From: a virus
Virus record (IMG/VR): IMGVR_UViG_3300029893_000046
Location: 1 to 32,057 of that record
Direction: 5' to 3' (one strand)
DNA length: 32,057 nucleotides
Shown here one piece after another: positions 1 to 32,057 of this stretch. The translations under genes were made by a program, and so were the position numbers. How positions within the stretch are numbered: the first letter of the stretch is position 1; each line of letters begins with the position of its first letter. The notes under the pieces are model-generated. The model made no database searches. It was not told where the DNA came from and saw only the letters and a list, made by a program, of their open reading frames with translations.

Positions 1-14
1 GGTGCGAATGTAAC
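1..14 (+). repeat. Left copy of 14-bp terminal direct repeat (candidate cos end)
   Basis: The window starts with GGTGCGAATGTAAC and ends with the same 14 bases. For a lambda-type packaging system the ends would be 5' cohesive overhangs. Filling in both overhangs during library preparation would leave exactly such a short duplicate. The position, between the last early-region gene and terS, fits cos. A simple assembler overlap of a circular contig would look the same. Confidence 0.6.
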
Positions 15-42
15 CACGTCAGAAGGTGCCGGGAAGGACCCG

Positions 43-783
43 CTAAACTTGTTTCGAGCTGCTGAAATCATCAAACGCCTTTCGGAATTCCTGTATAAAA
101 ACTTTATCAAATATTGCGCTGGCCTCATCGTAGAACTTAAATCTGACCTTATAATACGGCTGCTTAATAAATGCCAGCAATTGTTTTATATTCTTATTGG
201 TCGCACTCCGGGTATAAACTCCCATAGGCAGGCGTGCATTTGAAGTATTAACGACAAAGAGCTGGGTGTACGCTTTCTTATTCCTCTTCTGCGATGCAGC
301 TGTCTGGCCAGCATCAAAGCCGGAGGACATCCCCGATCTGCCCCATACATCCAAGGCAGACATAATGCGTATCATTTCACTCTGCGGTATATTGCCGTAA
401 GAATTCAATCTCATCTTACTGCCGGGAGCTACATACATTCCTTTAGGCAGGATGCCCGCTGCCTGCATTTTCTTCTCACTCGCTTTCATCTCACGCGCCC
501 CGCCGAATATATGCGCTGCCAATATCCGGGCAGTCCCGGTTCCTTTAGGCGCCCATTCAGGCAATAATACTTTAACAGTCTTTCTGCTACTATCAGCCTT
601 AACATAATTGATGCCTTTCGTAACCCATTTTGTAGGTCTATGGAATACCGCCTCCATAGTTTTAGGAAGCTCTTCCTTTGCGATCTTATACGCGGTCCGG
701 TTTAGAGCAGTCATTGAAGCAGCATAAACAAGTTTATTGGCACTCTTAAACGCGTTTTCTATTTGTTTTTTAGTCGGTTCCAT
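43..783 (-). CDS. Phage virion-associated protein, gpZ/structural type (246 aa)
   Basis: This is a basic 246-residue protein. The central part has a pattern I associate with a recurrent phage structural family: a segment starting HRPTKWVTKGINYVKA (about residues 48-63), then GTGTARILAAHIFGG (81-95), an AGILPKGMYVAPGSK block (109-123), LNSYGNIPQSEMIRIMSAL, and late aromatic-rich strands. Members usually sit among head or tail genes, often near the portal. Here it is the last gene of the left arm, next to the putative cos end and separated from other structural genes by the replication module. In a circular or concatemeric map it lies just upstream of terS across cos. Family recognition is from memory and the exact role is not known. 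No signal peptide is visible. Confidence 0.6.
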   Translation of the reverse strand: MEPTKKQIENAFKSANKLVYAASMTALNRTAYKIAKEELPKTMEAVFHRPTKWVTKGINYVKADSSRKTVKVLLPEWAPKGTGTARILAAHIFGGAREMKASEKKMQAAGILPKGMYVAPGSKMRLNSYGNIPQSEMIRIMSALDVWGRSGMSSGFDAGQTAASQKRNKKAYTQLFVVNTSNARLPMGVYTRSATNKNIKQLLAFIKQPYYKVRFKFYDEASAIFDKVFIQEFRKAFDDFSSSKQV

Positions 784-1062
784 GTTTTTGTAGTAAGTGT
801 AGTAAGATGCAAATAAATTGTCTTACTCTGATAATTCCCTGTTTTTAATTTATTTTCTTATTATTTAATGTATCATAGTAAGACAGTAAGTGTAGTAAGT
901 AAGTTTATATACTTAATAAATTCCCTATAAGTCTTACGAGCGGGTTTTCTCTTACTCTCTTACTACAGAGCTATCTAAACTCTTTTATTTAAAAAACTTA
1001 TATTGTAGTAAGATTAAAAAAACTCTCTTACTCTCTCTTACTCTCTTACTACATAATTTTAA
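784..1062. repeat. Iteron-like repeat cluster, candidate replication origin
   Basis: This non-coding, A+T-rich gap is filled with copies of GTAGTAAG or close variants in both orientations. Direct copies: 790-797, 799-806, 892-899 and 1005-1012, plus TAGTAAG at 876-882 and AGTAAG at 885-890. Inverse copies: CTTACTAC at 959-966 and 1045-1052, and CTTACTCT at 822-829, 951-958, 1027-1034 and 1037-1044. The cluster directly follows the helicase gene. Known phage origins commonly combine iterons, A+T-rich DNA and an adjacent replication gene. Operator repeats for an early promoter are an alternative. Confidence 0.6.
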
Positions 1063-2382
1063 TTAAAACAATAAATTATTTCTTTCATCCAGTCCTTTAC
1101 GGATTTTCATTGCTTCATCCGTTTCAAGCTTTCTTAATTCCCATACTTTAATTGCGTAATCACGTCCCTCAATACGCCTATTGACCTGGCGGTAACCCAG
1201 CTTTGCCATCACCCTGCCGATCCTTACAGCCACGGTATCATTCGTATTCATCTTTCGGTACTGGTCCATGCCGGCCAGTTCGTGCATTATATCCGAGCTG
1301 GTCATATATCTTGCCAGACCTTTTTCTATTTCATCTTTTGTCGGTATAGTGTAATTAACAAGAATCAGCTCCTCTTCCGGAGACGGACGGCGGAAGCGCT
1401 CATTCACCTTTTCAATCTCTACTATTTCAGATCTGTCAAAGTAAGTTCTAAAACCGTTTTTATATTCATGCAGGGCCTCCGCGTATAAAAGCCCTACATC
1501 ATAATCATTATCCACGTCTATATTATGAATTGCGAACGGAAGCCAGCGCCTGTTTCCGGTAGTGTCAGTAAGAAACTCATCATAATTAATTGAACCTGCA
1601 AAGCTTGCCCGCCTTATCAGGTTAGTTCTGGCGTGCGCATAAGCCCTCCGGAGCTCAGCGTTACGCTTTGATATTGTGCTTTTTAATGTCCCCTGCTCAG
1701 TTCTCGTAAGCGTTTCCATTTCGTCCAGGACTATTAATATTTTTGTGCCTATCATTTCCAGATGATCTTTATCGTGCGGATCGAACGTTCCCACATACAA
1801 ATAATTGAACCTTAAATCCGGCGGAACCAGGGATTCCAGAAATCTAGTCTTGCCTCTTCCCTGCTTACCGCTTAAAACCAGTATAGTATCGTTAATCGTG
1901 TAATCGTCGATAAGAGAAGCCACCAGCATTATAAACCACTTTCTGAAAGTCTCTACAAGATGCTCTCTATATTCCTCATCGACCAGCTGGACCTGCTTTA
2001 AAAATTCAAAAAATCTTTTTTTGCCGTCCCACTTAGGAAGTGAGAATATATAATCCTGAATCGGGTTGAACTCAGCCGAAAGCTTGTCGCTCCCTACCAG
2101 CGATCTGAAATCGTTATCTGCAATGTCAATTCCCGCGTCCATTTTTATATCAGTGATCATGTTATGATAAGCCCTTTCATCAAAGAAAGTGAACTTACCT
2201 GCCGGGTCCGCCAGAACTTTGTATTCAGCTTTACTGGCAAATATGTTGTATCTGAATTCATACTGTTTATTTAAGTACTCCCTAACCGCAATAAGCTTAT
2301 TTGTTTTAGAACGCGGCTGCTCTTTGTGCGGTTTAATTTTTTTCTCAGGTGCATCCTTAAACTCTTTTTGCTGTTCGTTCAT
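1063..2382 (-). CDS. VirE/D5-like replicative helicase ATPase (439 aa)
   Basis: This is a P-loop ATPase of the virulence-associated E (PF05272) type, used by phages and islands as a replication helicase. The Walker A motif GKQGRGKT is at residues 172-179 and Walker B ILIVLDE at 215-221. The family signature TGNRRWLPF is at 275-283. About 80 N-terminal residues are charged and low-complexity in character. The C-terminal tail (about 330-439) may be a winged-helix DNA-binding part. The gene starts 2 bp after the primase stop, so the two are one replication unit. No clear Shine-Dalgarno is seen, which suggests coupling to primase translation. The repeat cluster 784-1062 lies directly downstream and is the likely site of action. 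Confidence 0.88.
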   Translation of the reverse strand: MNEQQKEFKDAPEKKIKPHKEQPRSKTNKLIAVREYLNKQYEFRYNIFASKAEYKVLADPAGKFTFFDERAYHNMITDIKMDAGIDIADNDFRSLVGSDKLSAEFNPIQDYIFSLPKWDGKKRFFEFLKQVQLVDEEYREHLVETFRKWFIMLVASLIDDYTINDTILVLSGKQGRGKTRFLESLVPPDLRFNYLYVGTFDPHDKDHLEMIGTKILIVLDEMETLTRTEQGTLKSTISKRNAELRRAYAHARTNLIRRASFAGSINYDEFLTDTTGNRRWLPFAIHNIDVDNDYDVGLLYAEALHEYKNGFRTYFDRSEIVEIEKVNERFRRPSPEEELILVNYTIPTKDEIEKGLARYMTSSDIMHELAGMDQYRKMNTNDTVAVRIGRVMAKLGYRQVNRRIEGRDYAIKVWELRKLETDEAMKIRKGLDERNNLLF

Positions 2383-2384
2383 AT

Positions 2385-3605
2385 TTAAGCGGCCAGAAGA
2401 TCATTAATGTCTTTAGATTTCAGTTTTTTAATTGTAATCTCTTTATTCAGGCCGATAAATAGATCCTTCAATTTATCCGCCATGGCATTTCCGGCCTCAT
2501 CGTTATCCCCGCAAATGGTAATATTAAAATCCAGAAGCTTTTTAAATCTATTCACTGAGGGAATATTATTCGCTCCGGGAATCGCGATCGTATTAAATCC
2601 CAAAGTCTCCCCGGCAATCGCGTCCAGCTCTCCCTCAACAATTAATAACTTTTCGAATTTCAGCATAGTATTCAATACATCCGTATTATAGAATCTTTTA
2701 GCGCGGTTGCAATCCAGCGCGTCGTTAGTGAGGCCGATATATTTGCTCATCTTCTCCGGAGGTTCATAATTGTTCTTAACGTCAAAATACCGTCCCCGCA
2801 TGTAAACTATCTCACCGTTATGTAGATAAGGAATAATCAAGCGATGATTATAAAATATTAAATTTCCTTTTTCGCTTAACAATCCAGCCCGGCGCAGATC
2901 TTCTGCAGGAAAGGCTTTTTTAAGGTGATTGTTTACTTTCCAGTAATCGATCACATAGAATAATTTAAAAGCCATCAGCTTTCTCACATCAAGTCTGCGT
3001 TTTTCTACAAGGTAATGATAAAAGGGCAGATCGCCGTCCAGACTGTTGCAGTAACTTCTGAACTCAGCAAAGATCTCTTTATTGCGTTTCAAACGGTGTT
3101 CTCTTACCGGCTTCAATATTATATCCATCTTTGCGTCAAACTGCTTTCTGAAATCATCCGTAACCTCAATCTCCATATCTCTCAGATAAATCTTATCAAA
3201 TTCCTGCTCGAATATTAATCTCTCGGCAGGAGTAAGCGCGTTAAGCAAAGCCATCGGAACCATTTCAAACAGTTTTTTCCTCTCTGCGATCGGCGCTGCA
3301 GCTTCTCTTTTATTCGTAAATAGATTATCAGCTATTCCATAAAGCTGAGCCAGCTCTTTTATAGCAGCCGATTTCTCTATCCTGTAGAAATCCTGGTAGA
3401 ACTGAATTACATCCCCTCCCTTGCCGGTAGCGAAACAGTAATAGGTATCCTCAACGCAATTTACCTGCAGGGATGGAGTCTTTTCATCTTTATAAATGCT
3501 CTTAATGAAAAAGCCCTTTGTACTTTTCCGTCCGCGTTCAATTGACAGTTTAGATATAAGATCATCTATTCTGCAGCGGTATTTTATTTCTGTTATTAGG
3601 TCCAT
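2385..3605 (-). CDS. DnaG-type primase with degenerate zinc site (406 aa)
   Basis: This is a phage primase that should make RNA primers at the fork with the adjacent helicase. The N-terminal 70 residues align by eye with a CHC2 zinc-ribbon domain (DEKTPSL at about 40-46, YYCFATGKGGDVIQF at 55-69), but only Cys57 of the usual four zinc ligands is left. A Toprim catalytic core follows: acidic VEGE at 323-326 and GDNDEAG at 366-372. No helicase domain is fused on. The ATG lies only 8 nt beyond the 3' end of the tRNA-like gene and has no evident ribosome binding site, so tRNA processing would leave a nearly leaderless message. The primase assignment is confident; the zinc loss should be checked by alignment. 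Confidence 0.85.
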   Translation of the reverse strand: MDLITEIKYRCRIDDLISKLSIERGRKSTKGFFIKSIYKDEKTPSLQVNCVEDTYYCFATGKGGDVIQFYQDFYRIEKSAAIKELAQLYGIADNLFTNKREAAAPIAERKKLFEMVPMALLNALTPAERLIFEQEFDKIYLRDMEIEVTDDFRKQFDAKMDIILKPVREHRLKRNKEIFAEFRSYCNSLDGDLPFYHYLVEKRRLDVRKLMAFKLFYVIDYWKVNNHLKKAFPAEDLRRAGLLSEKGNLIFYNHRLIIPYLHNGEIVYMRGRYFDVKNNYEPPEKMSKYIGLTNDALDCNRAKRFYNTDVLNTMLKFEKLLIVEGELDAIAGETLGFNTIAIPGANNIPSVNRFKKLLDFNITICGDNDEAGNAMADKLKDLFIGLNKEITIKKLKSKDINDLLAA

Positions 3606-3613
3606 AATCTTTG

Positions 3614-3687
3614 TAGCGGCAGCGGGATTCGAACCCGCCTCATTCCGGATATGAACCGGCGAAGGTGCCTCTCCTTCTCATGCCGCG
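3614..3687 (-). tRNA. tRNA-like gene, anticodon CAT (Met or Ile2)
   Basis: Read on the minus strand, a 74-nt cloverleaf fits the 87-nt gap between two genes. The T arm is GCGGG/TTCGAAT/CCCGC. The anticodon stem CCGG/CCGG carries loop TTCATAT (anticodon CAT at 3653-3651). The D stem is GAAGG/CCTTC with loop AGAGGCA. The acceptor is GCGGCA/TGCCGC. Oddities are a C-U mismatch at the first acceptor pair, one extra base between acceptor and D stem, a G-A mismatch at 27-43, and no encoded CCA. It could be functional or decayed. Confidence 0.68.
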
Positions 3688-3692
3688 ATGTT

Positions 3693-4145
3693 TTAATCAG
3701 TTAATAATTTAAATCCGCTTTCCTTAACAGACTGGAAATAAGTCTGGTCCTTATTGGGGTTCCATGCGTACGGCAAAAAAACTTCCAACGCCTCTACCTG
3801 CTGTATCTGTATCATGCTTACCTGTATCGCAACCCAGTCATGCAAAAGCTTCCACGCGGTTCTCTTACTCTGAGCCAGAACATTTTCCTGCACGGTTTTT
3901 TTAATGGCACTTTTAGCAGCATAATTTTTTATCATTACGTCGTAGCACTGTTTAATTTTACTCGGAAGTTTGAATAACACCGGTTTTCCCTCAATCATTA
4001 TCGAAAATATGAGAGCTTCCGGCTCTTTAGTTTCCGGATTATTGTATTTTATAATGCTCAAAGCCCCGGCGTCATTGAGCATTTTTTCAATCAGCATTAT
4101 AGATCTTTCTACCGGCACGGACGATGTGTAATTTTTTAAGTTCAT
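3693..4145 (-). CDS. Conserved phage protein of unknown function (150 aa)
   Basis: I recognise the overall pattern of a widespread small phage protein. It has an N-terminal TSSVPVERSIMLIEKMLNDAG helix pair, a beta segment KPVLFKLPS, and a C-terminal helix ending in a VQAE/QQVEALEVFLPYAW-like motif (here about residues 115-128). Such proteins lie in early or replication regions of many siphoviruses. No function is established to my knowledge. The start has a good ribosome binding site (GAGGGTGG), and a 30-bp dyad sits directly upstream at 4165-4194, so expression may be controlled there. The tRNA-like gene follows 5 bp after the stop. Confidence 0.7.
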   Translation of the reverse strand: MNLKNYTSSVPVERSIMLIEKMLNDAGALSIIKYNNPETKEPEALIFSIMIEGKPVLFKLPSKIKQCYDVMIKNYAAKSAIKKTVQENVLAQSKRTAWKLLHDWVAIQVSMIQIQQVEALEVFLPYAWNPNKDQTYFQSVKESGFKLLTD

Positions 4146-4164
4146 TTAAGCCACCCTCTTTTAT

Positions 4165-4194
4165 TGTCCAGTTTTTTAGTAAATAAACTGGACA
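4165..4194. promoter_or_regulatory. 30-bp dyad, copy 1 (TGTCCAGTTT / AAACTGGACA)
   Basis: Perfect 10-bp inverted arms are separated by a 10-nt A+T-rich spacer (TTTAGTAAAT). It abuts the stop codon of the 4195-4500 gene and lies about 20 bp upstream of the next start codon. No T-run follows on the minus strand, so it is not an ordinary intrinsic terminator. The same arms with the same spacing recur at 26664-26693. It could be an operator, an RNA hairpin controlling the next gene, or an RNase III site. Confidence 0.7.
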
Positions 4195-4500
4195 TTATTC
4201 ATTCACCGCTTTACCATCACACGTATAGCGGCCACCAAACAATAATTGCTTTCTCACAATTCTTTCTACTATCCGGTCAATAAAAGCCTCAGAATTAATA
4301 TACTTAGCGACCTGCTCCGCCAAACGCTTCTCGAAACTTATAGCAACGGCTTCTATAATTACCTCTCTAATTTCATTAGATTTAAAATCTTCGCCCAGGA
4401 ATTCATTTGTATAAGCAGTTACTTCGCGCGTTAGGTGCCCTCCCAGGAATATTAGTTGGAATGCTCGTACAATCGTTTTTTTAATTCTAGCTTCAAACAT
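4195..4500 (-). CDS. Hypothetical protein, early operon (101 aa)
   Basis: I do not recognise this protein. It is helical, with a hydrophobic stretch around residues 10-23 (VRAFQLIFLGGHL) and an alternating charged helix at about 45-85 (EIREVIIEAVAISFEKRLAEQ). Arg-, Glu- and Ile-rich repeats suggest an oligomeric helical bundle. It follows the 4510-4953 gene by 9 bp, and its stop directly touches the dyad at 4165-4194. It has no Cys pairs or evident HTH. Position in the operon suggests a role near replication, but that is only inference. Confidence 0.6.
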   Translation of the reverse strand: MFEARIKKTIVRAFQLIFLGGHLTREVTAYTNEFLGEDFKSNEIREVIIEAVAISFEKRLAEQVAKYINSEAFIDRIVERIVRKQLLFGGRYTCDGKAVNE

Positions 4501-4509
4501 AACTCCTCC

Positions 4510-4953
4510 CTATTGGTTAACTACTTTTTTATAGTCTATTATCTCGCTCCTCAGTCCGTCAATACCCCTTAGGAGCTTCTGGATTATTGTATTATCTTCA
4601 ATCTCCAATATCCAGTCCGGATGATAATTCAAAAACAGAATAAGCAGCGCACGGTAAACCGCGTAAAGATCCGTAAGCGTGTGAGTAATACCCTTAATTA
4701 TATTTTTCGGATTTCCGCCGGGCCTTTTGTTCGCGCTTAAATGGAATACTCTGCCATGCAGAATGTATCTCAGCAGGTAATGCTTATCATGCCTGGGACC
4801 CAGTTTAATTTTCTTCTCAATAATTCTTAAGTCCCATCCGTCGGCAACGCCCTCGCTCTGCAGTATCTCTTTCTTTAGTTTATAAAATTCAGCTTTAGCC
4901 AGGTAGCTGCCGGAGTCGCAGAGACAGAAATAATCAAACAGTTTAGGATGCAT
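4510..4953 (-). CDS. Hypothetical protein, early operon (147 aa)
   Basis: I do not recognise this protein. It is mixed alpha/beta and rich in aromatic and basic residues. It begins MHPKLFDYFCLCDSG, with two Cys close together near the N terminus, then a basic middle (LGPRHDKHYLLRYILHGRVFHLSANKRPGG within about 52-80). A hydrophobic helix around 90-112 (TLTDLYAVYRALLILFL) may pack in a core rather than span a membrane. Its start overlaps the end of the 4943-5209 gene by 11 bp, so translation is coupled. Confidence 0.6.
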   Translation of the reverse strand: MHPKLFDYFCLCDSGSYLAKAEFYKLKKEILQSEGVADGWDLRIIEKKIKLGPRHDKHYLLRYILHGRVFHLSANKRPGGNPKNIIKGITHTLTDLYAVYRALLILFLNYHPDWILEIEDNTIIQKLLRGIDGLRSEIIDYKKVVNQ

Positions 4954-5209
4954 TAGGCAGATCCTCTTCCTTACTCAGCGTAATTACAAGCGGTTCTTTA
5001 TCGTGCCTCTCCTCAAATCCGGTTCCCAGTATTTTTCTGCCGAGCTCGCGGATCTGCTTTTCCGCATTCACTAAATATTGATTGTACTCATCCAGATACT
5101 TTCTTAATATTTCATGTTTTATTCTTTCCCTTGCAAACTCGCTGCCAAGGTTAGCGTCCTTAAAACGTTCCAGAGTTTCGATAATTACTTTTCCAAGTCC
5201 CATGTTCAC
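4943..5209 (-). CDS. Hypothetical helical protein (88 aa)
   Basis: I do not recognise this protein. It is almost wholly helical and charged, with a likely coiled coil across residues 24-58 (Arg/Lys/Glu/Leu alternation). A good ribosome binding site (AAGGAG) precedes the ATG. The gene is the first after the strong hairpin terminator at 5225-5264, only 15 bp away. There is no room for a promoter between the two, so this gene and those below it (primase, helicase) depend on read-through, antitermination or a promoter within coding sequence. Confidence 0.6.
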   Translation of the reverse strand: MNMGLGKVIIETLERFKDANLGSEFARERIKHEILRKYLDEYNQYLVNAEKQIRELGRKILGTGFEERHDKEPLVITLSKEEDLPNAS

Positions 5210-5224
5210 TCCTTATCTTTAATT

Positions 5225-5264
5225 AAAATAAACGCCGGGCACGTTAGGGCGGACGCACCCGGCG
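5225..5264 (-). terminator. Intrinsic terminator or attenuator in the early operon
   Basis: On the minus strand an 11-bp G+C-rich stem (CGCCGGG and CCCGGCG, extended by two G-U and two G-C pairs) closes a 10-nt loop and is followed by TTTATTTT. This has the form of a rho-independent terminator. It lies between the 5406-5747 gene and the 4943-5209 gene, splitting the early operon upstream of the replication genes. That arrangement would suit delayed-early control by antitermination. Confidence 0.75.
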
Positions 5265-5272
5265 CCGTGGGG

Positions 5273-5350
5273 TTATTCAACCTTAGCGGTTGAAAACTTT
5301 TTATCTACCATCCGGGCTATCTCCTTCTTTTGCTCTATAGCAAGTTTCAC
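5273..5350 (-). CDS. Possible 25-aa leader peptide, GTG start
   Basis: A short open frame starts at GTG with AGGTGA about 8 nt upstream. It encodes a basic peptide (VKLAIEQKKEIARMV then DKKFSTAKVE). Its stop is 9 bp before the terminator stem at 5264. An upstream in-frame GTG at 5362 would give 29 aa. A short peptide directly before a terminator could act as a leader in attenuation. The amino acid content does not point to a specific amino acid. Evidence is weak and chance is possible. Confidence 0.3.
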   Translation of the reverse strand: MKLAIEQKKEIARMVDKKFSTAKVE

Positions 5351-5405
5351 GGCTCGTTTCACCTGCGGAAGTAATAACCGGTCTCAAGATTTCTTATAAT
5401 TATCT

Positions 5406-5747
5406 TCATGCTAATTTTTCCAGATTGTATTCCGGATCTTCATTTTTCTTTCTCGCCATCCGTTTAAGTATCAGGTAACCTATCAGGTCCAGCTCCGCGT
5501 CCTCGTCATCGTCAAGTTTTAATTTTTTCTGCTGTTCAATTCTGGAAAGCTTATCGTCAATCCTTACATTCAGCTGCTCTATCGCGTCCGATCCGGAAAA
5601 GATTCTTTTCGGTTCAAGCGCGCTGTTTCCGTATTTGGCATTTTTTAATAACAGCATAGAACGGAGCTCTACCAATACGCGGTCCACCGCGGATAAAAAT
5701 TCAGTTCTGGTCTTTTCAAGCTCGGCAATCTTCTCTTTCCCCATCAT
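5406..5747 (-). CDS. Coiled-coil hypothetical protein (113 aa)
   Basis: I do not recognise a family with certainty. The protein is charged and helical: an N-terminal helix (KEKIAELEKTRTEF), a middle segment LLLKNAKYGNSALEPKRIFSG at about residues 32-52, then a coiled coil and an acidic DDDEDAELD patch around 78-86. The KYGNSALEP...F-type segment recalls small phage proteins described as nucleotide-modifying or DUF1599-like, in which similar words occur, but the catalytic context is not clear, so I assign no function. The start is ATGATG after GGGTGGA; either ATG may be used. Confidence 0.6.
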   Translation of the reverse strand: MMGKEKIAELEKTRTEFLSAVDRVLVELRSMLLLKNAKYGNSALEPKRIFSGSDAIEQLNVRIDDKLSRIEQQKKLKLDDDEDAELDLIGYLILKRMARKKNEDPEYNLEKLA

Positions 5748-5754
5748 TCCACCC

Positions 5755-5970
5755 TTATGCCGCGGCCGGTTTTCTGTGCCGCTGTACGAAAGGCCGGTGT
5801 ATGCTCATCACCCGCCCTCTATTATGAGCCGGACCTGTTCTGCGGTTGCTCGCAAGAACCTCGTGGGTGATAATATTAATAAGATCATATCCGTGGCGCT
5901 TCGCTTTTTCCTCAACGCCTTCATTTAACGGATGCACTCCAGCAAATACTTTTTTCCTTCCGCCCGGCAT
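5755..5970 (-). CDS. Basic hypothetical protein (71 aa)
   Basis: I do not recognise this protein. It is strongly basic, especially in its C-terminal third (HNRGRVMSIHRPFVQRHRKP, about residues 49-68), which could bind nucleic acid. The ATG follows the preceding small gene by one base, with GAGAGG upstream, as in other genes of this operon. It has no Cys and no membrane segment. The role is unknown. Confidence 0.5.
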   Translation of the reverse strand: MPGGRKKVFAGVHPLNEGVEEKAKRHGYDLINIITHEVLASNRRTGPAHNRGRVMSIHRPFVQRHRKPAAA

Positions 5971-5971
5971 T

Positions 5972-6148
5972 TTAACCTCTCAATAATTTTGTGATTGAAT
6001 TTTTTACTACTCTAAAGTAGATCTGAACTGCGCCCGCAATAATCTTTACAAGAGATGCGCCCCGCGTGAATTTCTTATACCGGATATTTTTATAATCATA
6101 TACGATCATAAACCTGTCCCGGTAGAGCTGATAAGTCGATACTGTCAT
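5972..6148 (-). CDS. Small basic hypothetical protein (58 aa)
   Basis: This small gene encodes a 58-residue basic protein beginning MTVSTYQLYRDRFMIVYDYK and ending in KLLRG. A strong ribosome binding site (GGGAGG) lies 5 nt before the ATG. Its ATG overlaps the stop of the 33-aa gene upstream (ATGA), and its stop is one base from the start of the 71-aa gene, so it fits the tight operon spacing. The middle (KIIAGAVQIYFRVV, about 35-48) may be an amphipathic helix. Function is unknown. Confidence 0.6.
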   Translation of the reverse strand: MTVSTYQLYRDRFMIVYDYKNIRYKKFTRGASLVKIIAGAVQIYFRVVKNSITKLLRG

Positions 6149-6246
6149 TTTAACCTCCCTCTATTTTTACGGTAGTAATCCATTGCAAAAGGATAAATGC
6201 AAACCAGAACTATTCCCGCCGCAACTATGTAATCAATCCCTGTCAT
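6145..6246 (-). CDS. Single-pass membrane peptide (33 aa)
   Basis: A 33-residue frame starts MTGIDYIVAAGIVLVCIYPF, with one clear hydrophobic span at about residues 5-21 followed by a basic tail (YYRKNRGRLK), so it should lie in the membrane with the C terminus inside. It is coupled on both sides: it overlaps the 6233-6373 gene by 14 bp and shares ATGA with the 58-aa gene. It is one of three tiny membrane proteins in a row. The role is unknown. Confidence 0.55.
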   Translation of the reverse strand: MTGIDYIVAAGIVLVCIYPFAMDYYRKNRGRLK

Positions 6247-6373
6247 CTTCATCTATCCCGAAAGCCATATTAAATACTCCGTCAATCCAGCTGCTCATCC
6301 TGCGCCCGATTTTAATTATGATAAAAACAGTTACCGCCACAAATCCCACAACAGCCGCAATCCATTTAAGCAT
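6233..6373 (-). CDS. Small membrane protein (46 aa)
   Basis: With the ATG at 6373 the product begins MLKWIAAVVGFVAVTVFIII, a single membrane span of about 17 residues. A basic stop-transfer KIGRR and an acidic end (DEDDRD) follow. I chose this start because GGAGG lies 9 nt upstream. In-frame ATGs at 6382 and 6415 have their SD-like sequence touching the codon. The gene overlaps its neighbours on both sides by 8-14 bp. Function is unknown; it may alter the host membrane or belong to an exclusion set. Confidence 0.5.
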   Translation of the reverse strand: MLKWIAAVVGFVAVTVFIIIKIGRRMSSWIDGVFNMAFGIDEDDRD

Positions 6374-6494
6374 CTTTTCCATCCTCCGGCTTCCCCTTAT
6401 GAAATCCCCTTTCATCCTCGTAACCCTCCGGAGCCCGGAACATCCAGTAGAGCATTACAATCCAGATACCGATCAGTATATAAACCAGCACCAT
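6366..6494 (-). CDS. Small membrane protein (42 aa)
   Basis: A 42-residue frame begins MVLVYILIGIWIVMLYWMF, a single hydrophobic span. A charged, soluble tail of about 22 residues follows (RAPEGYEDERGFHKGKPED). Its ATG shares a base with the stop codon of the lipoprotein gene (TAATG), so translation is coupled. It is adjacent to the lipoprotein and two other membrane peptides, which suggests a joint envelope role. That is inference from context only. Confidence 0.55.
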   Translation of the reverse strand: MVLVYILIGIWIVMLYWMFRAPEGYEDERGFHKGKPEDGKDA

Positions 6495-6901
6495 TACCCG
6501 CCTCCCTGGTCATGTTTTAAAAGTTTATTAACGTATTTAAAGCTGACCGCCTTAGTTCCGGAGTTATTAAATATATATCCTCCGGAAAGAATTCTGTCTC
6601 TGTAGAAAAGATTAAATGAAATGTTATACGAGCCAAAATAATTTCCGCTCATAATAAGCTGGGAACTAACCGCGTCGAACTTACCGGATAGCTCCGTGCT
6701 TACTCCCTGCCATTCCAGTGTCGCGGAAACACTCTTGTCGGTATGTTCTAATAATAAGATCATGCCGTTTTCATGATCCTCGTAGCGCGCGGATATATCC
6801 AGTTTATTTAACGGCCCATTCACCGCGTCGCATCCGGTAAACATAAAAGCCATCCAGGCAAAAAACAGAGCCAGAACAAAGCCGCATCCCAGTTTCCTCA
6901 T
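6494..6901 (-). CDS. Phage-encoded lipoprotein (135 aa)
   Basis: The N terminus MRKLGCGFVLALFFAWMAFM leads to FTGC, with Cys24 as a lipidation site of the signal-peptidase II type. The first part is therefore a lipoprotein signal, and the mature chain should be anchored to an envelope membrane. The mature part is beta-rich (for example ATLEWQGVSTELSG, MSGNYFGSYNISFNLFYRD), like a small barrel or sandwich. Phage lipoproteins in early regions are often superinfection-exclusion or receptor-blocking factors. No specific family is recognised here. The gene shares ATGA with the HTH gene upstream. Confidence 0.65.
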   Translation of the reverse strand: MRKLGCGFVLALFFAWMAFMFTGCDAVNGPLNKLDISARYEDHENGMILLLEHTDKSVSATLEWQGVSTELSGKFDAVSSQLIMSGNYFGSYNISFNLFYRDRILSGGYIFNNSGTKAVSFKYVNKLLKHDQGGG

Positions 6902-7185
6902 ACCGCCCTCCTTAAATTGCTTTTCATTGCCGGGTCTATCATTCCCTTTTTCAATAACTCTATAAGCTCGTCTCTCATATAGTACGCCTGGCCGAATAGG
7001 TCCACGCGTTTTTTAATCAGTCCTTTCATCTCCAGGATGCGCAGCTTTTCTTCGCCTATAACTAAAAATTTTTTCGCCTCGTTTCTGCTCAGCCGCGGTG
7101 TATCCGTCTTGCCGCTCTCAGCCATTGCTGCCAAAAGCTGCTCCATACTTTCCAGCCGCTTTATTATCTCCGCGCGCTCTTTCAT
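6898..7185 (-). CDS. Putative winged-HTH / excisionase-like DNA-binding protein (95 aa)
   Basis: After a short helical start, residues 31-80 read as a MerR/excisionase-like winged helix: LSRNEAKKFLVIGEEKLRILEMKGLI, then a turn with KKRVDLFGQAYYMRDELIELL. This layout (helix-turn-helix, then a beta wing with an aromatic YYMRDEL) is typical of small phage Xis-like or early regulatory proteins. With no integrase present, a regulator of early promoters is as likely as an excisionase. The ATG overlaps the upstream stop (ATGA). Confidence 0.55.
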   Translation of the reverse strand: MKERAEIIKRLESMEQLLAAMAESGKTDTPRLSRNEAKKFLVIGEEKLRILEMKGLIKKRVDLFGQAYYMRDELIELLKKGMIDPAMKSNLRRAV

Positions 7186-7484
7186 AATGCTTTCAATTCC
7201 CTGCCGTTTACTCTAAAAGCTCTCAGTTTGCTGAAAGTCCCGAAATACCTCATTACATGAAGCGCATTATTTTTAGGTTTACTTTTCAATCCTATCTTCA
7301 CCCACCAGGGATGCCCCACGGTTCTGAATTTGCTGGTCCTCTCCGGCTTCCATCCAATTCTCTTGCGCCTGCTTATAATTCTTTTCTGTTCTTTTTTAAT
7401 CACTTCTATGTTTGCTACTTCCGGTTCCTGCTTCTGTTTCCGGTTAAACGGATTCAGCTTTTTGAAAAAATTCATCTTAAACAT
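7182..7484 (-). CDS. Basic hypothetical protein (about 100 aa)
   Basis: The protein is very rich in Lys and Arg, especially KKEQKRIISRRKRIGWKPER in the middle, so nucleic-acid binding is likely. I chose the ATG at 7484, which has GGGAGGGG close upstream. An earlier in-frame ATG at 7505 adds seven residues but lacks a good site. The gene overlaps the 59-aa gene by 8 bp. No enzymatic motif is seen. Function is unknown. Confidence 0.5.
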   Translation of the reverse strand: MFKMNFFKKLNPFNRKQKQEPEVANIEVIKKEQKRIISRRKRIGWKPERTSKFRTVGHPWWVKIGLKSKPKNNALHVMRYFGTFSKLRAFRVNGRELKAL

Positions 7485-7656
7485 TTGCCCCTCCCGCATT
7501 ATCATTTTTCTTATATCTTTTAAAAATTATTCCCAGCGCGTATTTAATCCGGTATCTCAATTCCAGTCCGCTCAGCAGTCTTACGGCGTTGTTAAATTCT
7601 ATTCTGTAATTCCGCCTGGCGTATTTTCTCAACTTCTTTGCGATCGAATTATTCAT
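7477..7656 (-). CDS. Small basic protein (59 aa)
   Basis: This gene is coupled to its upstream neighbour by ATGA and overlaps the next by 8 bp. The product begins MNNSIAKKLRKYARRNYRIE and continues with LLSGLELRYRIKYALGIIFKRYKK, so it is basic, helical and probably amphipathic. Its placement inside a run of overlapping genes, filling an otherwise empty 148-bp gap exactly, supports it being real. Function is unknown. Confidence 0.55.
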   Translation of the reverse strand: MNNSIAKKLRKYARRNYRIEFNNAVRLLSGLELRYRIKYALGIIFKRYKKNDNAGGANV

Positions 7657-8204
7657 TTAACCAGCGTCTCCAGAGTTTTAATTTTATTTTTCAGCGCGCT
7701 TATTGCTTTCGCAACATCCTTCTTTTCATGCGGCATAAATTTTCCGTCGGCCAGCGCGCTCTTAATTTCTCCGCAGAGATTTCCGGCATTATCAGCAAGC
7801 TCCAGCGCGGAGTCTTTAATTTCTAGCTTTGAGTTATCCGGGATTCTTTTGTTCTCTACGTTTTCGAAACGTGAAATTTTTTCTTCGTGGTAAGCTATAA
7901 GAGGAGAATAATCATTAATGAAATAGCAAATATCGGCAAGGTCGTCTGCGCCCATCTTCATTCCGGTAACAGGATCCTGCTGGAACCAGTGCATTATCGT
8001 AGAGGCCTTTGGAGGTTTTTTGAATTCCAGTTTCCAATTCTTCTTAAATTCATTCTGCAGGAATATCCATACGTTAAATGTTTTTAATCCCTCCCGCCTC
8101 ACACGCGTTTGAAATTCTATGCACGCATTAAAAGCTACTTCTAAATAGGAGGATTGTTGCTGGTTTACTGAAAGATTGTTGATGATATGTAGCTGCCCTT
8201 TCAT
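7653..8204 (-). CDS. Putative phage regulatory protein, CII-like (183 aa)
   Basis: This helical protein has an N-terminal half that could hold a helix-turn-helix (KPPKASTIMHWFQ, then KMGADDLADICYFINDYSPLIAYHEE at about residues 63-105). The ADDLADICYFINDYSPLIAYH segment is similar in style to the phage CII/CP76 regulatory family, which activates early or lysogeny promoters. The C-terminal half is a charged coiled coil (about 125-180), probably for oligomerisation. It is the second gene of the early operon, as expected of a regulator. The family assignment is tentative. Confidence 0.45.
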   Translation of the reverse strand: MKGQLHIINNLSVNQQQSSYLEVAFNACIEFQTRVRREGLKTFNVWIFLQNEFKKNWKLEFKKPPKASTIMHWFQQDPVTGMKMGADDLADICYFINDYSPLIAYHEEKISRFENVENKRIPDNSKLEIKDSALELADNAGNLCGEIKSALADGKFMPHEKKDVAKAISALKNKIKTLETLVK

Positions 8205-8298
8205 TATTTTGCCCTCGAGTTAATTAGGAGGTTTCTATGTTTTCGCAAAAATTATTAATCGGTTTTAGAACCGGGCTATACATCGTTCCTCTCTATTA

Positions 8299-8517
8299 TT
8301 ATGCTGCTGATTGTTTTTGTTTTTCCTGCTGATAATTTTTCCAGCCCGCTCGAAATATCTCCGCTACCAGGTCGCGGATTTTGCATTGCCGCTTTATGCT
8401 CTCAATCTTTACGTCCTGATACTCCAGTCTGGTAAGTTCAAACGTCAATAATTTATATTGACTTTGAAGTTCTAGTTCGGTAAGTTTCTCTGTATTTTGT
8501 CCGTTCCCGTTTTTCAT
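8299..8517 (-). CDS. Small coiled-coil protein, first gene of the early operon (72 aa)
   Basis: The protein is charged and helical throughout, rich in Glu, Lys and Gln. It has a possible coiled coil (EKLTELELQSQYKLLTFELT, residues 10-29) and a Gln/Lys tail. I do not recognise it. As the first minus-strand gene after the divergent gap 8518-8561, it is probably immediate-early. A 94-bp gap follows before the next gene and contains a short dyad (CGGTT TTAG AACCG, 8260-8273) that might be an operator. Confidence 0.5.
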   Translation of the reverse strand: MKNGNGQNTEKLTELELQSQYKLLTFELTRLEYQDVKIESIKRQCKIRDLVAEIFRAGWKNYQQEKQKQSAA

Positions 8518-8561
8518 GTTCTTTATTTCACATAGTTGTTTATAATCTCAAAAGAAATATA
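8518..8561. promoter_or_regulatory. Divergent promoter gap
   Basis: This 44-bp A+T-rich gap separates the minus-strand early operon from the only plus-strand gene. A perfect TATAAT occurs on the plus strand at 8541-8546, placing a start site within about 10 nt of the plus-strand ATG, so that message would be almost leaderless. A convincing -35 box is not seen. The early minus-strand promoter must lie here or within the start of the plus-strand gene. Confidence 0.4.
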
Positions 8562-8915
8562 ATGCAATTACCACATATTGTCAAGAAAAAAAATAATGTA
8601 ATTACCACATTGAACCAAATTGAATTAATATTAGGTAGTGATTCGCCTATAAAAGTCATGCTAAAAGCCGATTTTTTGCATGATTTTGAGATAAAATTGC
8701 CTGAATACGGCAATAATGATTATTTGAATATTTCAAGCTTTTCTGAAAAGAAAGTTCATTACAAAGTAGATTTAGTAGCGTGTACTTGTTCGTGTCCTGA
8801 TTTTTCAAAAAACAGAATTATGTTTAGGAAAGGAAGTATTAAAAGGTTATGCAAACATCAAGAAAGCCCTACTCTGCCAATTCCATCGCTAACTTTACAG
8901 GATAGCACAGTTTAG
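8562..8915 (+). CDS. SWIM zinc-finger protein (117 aa), only plus-strand gene
   Basis: Residues 71-100 carry a SWIM-type zinc motif: VACTCSCPDF then LCKH, i.e. CxC, a spacer, CxH. SWIM domains bind DNA or proteins and often occur in larger helicases and transposases or as small stand-alone proteins. The chain ends about 20 residues after the motif in a Pro/Ser-rich tail, and its base composition is more A+T-rich than the surrounding operons. It reads opposite to the rest of the genome and in the same direction as the tRNA-Arg fragment 80 bp downstream, so both may be captured host DNA. The tail might be a product of fusion or truncation. Confidence 0.6.
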   Translation: MQLPHIVKKKNNVITTLNQIELILGSDSPIKVMLKADFLHDFEIKLPEYGNNDYLNISSFSEKKVHYKVDLVACTCSCPDFSKNRIMFRKGSIKRLCKHQESPTLPIPSLTLQDSTV

Positions 8916-8948
8916 GACACTTTTAAGGATTAGCGGACAGAGAGTAGG
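8868..8948. repeat. Imperfect inverted repeat at the end of the SWIM gene
   Basis: CCTACTCT (8868-8875) pairs with AGAGTAGG (8941-8948), and CGCTAA (8887-8892) pairs with TTAGCG (8930-8935), with unequal internal spacers. The structure spans the stop codon of the SWIM gene. No T-run follows. It could be a long-range hairpin or the remains of an insertion end; the evidence is modest. Confidence 0.35.
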
Positions 8949-8996
8949 AATAGCAGATATTAAGTTTATTGCGTATTTTCTAAATTTTCAGTACAT

Positions 8997-9041
8997 GCAC
9001 CTGTAGCTCAATTGGATAGAGCATCTGACTACGGATCAGAA
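8997..9041 (+). pseudogene. 5' half of tRNA-Arg(ACG), truncated (candidate att remnant)
   Basis: The sequence matches the canonical first half of a tRNA-Arg: acceptor GCACCTG, TA, D stem GCTC/GAGC with loop AATTGGATA, anticodon stem TCTGA/TCAGA and loop CTACGGA (anticodon ACG at 9031-9033). From 9042 it becomes unrelated A+T-rich sequence. No T arm or 3' acceptor strand is found anywhere nearby. This tRNA is a common integration target, and crossover in the anticodon region is usual. Phages normally carry the 3' half, so a 5' half is unexpected. Confidence 0.8.
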
Positions 9042-9093
9042 TTTTTCCTTGTTTTTAGCACAATTTCAAGCCCTTAGCATTTTTTTAACATAG

Positions 9094-9117
9094 AAAAAAG
9101 CCCGGTCTAAGCCGGGC
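9094..9117 (-). terminator. Late operon terminator
   Basis: On the minus strand GCCCGG pairs with CCGGGC around a 6-nt loop, followed by six T residues (plus-strand A run at 9094-9099). This is a clean rho-independent terminator. It ends the long minus-strand late transcription unit just after the last tail-fibre genes and insulates the tRNA fragment and early region. Confidence 0.85.
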
Positions 9118-9145
9118 CTATCTCTATTACATTCGTCAATTCCCT

Positions 9146-9286
9146 TTAAGGCGTTTCATTTTTCTTCTCTTTTGGTTTTAGTGTTTCTTGATATTGCTTT
9201 TCAACTCCCTGCATTTTTTGAACTACCTCATTTCGTTTAGCAAGTAATTCATCTTTCTGTTTTTGCAGATTTTCCATTGTTAGCAT
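9146..9286 (-). CDS. Small coiled-coil protein, possibly frameshifted (46 aa visible)
   Basis: The open frame gives a Lys/Glu/Gln-rich coiled coil (MLTMENLQKQKDELLAKRNE...), ending 29 bp before the terminator stem. The ATG at 9286 has no good ribosome binding site. A well-placed one (AGAGGAC) precedes an ATG at 9332, which opens MKRVLF and then stops. Skipping one T there would join MKRVLF to KWDSQLAKIMLTMEN, a credible continuous protein of about 61 residues. The gene may therefore be frameshifted, contain a sequencing indel, or start at 9286. Confidence 0.45.
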   Translation of the reverse strand: MLTMENLQKQKDELLAKRNEVVQKMQGVEKQYQETLKPKEKKNETP

Positions 9287-9340
9287 TATCTTCGCTAATT
9301 GAGAATCCCACTTAAAATAATACTCGTTTCATTTTGTCCT

Positions 9341-10972
9341 CTATCTTGTTGGATAACTCCCCTTTGTTTGGTCTGCGGTTGTTACATTACTGCCTGTTAA
9401 ATTATTTCCATTACCTGAATAATCCCGTAACATTTGAGTATCACTACTGCCCCTGAATTTATAATGAGCAACCTTCTCTGGTGTTCCGCCCGTTAAAGTA
9501 TTTGTAATTCCCAAGCGATTCATTGGCAACTGTAAATTGACAAAGTTCGACAAGGTTATATCAGTTAATCTATGAATATTACCCTCGCCAAGTTGCCCGT
9601 TAAAATAATCTGCCGAATTAAACCCTACACCTAAAGCTGTTGTGTGAATTATAGACCCCACACTCGCAAGAGATTGGGCTGACCCATCCGCAACACCATC
9701 TAAATATAATCGAGCATTACCCGTCGAATTGATAAACAATCCTGCAAGATGATAATTACCGTCCGTTACTGTTGCCGAACCCGTAACCGTTACTATTGTT
9801 GTCCCATCTCCAATTCTTGCTTCAAGTTTATTTGCAGTGCTCACATATAGTTCTATTCCTTTGCTCGATGCGAACCTACCAATAATCTGTTTCTTAGTTC
9901 CTGTTGTTGAGGTCTTAAACCATACATTCTTTGCCCTGTCAAATCGTTTCGTAAGACTCACATCATCAATGTAAATGTCGTCTGCCTGATTTGCGTATAT
10001 CTTTATCGGTTGGTTTACTTCATTTACTGTTGCCTGAAAGTTCCAGACGAATTTAGTGAATGTTCCGGGGAGACAGGATATATTTGTAATGGTTTTAGTT
10101 TGCCCGCCAATTACTGCTGTAACAGATGTTGTAATTGGTTGATATGATATGTCGTCGATCATAAAATTATCCCCAGATGCTGGACTCGATACATAGATAG
10201 AGGCAGTGTTTGAGTTGGTTCTTATTCGGAACTCATAATTCTGATATTCGGTAGTTAAATTAGGGTTGGCAATAGCCAAATATACATCATTCCCGTAACC
10301 AGCAAAATCAAAACCCTTCGTTGTTATTGTTGATGATTTTGCCTTGAAAGTTATTTTATAAGTAGTGCCCGCCACAACTGAATTATTAAGAAAAATTCCA
10401 AAAACTCCGCTTCCGCTTGTAAAATTTAATGTGATGTCTTGAGGTCCACTGTTCCAAACCTTACCACATTGATACGCACCCCAGCTACCTCCATCCGTAG
10501 CAAAGTTAGTATTATTGCCCGTTATTATATTGCTTCCCAGTATCCCCGTTCCCCTCGCCCAAAATTCAAAAGTGTATTTCTCGTAGATTGAATTAGCATC
10601 AGTTCCCAAAGCTGTAAACTTACCACTTGCAAGGGTTACATAGTTAGTCGTTGCATCACCCGCTGCAGAAGAAGTTATCTTGGCAGAATAAGTCCCTGTT
10701 TTTTTATCGGTAGAACTTTGAGCTATTGAGTGATTACCCGCACCTGTCCAATCGCCAACACTTGTTTCAAAGCCCCCGTTGGTCTGTGTCGTTATCCGTT
10801 CTGTTCCGTTCAGGTCTAACTTACTCGGTGAACTCTTACTCATATATTCAGTCGAACCGTCTAAATCAACGGCACTTCCCCGAATCAGTTTCTTGTCAAG
10901 CATCTTAGTCAGGTTGCTTTGTGCAAGCAACCCAACACTAAAAAGTATCAATAAGAACAATATCTTTTTCAT
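9341..10972 (-). CDS. Exported LamG/carbohydrate-binding adhesin-like protein (543 aa)
   Basis: The N terminus (MKKILFLLILFSVGLLAQSN) is a clear Sec signal peptide. It is followed by beta-rich modules: a jelly-roll carbohydrate-binding-like stretch at about residues 50-330 with repeated NxxFE/VGDWTGAGNHS-type motifs, and a LamG/concanavalin-like domain at about 345-470 (LYVSTANKLEARIG, LYLDGVADG, LGVGFNSADYFNG). Such folds bind glycans and are common in phage tail fibres and secreted adhesins. I chose ATG 10972 because GGGGGTG precedes it and the signal peptide then starts at residue 1; ATG 10984 is the alternative. A signal peptide is odd for a virion protein assembled in the cytoplasm. Confidence 0.7.
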   Translation of the reverse strand: MKKILFLLILFSVGLLAQSNLTKMLDKKLIRGSAVDLDGSTEYMSKSSPSKLDLNGTERITTQTNGGFETSVGDWTGAGNHSIAQSSTDKKTGTYSAKITSSAAGDATTNYVTLASGKFTALGTDANSIYEKYTFEFWARGTGILGSNIITGNNTNFATDGGSWGAYQCGKVWNSGPQDITLNFTSGSGVFGIFLNNSVVAGTTYKITFKAKSSTITTKGFDFAGYGNDVYLAIANPNLTTEYQNYEFRIRTNSNTASIYVSSPASGDNFMIDDISYQPITTSVTAVIGGQTKTITNISCLPGTFTKFVWNFQATVNEVNQPIKIYANQADDIYIDDVSLTKRFDRAKNVWFKTSTTGTKKQIIGRFASSKGIELYVSTANKLEARIGDGTTIVTVTGSATVTDGNYHLAGLFINSTGNARLYLDGVADGSAQSLASVGSIIHTTALGVGFNSADYFNGQLGEGNIHRLTDITLSNFVNLQLPMNRLGITNTLTGGTPEKVAHYKFRGSSDTQMLRDYSGNGNNLTGSNVTTADQTKGSYPTR

Positions 10973-10983
10973 TATCACCCCCA

Positions 10984-11679
10984 TTAGTTTACACCTTCAA
11001 AAACTACTCTCTTTGTCCGCCAGACCGCACCAGGTGTTTTTGGTCTTACTCTAATTTTGCCTGGTCTTAATTTGTTAATCTCAAATTTTTTCGCTATTGT
11101 GCCTGCTATAATTACAGTCGTATTATCAATCTCAAGATAGTCAGTAACCACATCCCTGAATCCTATCATTTGTGTTGTCCACTGCGATTTTGCGTGAGAG
11201 TAAACTTCAAACACCAATGTGTCTGCCGTTGCGGATGAATCGTAAACAGTAACATATCCTTTCAGATAGTTATTTCCGAAATCATATTCAGAAGTGTCCG
11301 CAGAAGCACCCCAAGTATCTACTGACCTTACATAAGGCAAATACGGTTTTGATATAACTGGATTCGTGGCATCAACATCTGCATTTCCCACCTGTAAATT
11401 AGCATTGACTTGGAAATCTCCGTGAGTTGCGTTCCTCGCTTGAACTTTGTTAGTCGTGCCGTCTGTCGTTTGGTCTATTGTTACGGTCCACGCTCCGTAC
11501 TGGCTAACCGCTAAATAGGTATTTATCACATGCATAATCTGAGCCGCCACGGTATCGCCCGGGTATTGGTACCAGGTATATTTGCCGTATTGACTTGTAG
11601 TATTCTTTTTCAAAGTCTGGCCCTCTAAAGTGCCGAACCCGATCAGGAATACCATCAAAATAAATATTAGTCTTTTCAT
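10984..11679 (-). CDS. Exported beta-rich protein of the fibre block (231 aa)
   Basis: It has a signal peptide (MKRLIFILMVFLIGFGTLEGQ), with cleavage likely after GQ. The mature chain is rich in Thr, Val, Tyr and Asn, with a beta pattern and no Cys. Segments such as VYDSSATADTLVFEVYSH and DYLEIDNTTVIIAGTIAKKF suggest a beta-sandwich. I do not recognise a family. It lies between the adhesin-like gene (TAATG contact) and the 249-aa protein, so it is probably part of the same surface or fibre module. Confidence 0.6.
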   Translation of the reverse strand: MKRLIFILMVFLIGFGTLEGQTLKKNTTSQYGKYTWYQYPGDTVAAQIMHVINTYLAVSQYGAWTVTIDQTTDGTTNKVQARNATHGDFQVNANLQVGNADVDATNPVISKPYLPYVRSVDTWGASADTSEYDFGNNYLKGYVTVYDSSATADTLVFEVYSHAKSQWTTQMIGFRDVVTDYLEIDNTTVIIAGTIAKKFEINKLRPGKIRVRPKTPGAVWRTKRVVFEGVN

Positions 11680-11705
11680 TTTACTGCTCCTCTATGTTTT
11701 AATTT

Positions 11706-12455
11706 TTATTTACAGAAATGTTTAATGAACTTTTCCCTTTGGTTTTCTTCAAACTTATTTCTTTTACCAAACAGGTCTAATATCTTATTCTCCCACCCAA
11801 TACAAGTCCATTCACTTGTATTGCCTTGATACAAGCCCACGACATTTATCCCTAATTCTTTTATTCGCTTAGCTTTGCCTTCATAGTCTAAACTTCCGAA
11901 CAAATTGTGCCAAGCGCACTGCCCGAACACCCACGCTAATTTATCGGTTTCTCTCCAATACTTCTCTTGATTTAGGTAACTTGTTAAACTTGTTGCACCT
12001 AACTTTTCTTTATTTCTTGCTGTTGCGCCGACAGTAAGTTTATCTCCCATTAAATCGTGGCGTTGTTCAAAGACTTTCCAATATTCATTAACAGTCATCT
12101 TCTTTGTTTCTACATAATCTTCATAACATTCGCCCCAGTCAAACAATACATCATTCTTTCCTTCAAACCTGTTAAATATATGCTCATAAAAATAATTGTT
12201 ATCAAAACTGCCCAACCCCCATCCAGCATCAACAACAAAATATTGGAAACCCAATCTTGACAGGGCTAAATAAAAAGCATACATTCCGTTGGCTGTAATT
12301 TTTTGTTTGTCTTCAACATCTATCTGCAAATCTTTCACATCGTCCCAAAACGGCTCAACAGGTATTCTCCAAGCATTAAATCCTTGTTTGAACATTTGGT
12401 CTGCGAAACCTAAACTCGCATTGTGTGGATGCCAAAGTAATAAATAGTTTTTCAA
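11706..12455 (-). CDS. Unknown protein, possible TIM-barrel-like fold, TTG start (249 aa)
   Basis: The start is TTG at 12455 with AAGGAG 8 nt upstream, overlapping the stop of the small frame before it (TTGA). The chain alternates hydrophobic strands and helices with many Trp, Tyr and Phe: LLLWHPHNASLGFADQMFKQ, FQYFVVDAGWGLGSFDN, KLAWVFGQCAWHNLFGSLDY, GINVVGLYQGNTSEW. The pattern of strand ends with Asp/Trp/Gln recalls barrel glycoside hydrolases, but no catalytic motif can be fixed, so function is open. No signal peptide is present, unlike its neighbours. It is not a recognised fibre chaperone. Confidence 0.5.
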   Translation of the reverse strand: MKNYLLLWHPHNASLGFADQMFKQGFNAWRIPVEPFWDDVKDLQIDVEDKQKITANGMYAFYLALSRLGFQYFVVDAGWGLGSFDNNYFYEHIFNRFEGKNDVLFDWGECYEDYVETKKMTVNEYWKVFEQRHDLMGDKLTVGATARNKEKLGATSLTSYLNQEKYWRETDKLAWVFGQCAWHNLFGSLDYEGKAKRIKELGINVVGLYQGNTSEWTCIGWENKILDLFGKRNKFEENQREKFIKHFCK

Positions 12456-12641
12456 TTAGAAATTCTCCTTATGTTTAAGTTTGCATAAGTTACTGTTACA
12501 GTCCTGCCGTTAGTTGCATAACATCCCAAGTCAATCGTGTTGGAATTGCTTAGGGTCACTATCCCTGTGTTTGTCACCGTATAATTAGTTCCTGTTGTTG
12601 CCGTGATAATACTTCTCGTTTGGAATACAAATGCCTGTCAT
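12452..12641 (-). pseudogene. Frameshifted small beta-rich gene (about 60 codons)
   Basis: An ATG at 12641 with AAGGA upstream opens a frame that stops after 18 codons. In the +1 frame a convincing coding stretch runs from about 12637 (QAFVFQTRSIITATTGTNYT...) to a stop at 12452, with Thr/Asn-rich beta character like the other fibre proteins. That stop overlaps the TTG start of the next gene (TTGA), as coupled genes do here. One skipped base early in the gene would restore a 60-residue protein. It may be a real mutation, a programmed shift or a sequencing error. Confidence 0.5.
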
Positions 12642-12652
12642 ATTATTCCTTT

Positions 12653-14029
12653 TTAGTTATCTGTATAAGCTATACAAATCCATTCGCCCGCACCTGCATA
12701 ATACCTGAATGTAGCCGTATCATATTGACCCAATACTAAAGTCGTTCCAGGCATCCTGAAATATCCCCCGCTTTCTCTTATCGTTACTGTATTTGAACTG
12801 TGAATATTCATTATCGTTACTGTCTGTCCGTCTGTGGGTGAACCTGAAACAGCATCTAAGTAAGTGCTTCCGCCTGTCGGGTTTACTGTTACTGATGCCT
12901 TGCCGTCAAGAGCAATCTGATAAAAACCGTCTATTGTCGCCGATTCCCACGGCACTTTAATATCGTCTGTGAATGAAGCATCATTACTAAACGAATTAGT
13001 GCCAGTCCAAGTATTATTATCGCTTAAAAAAGCAAATTCTTTCTCGCCTGTTCCATCCATTCCGTAATATTTATTCGCATAGTATCTCATTGTCCCTGCA
13101 TAACTTAAAGAACCAGATTTAGCAGGAACGAAAAATTGTCCTGTCGTCCCGAAGTTTAACCAATTATTATATGTGTTTGTGCCTGTGTAAGTATTGTTAC
13201 CGGATAAAGATACTGCATCTGTGATGCCGTAACCCGCAAGGGTTGTTGGGGTTGTGCTGATTTTACTCCAAGCAAGTCCGGTTATCCAGGCGGGATTTGC
13301 GTATGAACCCGATGTATAAACTCCATTAGTGACTGTTGATGCGTTCCCCGCTAAATTTGCAACTGTTAATGTTTGTGTTGAAGGTGTATAATAGAGCGCA
13401 TTCACATTGTCGGCTTTTAACGATACATTTTGACTACCCGTCCCTGTCGCAAAAATTAAATAATGGGCAGAAGCACTCATCGATTCGCTACTGACAGTTG
13501 AATATAAAGCACCGCCCCCAGCATTGCCAGTAATACTTCCAGCAATAGTCGAAGAGAAGGTTTTAGTTCCAGCGATAGTTTGATTGCCTGTTGATTTAAT
13601 AAACTCAAATTCCCCCGAACCATCTAAACCGTAATATTTGTTGTTGTAATATCTCATCGTCCCCGCATAAGATAGCGAACCAGACTTAACAGGAACAAAA
13701 AACTGTCCTGATGTTCCGAAGTTTAACCAATTAGTGAATGTAACTGTTGAATCAAATCTAACATTTATCGGGTTCTTTGTATAAACGAAATAAGTGCTGT
13801 CAACTCCGCCGCCTATTTTGTTATATTTCAGATAGTACAACGTGCTGGCATTGCTCCAACGTATTTCACCTGCATTCTTGCCTATCTTCCAGTAAGGTCT
13901 TAAAGTTCCATCGTAATTTATCCACCTGTCATTCTGCGCGGAAGTTTCATTAAACATCACGCATATAAATAGCAGAATTATCGCCCACTTACACCAACAA
14001 AACACCTTATTAAAATTCTTATACTTCAT
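12653..14029 (-). CDS. Exported tail-fibre-like protein with internal repeats (458 aa)
   Basis: A hydrophobic segment at residues 15-26 (WAIILLFICVMF) followed by NETSAQN resembles a signal peptide with a basic, Lys-rich start. The rest is a fibre-like protein. A 44-residue unit (NWLNFGT.GQFFVP.KSGS..., YAGTMRYY.NKYYG.DG.GE) occurs twice, at about residues 100-143 and 289-332. The sequence between has TIAGTKTFSST and NTYTGTNTYNNW motifs typical of trimeric shaft repeats. The C-terminal 80 residues (GGSTYLDAVSGSPTDGQ, VTIRESGGYFRMPGTT, ATFRYYAGAGEWICIAY) resemble a tip domain. It probably binds the receptor; export is inferred from sequence only. Confidence 0.75.
   Translation of the reverse strand: MKYKNFNKVFCWCKWAIILLFICVMFNETSAQNDRWINYDGTLRPYWKIGKNAGEIRWSNASTLYYLKYNKIGGGVDSTYFVYTKNPINVRFDSTVTFTNWLNFGTSGQFFVPVKSGSLSYAGTMRYYNNKYYGLDGSGEFEFIKSTGNQTIAGTKTFSSTIAGSITGNAGGGALYSTVSSESMSASAHYLIFATGTGSQNVSLKADNVNALYYTPSTQTLTVANLAGNASTVTNGVYTSGSYANPAWITGLAWSKISTTPTTLAGYGITDAVSLSGNNTYTGTNTYNNWLNFGTTGQFFVPAKSGSLSYAGTMRYYANKYYGMDGTGEKEFAFLSDNNTWTGTNSFSNDASFTDDIKVPWESATIDGFYQIALDGKASVTVNPTGGSTYLDAVSGSPTDGQTVTIMNIHSSNTVTIRESGGYFRMPGTTLVLGQYDTATFRYYAGAGEWICIAYTDN
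13034..13165 (-). repeat. Fibre repeat unit, copy 2
   Basis: This encodes residues 289-332 of the fibre, the second copy of the NWLNFGT...YAGTMRYY unit. Both DNA and protein are closely similar to copy 1 at 13601-13732, so it looks like a fairly recent tandem-domain duplication that could also recombine. Confidence 0.8.
13601..13732 (-). repeat. Fibre repeat unit, copy 1
   Basis: This encodes residues 100-143 of the fibre, the first copy of the NWLNFGT...YAGTMRYY unit. The 435-bp stretch between the copies holds a TIAGTKTF-type shaft segment. Confidence 0.8.
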
Positions 14030-14048
14030 TTCTCAATTCTCCATTGCT

Positions 14049-15872
14049 TTACAATCTTGTTTGCAGTTTAAGTTCAATATCCGCTTCACCCGTTGTTATT
14101 GTACCGCTCTTTGTAATTACCGCTTTAAGCGCCTGTTGAGTTGCATAATCTTTATAGACCGGAATAGTTATTAAATTATTATCCTGGTCCCAAATAATCG
14201 TATCGGAGTATTCAATCACGCCGTCATTATCCTCAAGCTGAAAAGCTGTTACATTATTAAACCCTGTCACGAAATACATATTAACAACGGTCAACCGGAA
14301 ACCCGCTTCAATATTCTTTAAAGTTACCGGAGAAGCATTTGCATCCGAAGCAATAACTTTTGCGTTGAAAGAATATTCTTTTAAGTAACCGCCCGGTAAT
14401 ACAGATGCAAATGGTTTAGGCGGAGCGTCGCCCGTATCCGGCGTATTATCCTCCATTACCGCCGTTACCGGAAGCGCCTCTATATAGCTCTCGTTCTTGC
14501 TCAGTTTTTTACGCAATGTTAGTATCTGATATCCCTTCCCGTCGTAGCTGAAATCTTTCATATAGCTGTAATCAATCCCCTCTACCAGAAACTGATCAAC
14601 GCGCCCTATAGTGCTGGTAACTCCGCCGGATGGAACAAGCTTATTTCTGTTCCTCAGGTTGTAATAAAAATTAGCCACAGTATTATGCAGACTGTTGCCG
14701 CCTGTTATTAAAGGCACTTTAGCGCTCCCCGCGGTATAAGTAACAGTGTTATGTACAAAAGTCATATCCCCGTAATCCACGCCGGAACTTGTATAACAGA
14801 ATACAGGAATCTCCTTGTCTATTATGCTTTCTCCTCTCAGCTCGCTTCCGGAAGGTACTATTCCGTACCGCGCCATCCTCTCGCCGTAAGCATTCTTGCC
14901 GCTTCTCGGTTCCCGGTATAGCAGCCGGCTCACTATTCTCACCGCCTCAACATCGCCGAACATATTCTGCACTTTATGACTCTTTACAGTTCCCAGCGTC
15001 TGGGTGTTGGAAGCATCGTAGTAAAAAAGGTCCTTAACAAACGCCTCATCATCCGTAATAAAACCGCAGATAAATCCGAATGCAAAAGCGTACGCCATCA
15101 AAAGGTCATACAGGGATTCTAACTGGTAAAGCTTGTCTATGGAAAAGAATAAAGCGCTCAGGTAATTGGAATTGAATGTTAGATCCTCCAGGGATTTATA
15201 TACAGGAGGCGGATCTCCGGCTCCCTGCTGATTGCTGGAAAAAACCCAGTTATGCTGCCAGGTTAAAGTAGCGCTGCTGTTTACTTGTTTTAATATCTCA
15301 TGTATCAGCGTTTTTACGTTTACAGGGTCAGCGGTATAAACGTCTCCGCTAACAGAATAAGAAAGAGAAAGAGGGTTTAATCCGCTCAGCCTACCATCGC
15401 TCAGCTGCTCATATAAATAGATAGTCTTTAATAAATCCGTTTTAGGGTATGCGCTGAAATCCATTACTCTGTTTGTTTTATCCCAGCCTATATCGGTCAT
15501 AGATAAATATCCCACATACTCAGTAGTGTAATTTGTGTCCCCGTAATATTTTATCTCCAGAGTTACCTTTGCGTCTTTTCTTACATAAGGAACAAGCGCG
15601 CCCTCAAATATCAGATCAGCAAGCTCATCCTCGCTATCCTGCACGCTGAATTTCATATTGCCGGGCACCATTAAATTCTCATCCAGCTCCCTCTTCCATT
15701 CAAGCTCTCCCCAGTCAATCAGCCGTATTCCGTAATCCGGCGCAAAATGCTCCGCGTCCGTTCCGGTATCCTCTATGGTAAACTCGAGCGCCATTCTTAT
15801 AAGATGGTTACCTCCTACGGATTCTCCAACATCCAGCGCCTGCCCGAATTTATATGTAATCGTATAAGCCAT
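14049..15872 (-). CDS. Tail tip / tail-associated protein (607 aa)
   Basis: This protein directly follows the tape measure (TAATG), where siphoviruses encode distal-tail and tip proteins. The N-terminal 150 residues are beta-rich, with DYGIRLIDWGELEWKRELDE followed by a split-barrel-like KFSVQDSEDELADLIFEG. The middle (about 190-300) is mixed, and the C-terminal third again consists of beta domains. No catalytic peptidase motif is seen. It is likely a hub or tip component that attaches the fibres encoded downstream. Family recognition is weak and rests mainly on position and length. Confidence 0.65.
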   Translation of the reverse strand: MAYTITYKFGQALDVGESVGGNHLIRMALEFTIEDTGTDAEHFAPDYGIRLIDWGELEWKRELDENLMVPGNMKFSVQDSEDELADLIFEGALVPYVRKDAKVTLEIKYYGDTNYTTEYVGYLSMTDIGWDKTNRVMDFSAYPKTDLLKTIYLYEQLSDGRLSGLNPLSLSYSVSGDVYTADPVNVKTLIHEILKQVNSSATLTWQHNWVFSSNQQGAGDPPPVYKSLEDLTFNSNYLSALFFSIDKLYQLESLYDLLMAYAFAFGFICGFITDDEAFVKDLFYYDASNTQTLGTVKSHKVQNMFGDVEAVRIVSRLLYREPRSGKNAYGERMARYGIVPSGSELRGESIIDKEIPVFCYTSSGVDYGDMTFVHNTVTYTAGSAKVPLITGGNSLHNTVANFYYNLRNRNKLVPSGGVTSTIGRVDQFLVEGIDYSYMKDFSYDGKGYQILTLRKKLSKNESYIEALPVTAVMEDNTPDTGDAPPKPFASVLPGGYLKEYSFNAKVIASDANASPVTLKNIEAGFRLTVVNMYFVTGFNNVTAFQLEDNDGVIEYSDTIIWDQDNNLITIPVYKDYATQQALKAVITKSGTITTGEADIELKLQTRL

Positions 15873-17458
15873 TATCTGAACCGCTTCTCTTCTTTCATTA
15901 TCTTCTTTACTACCTGATATAAGTCACTGCCTCTCAAAACAAACTCCCCGCCCAGGGATATTTTCATTTCGCCCGCCGAGTAATTTTTCTGCGGTATAAC
16001 TACCTCATTACCTGCCTCGCCAAATAAATAACTTCTCTTGCTCTGCATTCCTACTCCCATAACCGGCTCGGTTATTACTCCGCCGCCTGCAAACGGAATA
16101 GGCGGCAGACCCAGCGCGGCTGCACCGGCTCTCAATCCGTAATTAATAAGAAATGATAATCCCGCCTCTAGCAGCATACTACCTATATTTTTAAGCACGT
16201 CCGCAAAATTTTCGCCGTAAACAATCGCCCGCGCCAGTCCGGATGCAAGATAATTAGTTGCCTGGCGCGCCGTGTCCCCGAACCTTTCCATCGCGTCATC
16301 CAGTTTAAGTATATCTGTGTCTATCTCAACTCCCTCCGGCACTCTTACGCTTTCCAGTATTGCCATCTTTGCCATCTGCTCTGCGCTCATTATGTCCAAT
16401 GAAGGAAGATTATTTAAATCGTATTGTTTAGCAGGAGCCCCGAACTTGCCGATATTTGTATTGTAAGTTTTCTGCCTGGGCTGCGGAGTCTTTCCTGGCT
16501 TAACAATTCTTCCGGGCGGCCTTGCCGGTACGCTTACAATTTTTCCATTCTCCACATAAGTATAGCTTGAAAGCGCTTGTTTTAAGTCCGCGGTCTGTTG
16601 AGGATCTGTATAATTTCCGCTTTCATTAGTCCCGAACAATCCTTTCAAGCCCAGCAATCTGTCAATCTTGTTTCCGGCTTCAACAGCCCAGGTATCAATA
16701 GATATAATCAAATCCAGAATCCCCGTTAATGCGGGCAGTAAAGTTTCCCCAGCTTTGTTTTTTATATTATCCCACTTAACGCCGATACTCTCTAATTTAT
16801 CCGCGTTATCCTGGAGTTTTCCGGTTACATCATTCAATGTAGTGCCGGCTGCTTTTATCATGGATTCTACCTGTATCCATTTCTGCGTCTCGGCATCCAG
16901 CTGATCTAATTGTTTTGCGCCGTAGCCCTCCACATAACCGGCTACAATCTCATCATACTTTGCTTTCTGAATTCCTAAGTCCTTTAATCCTTTAGATCCT
17001 CCCTCGCTCGCCCTTAATACCCGGTCAAAATTTTCCTCTACGCTTCCGCCGTATTTATCCGCCGCGTCATCCGCCATGGAAAATAAAATCGCCTGCTGCT
17101 TTAATGTGAGCCCTAAATCAGTTGCCTGGTTGCTCAACCTTATCAGATTAGCTTCGGTAACAGTTCCCGCGGTTGCCTTACGGAATAATTCTATATCAGC
17201 TGCAGTTCCTTTAAAATTAGATCTCAATACTTCCAGCTTTGCCGCACCCTCTACCGCGGATTTTGCAAAAGACATCAATGCGCCGGCTCCAAGGGTTATG
17301 CCTAAAGCACCCGCAACGGATTTAATGGATGTATTAAGGTTGTTAAATCCTTCGCTCATCTTTCCCGTTGCCGCTTCCGTGGTCCCCTGAGCGCCCAGAA
17401 TGTCGCTTAAATACTTCTCCATCTTCGCGGTAAATTCTATCTCTACTTTCTGAGCCAT
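15872..17458 (-). CDS. Tail tape measure protein (528 aa)
   Basis: This protein sets tail length and helps DNA exit. The N-terminal part has the typical tape-measure region: amphipathic and hydrophobic segments (SVAGALGITLGAGALMSFAK at about residues 46-65), then SNFKGTAADIELFRKATAG and the SNQATDLGLTLKQQAILFSM-type block. The C-terminal end carries the FAGGGVITEPVMGVG...YLFGEAGNEVVIP motif. At roughly 1.5 angstrom per residue, 528 residues imply a tail near 80 nm, a short-to-medium siphovirus tail. Its start overlaps the frameshift-extension stop (TAATG). Confidence 0.9.
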   Translation of the reverse strand: MAQKVEIEFTAKMEKYLSDILGAQGTTEAATGKMSEGFNNLNTSIKSVAGALGITLGAGALMSFAKSAVEGAAKLEVLRSNFKGTAADIELFRKATAGTVTEANLIRLSNQATDLGLTLKQQAILFSMADDAADKYGGSVEENFDRVLRASEGGSKGLKDLGIQKAKYDEIVAGYVEGYGAKQLDQLDAETQKWIQVESMIKAAGTTLNDVTGKLQDNADKLESIGVKWDNIKNKAGETLLPALTGILDLIISIDTWAVEAGNKIDRLLGLKGLFGTNESGNYTDPQQTADLKQALSSYTYVENGKIVSVPARPPGRIVKPGKTPQPRQKTYNTNIGKFGAPAKQYDLNNLPSLDIMSAEQMAKMAILESVRVPEGVEIDTDILKLDDAMERFGDTARQATNYLASGLARAIVYGENFADVLKNIGSMLLEAGLSFLINYGLRAGAAALGLPPIPFAGGGVITEPVMGVGMQSKRSYLFGEAGNEVVIPQKNYSAGEMKISLGGEFVLRGSDLYQVVKKIMKEEKRFR

Positions 17459-17763
17459 TATCTTCTCTCGGATTGCTTTAATACTTCTAGGTGATCAATC
17501 ATTTGATTTAAGTGCTGCAGCTTTTTAAGATAAAAATATTTATACACCTGGCTTATCTCCGTATTTAGTATGCTCTCTCTCCTGCTTAAATCTCCCTCGC
17601 TCAAATAAAAAACCATATACTCGGCATCGTCAATCTTGCAGCCCGGCTTCATAAATGCCGGGGTCCGTCTCGTTATCGCCTCAATAGAGGCGGATACTCT
17701 TTCTAATTCGCAATAGTATTCCTTAAAGATTCGGTTCCATTCAGCATCAAACGCATCCGTCTT
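17458..17763 (-). CDS. Tail chaperone frameshift extension (gpT-like part of gpGT)
   Basis: This frame has no start codon with a ribosome binding site. It is open from the slippery site down to 17458. After a -1 shift at U UUU UUA the ribosome would add KTDAFDAEWNRIFKEYYCEL and continue to the Arg-Arg end, 101 residues, giving a 189-residue fusion with the upstream 88 residues. This is the classic G/GT arrangement of siphovirus tail assembly chaperones, and the fusion is expected to bind the tape measure protein. The internal ATG at 17652 lacks a Shine-Dalgarno, which argues against a separate gene. Confidence 0.82.
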   Translation of the reverse strand, partial: KTDAFDAEWNRIFKEYYCELERVSASIEAITRRTPAFMKPGCKIDDAEYMVFYLSEGDLSRRESILNTEISQVYKYFYLKKLQHLNQMIDHLEVLKQSERR

Positions 17764-18026
17764 AAAAAAAAATCAGTGAATACCATTAGCTGAGTAGGTT
17801 CGTCAATCTCGCATACCAGCTCCATCCTCGCCTCTTCATTAGCCGGCTCCAGTATCAGGTTAAGCAGTCTTACTGTCTCCTCGTAGCTTAATCCATCCGC
17901 GCTTCTGTTCTCCAGAGTAGGGATTTTACGGACCAGGGAATTAACCTCTATCCTCTCGCGCAGCTTAATATCTTCTTTAAGAAAAAACTCCTTGTCGCCT
18001 ATTACATATCTTTTCCTATCGCTCAT
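17703..18026 (-). CDS. Tail assembly chaperone, zero-frame product (gpG-like, 107 aa)
   Basis: This lies two genes before the tape measure, where gpG-like chaperones are encoded. It is helical, with features such as DKEFFLKEDIKLRERIEVN and SYEETVRLLNLILEPANEEA and a coil-rich middle. The last codons before the slip site read VFTDFFL. Ribosomes that do not slip make 107 residues. Those that do make the longer gpGT-like product. Both products typically coat the tape measure and recruit tube subunits. Confidence 0.82.
   Translation of the reverse strand: MSDRKRYVIGDKEFFLKEDIKLRERIEVNSLVRKIPTLENRSADGLSYEETVRLLNLILEPANEEARMELVCEIDEPTQLMVFTDFFLRRMRLMLNGTESLRNTIAN
17763..17769 (-). promoter_or_regulatory. 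Programmed -1 ribosomal frameshift site U UUU UUA
   Basis: A run of nine T residues on the minus strand places T TTT TTA exactly in the zero frame of the 107-aa chaperone gene, a canonical X XXY YYZ heptamer. Both tRNAs can re-pair after a one-base backward slip. It lies 20 codons before the zero-frame stop, and the -1 frame stays open for 101 codons. Confidence 0.85.
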
Positions 18027-18050
18027 CTCTACCCTTTATTTGTTATTACG

Positions 18051-18308
18051 TTAAAATCTGTTTACGCCGTCCGGTATAATTTCATCAGCCGGATATTTAT
18101 CAATCACTCCCCCGCGGAGCTCCTTCTGATTCTTTATGTCAAATAAGACATACTCCATCCCGGCAAATTCATCCGCTCCGCTCTCTATCTCCAGAGTGGC
18201 CTCGTTTACCACAAGGCCCGTTCTGGTTGTTTTAGTAAATACTTTTACTCCGTCTTTATAAATCTTTAATGCGAACATCTCCGGCTCCGTATTTAATAAA
18301 CGTTCCAT
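18051..18308 (-). CDS. Small tail-region protein (85 aa)
   Basis: This beta-rich acidic protein lies between tube and chaperones. It has segments EMFALKIYKDGVKVFTKTTR and ATLEIESGADEFAGMEYVLF. I do not recognise a family with certainty. Position suggests an accessory tube or tail-assembly factor. It is coupled to the tube gene: its ATG lies 3 bp after the tube stop. Confidence 0.55.
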   Translation of the reverse strand: MERLLNTEPEMFALKIYKDGVKVFTKTTRTGLVVNEATLEIESGADEFAGMEYVLFDIKNQKELRGGVIDKYPADEIIPDGVNRF

Positions 18309-18311
18309 CTT

Positions 18312-19262
18312 TTATGCGGTTATTGTTACTGTGCCGCCGTCAGTGTAATCGGAATTATTTCCGCCGTTCGCGGTTGTGTAGCTGAACGCCAGGTTCCCCA
18401 ACGGTACTTTTCCCTTATAGACTAACCGCAGGTATCTCTTATCATCGCCTATATACGCCGGGTCCATGTTAAGGGATAGCACTCCAGCCGCCATGCTGAA
18501 CCGGTCGAATAATGTTCCGCCTACGTTATTATCCTCCCTTACTACCAGAGCCGGGCTTAAATCCCTTGCCAGTACGCTAACCAGGTTGCTTATCGTAGCC
18601 GCGCGGACAGTAAGATCGAAATAGACCATAATGTAATCCGCTACAAGGCGGTTATATATGCTCCTCTCGCTTCCTACGGGCTTCAAAGAAAAGTTGTAAT
18701 CAATTATCTCGTCCTTGGTGAATACAGCATCCCCCACTACTATGTAGGGATGCTTCTGATCGGCAAATAAAATATTGTAATTTGTTACGCCTAAAGTCGC
18801 TGGCGTATTTGCGTCCGCCGCGTCTATCAAAGCGGCCATCTCTTCGTATTCTAGGGCTACCTGCAGATCGAACGCCATGCTTCTCTCTTTAGAGCTCATT
18901 ATCCAGTCGAACTCCACGCCCATATAATTGTTATCGCCGTTGAACTGAAAACATCCGCCGTCCACTCCGGATGATTGCGGAACGGCCAGAAGCTCAACAT
19001 CACCGCCCCGGTCCGGCAGTATTGTGCTTACAAGATTATTAAGCATATCAATATTCGGCTGCAGCGTCTTTGCAGTTATTTTTGCGTTGATAAAATTCCT
19101 GAGGTCTCTCTCTCTGTAATCCGTAATAGGATTAAAAGGAGTAAATTCTAATTGCGAGGGAGTCCGCAGCCCCAGTACAACCTTTCCTGCCGGAGTTGTA
19201 AGGAGACTGCCTTTATCCACTATCGCAATCTGATTGATGCCTACGTTTGCAAATGTTCCCAT
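18312..19262 (-). CDS. Major tail tube protein (316 aa)
   Basis: The gene stands directly before the chaperone and tape-measure genes. The product is largely beta-rich, with features of tube proteins: an N-terminal GTFANVGINQIAIVDKGSLL, a middle strand-rich core with FEWIM/YNILFADQKHPYIVV-like segments, and a C-terminal GKVPLGNLAFSYTTANGGNN extension. The size (316) fits tubes with an extra C-terminal domain. It should form the hexameric rings of the tail. The ribosome binding site AGGTGAC precedes the ATG. The family call is by position and composition. Confidence 0.72.
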   Translation of the reverse strand: MGTFANVGINQIAIVDKGSLLTTPAGKVVLGLRTPSQLEFTPFNPITDYRERDLRNFINAKITAKTLQPNIDMLNNLVSTILPDRGGDVELLAVPQSSGVDGGCFQFNGDNNYMGVEFDWIMSSKERSMAFDLQVALEYEEMAALIDAADANTPATLGVTNYNILFADQKHPYIVVGDAVFTKDEIIDYNFSLKPVGSERSIYNRLVADYIMVYFDLTVRAATISNLVSVLARDLSPALVVREDNNVGGTLFDRFSMAAGVLSLNMDPAYIGDDKRYLRLVYKGKVPLGNLAFSYTTANGGNNSDYTDGGTVTITA

Positions 19263-19266
19263 TTTG

Positions 19267-19344
19267 TCACCTGTTTATTTTTTCTTTCTTGCCGGATACG
19301 CCCACCCGCTCCGCCTTCTCAATTATTTCTTTCTGAATTTTCAT
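19267..19344 (-). CDS. Possible 25-aa basic peptide
   Basis: A short frame shares TAATG with the stop of the XhlA-like gene and fills the gap before the tube gene. It starts MKIQKEIIEKAERVGVSGKK and ends KEKINR. Its stop is 4 bp before the tube ATG, and the AGGTGA of the tube site overlaps its end. The perfect fit and coupling support it, but it is short. Confidence 0.4.
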   Translation of the reverse strand: MKIQKEIIEKAERVGVSGKKEKINR

Positions 19345-19577
19345 TACTGAGAAATAAATATTTGAATTATTGTAGCCAGCAGGCTGCCGAATACTCCCGA
19401 TGCTATTATTGCGCCCAGGGCCTTGCTCTTAAATCCTTCCAATGCTCTTATCCTCTCCTCATGGTCCTCATTCACCCCTATCATATCCTCATTAACGTAC
19501 ATCATAAATCCTTCGAGCTTAGTCCGGATGACCTCCACATCGGTAATCAGTTTCTGGAATTGTTTCTCGTCAATCAT
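19344..19577 (-). CDS. Hemolysin XhlA-like / holin-associated membrane protein (77 aa)
   Basis: It has the shape of XhlA: a soluble coiled-coil N-terminal half (about residues 5-50, with EDHEERIRALEGF) and a C-terminal hydrophobic span (AIIASGVFGSLLATIIQIF at about 56-75). Such proteins work with a holin in lysis. The gene sits in the lysis cassette downstream of lysozyme and overlaps the preceding gene by 8 bp. Confidence 0.6.
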   Translation of the reverse strand: MIDEKQFQKLITDVEVIRTKLEGFMMYVNEDMIGVNEDHEERIRALEGFKSKALGAIIASGVFGSLLATIIQIFISQ

Positions 19578-19866
19578 TTTTTCCCTCCGCTAATCCGCCC
19601 GGTAATTTCGATCCTTTTACGCCGGTTATGCTATCCGGCACTTTATCTAAAACCTTTGTAGCAAATTCAGGAAGAGTGTCTTTTACATACCGGTCCCGCA
19701 GTTTAAGTCCCCGCCATATAATCGCAACCGGAACGGCAAGCTTGGCTGCTACGGTGTAATCCTTAAACTGACTTAAGATCTCCGGCAGAAACGCAAGAGC
19801 GGTGCTGCCCGTAAGTATAGCACCCTCTTTGACATACCACCATATTTTTTTAAGATCAATCTTCAC
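19570..19866 (-). CDS. Lysis-cassette membrane-associated protein, GTG start (98 aa)
   Basis: The start is GTG at 19866, directly after the stop of the 157-aa gene. An amphipathic or hydrophobic N-terminal region (about residues 12-50: EGAILTGSTALAFLPEILS, AAKLAVPVAIIWRG) could enter the membrane. The C-terminal half is charged and Pro/Gly-ended. I do not recognise a family. Context suggests a holin, antiholin or spanin-like accessory. Confidence 0.45.
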   Translation of the reverse strand: MKIDLKKIWWYVKEGAILTGSTALAFLPEILSQFKDYTVAAKLAVPVAIIWRGLKLRDRYVKDTLPEFATKVLDKVPDSITGVKGSKLPGGLAEGKND

Positions 19867-20340
19867 TTACTTTACGATATACTTTGTAATTAGATGTTTA
19901 GTTATCAGAGCCCATTCAAGAAAATCCTCTACCGCCTGCTCTAAATCGGCATCGTCATTAATAGCTTTAACTTTTTTCAGCACTTCTTTAATCTGGTTCT
20001 TTTCATCCTCGGTAATCTTATCCAGCAATTCACCGGGCACTTCCGTAATTCCGCTTACCATCGGAGCTACTTTAAACAGCAAAGGGAAAAATGCCGGAAG
20101 CTCCGTAAGAGTTACTTTCTTCCCGCCGGAAGAGCTCTCCGCGGTTACTTCGCCTACTATATTCACCAGGTCCGCGGCAAAGTTTAATACGTCAATAGTT
20201 TCCTGTATCCCCTTTAAGTTCTGATCTTCCATGATAAGCTCCTTCATCTCATTTTTTTTATTAAATATTTTTTTGCGCATCAGCTCTCGGTAATCTTTTA
20301 CCGGCATCATATCCAAATCTTTCGGCTTTATATCTTCCAT
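19867..20340 (-). CDS. Lysis-region hypothetical protein (157 aa)
   Basis: This acidic helical protein has a hydrophobic stretch at about residues 80-100 (LPAFFPLLFKVAPMVSGIT) and a long charged C-terminal helix pair. I chose the ATG at 20340, which overlaps the lysozyme stop (ATGA); a GTG one codon earlier is possible. Function is unknown. It is the first gene after lysozyme and may be a regulator or accessory of lysis. No enzyme motif is seen. Confidence 0.45.
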   Translation of the reverse strand: MEDIKPKDLDMMPVKDYRELMRKKIFNKKNEMKELIMEDQNLKGIQETIDVLNFAADLVNIVGEVTAESSSGGKKVTLTELPAFFPLLFKVAPMVSGITEVPGELLDKITEDEKNQIKEVLKKVKAINDDADLEQAVEDFLEWALITKHLITKYIVK

Positions 20341-20783
20341 CACAGCTCCGCGTTGAATAACTCTTTTTCCGCCTGCCGTCTTTTAATTAGCCCCGGCAGT
20401 ATCTTCCCGGCGCCATAAACCCACTTGCATAACTCGTCTCCGGCTTCCGGATTGCCCGCGTTTATCTTCCGCAATAAAGTAGAGGATTCCAGGTTCCCCT
20501 CCCCGACATTAAAAGCGAATGATACAAGCGCGTCAAACTGGTTCTGGTTTATCTCAACCTTTACAAGTTTATTAACAGCGTTTTCAAACTTCTTTACGTC
20601 AAGCTTAAGAAGGGCATCCGCGTAAACGGCATTAATTTCCATTCCCGGTATAACATCCGGCCCGGTATGACCGTAGCCGATCGTAAGAACTCCAGCCGGG
20701 CACTTATATGCCTTGTATCTCAACCCTTCAAACTGTTTTATTATATCCAGAGCTTTTTCGCTCGCCGTCATTTTCTTTTTCAT
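20340..20783 (-). CDS. Phage lysozyme, GH24 endolysin (147 aa)
   Basis: This is a muramidase that cleaves peptidoglycan at the end of infection. The catalytic pattern of phage lysozymes is present: FEGLRYKAY with the acid Glu19, then Cys28 in the place where T4 has Asp20, and Thr34 in VLTIGYGHT (E-x8-C-x5-T). The YGHT motif and C-terminal GLIKRRQAEKELF complete the family. No signal-anchor-release segment is evident, so a holin is expected. The ATG at 20783 overlaps the upstream stop (ATGA); a GTG at 20786 is the alternative. Confidence 0.92.
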   Translation of the reverse strand: MKKKMTASEKALDIIKQFEGLRYKAYKCPAGVLTIGYGHTGPDVIPGMEINAVYADALLKLDVKKFENAVNKLVKVEINQNQFDALVSFAFNVGEGNLESSTLLRKINAGNPEAGDELCKWVYGAGKILPGLIKRRQAEKELFNAEL

Positions 20784-21022
20784 CACTCTGCCGTTTTTTC
20801 TTTAACGCTCTTTTTAACAGCCCAATACGTTCCCAAATAACCCCCGGCAAGATCCATCAGTACCACTATCCAGAGTTTATAAACTATTGCCGCCGCGAGC
20901 GGATTTCTATGAGCCACATTCTCCATCCACTTGCACCAGATAAAATCTGTCCCGCATCCCAATAAGAACGCCACCGCTCCAAACAATATCTGTAATTCAA
21001 ACTCCACTCTGTCCCCAGTCAT
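20783..21022 (-). CDS. Putative holin (79 aa, two membrane spans)
   Basis: Two hydrophobic segments (LQILFGAVAFLLGCG at about residues 10-24 and AAAIVYKLWIVVLMDLAGGYLG at about 43-64) are separated by a short charged loop. A basic, charged tail follows. It directly precedes lysozyme and overlaps it by 1 bp, the usual holin-endolysin order. Two-span holins of this size are common. The assignment rests on topology and context. Confidence 0.65.
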   Translation of the reverse strand: MTGDRVEFELQILFGAVAFLLGCGTDFIWCKWMENVAHRNPLAAAIVYKLWIVVLMDLAGGYLGTYWAVKKSVKEKTAE

Positions 21023-21032
21023 TTTATATTAA

Positions 21033-21488
21033 TCAGGTATAGCTGGTAGAATCGTATCTCCAGCGTGCATCCTCGGTATGGAAAAACTCTATGGTAATTT
21101 TTCCCACCGCCATTTCTTTTTCAAACTGTTCTATCTCTATCGTATCGCCCTGCGGAAATATTTCCACCTTTCCGTAGGATGTAGATATTAAAAGCTCATT
21201 CGCGTACAGGCATTTATAAACATCGTCTATCATCTCGCAGACGGTTTTATAATTGTTAGATCCCTTTACGCAGCTTACCTCAATCTCCATTATCAGGTAC
21301 TGTTTTCTGCCGTCGTCCTCAAACCTGTTTCCAACATCTTTAATATTGCAGCGCAGGGAAGTGTTCTTGATGGATACGTCGTTGTTCCAGATCGTGACTG
21401 TAGGAAAGTTATTATTGTAGCCTCCCGTTGTAGTTATTGCGGAAAGCAGAGTCTTAACTTTATTTGTAATTGCCTGGCGCTTGTTCAT
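21033..21488 (-). CDS. Tail terminator / gpU-like tail completion protein (151 aa)
   Basis: The N-terminal helix (KRQAITNKVKTLLSAITTTG) is followed by beta strands with YLIMEIEVSC, IEFFHTEDARW and charged loops, as in gpU/minor tail terminators that cap the tail and join it to the head. It comes between the FII-like gene and the lysis cassette, in lambda-like order. The family call is by pattern and place. Confidence 0.62.
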   Translation of the reverse strand: MNKRQAITNKVKTLLSAITTTGGYNNNFPTVTIWNNDVSIKNTSLRCNIKDVGNRFEDDGRKQYLIMEIEVSCVKGSNNYKTVCEMIDDVYKCLYANELLISTSYGKVEIFPQGDTIEIEQFEKEMAVGKITIEFFHTEDARWRYDSTSYT

Positions 21489-21492
21489 TTTA

Positions 21493-21804
21493 TTAATCCA
21501 TCTGTAACACTAAAAGACTTATTCCGTTATTCAAATCTTTAATCTCCCGTATAGTCATTGCGCTGCCGCCGTTCTTGCCGGAGATGGTAATAGTATCCCT
21601 GTTTATAACGGCGCTAGTGACTACGGAACTTTTAACCGCCACCACCGGCTCCTCGCCGCTGTAATTTACTCCCAGCGTATTGCTCAGCATGTACTCGCTC
21701 ATCCATATCGAATCAATAGTAGAGGCAACACTGTTTACTGTCAGTGTTGCATCCGCTTCTAATCCGCTTGAAAATATTGCTGCGCTTAAATCAATCAGAG
21801 CCAT
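21493..21804 (-). CDS. gpFII-like head-tail joining protein (103 aa)
   Basis: The pattern of the FII connector family is visible: an N-terminal region with a disordered-looking loop, then EEPVVAVKSSVVTSAVINRD, a turn, TITISGKNGG and REIKDLNNGISLLVLQMD at the C terminus. It would sit at the portal-tail interface. Its place after capsid and before the gpU-like gene is as in lambda. Confidence 0.68.
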   Translation of the reverse strand: MALIDLSAAIFSSGLEADATLTVNSVASTIDSIWMSEYMLSNTLGVNYSGEEPVVAVKSSVVTSAVINRDTITISGKNGGSAMTIREIKDLNNGISLLVLQMD

Positions 21805-21848
21805 TTATTTCGGTCCCGTCAAAAATTTTACTTAGTAAATTTTTTATG

Positions 21849-22028
21849 CTACTTATTTTTTTTTTCGGGCTTCTTTTCAACTTCTTCTTTAATCTCTGCC
21901 GCAAGCTTTCTGCCTATAAGGTCCTTTGCGGCGGATGGCGTATCCTCAAACTTATCGCCCGGCTTTACTTCAATTCCGCGGGAAAAAAAAGTCCGGCTGT
22001 AGATGCTTTTTAATTTTACAAGTTCCAT
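21849..22028 (-). CDS. Small protein in the gpFI position (59 aa)
   Basis: I chose the ATG at 22028 because AGGTGACGAG precedes it. The ATG at 22079 has no ribosome binding site. The product starts MELVKLKSIYSRTFFSRGIE, passes through PGDKFEDTPSAAKDLIGRKL, and ends in a Lys/Glu-rich tail. Small proteins with this FxPGxxFxDxxxxA..LI style often follow capsid genes in siphoviruses. Role unknown, possibly a head-completion accessory. Confidence 0.55.
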   Translation of the reverse strand: MELVKLKSIYSRTFFSRGIEVKPGDKFEDTPSAAKDLIGRKLAAEIKEEVEKKPEKKNK

Positions 22029-22130
22029 CTCGTCACCTAATCTGTTTTTTATTAAATATGAATTTTCTGTAGTCAGCATTTTAAATCAGGAGCGGATTTT
22101 TATCCGCTCCCCGAATGTTCTTACGATCGA

Positions 22131-24014
22131 TTAATTAACGCCTGTAGCTACGGCGAATGCGCCTGCGTTTCTTACGCCTACGTCAACGTAGATGAATACT
22201 GTAACGCGGATATATCCGCTGGTTGAGTAAGTGTAAGGATCTACTACTATATCCAGTCCGTTCCATCTGGCTTTAATTGCCTGGCTGAAATCGCCGAAGA
22301 AAATATATCCAGTTGAAATCTGGTTGCTTACTTTACACGGATAACCGTTCATCTGGTTTCCTTCCCAGATAAATTGAGGATAACCGGAGACTTTTTCGCG
22401 TGTCTTTAATGTACCGCGGATTGTCGCGTTTGTTACATAGAACATAGATGCGACGTCAAGATTAGCTGCTGCCACATCAGTTTCGAGCGATACAATACCT
22501 GAGTAATCAATTCCGGGCTTGCTTCCGCCGCCTATTCCGGACGCGAGCGCAATACCTGTAGGCTGTCCGCTGGCTCCTGTTCCGTGGAAGAATGCAAGAT
22601 CCTCACCTATTGCCGCAATCTTTGCCAGGTCGTTTTCTACCAGCATATCAATTGATGGAGTTGCCTGCAATAAAAGTTTTCTGCTGAACGCGGTGTTCGA
22701 TGTTCCGAGTTTTGGTGTTAAGCTTACCTGGTCGAATGTCATATCTGTGCCGGCAGGTCCGGATACTTCGCTGGACATCCAGCTGAATGTTCCGGCGCCT
22801 GTCTGTTTCGGGATTAATACGTCGCCTACCAGTCCGTCTAATGTCATTGCGCCTAACTGATCGCTCACGGCTTTATTCCGCACCATCTCAATAAAATTCT
22901 GCGGAAGTAGATTATCGGCTACCAGATACCCGCCTGCTGTAGTAGTTGAGGTTACTAATGTTCTTTCTCTTAAAAGAATGTCAGTAGGTACCAGCATTCC
23001 CTGAGGCGTTACGCCTAATTTCTTTGCGTATTCCCGGCAGGTCTCTAATTCAAAGTCAGCTTTAACGCCGCTCTTAGGATCCTGCGACATAATTAAATTT
23101 CTGAATGAGAATTTCTTTACTTCTTTAGGAGTTAATCCTAACTGTACGCCGCCAGCAGGCTGCTGATCTGCTAAATTGCGGATGATCAGTTTCTGGAAAT
23201 CTCCCTGGTCTGCTTTCAGCTTAAACGCGAAATCATCGGCAAGCTGAATTAAATCGACACCCTTAACCTTATCCTTAAAATCGCGGGCCATTGTTATAAT
23301 TCCGTGAACGTTCAATAACGCTTTTTCACCGCCGTCCTGAATTGCGCGGTCCACGGCTGCCTGTTTGTCTGCAGATACCTCTTTCTTTATCTGCGATGTT
23401 AATGCGGCAATCTCCTGCTCGCTTAACGTTCTTTCCTGAGTGTTTGTTACCGGATCCATTACTTTCTCCTTTTGATTATTATTTAATTGTTCGTTTATAT
23501 TTAAATTTCTGTCCACTCCTACCGTAGGGTCCGCGGGGTCCGGCGTAAATGCAACGTGAACCGGTTCCCAGTCCGTTACGCGGTAATATTCCGTATCGCC
23601 TTCAATACGGTCAAGAACAATTTCATGCACCATGTACCTTATAGATACGTTCCGCCGGATGCCGTCAATTATGTCCTGGAAATAATCCTGAGCCCGCTGG
23701 CTCTTGCTGAACTTTAAAGTGCATCTAAGTTTTCTCTGCTCAGTGTCAAGCTGTACTTTCTCAATAACACCGATCTGATCACCCCAATGATCATCACGTA
23801 CGCTAGCTCCGTCTTTAAACCTGTCCAGGCGTATCGAATTCCGTTTGTGATCCAGAATCTCAAAGCCGTACCAGTTCCTAACCGGGTATTCGCTTGAGAC
23901 TGATAATTCTACCGTCCGGTCCGCTTCGTTTATCGTCCGCTGTTCCGGCTCCGTCCTCAGAGTCCTCTCCATCTGTTTTTGATGGAGTTCCTGTTTCAGT
24001 TTTAGCAGTTCCAT
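22131..24014 (-). CDS. Prohead protease - major capsid fusion (627 aa)
   Basis: The first ~170 residues are a U35/HK97-type prohead protease: VRDDHWGDQIG with His76 and GIRRNVSIRYMVHE with Ser124 fit the catalytic pair. A Gln/Asn-rich linker follows (about 171-185), then a delta-like helical region and the HK97-fold coat protein (about 310-627), with ERTLVTSTTTAGGYLVADNL and VDPYTYSTSGYIRVTVF segments. The start ATG has GAGG 7 nt upstream, and the gene overlaps the portal gene by 137 bp. A second strong start inside (ATG 23459, residue 186) probably makes free coat protein of 442 residues. Confidence 0.9.
   Translation of the reverse strand: MELLKLKQELHQKQMERTLRTEPEQRTINEADRTVELSVSSEYPVRNWYGFEILDHKRNSIRLDRFKDGASVRDDHWGDQIGVIEKVQLDTEQRKLRCTLKFSKSQRAQDYFQDIIDGIRRNVSIRYMVHEIVLDRIEGDTEYYRVTDWEPVHVAFTPDPADPTVGVDRNLNINEQLNNNQKEKVMDPVTNTQERTLSEQEIAALTSQIKKEVSADKQAAVDRAIQDGGEKALLNVHGIITMARDFKDKVKGVDLIQLADDFAFKLKADQGDFQKLIIRNLADQQPAGGVQLGLTPKEVKKFSFRNLIMSQDPKSGVKADFELETCREYAKKLGVTPQGMLVPTDILLRERTLVTSTTTAGGYLVADNLLPQNFIEMVRNKAVSDQLGAMTLDGLVGDVLIPKQTGAGTFSWMSSEVSGPAGTDMTFDQVSLTPKLGTSNTAFSRKLLLQATPSIDMLVENDLAKIAAIGEDLAFFHGTGASGQPTGIALASGIGGGSKPGIDYSGIVSLETDVAAANLDVASMFYVTNATIRGTLKTREKVSGYPQFIWEGNQMNGYPCKVSNQISTGYIFFGDFSQAIKARWNGLDIVVDPYTYSTSGYIRVTVFIYVDVGVRNAGAFAVATGVN
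23457..23470 (-). promoter_or_regulatory. Internal ribosome binding site and ATG in the capsid gene
   Basis: Within the fusion gene the minus strand reads AAAAGGAGAAAGTAATG, with AGGAG 6 nt before an in-frame ATG at 23459. This is at least as good as the site of the full-length start, and it lies exactly at the protease-coat junction. A nested product beginning MDPVTNTQERTL should therefore be translated, as for lambda C/Nu3-type nested genes. Confidence 0.75.
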
Positions 24015-25515
24015 TTGTTACCTCTATTCCGTATTTCTTTTCTAATTCTTTTTCCTTGCTTTTATCCCTCAGTATATCCTCGTAACGGTTCCCCATTTCG
24101 GATACTATCTGAGTTTTGGATTTATAACCAGCGTCCTCGGCCTCTTTATTCGCCATTACTTCTTTCTGCATATCCACCCACGGCCTTACATATCCCTGCC
24201 AGTAATGCTCTTTATATTTTTCAACCAATCCGTATTTTAAAGGAGCGATTGCGTCATTAAGCAATGCGTATTTAAGCCACTCCTCATAAACCGGTATTAA
24301 AATCTGCTCTCTTATAATTGCCTGCATGTATGCGTAAGCGCCGCGCATCTTCAACTCCCCTGTACGCCCGGATGAGTAGCTCTCGCTCTCGCGGTCTCCG
24401 AATAACGCCGCGTAATCCCTTCCTATTCCGGATGCGATTTTTCTTCCGTTGCTTCTTACAAACGGCTGATGCTGTTCGTGCGGAAATTTAGGATCGTAAC
24501 CCATAAACTCCCATCCGGCAGGCAGTTCCTCAATCGATGCGGGATCCATATCCATATATTTTCCGCCCGCGGAATCCGCTTCCTCTTCATTCCCCTCACT
24601 GTTAGTTGCGCCGGTATATTCAGCGAATGAATCAACCGGCTTTTTCAAAAACCCCATTTTAGAGGCGCCCGCTTTAGCGTTCTGCAGGGAATACTCCTCC
24701 CACATATCTACATCTTTCAAAGTGGTCATTACAGGGGCAAGCGGGGTTATGCCGTGTATCTGTTTGTAGTTTAGAGGGTCATACGCAATTATTAATTCGC
24801 TTACCGGAATTCTTACCCGCCTTAAGTAAGCAGAATAGCCCAAAGTTACTTCCTGGTAAACAGATTTCTCTTTTATCCAGATCGCCTGCAGTCTCCTCAG
24901 CTTATCCACTTCAATTCCCATCAGCACAAAATTTCCGGTTGCAAGCTCCTCGTTATAATCGTGGTCTATATCGTTAGGGTCTATTACCTCTAATGTGAAT
25001 CCGAATGGATTTCCTTCAACGGCAGAGCCGCTGAACCATTTTCTTAAAATTACTTCCCCGTCTAGAAAAAGCTGATCTACCAAAAGGTACTGCAGCATAA
25101 GAAAAGACAATCTTTGCGAGGCGGTGCAGTAATCCCTGTGGCCCCACTTGTCAAATCCTTTCTTTATTACATCCTGTGCAACTTCGTCATCCCGTCCGTC
25201 CGGGTATCGCGCCATCGGCTGCAGATCAAATCCGCTCGGACCTATTACGTTCATCCTGTTATCAAAACAGGCGCCCGCTACAATCGGGTTATTCTGGCGC
25301 ATCTCAAACGTGCGCGCGCGCAGCGCCGGAAGGTCGCTCTTAATCTCCTTATTTATCTCCGCGCGTGTCCTTGTCCAGGTATTTCTTAATCGGCTGTCCA
25401 GCGCCGCTTTCCAGCCGCGGAAATGCGCGGCTTTTTCAGCCGCGTTCATTTCCATTTTCACCTGTTTCCCGGTCCTTAAGCCGATTGAGTTTAATATTTT
25501 ATCTATCGCTCTCAT
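23878..25515 (-). CDS. Portal protein, lambda gpB family (545 aa)
   Basis: This forms the dodecameric DNA gate at one capsid vertex. The N-terminal NNPIVAGACFDNRMNVIGPSG, GFTLEVIDPNDIDHDYN and HGITPLAPVMTTLKDVDMWEEYSL segments, and WEFMGYDPKFPHEQHQPFVR, match the lambda-type portal family (PF05136). The last ~70 residues are Glu/Lys- and Ser/Gly-rich. They overlap the capsid gene in another frame by 137 bp, so the portal C-terminus and protease N-terminus share DNA. The ATG is 8 bp after the preceding stop. Confidence 0.9.
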   Translation of the reverse strand: MRAIDKILNSIGLRTGKQVKMEMNAAEKAAHFRGWKAALDSRLRNTWTRTRAEINKEIKSDLPALRARTFEMRQNNPIVAGACFDNRMNVIGPSGFDLQPMARYPDGRDDEVAQDVIKKGFDKWGHRDYCTASQRLSFLMLQYLLVDQLFLDGEVILRKWFSGSAVEGNPFGFTLEVIDPNDIDHDYNEELATGNFVLMGIEVDKLRRLQAIWIKEKSVYQEVTLGYSAYLRRVRIPVSELIIAYDPLNYKQIHGITPLAPVMTTLKDVDMWEEYSLQNAKAGASKMGFLKKPVDSFAEYTGATNSEGNEEEADSAGGKYMDMDPASIEELPAGWEFMGYDPKFPHEQHQPFVRSNGRKIASGIGRDYAALFGDRESESYSSGRTGELKMRGAYAYMQAIIREQILIPVYEEWLKYALLNDAIAPLKYGLVEKYKEHYWQGYVRPWVDMQKEVMANKEAEDAGYKSKTQIVSEMGNRYEDILRDKSKEKELEKKYGIEVTNGTAKTETGTPSKTDGEDSEDGAGTADDKRSGPDGRIISLKRIPG

Positions 25516-25523
25516 CCCGCGGC

Positions 25524-25991
25524 TTAGTTATTCTTTTTCCACGGAATGTAAAGCTCGTACTGTGCGTAAGTATCGGATCTGTTACCTGCGGTGCCGGTAA
25601 TCTTAAATCTGTAATAAGCCGCCTTTTTGGAATTCAGATTAAGCGTACCGTCTCCCAGCGTTTCAGTGGAATCCGCGTTTACGCTCACTGTATCGACGGT
25701 AAAATAATTTGTAAGGTCGTTGGTCCCCTGCAGTATGCAGAGTATTCTCGGCTTGCCGGCAGTGCTGGAAAGTTTCCGCGTATAATAAATCGGATAACTT
25801 GCCGTAAGCTGGTAATCGTATCCGCTCAGCGTAAACGGAGTGCTGTAAACTGTATCCGTAGAATCGATACTTGTTGATGGGAATTTCAACAGCAGCGCCT
25901 TGCCGCCGAACTCGTTTTTTGTTACGGATGTCTGCCCGAATGCTGTAACTGCCAGCAATAAAAACACAATTGCAAATAATGCGCGTTTCAT
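25524..25991 (-). CDS. Exported beta-rich protein between gpW-like and portal genes (155 aa)
   Basis: It has a Sec signal peptide (MKRALFAIVFLLLAVTAFGQ) followed by a Thr/Ser/Asp-rich beta chain (PFTLSGYDYQLTASYPIYYT, TVDTVSVNADSTETLGDG) ending YELYIPWKKN. In lambda the gene between W and the portal would be absent, so this is an insertion in the head operon. It could be a head decoration protein whose signal is not used, or a secreted or periplasmic moron. The family is unknown. Confidence 0.6.
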   Translation of the reverse strand: MKRALFAIVFLLLAVTAFGQTSVTKNEFGGKALLLKFPSTSIDSTDTVYSTPFTLSGYDYQLTASYPIYYTRKLSSTAGKPRILCILQGTNDLTNYFTVDTVSVNADSTETLGDGTLNLNSKKAAYYRFKITGTAGNRSDTYAQYELYIPWKKNN

Positions 25992-26011
25992 ATTAATGCT
26001 CCTTTTATTTT

Positions 26012-26539
26012 TTATTCTGAAAATCTTGATAAATATCTTTTATTCTGCCCGGTTCTTTTTCCGGTTTCAATTTCCATCTGCACCTTTGCGTTCTGCAAAT
26101 CTCTCAAAAGTTTAGTCCGGTCCTCGTATGTAACGGATACTCCGTTAATGTTTACGGATACCATATTCCGCGTTGCCATTTCTTTGTAAGCCGCAAGAAG
26201 GGATTCATAAATGATTGTCCAGTCACCCCGGGCGTCTGTGGTTTCCGCAAGGTTAGGAAGGAGCGTAATTTGTCCCCGCTCCACCAGATAATCAATGCTG
26301 CTTAAGGTTGCTACGATCTGGTAAGAATATAATCCGTGGGATTTATTCGTAGTTGTAGAGTCTGCGGTAAAATCATAATCGTCTCCGTCCGCTACTCCGG
26401 TTAAAGATAATTTGTTCGTGGAATCTTTATAGAAATGAATTTTTAAAGTATAGCCGTCCGATGCCTTATAATCAGCAAAGCTTTCGGTCCAGCTCCACCC
26501 TGTTTTTACGATCAGTTTTTTTGTCTTTAGAACACTCAT
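26012..26539 (-). CDS. gpW-like head-tail connector with N-terminal extension (175 aa)
   Basis: The C-terminal ~55 residues have the gpW pattern: AYKEMATRNMVSVNINGVSV, then YEDRTKLLRDLQNAKVQMEI. The N-terminal ~110 residues are a beta-rich Ig-like domain (TGWSWTESFADYKASDGYTL) that could decorate the structure. It is the first head gene before the portal, as W is in lambda, though a signal-peptide gene lies between. The ATG lacks a clear Shine-Dalgarno and follows the palindromic gap. Confidence 0.6.
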   Translation of the reverse strand: MSVLKTKKLIVKTGWSWTESFADYKASDGYTLKIHFYKDSTNKLSLTGVADGDDYDFTADSTTTNKSHGLYSYQIVATLSSIDYLVERGQITLLPNLAETTDARGDWTIIYESLLAAYKEMATRNMVSVNINGVSVTYEDRTKLLRDLQNAKVQMEIETGKRTGQNKRYLSRFSE

Positions 26540-26584
26540 GCGCGCGTTTTATAATTTCCACTGCAAAAGTGTTTTTAATTGAGG

Positions 26585-26620
26585 TAATTATCATTCGTAT
26601 TTTTATACGAACAATAATTA
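26585..26620. promoter_or_regulatory. Long imperfect palindrome (TTCGTAT core) before the head genes
   Basis: TTCGTAT TTTT ATACGAA (a 7-bp stem with 4-nt loop) is flanked by TAATTAT and ATAATTA, giving 14 of 16 base pairs over 36 bp. It lies in the 158-bp non-coding gap 26540-26697. The region also holds an A+T-rich segment close to the gpW-like start. It is a plausible promoter or operator for head genes, or an mRNA hairpin. No T-run follows. Confidence 0.6.
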
Positions 26621-26663
26621 CTATACTGCTATTGGCTGAAATGAATATGGGTAGTATTGTCCA

Positions 26664-26693
26664 TGTCCAGTTTCTTTAATAAAAAACTGGACA
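26664..26693. promoter_or_regulatory. 30-bp dyad, copy 2 (TGTCCAGTTT / AAACTGGACA)
   Basis: It has the same 10-bp arms and 10-nt spacing as the copy at 4165-4194; the spacer is CTTTAATAAA. It lies 4 bp after the stop codon of the 26698-26988 gene and upstream of the head-gene start. A minus-strand T tract is not present. Two copies, one in each operon, suggest a common regulator. Confidence 0.7.
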
Positions 26694-26697
26694 CTTT

Positions 26698-26988
26698 CTA
26701 TTGACGCCTGCGGGATTCGGTTCTTCTTACTATTTTTTTGATTGGTTTAGGTTTAGGAGTTCTAATAATAATTTCATCCGTGTCTTTATAAATAATATCC
26801 CTGATCGTTGGCTCGCCTAAAAAGTGTTTCTCCGCCAGTTTTTTTATTATCTCCTCAACGGTTTCCACCGGGAGCGTAATCTTCATTTCTTCAAATTCTA
26901 TCCTAATACATTTATTCCTGTACGCCGTCTGGTCCAGAATACCGAGGGACTTTGCTGCCATTGCGATGGAATGTATCAGCTCTTTCAA
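26698..26988 (-). CDS. Hypothetical protein, TTG start (96 aa)
   Basis: This basic protein has ELIHSIAMAAKSLG and ETVEEIIKKLAEKH helices and a C-terminal poly-basic end (PKPKPIKKIVRRTESRRRQ). The only start in frame before residue 10 is TTG at 26988, so expression may be weak. It is closely spaced with a 37-aa gene upstream. I do not recognise it. Its basic tail would suit nucleic-acid binding. Its stop adjoins the dyad 26664-26693. Confidence 0.5.
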   Translation of the reverse strand: MKELIHSIAMAAKSLGILDQTAYRNKCIRIEFEEMKITLPVETVEEIIKKLAEKHFLGEPTIRDIIYKDTDEIIIRTPKPKPIKKIVRRTESRRRQ

Positions 26989-26989
26989 T

Positions 26990-27103
26990 TCATCTCTGCA
27001 TTAATTGTTTTGTAAACCGCGCGCTTTTTAAAAAAAATATTGTAACAGCTCCAAGTAGTTTATTCTTTAAAAGATGATATGCCAGACCAATTATTTCTTT
27101 CAT
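26990..27103 (-). CDS. Tiny membrane or amphipathic peptide (37 aa)
   Basis: An ATG at 27103 overlaps the upstream stop (ATGA), with GAGG 7 nt before it. The product is MKEIIGLAYHLLKNKLLGAV, then TIFFLKSARFTKQL, with hydrophobic and basic faces. It stops 1 bp before the TTG start of the next gene. It is coupled in the accessory block. Function is unknown. Confidence 0.5.
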   Translation of the reverse strand: MKEIIGLAYHLLKNKLLGAVTIFFLKSARFTKQLMQR

Positions 27104-27300
27104 TCTACAGCCTCATTTATTATTATATTTGCAACAAATCCTATTACAAGCGAAACAGTAATTGTAAAAACAACAAAAGCGTAATCCAGACTTTCACCGC
27201 TTTCTATAAATATTTCGATTCCATTAGTTACAATAGGTATTAACATCGATAATAAAATCGAGTTTGTGACTATGAGTATCCGTATTTTTTTATACTTCAT
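27100..27300 (-). CDS. Two-span membrane protein (66 aa)
   Basis: Hydrophobic segments at about residues 8-26 (ILIVTNSILLSMLIPIVTN) and 40-60 (YAFVVFTITVSLVIGFVANII) span the membrane with an acidic loop between. It could be an accessory holin, an exclusion protein or a moron; no family is recognised. Its ATG overlaps the stop of the RHH-like gene upstream. Confidence 0.5.
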   Translation of the reverse strand: MKYKKIRILIVTNSILLSMLIPIVTNGIEIFIESGESLDYAFVVFTITVSLVIGFVANIIINEAVE

Positions 27301-27524
27301 AATTGCTCCTTTTTTATTTTCACTTTTGGATTATCGCGCTCATCCCACCAATCTTCTAATTTATAAACTTTAGGAGTTTCTGTAATAATATTTCTTTTCT
27401 TAAGATCTACACGCACCAACATCTCAATGTAGGTAGATTCTTTAAGCTGCAACGAATCACAGAGTTTATCCATTTCACTCCTTACAACCGGCGCAATAGT
27501 AATACACATTCTTTCCTTATTCAT
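27297..27524 (-). CDS. Putative ribbon-helix-helix regulator (75 aa)
   Basis: The N-terminal half resembles CopG/Arc RHH proteins: a short strand MCITIAPVVRSEMDKL, then helices DKLCDSLQLKESTYIEMLVR. RHH dimers use the strand for DNA contact. The C-terminal tail is basic and acidic mixed. It is in the accessory block, and a regulator of that block or of the nearby dyads is possible. A dyad with 10-bp arms could suit an RHH tetramer, but no evidence links them. Confidence 0.5.
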   Translation of the reverse strand: MNKERMCITIAPVVRSEMDKLCDSLQLKESTYIEMLVRVDLKKRNIITETPKVYKLEDWWDERDNPKVKIKKEQL

Positions 27525-27605
27525 TTTTACATACTGTTAAAGTTTTATTAAATTATAACTTATCAAATTATAACACCTTACCGCATTCAGCGGGTTATAC
27601 AGTAG

Positions 27606-27989
27606 TTAGGCAGATGGCTTGCTAAAATGTTTATATAATCCATTAAGTACATCTTCATAAAGTTGTATCTGCTGTATTTTCCTATTTGTAACTTTCATCA
27701 TGTATTCCCATTTGTTTGGTATCTCTAATGTAAAATCATTTGATATTGCCACATCTTCTTTTATTGAAGCAACTAAATTGTTAAACTCTTGTTCGGTAAG
27801 TCCGCAAGCCACATCGGCTGAAGAAACGCCTTGCCTAACAGGTTTTTCAAGCCGATTCACTATTTCTTGTGCCTCATTGATAGTAACTATTGCGCCATAT
27901 TCATAGCCCCAATGTGACTCGTTTAATTCTTGATTATTATCAACTGCAAATTTTATTTGCTCTTTTAATTTCTCAATTATCTGTTTCAA
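27606..27989 (-). CDS. Hypothetical helical protein, TTG or GTG start (127 aa)
   Basis: I chose TTG at 27989 because AGGAGG lies 4-5 nt upstream. GTG at 28013 (overlapping the upstream stop) would add eight residues and contain that site. The protein is helical and Lys/Glu/Asn-rich, with NNQELNESHWGYEYGAIVTI and DVACGLTEQEFNNLVASIKE. I do not recognise it. It is coupled to the DUF5131 gene. Confidence 0.5.
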   Translation of the reverse strand: MKQIIEKLKEQIKFAVDNNQELNESHWGYEYGAIVTINEAQEIVNRLEKPVRQGVSSADVACGLTEQEFNNLVASIKEDVAISNDFTLEIPNKWEYMMKVTNRKIQQIQLYEDVLNGLYKHFSKPSA

Positions 27990-28009
27990 AATTCCTCCTT
28001 TGTTTTCGT

Positions 28010-28786
28010 TCACGGCTTAAAAACCACGCCGTTCATCGGGCACGCCTCCGGCGTACTGATAAACGGTAACTCCCTTAACTGTAATTCTATCGGGAATAAA
28101 TTTATGTCCTCAATTACTTTGTTATCTTTATTACGAATCTGTTTTACCCAAATAGGGATATTAAAATTCGTTGCCTCTATTATTATTTCTCTTGCCCAAG
28201 AATTATTAAACTCTCTCCGCTTGTTTCCACTTTCACACCCAATTACTATCCAGTCTACTTTATAAATATTAACTGGCTCAATTAACGGCTCTAAACTTAA
28301 CCATTTAACTTTCGCATCTGTGTTCTTCAAGTAATCTATCCCAGCATCTAAATCTTTTTGTGTTGAGGCAGAATAACCGATCCAAAGATTCGGAAGGTTA
28401 TCTACAGATTGATTGCCAAAGAAATAATCTAATAGATGATTGTGAATACTCATGGCTCTTTTTATTCTTTTTGTCAAAACTAAAAAGGTGTGCTGATTAT
28501 AATTATCAATAAAAACCTGATAAATTTTTGTTATTGTCTCTACTGGAATACTTTCATGGAATAAATCACTCATAGAATTGACAAACACTCGCATTGATTT
28601 TTTGCTTCTGAATTTTGTGTCGCTTAATCTTTCTTCATGAAATTGAATATCGGTAAATTTCCTGTCTCCCCAAAATCTATTTGCCATACTTTCGGCATAG
28701 CAATACTTACACCCCTGCGCTATTTTAGAACATCCGGTTATTGGATTCCATGTATAATCACACCAGTTAATTTTAGTTTTGTTCAT
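28010..28786 (-). CDS. Gp37/Gp68 family (DUF5131) protein with Cys cluster (258 aa)
   Basis: Near the N terminus, GCSKIAQGCKYCYAE holds Cys19, Cys26 and Cys29 (C-x6-C-x2-C), as in the PF07505 family of phage and mycobacteriophage proteins. This family has remote radical-SAM-like features and an unknown role. NSMSDLFHE, FLVLTKRI, WIGYSASTQ and KWLSLEPL are family-type segments. No classic CxxxCxxC radical-SAM motif is present, so the enzyme chemistry is unproven. The gene is in the A+T-rich accessory block after terL. Confidence 0.82.
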   Translation of the reverse strand: MNKTKINWCDYTWNPITGCSKIAQGCKYCYAESMANRFWGDRKFTDIQFHEERLSDTKFRSKKSMRVFVNSMSDLFHESIPVETITKIYQVFIDNYNQHTFLVLTKRIKRAMSIHNHLLDYFFGNQSVDNLPNLWIGYSASTQKDLDAGIDYLKNTDAKVKWLSLEPLIEPVNIYKVDWIVIGCESGNKRREFNNSWAREIIIEATNFNIPIWVKQIRNKDNKVIEDINLFPIELQLRELPFISTPEACPMNGVVFKP

Positions 28787-28848
28787 TTTCTTCCTTCTGC
28801 CAGCCTCGGTTTGCTCGTTTGAGAACTCTCAACTCTACCGGACGGCGT

Positions 28849-29055
28849 TCATTCACAATCTTCTGCATAATCTGCCAGATGTTTATCAATGCTGATTAGA
28901 TGATTGAAATACCATTCGTTCGGGTTCTTTACAAGTTCAGGTAATATCTTATCTGCCTGTTCTTTTGTCCAAGCAATAATTGATATACCGTCATACCCGA
29001 ACTCATTATCACGCCGATAAAAGTAAACCAATCTGTTCTTCAGTGATTCTTCCAA
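28849..29055 (-). CDS. Small hypothetical protein, TTG start likely (68 aa)
   Basis: TTG at 29055 has AGAGGAG 7 nt upstream. An ATG at 29073 is an alternative without a site. The product (LEESLKNRLVYFYRRDNEFG, IIAWTKEQADKILPELVKN) is a small mixed alpha/beta protein. The function and family are unknown. It follows the secreted 130-aa protein and precedes DUF5131. Confidence 0.5.
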   Translation of the reverse strand: MEESLKNRLVYFYRRDNEFGYDGISIIAWTKEQADKILPELVKNPNEWYFNHLISIDKHLADYAEDCE

Positions 29056-29105
29056 TTTATTTTCTCCTCTCATCAATTAACGCCGCCGGTAAGTTGCGGT
29101 CACTG

Positions 29106-29498
29106 TTATTTTTTGCCTTTCTCCTTAAAGTATAATTCAAATTTCCATCCATCTGTAAATTGATATTCATCTTTTCTCAATACATAAAAGTCGTTTTCCA
29201 TATATCCCTTTACCCACTCAAAAAACTTTTTTATCGCATCAGTTACTTTTGTTGAATCGAAATAGTGAATGTCTAATTTCCCATCTTCCCAAGTAATTCT
29301 GCATAATTCTGCAATCTGAATTGATGGGTCTATCTTAAAAAGATTCGTGTCCCTAATCAGCAGCTTCCCCCCATTTTTTAACGAATCATACTTTTGTGTG
29401 TGACCAGTTTGTGCTTTAACTTCCGGCAAAAAAAAGCATAACCCAGCAATCAATGCGACTCTGAGAAGTAGTTTGTAAAATCTGTTTTCGTTTTTCAT
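29106..29498 (-). CDS. Exported hypothetical protein (130 aa)
   Basis: A signal peptide (YKLLLRVALIAGLCFFLPEVKAQ, residues 8-30) with cleavage after KAQ is followed by a mature domain of about 100 residues with no Cys. It contains TWEDGKLDIHYFDSTKVTDA and FYVLRKDEYQFTDGWKFELY. It starts the accessory block downstream of terL, which is unusual for a packaging operon. Role unknown; possibly a periplasmic or surface factor. Confidence 0.6.
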   Translation of the reverse strand: MKNENRFYKLLLRVALIAGLCFFLPEVKAQTGHTQKYDSLKNGGKLLIRDTNLFKIDPSIQIAELCRITWEDGKLDIHYFDSTKVTDAIKKFFEWVKGYMENDFYVLRKDEYQFTDGWKFELYFKEKGKK

Positions 29499-29551
29499 TG
29501 TTTCATTTCCTTATTTTATTTTTTAATTATAGCGCATTATTGCCAACATCG

Positions 29552-31522
29552 TTATATAGCCCTCCTTCTCGGACTTGTTCGCCGCCTCAGTTTTCTCACC
29601 CTTACCTCTTTATGCGCCGCGGTCTCTGTCGGAAGAGTATCCGCCGGAGATTTTATCAGCGCCGCCTTTTCATCCAGCCGCCTTTTAATCGCAATCATAT
29701 TTGCGTTCAGCTTCATAAACGCGGCAATACCGTAAACCGCGGTATCCAGCACCTCATTGCGCGCGTGCTGGCTCTTCTTTTTCCAAACATATACTGTCTG
29801 GTTTTTCTTATTATATTCTCTTACCAGATGCTCGTTGGTTAATTGCTGAAAATATTCCTGGTTAGCATAAGCGGATGTAAAATGTATCTTTGCCGGGCTC
29901 TCATTCTTGCGGAGCATTTTATGTATTAAAGTTTTCGCCGCGTCTATCCCCACATTCTGAAGCAGAGTATCTTTTAACGGGCCCACCTTTGTAACGTTGA
30001 GCAGTATCGGTTTCTCCGTTCCGCCCACCCCCTTAACTGCCATCCATCCCATTGAATATCTCTTACGGCACTGTTTATAAACCGTGGTAGTATTCCGCCC
30101 GCCGGAATCGACCACCACAGGAAAATCGAACCCCGGACGGTTATAAATCCCGAGCTCAATTCCGTCCTCGCGTTTCCATTTCTTTCTCTGGATTAATTCG
30201 AGCGCGTTGTAAACTTCATCCTGGTCCGCGTCTCCGTAAAGCTTTCCGTATTCAACCAGATACATCTCTCCGCCTAATCCGAACCCCAGCACCTGGTATT
30301 CCAATCTATCCGGCTGAGTGTCCGCCGCCAGCACCAATACCAAAACCTCATTCGGAATTCTGTAATCGTTTTTATCGGTTAAATAATGCTCGCAGCGCTT
30401 CATTAATCCGGTTGTATCCACATCCTCGCTCTCATCCCGTTTCCAGGTCTTGCCGAGCACGGTATTATAGAACACCTGCAGTTTTGTCCGGTCGTCTTTG
30501 CATTCAAGAAAATATTTTACGATCTCATTCCAGCTGCTGAACGTTGAATATAATCGGTTTATTGAGTAGCCCCGGTGATCTCTTACATCCGGATTTCCCG
30601 GGATCCATTTTCCCATCAGCAGCACATCATATTTATCTTTCTCGTCAACTAATTTTCCGCACTCCGGATTCTCGCATTTATATTTCACCGTATCGGGGTA
30701 ATGTTTTATTGTCTTACCCATCAGGTCAGTGTCTTTATCCCATATCAGATTCTCAAACTTTAGCGTCTGCATATAACCGCAGTGCGGACACGGAACATAA
30801 TACTCCCGGCGGTCACTCTGTAGGTAAGAGGCTTTAATAGCGGATTCACCTTCAATCGTAGGCGTTGAAAATTCAAAACGTTTTCGCCCAAGCAACGCAT
30901 AAGATTCTGTTCTCTGCCATGCCAGCTCTCCGGCATCACCTTCATACCCGGCGGTAGTTATTCTGTCCCGGTCATCCAGAAATACATACTTAATAGATCT
31001 CCGGGCAAGGTCCTGCGGAACCCTGCCTCCGGTAATCGCCAGAAATCCGCCCATAAATTTTTTGTACAGAGTTTTATTATCCTTGCTGTTGCTTTTTTGC
31101 GGTGAGACTTTCTCCCGAAGGCAGGCATTATTTTCGATCATCGGTTCCAGTTTTTCATTCGAAAAATCCCGAGCGTCGCCGTCCGTGGGATAAACTATCA
31201 GGCAGGGTGAAGGGTCCTCTTCAATGATGTAGAAAATAATTGATTTTAAAATTTCCGTTTTGGAAATCTGAGCGCTGCTCATAAAAGTAACGTGGTCCAC
31301 TTCCGGTATATTGAAACAATTCATCGGCTCTACAATATATGGAGTTACCGCCGCGTCGAACATCCCTTTCCGCGCGGATTCATTCTCTCCAACCATCCGC
31401 CGGGCCTCTACGCAGTCCCGCACAGATATTCTCAGGCGCGGGCGGAATAGCATCCGGCCCGTAGAAATTATCTCTCTCAGGTTATCGTCGTAAGGGTAAT
31501 ATGTATTCTCACTCAGCAACAT
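29552..31522 (-). CDS. Terminase large subunit, GpA family (656 aa)
   Basis: This motor packages DNA and cuts at cos. It is clearly GpA-like (PF05876). HVTFMSSAQISKTE holds the P-loop region, where the usual G-K-T is S-K-T. FLDDRDRI is the Walker B segment, with Asp instead of the common Glu, and FSTPTIEGES follows. A GpA-type zinc-binding region (CPHCGYM...CENPECGK) comes next. The C-terminal half contains the nuclease, with VVDSGGRNTTTVYKQCR. I chose ATG 31522; TTG 31528 is upstream. It overlaps terS by 14 bp. Confidence 0.93.
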   Translation of the reverse strand: MLLSENTYYPYDDNLREIISTGRMLFRPRLRISVRDCVEARRMVGENESARKGMFDAAVTPYIVEPMNCFNIPEVDHVTFMSSAQISKTEILKSIIFYIIEEDPSPCLIVYPTDGDARDFSNEKLEPMIENNACLREKVSPQKSNSKDNKTLYKKFMGGFLAITGGRVPQDLARRSIKYVFLDDRDRITTAGYEGDAGELAWQRTESYALLGRKRFEFSTPTIEGESAIKASYLQSDRREYYVPCPHCGYMQTLKFENLIWDKDTDLMGKTIKHYPDTVKYKCENPECGKLVDEKDKYDVLLMGKWIPGNPDVRDHRGYSINRLYSTFSSWNEIVKYFLECKDDRTKLQVFYNTVLGKTWKRDESEDVDTTGLMKRCEHYLTDKNDYRIPNEVLVLVLAADTQPDRLEYQVLGFGLGGEMYLVEYGKLYGDADQDEVYNALELIQRKKWKREDGIELGIYNRPGFDFPVVVDSGGRNTTTVYKQCRKRYSMGWMAVKGVGGTEKPILLNVTKVGPLKDTLLQNVGIDAAKTLIHKMLRKNESPAKIHFTSAYANQEYFQQLTNEHLVREYNKKNQTVYVWKKKSQHARNEVLDTAVYGIAAFMKLNANMIAIKRRLDEKAALIKSPADTLPTETAAHKEVRVRKLRRRTSPRRRAI

Positions 31523-31988
31523 CAGCAATATCTAATTTTGTATTTGCAATGTTATCCTTTACGCGTTCCAGCTCATCGGTTACAATGGAGATTATCTCTG
31601 TTTCGTCGGTTTTACCCTTCACCTTTGGAGCCAGCTTAGGTGCTATACCTTCAAGCTTCCCGATTATCATTTTAATTTCAGTTACCCAGGCGGTCTGCAC
31701 GTCCATCCGGTTTACCAGTAATTTCTTTTTTTCCTGTATAGTAAGATCTTTCAGCTCCGCGGATTTAAGCGCCAGAATATCCTGGCTTTTTTCCTTCCGT
31801 ATATTATCAACCTGGCTCTCATACATTTTTTTCAGCTGCTCTAACCGGAACGGAACGCACAAAGATAAATCCCAGGCATCGTGCCCGTGTTTCGGTAAAC
31901 CATGCTTTAGATGCAGCTCCGAGATGTACTTTTCACTCACTCCAAAGAGCTGAGCAATCGTGGCGGTATTTACAATTATTTTTTCCAT
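31509..31988 (-). CDS. Terminase small subunit, Nu1-type (159 aa)
   Basis: This is the DNA-recognition partner of terminase. The N-terminal winged HTH (NTATIAQLFGVSEKYISELH, then HGLPKHGHDAWDLS) is typical of Nu1/phage DNA-packaging proteins. A long charged helical middle (60-110) and a C-terminal segment should bind the large subunit. It begins 69 bp from the end of the window, and the DNA between is where cos-binding sites are expected. Confidence 0.9.
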   Translation of the reverse strand: MEKIIVNTATIAQLFGVSEKYISELHLKHGLPKHGHDAWDLSLCVPFRLEQLKKMYESQVDNIRKEKSQDILALKSAELKDLTIQEKKKLLVNRMDVQTAWVTEIKMIIGKLEGIAPKLAPKVKGKTDETEIISIVTDELERVKDNIANTKLDIADVAE

Positions 31989-32043
31989 TCACATATTCAG
32001 ATTCAGGTCACCCCTGCCGGTTACATGTATCGCGCGAAATCGG
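31989..32043. other. Candidate cosB-like region between cos end and terS
   Basis: This 55-bp non-coding strip separates terS from the 14-bp terminal repeat, as in lambda where Nu1-binding sites lie between cosN and nu1. It holds TTACATGTA (palindromic TACATGTA) and a GCGCGAAATCGG segment. No repeat matching the lambda R sites is seen. Assignment is by position only. Confidence 0.4.
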
Positions 32044-32057
32044 GGTGCGAATGTAAC
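32044..32057 (+). repeat. Right copy of 14-bp terminal direct repeat (candidate cos end)
   Basis: GGTGCGAATGTAAC is identical to bases 1-14. With the left copy it either marks filled 5' cohesive ends of a linear virion genome or an assembly overlap of a circular molecule. The adjacent terminase genes favour a cos reading. Confidence 0.6.

Follow-up and report, generated by a model that had tools for sequence, protein, structure and literature searches.

A repeat array of twelve sites beside a VapE-family helicase gene: a probable SaPI/PICI-type replication origin in a tailed phage

The stretch of DNA analysed here, hereafter the window, covers an IMG/VR virus record in full (32,057 bases). 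It is a complete tailed phage: virion genes encode a portal, a capsid, a lysozyme, a TerL-like protein and a minor tail protein, and nearly all genes lie on the minus strand. The first and last 14 bases of the record are identical (1-14 and 32044-32057, GGTGCGAATGTAAC), which suggests that the record is circular or circularly permuted; joining its ends places the minor tail gene beside TerS and TerL, in an order similar to that of the related phage L004. Several other features of the record can be mentioned. A tRNA-Met (CAT) gene (3613-3687, minus strand) separates the primase gene from a gene of unknown function. The capsid ORF (PF05065, 22131-24014) and the portal ORF (PF05136, 23878-25515) share 137 bases, and the true start of the former may lie further downstream, or its N-terminal part may be a protease. 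A DUF5131 protein of unknown function is encoded at 28010-28786 (E=4e-62). Among the few likely plus-strand genes is that at 8562-8915, whose 117-aa product weakly matches a SWIM zinc finger; it sits in a low-GC, near-zero-skew region, a possible control region, beside a CII-like regulator (7653-8204).

The feature under study is a repeat array of 279 bp that spans exactly the interval from the stop of the VapE-family helicase gene (1063-2382, minus strand) to the next gene (43-783, minus strand). It is thus intergenic, directly 3' of the helicase gene, and carries sites in both orientations (Table 1). The segment is 74% A+T, against 58% in the window. The hexamer AGTAAG occurs 13 times within 784-1062 (seven on the plus and six on the minus strand) and 22 times in the remaining ~31.8 kb of the record, while 2,000 dinucleotide-preserving shuffles of the 279 bp gave a mean of 0.77 and a maximum of 5. 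The word GTAGTAAG is present six times, against a shuffle mean of 0.05 and a maximum of 2. No other 280-bp stretch of the record holds a comparable non-homopolymer word, so that the cluster is single record-wide. Read as 8-bp sites, the array has 12, and weak additional copies start at 896 and 933. These counts bear out the first-pass annotation, which had described about a dozen copies of an 8-base word in some 280 bp of A+T-rich DNA beside the helicase; two details that it had singled out, a tight pair at 790-806 and an inverse run at 1027-1052, also hold. Its separate variant word, CTTACTCT, is a degenerate copy (AGAGTAAG) read on the opposite strand.

Table 1 Features of the array and its neighbouring genes (F, helicase strand; R, opposite strand)
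Feature	Position	Strand	Remarks
Minor tail protein	43..783	-	phrog_1924, E=9.5e-50; first gene past the array; TerS and TerL next if record circular
Whole array, predicted replication origin	784..1062	.	between helicase stop and minor tail gene start
Iteron 12 (R), GTAGTAAG	790..797	+	outer pair
Iteron 11 (R), GTAGTAAG	799..806	+	outer pair
Iteron 10 (F), AGAGTAAG	822..829	-	single opposed site, distal half
Iteron 9 (R), ATAGTAAG	875..882	+	
Iteron 8 (R), ACAGTAAG	883..890	+	
Iteron 7 (R), GTAGTAAG	892..899	+	inner triplet, distal half
AT-rich quasi-dyad centre, predicted opening site	900..950	.	weak copy at 933 inside; another at 896 just outside
Iteron 6 (F), AGAGTAAG	951..958	-	inner pair
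Iteron 5 (F), GTAGTAAG	959..966	-	inner pair
Iteron 4 (R), GTAGTAAG	1005..1012	+	single opposed site, helicase-proximal half
Iteron 3 (F), AGAGTAAG	1027..1034	-	
Iteron 2 (F), AGAGTAAG	1037..1044	-	
Iteron 1 (F), GTAGTAAG	1045..1052	-	outer triplet, helicase-proximal half
VapE-family AAA+ helicase, predicted origin-binding initiator	1063..2382	-	PF05272, E=5e-37
DnaG-type primase (CHC2 zinc ribbon + Toprim)	2385..3605	-	PF01807, PF13155; partner replication gene

Counted from the helicase stop, the window sites fall at F11 F19 F29 R51 F97 F105 | R164 R173 R181 F234 R257 R266, so that the array reads FFF-R-FF | RRR-F-RR, a quasi-dyad of 6 + 6 sites with near mirror symmetry. Going outward from the centre, one half has a pair of inward sites and, after a ~46-bp gap, a single opposed site, from which a step of 22 bp leads to a triplet of inward sites; the other half begins with a triplet of inward sites, followed across a ~53-bp gap by a single opposed site and, a step of 23 bp further, by a pair of inward sites. 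Arithmetic on the site positions places the centres of paired sites at 917-925 of the window, inside the AT-rich 900-950. The first-pass annotation had proposed two binding arrays flanking an unwinding region at 905-950 and 975-1000; the former is indeed the quasi-dyad centre between the two sets of six sites, but the latter is the ~45-bp spacer inside one half.

The same layout is found in two relatives, L004 and L061, whose helicases are respectively 50% and 37% identical to that of the window. Each has 12 GTAGTNAG sites at the same place after the helicase: F3 F10 F20 R43 F87 F96 | R154 R163 R170 F213 R235 R245 in L004, where the sites read GTAGT(C/T)AG, and F67 F74 F85 R108 F153 F162 | R229 R238 R245 F300 R331 R342 in L061. 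Order and orientation are identical for 12/12 sites across the three phages, and the steps match to within 0-2 bp apart from a few, which are off by 8-12 bp, or roughly one turn of the helix. Site identity among the three is 76-89%, while the spacers are near shuffle level (0.58 vs 0.54, 0.55 vs 0.56 and 0.49 vs 0.51 for real and shuffled spacers). Two further loci, L110 and L064, retain the helicase-proximal half and the centre; partly similar layouts are built from other words in L232 (GTAGTGATA), L227 (TGTGGTAA) and L019 (CCGTGACAC), and L012, L235, L241 and L242 share a second arrangement made from a similar half-module. Over 31 loci, same-orientation neighbours lie 7-11 bp apart in 83 of 114 cases (20.8+-3.7 in random placements), F>R steps measure 20-26 bp in 22 of 59 (8.2+-2.5) and R>F steps 40-48 bp in 26 of 58 (4.2+-1.9); these intervals were picked after viewing the window, L004 and L061, all three of which are included in the 31, and the automatic motif calls are approximate. 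The count of 12 sites was seen in these three phages, and most other well-resolved arrays show fewer recognised sites. Comparison among relatives thus supports two putative binding arrays around a predicted opening region next to a VapE helicase.

The linkage between such arrays and VapE helicases was examined from the DNA side by searching 2.9 million viral contigs for exact matches to the tandem word TGTAGTNAGTGTAGTNAG, a search in which no protein information was used. It returned 99 loci, 33 of which encode a VapE relative, and in 32 of these 33 the word lies 3' of the helicase gene, between -60 and +500 bp from its stop; many of the 33 are near-copies from one phage group, which leaves about 10 distinct array maps. 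The reversed pattern, run as a control, gave 79 loci and a VapE gene in none of them. Ranked by word clustering within each locus, the 350 bp following the helicase come first or nearly first in 15 of 34 phage loci, which include cultured Staphylococcus, Streptococcus, Pasteurella, Lactobacillus and Flavobacterium phages as well as the streptococcal satellite phage Javan748. In prophage-like loci of Bacteroidota chromosomes, the region 3' of the helicase ranks in the top 5% (rank <=0.05) in 13 of 30. Comparable arrays beside VapE helicases, which the first-pass annotation had proposed to look for in related phages, are thus clearly present in phage, satellite and chromosomal loci, where they include arrays made of other words. 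In about half of the VapE loci examined, among them the Cellulophaga phi38:2 clade and several Bacteroides phages, the gene is not followed directly by a clear array; we count this against the reading of the array as an origin, and the arrangement is therefore common, not universal. A stricter two-half pattern found no loci in the viral contigs beyond two already known, and a genome-wide protein scan gave three prophage loci only; a clear GTAGTAAG array is present in one of them, L221 (Saprospiraceae). The fecal contigs H6, H7 and H16, which were among the first phage matches, are chromosomal in appearance and were set aside.

The gene beyond the array varies among relatives (minor tail, primase, VRR-NUC or DEAD-type helicase), which indicates that the array goes with the helicase. 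This bears on whether the sites might instead form an operator cluster, bound by a phage regulator that controls the late operon of minor tail, terminase and head genes just beyond. The array does lie upstream of late genes in the window and in L004, and operators can likewise be multiple and in both orientations. However, similar arrays follow VapE helicases ahead of primase, nuclease and helicase genes as well, and twelve sites with helical-turn-sized step changes are more than usual operators have; the lack of a sigma-70-like promoter in 600-1300 is a weaker point, as Bacteroidota promoters differ. We rejected the late-operator reading, with its varying downstream genes and constant helicase, as improbable, since the array follows the helicase regardless of the next gene. 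A packaging (pac/cos) or partition site is less likely still. TerS and TerL would be about 0.9 kb away, past the minor tail gene, if the record is circular, but among relatives (L012, L022 and L050 groups) the arrays show no tie to terminase genes, and a satellite phage (L039) and Bacteroidota chromosomes have the same organisation.

In the AlphaFold model of the helicase (mean pLDDT 85), residues 356-418 or thereabouts form a C-terminal winged helix. Its best Foldseek match is 7PDS, PriRep1 with dsDNA (E=1e-17, TM 0.69), and phmmer relates the two proteins with E=3e-10. The predicted fold of the helicase thus resembles that of PriRep1, which we take to be a SaPI protein, in line with PMC10061031, where staphylococcal self-loading helicases are attributed to SaPIs. 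Across loci, similarity of the word tracks similarity of the helicase (r=0.34); covariation of the word with the C-terminal domain beyond overall helicase similarity was not significant (partial Mantel p=0.07), and the specificity of that domain was not separable from overall similarity, which we count against the main reading. That result, and the predicted status of binding by the helicase, leave some room for an origin or maintenance site of a different phage or host protein, onto which the helicase would be loaded secondarily. We regard this as quite improbable, slightly more so than an operator: the array travels with the helicase gene through unrelated neighbourhoods, and the closest solved relative of the helicase is a SaPI-type replication protein solved with dsDNA.

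Known origins provide a close parallel. The C-terminal domain of SaPI Rep recognises iterons directly 3' of rep (PMC7581432), and PICI origins, in which an AT-rich region always lies between two sets of iterons just 3' of rep, drive plasmid replication together with rep (PMC6092414). As in these origins, the window array comes straight after the gene of a self-loading AAA+ helicase, its multiple short iterons form two sets with an AT-rich region between them (6 + 6 around 900-950), and the predicted initiator is a SaPI-Rep-like helicase, a relative of PriRep1 (7PDS). The mixed orientation, initially taken as a departure from simple iterons, is not unusual for this kind of origin, as the two iteron sets of PICIs illustrate (PMC6092414). 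Unlike SaPI/PICI origins, the array has a near mirror-symmetric layout of 12 sites, and the element that carries it is a complete tailed phage, which encodes portal, capsid, terminase and tail proteins of its own; with these virion genes the element is not a PICI, despite its PICI-type predicted origin. The putative origin of SCCmec Cch2 is similar in that the C-terminal domain of an initiator helicase binds short iterons downstream of the operon (PMC7581432), but it has three direct iterons only and a helicase of another family (D5_N/Primase_Cterm). The window differs further from two classical phage systems. In lambda, the phage-encoded initiator O, which is not a helicase, binds direct repeats beside an AT-rich region, inside gene O, whereas the window sites are intergenic and in both orientations. 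P4 is likewise a phage-related element, and its alpha protein is a helicase that initiates at a cognate ori, but this protein is a fused primase-helicase and ori and crr are two separate sites; here a single array is found record-wide and the primase gene is separate. The P4 alpha protein with its ori is also named in PMC6092414. In the papers searched, no such arrangement of VapE gene and origin was described for phages.

Taken with its position and its relatives, the array is very probably a phage replication origin of SaPI/PICI type, at which the adjacent VapE-family helicase would bind, open the DNA and load. Among the points against an origin is the absence of the GC-skew switch that the first-pass annotation anticipated at 784-1062, skew being negative throughout the window. 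In the proposed mechanism, the helicase encoded right upstream would bind the AGTAAG-core iterons via its C-terminal winged helix, and the six sites on either side of the AT-rich centre (~900-950) would position two helicase rings face to face. After melting the centre, the rings would load and travel away from each other, and synthesis would be primed by the DnaG-type primase encoded next to the helicase. By analogy with PICI origins, six sites per half could correspond to two hexamers, with one winged helix per site. More tentatively, and with somewhat less than even confidence, we propose that the layout (three, one opposed, two | three, one opposed, two; steps of about 8-10, 22 and 45 bp) is an assembly code, with a winged helix per site and a hexamer per half, by which the DNA would dictate face-to-face loading of two helicases. 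Such a code would define a widespread and recognisable class of phage origin.

Few uncultured phages have a known replication origin. If the proposed SaPI/PICI-type reading is right, the sequence could reveal the origins of many phages with VapE-family helicases, and the design of SaPI/PICI origins would be common to complete phages and not peculiar to satellites, which bears on the source of the satellites' replicons. The conserved near-symmetric spacing moreover offers a testable geometry for the assembly of self-loading hexameric helicases on double-stranded DNA.

Some arrays were also observed in other settings. In Cellulophaga phage phi38:2 (L005), whose helicase has no 3' array, 16 AGCTAA copies in one orientation are densely packed at 5681-6000, in or near a coding region. 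Arrays of 8-9 GTAGTNAG copies with a layout common to all three occur in L140 (~13320-13540), L088 (~2688-2907) and L104 (~4095-4314), all from one phage group, in which no VapE helicase was detected; they may represent another origin family sharing the word. A helicase-like ORF of L104 (1-1722) lies about 2.4 kb from its array. Finally, L081 has five GTAGTNAG sites (473-665) directly 3' of a 486-aa ORF (672-2132) that has the appearance of a D5-type primase-helicase, which suggests that the arrangement reaches beyond VapE.

What the first reader, a model, noticed from the sequence alone, without database searches (positions are those of the whole stretch)
4165..26693. Same 30-bp dyad at two distant sites, one in each operon
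TGTCCAGTTT-(10 nt)-AAACTGGACA occurs perfectly at 4165-4194 and 26664-26693. The arms and the spacer length are identical, while the spacer sequences differ. In both places it lies directly downstream of a minus-strand stop codon and upstream of a key block: the unknown 150-aa gene, tRNA-like gene and replication genes in one case, and the head genes in the other. Chance duplication of two 10-bp arms with fixed spacing is very unlikely. The conserved arms and free spacer suggest a dimeric DNA-binding protein or a structured RNA element. It could coordinate early and late expression.
Basis: partly seen in the sequence, partly recalled or inferred. Interest (0 to 1): 0.75.

Follow-up and report, generated by a model that had tools for sequence, protein, structure and literature searches.

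The report
Host antitoxin operators carried by phages
A 30-base DNA motif found twice in this phage is the switch sequence that bacteria place in front of an anti-phage toxin-antitoxin system (AbiE), and many unrelated phages carry it alone, without the genes, perhaps as bait for the host's control protein.

Summary
In detail: TGTCCAGTTT-N10-AAACTGGACA lies perfectly at 4165-4194 and 26664-26693. It is not peculiar to this phage. In chromosomes it is the operator of an AbiE type IV toxin-antitoxin operon: in 395 GTDB-Bacteroidota genomes all 14 genes of one AbiEi antitoxin subfamily have such a dyad about 30 bp upstream. More distant AbiEi genes have a sister operator, TGTCAAGTWW-N10-WWACTTGACA (7 of 8). 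Viruses carry both, mostly alone: 117 stretches for the first, at least 120 for the second, against 0, 0 and 1 for controls. An antitoxin lies within 300 bp of 4 of 118 virus sites, against 104 of 124 chromosomal ones. Fifty virus records tested have one site each; sites are mostly intergenic and lack the promoter box seen beside host operators. In two of five related phage pairs inspected, one type replaces the other at the same place. Most likely host AbiEi binds this phage DNA. My preferred function is a replicating decoy; control of phage genes in cis is the main rival. Binding and function are untested.

The parts
4165..4194 (.). C-type AbiE operator, copy 1: TGTCCAGTTT-TTTAGTAAAT-AAACTGGACA
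   Evidence: same motif upstream of AbiEi antitoxin genes in chromosomes
26664..26693 (.). C-type AbiE operator, copy 2: TGTCCAGTTT-CTTTAATAAA-AAACTGGACA
4195..4500 (-). ORF of 101 aa whose stop codon abuts copy 1; no family match in Pfam, PHROGs or PADLOC
3693..4145 (-). ORF of 150 aa starting 19 nt beyond copy 1; no family match in Pfam, PHROGs or PADLOC
3613..3687 (-). tRNA-Met (anticodon CAT) downstream of the 150-aa ORF
2385..3605 (-). DNA primase
   Evidence: phrog_47, 1.5e-33
26698..26988 (-). ORF of 96 aa ending 4 nt before copy 2; no family match in Pfam, PHROGs or PADLOC; no alignment to the 101-aa ORF
26012..26539 (-). head-tail joining protein, first ORF beyond copy 2
   Evidence: phrog_5774, 2.3e-12

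Best explanation
The dyad is a copy of the operator of a host AbiE (type IV) toxin-antitoxin operon. On phage DNA it is a binding site for the host antitoxin-repressor AbiEi, carried without the antitoxin gene. I propose that it works in trans as a decoy: as the phage genome replicates, each copy brings one high-affinity site, AbiEi is drawn off the abiE promoter, the operon is derepressed and fresh antitoxin is made, so that the toxin is not unleashed when infection disturbs the cell. Shown by sequence: the motif stands at the operator position of AbiEi genes; viruses carry it mostly alone, with the matching spacer code, in two specificities, which in two inspected pairs of related phages replace each other at the same place. 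Inferred: that AbiEi binds it, that the phage gains by this, and the direction of the effect on the toxin. I put about 0.9 on 'AbiEi-type operator', and about 0.5 on decoy rather than cis control.
For: Host side: 104 of 124 chromosomal sites lie within 300 bp of an AbiEi gene; 69 of 92 neighbouring antitoxin ORFs (3 of the 92 viral) start 28-33 nt from the dyad; a TAnnTTTG box (the -7 element of Bacteroidetes promoters, recalled) stands 5-9 nt after the dyad on the antitoxin side in 60 of 89 and within 15 nt on the other side in 2 of 89. In 395 genomes 14 of 14 subfamily-1 antitoxin genes have such a dyad (13 with at most 2 mismatches), and 7 of 7 exact A-type sites stand by an antitoxin gene. 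Identity: PADLOC AbiEi 1.2e-59 and AbiEii 4.7e-96; the model of the antitoxin finds Rv2827c 1zel and AbiEi 6y8q as top solved folds. Virus side: 117 stretches against 0 for scrambled arms and 0 for an 11-nt spacer; 118 sites in 50 flank clusters; 4 of 118 within 300 bp of an antitoxin; 48 of 50 records without DUF6088 and each with exactly one site. 40 of 47 non-coding against 21% expected, orientation as in random non-coding DNA; promoter box in 1 of 96 viral flanks. The A-type operator, read from promoters of the more distant antitoxins, was then found in at least 120 virus stretches (control 1). It replaces the C-type after the same gene in L021/L370, and inside a shared ORF in L088/L372, where both arms changed by synonymous letters (TCC/TCA Ser, CTG/CTT Leu).
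Against: No binding data. One site per genome is few for a sponge; it would rely on genome copy number. Sequestering an antitoxin could also free the toxin. C-type sites hug the upstream stop codon (median 28 nt, null 105), which a roadblock or RNA function could also explain; A-type sites show no such shift in the median (91 against 96). Of 32 pairs of C-type and A-type clusters with similar flanks most have their sites in different places; of five pairs aligned, two show a clear switch, one (L019/L379) is doubtful and two do not. Of three relatives not picked through the motif, one had a C-type copy with one mismatch, one a different dyad and one none (the last two have neither type with up to 1 mismatch in their whole records), so the site is readily lost. 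ACTTGACA holds a sigma-70 -35 box (recalled), so some A-type viral matches may be promoters. Seven of 47 C-type and 13 of 50 A-type sites were called inside ORFs. In the 395 genomes 12 of 25 matches with up to 2 mismatches, 2 of them exact, are not at an antitoxin.
Confidence: 0.55

Rival explanations
1. Cis control: host AbiEi bound to the phage site represses or blocks transcription into the next phage genes, so that these genes respond to the level of antitoxin (for example they rise when AbiEi is lost and the toxin is free).
For: Most C-type sites are in same-strand gene pairs (31 of 50 clusters); many stand right after a stop codon, a good place for a roadblock; in the window copy 1 heads a block with a tRNA and replication genes; five virus sites lie beside tRNA genes (L059, L042, L093, L067, L086, on 13 loci chosen mostly because their flanks looked tRNA-like), and MenT relatives of AbiEii modify tRNA (PMC10435456, seen in a search listing only).
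Against: Orientation classes match random non-coding DNA and there is no shift towards downstream starts (96 against 95 nt); no protein family next to the site is shared by more than 5 of 50 clusters, and that one lies on varying sides and distances; promoter box absent in 95 of 96 flanks; tRNA proximity with ARAGORN is 3 of 50 against 0.86 expected, largest of 2000 draws 3.
Confidence: 0.25
2. Remnant or shuttle: phages repeatedly capture abiE modules or promoter fragments, and the dyads are leftovers or recombination seams.
For: Four virus contigs still carry an antitoxin or its N-terminal part beside the site (L043, L081, L098, L102).
Against: No antitoxin found within 300 bp of 114 of 118 sites and almost no promoter box; spacer code kept; change of both arms together in related phages, once by synonymous letters within an ORF, is hard for a remnant.
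Confidence: 0.1
3. RNA hairpin or terminator at gene ends.
For: Arms fold at -12.6 to -17.3 kcal/mol; C-type sites hug stop codons; the C/A switch also keeps base pairing.
Against: No T-run follows either window copy; scrambled palindromes of the same design gave 0 and 1 hits; positions 11/20 avoid pairing; the motif stands at the operator position of a repressor gene in chromosomes.
Confidence: 0.05
4. Core site of a tyrosine recombinase (dif- or att-like).
For: Two arms around a short centre; tRNA genes nearby in some phages.
Against: Integrase in 3 of 49 site-bearing records, many of them fragments; chromosomal copies sit in antitoxin promoters.
Confidence: 0.02

Closest known systems
AbiEi operator of Streptococcus agalactiae abiE (PMC3985639, passages read)
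   Same: Inverted repeat in the promoter of an autoregulated antitoxin-toxin operon; arms begin TGT and end in a T-run (TGTTGCTTTTA against TGTCCAGTTT).
   Different: There the 11-bp arms are 27 bp apart (two 23-bp repeats with 3 bp between); here 10-bp arms are 10 bp apart. The phage copies mostly have no abiE genes.
Rv2827c operator of M. tuberculosis (PMC7319586, passages read)
   Same: AbiEi-like antitoxin that binds inverted repeats of its own promoter; best solved match of the model here.
   Different: Two pairs of 23-bp repeats with 13-bp gaps within each pair; no phage copies mentioned in the passages read.
RNA anti-CRISPRs (Racr), solitary CRISPR repeats in phages (PMC10651486, abstract and outline read)
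   Same: A phage carries a solitary copy of a recognition element of a host defence system.
   Different: Racrs act as RNA on Cas proteins; here a DNA operator of a repressor-antitoxin is proposed to act.
Host regulator boxes in phages, such as LexA boxes (recalled)
   Same: Phage DNA bound by a host repressor.
   Different: LexA boxes sit in phage promoters (recalled); these sites lack the promoter arrangement seen at the host operators.

Membership tests
AbiE operator (DNA target of an AbiEi antitoxin) | Inverted repeat in the promoter of an AbiEi-AbiEii operon (chromosomal copies) | tested here: met
AbiE operator (DNA target of an AbiEi antitoxin) | Phage copies share arms, spacing and spacer code with the chromosomal operators | tested here: met
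   (arms were fixed by the search; spacer positions were not)
AbiE operator (DNA target of an AbiEi antitoxin) | Phage copies sit in front of an antitoxin gene | tested here: not met
   4 of 118 viral sites within 300 bp; window none; so they are solitary copies, not abiE loci
AbiE operator (DNA target of an AbiEi antitoxin) | Bound by AbiEi | not testable with these tools
   needs EMSA or footprinting
AbiEi antitoxin (the protein predicted to bind) | Sequence and fold of AbiEi/Rv2827c, next to an AbiEii nucleotidyltransferase | tested here: met
   PADLOC 1.2e-59; AbiEii 4.7e-96; AbiEii family in 70 of 120 genome loci; 1zel and 6y8q top folds; but NCBIfam TAA_AbiEi only at E 0.0083 for 1 of 10 members and no useful match by sequence in the PDB
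Intrinsic terminator | Stem followed by a T-run | tested here: not met
   sequence of the two window copies
Tyrosine recombinase site | Recombinase encoded by the same element | tested here: not met
   3 of 49 records, many of them fragments

The most novel reading that the evidence does not exclude
Phages use a single DNA decoy, not a protein or RNA, against a toxin-antitoxin defence: each genome carries one copy of the host's AbiE operator, and lineages change its specificity letter (C to A at position 5, in both arms at once) to match the AbiEi subfamily of their hosts.
Probability: 0.4. Interest if true: 0.9.

Novelty: new variant of a known kind. Interest (0 to 1): 0.75.

Why it matters
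Operators of AbiE operons are a known kind of site, but their solitary, repeated presence in unrelated phages was not found in print in six full-text searches of open-licence papers. If true it means direct contact between phage DNA and the repressor of an abortive-infection system, which bears on how AbiE systems are sensed or silenced, and it gives a short, removable element to test this with. It also gives a simple sequence code linking AbiEi subfamilies to their operators.

Tried and rejected
Rejected: one of the phage's own regulators as binder (no AbiEi homologue in the window; the same motif occurs in unrelated phages). Rejected: a rule for early/late coordination (one copy in each of 50 records tested; two in the window and in L081). 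Considered and weak: link to tRNA genes (one search shows five sites beside tRNAs in 13 loci chosen mostly for tRNA-like flanks). Considered: plasmid spread; the only full-length match in PLSDB has 83% identity. The one relative found by the window's terminase (L243, 42% identity) has no dyad in its 17.9 kb; primase relatives matched only in part, at 34-36%, and were not examined for the dyad. The host of the window was not identified: 4 of 277 genomes had terminases at 30-35% identity, and the antitoxin search of that set returned genomes already seen. NCBIfam and sequence search of solved structures gave no useful identification. A first clustering of sites was too loose and was replaced (then 39). 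Three divergent antitoxins (L236, L102, L168) were left out of alignment A1. A dyad GTTCACG-N4-CGTGAAC was found in 5 loci and left. Maribacter phage Colly_1, a partial BLAST hit, has only one arm; an A-type BLAST query found no full match in named phages. The terminator scan covers 1-10000 and loops up to 8, so it does not test these dyads.
Full report
Observation. The two dyads are exact, with none expected by chance. They stand 0 and 4 nt after minus-strand stop codons; the neighbouring ORFs are unrelated and the flanks show no evident similarity.

What the motif is. A scan of IMG/VR found 117 stretches with the exact pattern. A palindrome of the same design with scrambled arms gave 0 and the true arms with an 11-nt spacer gave 0. 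A scan of GTDB genomes stopped at its limit with 120 stretches; of the 80 titles shown most are Bacteroidota in the wide sense (with Ignavibacteriales and Balneolaceae), and a few are Desulfobulbales-like, Calditrichota or labelled Actinomycetota. Clustering of neighbouring ORFs showed one gene family near the site in 93 of 120 genome loci and a second in 70; the ORF of the first starts 28-33 nt from the dyad in 69 of 92 cases. Pfam calls them DUF6088 and AbiEii, PADLOC AbiEi and AbiEii, and the model of the first (pLDDT 85) has Rv2827c and AbiEi of S. agalactiae as its best solved matches. By tblastn, which also sees broken or mis-called genes, 104 of 124 chromosomal sites lie within 300 bp of this antitoxin, 3 more have it elsewhere in the locus, and 17 have none.

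A less selected sample agrees. In 395 genomes drawn from GTDB Bacteroidota (the centre genome G051 and G066 were already known to carry a site), 22 antitoxin genes matched the family profile. The 14 closest to the profile all have a TGTCCAG dyad about 30 bp upstream; 13 are within 2 mismatches of the pattern. Read the other way, 25 places match with up to 2 mismatches: 13 are these, 12 are not at an antitoxin (2 exact ones in G209 and G066, and 10 with 2 mismatches, 5 of which read TGTGCAG...CTGCACA). Of the 8 exact sites 6 stand at antitoxins. Of the 8 more distant genes 7 have TGTCAAGT-N14-ACTTGACA instead, one with an altered first letter; the exact A-type pattern occurs 7 times in the 395 genomes, each time within 100 bp of an antitoxin gene. 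One gene (G093) has both.

Phage copies. The 118 C-type virus sites fall into 50 clusters by flanking DNA; some clusters share proteins, so they are not all independent. Four sites (L043, L081, L098, L102) have an antitoxin or its N-terminal part within 300 bp. Of 50 virus records searched whole, 2 encode DUF6088 and all 50 have exactly one site with up to 3 mismatches, always a perfect one, as the selection demands; the window and L081 have two. Many records are fragments, so absence is not proof. One is an isolated phage, Tenacibaculum phage Gundel_1, with the site in the 65-nt gap between genes 33 and 34. Phage pT24 has a symmetric variant AGTCCAG...CTGGACT (one of two places viewed). Tyrosine integrases were found in 3 of 49 records.

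Protein site or hairpin. The search fixed only the arms, so the spacer is a fair test. Positions 12/19 are T/A in 47 of 49 distinct host copies and 55 of 61 distinct viral copies. Positions 11/20 are complementary in only 11 of 61 viral copies (30.7 expected; p 2e-7) and in 17 of 49 host copies (24.4 expected). Phage and host copies thus share a code that works against a longer hairpin. Folded as RNA the arms do pair.

Position. Of 47 C-type clusters not at contig ends 40 are non-coding, against about 21% for random positions; same-strand, convergent and divergent gaps occur as in random non-coding DNA (31, 4 and 5). Same-strand C-type sites are close to the upstream stop (median 28 nt against 105) and show no pull to the downstream start (96 against 95). 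The A-type set shows 37 of 50 non-coding but no shift towards stops (91 against 96). The TAnnTTTG box found beside 60 of 89 host operators is beside 1 of 96 viral flanks (48 clusters without antitoxin, both sides). ORFs were called by a simple script, so these classes are approximate.

Prediction and switching. Having read the A-type operator from host promoters, I searched viruses for it: at least 120 stretches (limit reached), 60 flank clusters, one locus with an antitoxin, control 1. C- and A-type rarely share a record: A-type (up to 1 mismatch) in 1 of 41 C-type records, one with a full abiE; C-type in 1 of 22 A-type records. Comparison of flanks gave 32 pairs of C- and A-type clusters with similar DNA, most with the sites at different places. 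Of five pairs aligned, L021/L370 have the two types in the same gap 18 and 27 nt after the same gene (80% identical protein). In L088/L372 the dyad lies inside a shared ORF, as the peptide SSL--KKLD, and the two types differ there by a synonymous change in each arm (TCC/TCA and CTG/CTT): DNA-level change with the protein kept. L019/L379 is doubtful; L109/L314 and L113/L317 show no switch in place. Five relatives found by the L021 gene have C-type, A-type, C-type with one mismatch, another dyad, and nothing recognisable in this gap; the first two were known beforehand.

Mechanism. AbiEi of S. agalactiae represses its own operon through inverted repeats (Kd 10-30 nM), and its C-terminal domain alone suffices for antitoxicity (PMC3985639, passages). 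A phage site, multiplied by replication, should draw AbiEi from the promoter. Freedom of place, type switching and the lack of a promoter box beside it favour an effect in trans; a single site per genome and stop-codon placement keep cis control open. No description of phage-borne AbiE operators appeared in six searches (listings only, except the papers named); most subscription papers and preprints are not held.

Noticed in passing
L120, L130, L155, L223, L168: Chromosomal C-type sites without an adjacent subfamily-1 antitoxin stand in these five loci beside genes that look like type I restriction or AlbA_2-type proteins (names by eye from the sequences); AbiEi may control other defence genes.
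   Followed up: no
L043 (site 4190-4219), L081 (2945-2974): Virus contigs with the operator 29-30 nt before a 96-aa ORF that matches only the N-terminal part of AbiEi: possibly a phage-encoded repressor without antitoxin domain. L081 also has a second site 5 kb away.
   Followed up: partly
L088 1454-1483; L372 10935-10964: Operator copies inside a conserved ORF, C-type in one and A-type in the other, with a synonymous change in each arm. L007 and L100 also have copies inside a 693-aa ORF.
   Followed up: partly
L433 2078-2095; L370, L379, L432, L314: Another dyad, GTTCACG-N4-CGTGAAC, occurs in five loci, some near the same gaps; perhaps the operator of another host regulator.
   Followed up: no
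G219, G131, G115, G177: TGTGCAGTTT-N10-AAACTGCACA, a 2-mismatch variant, occurs 5 times in 4 genomes and may belong to another regulator.
   Followed up: no
L059, L042, L093, L067, L086: Viral operator copies within 25 nt of tRNA genes, in two cases between two tRNAs.
   Followed up: partly
G093 (L294, L436), G045 (L102): Antitoxin genes with both a C-type and an A-type operator upstream.
   Followed up: no
window 28010-28786: Protein of phrog_2045, listed without known function.
   Followed up: no
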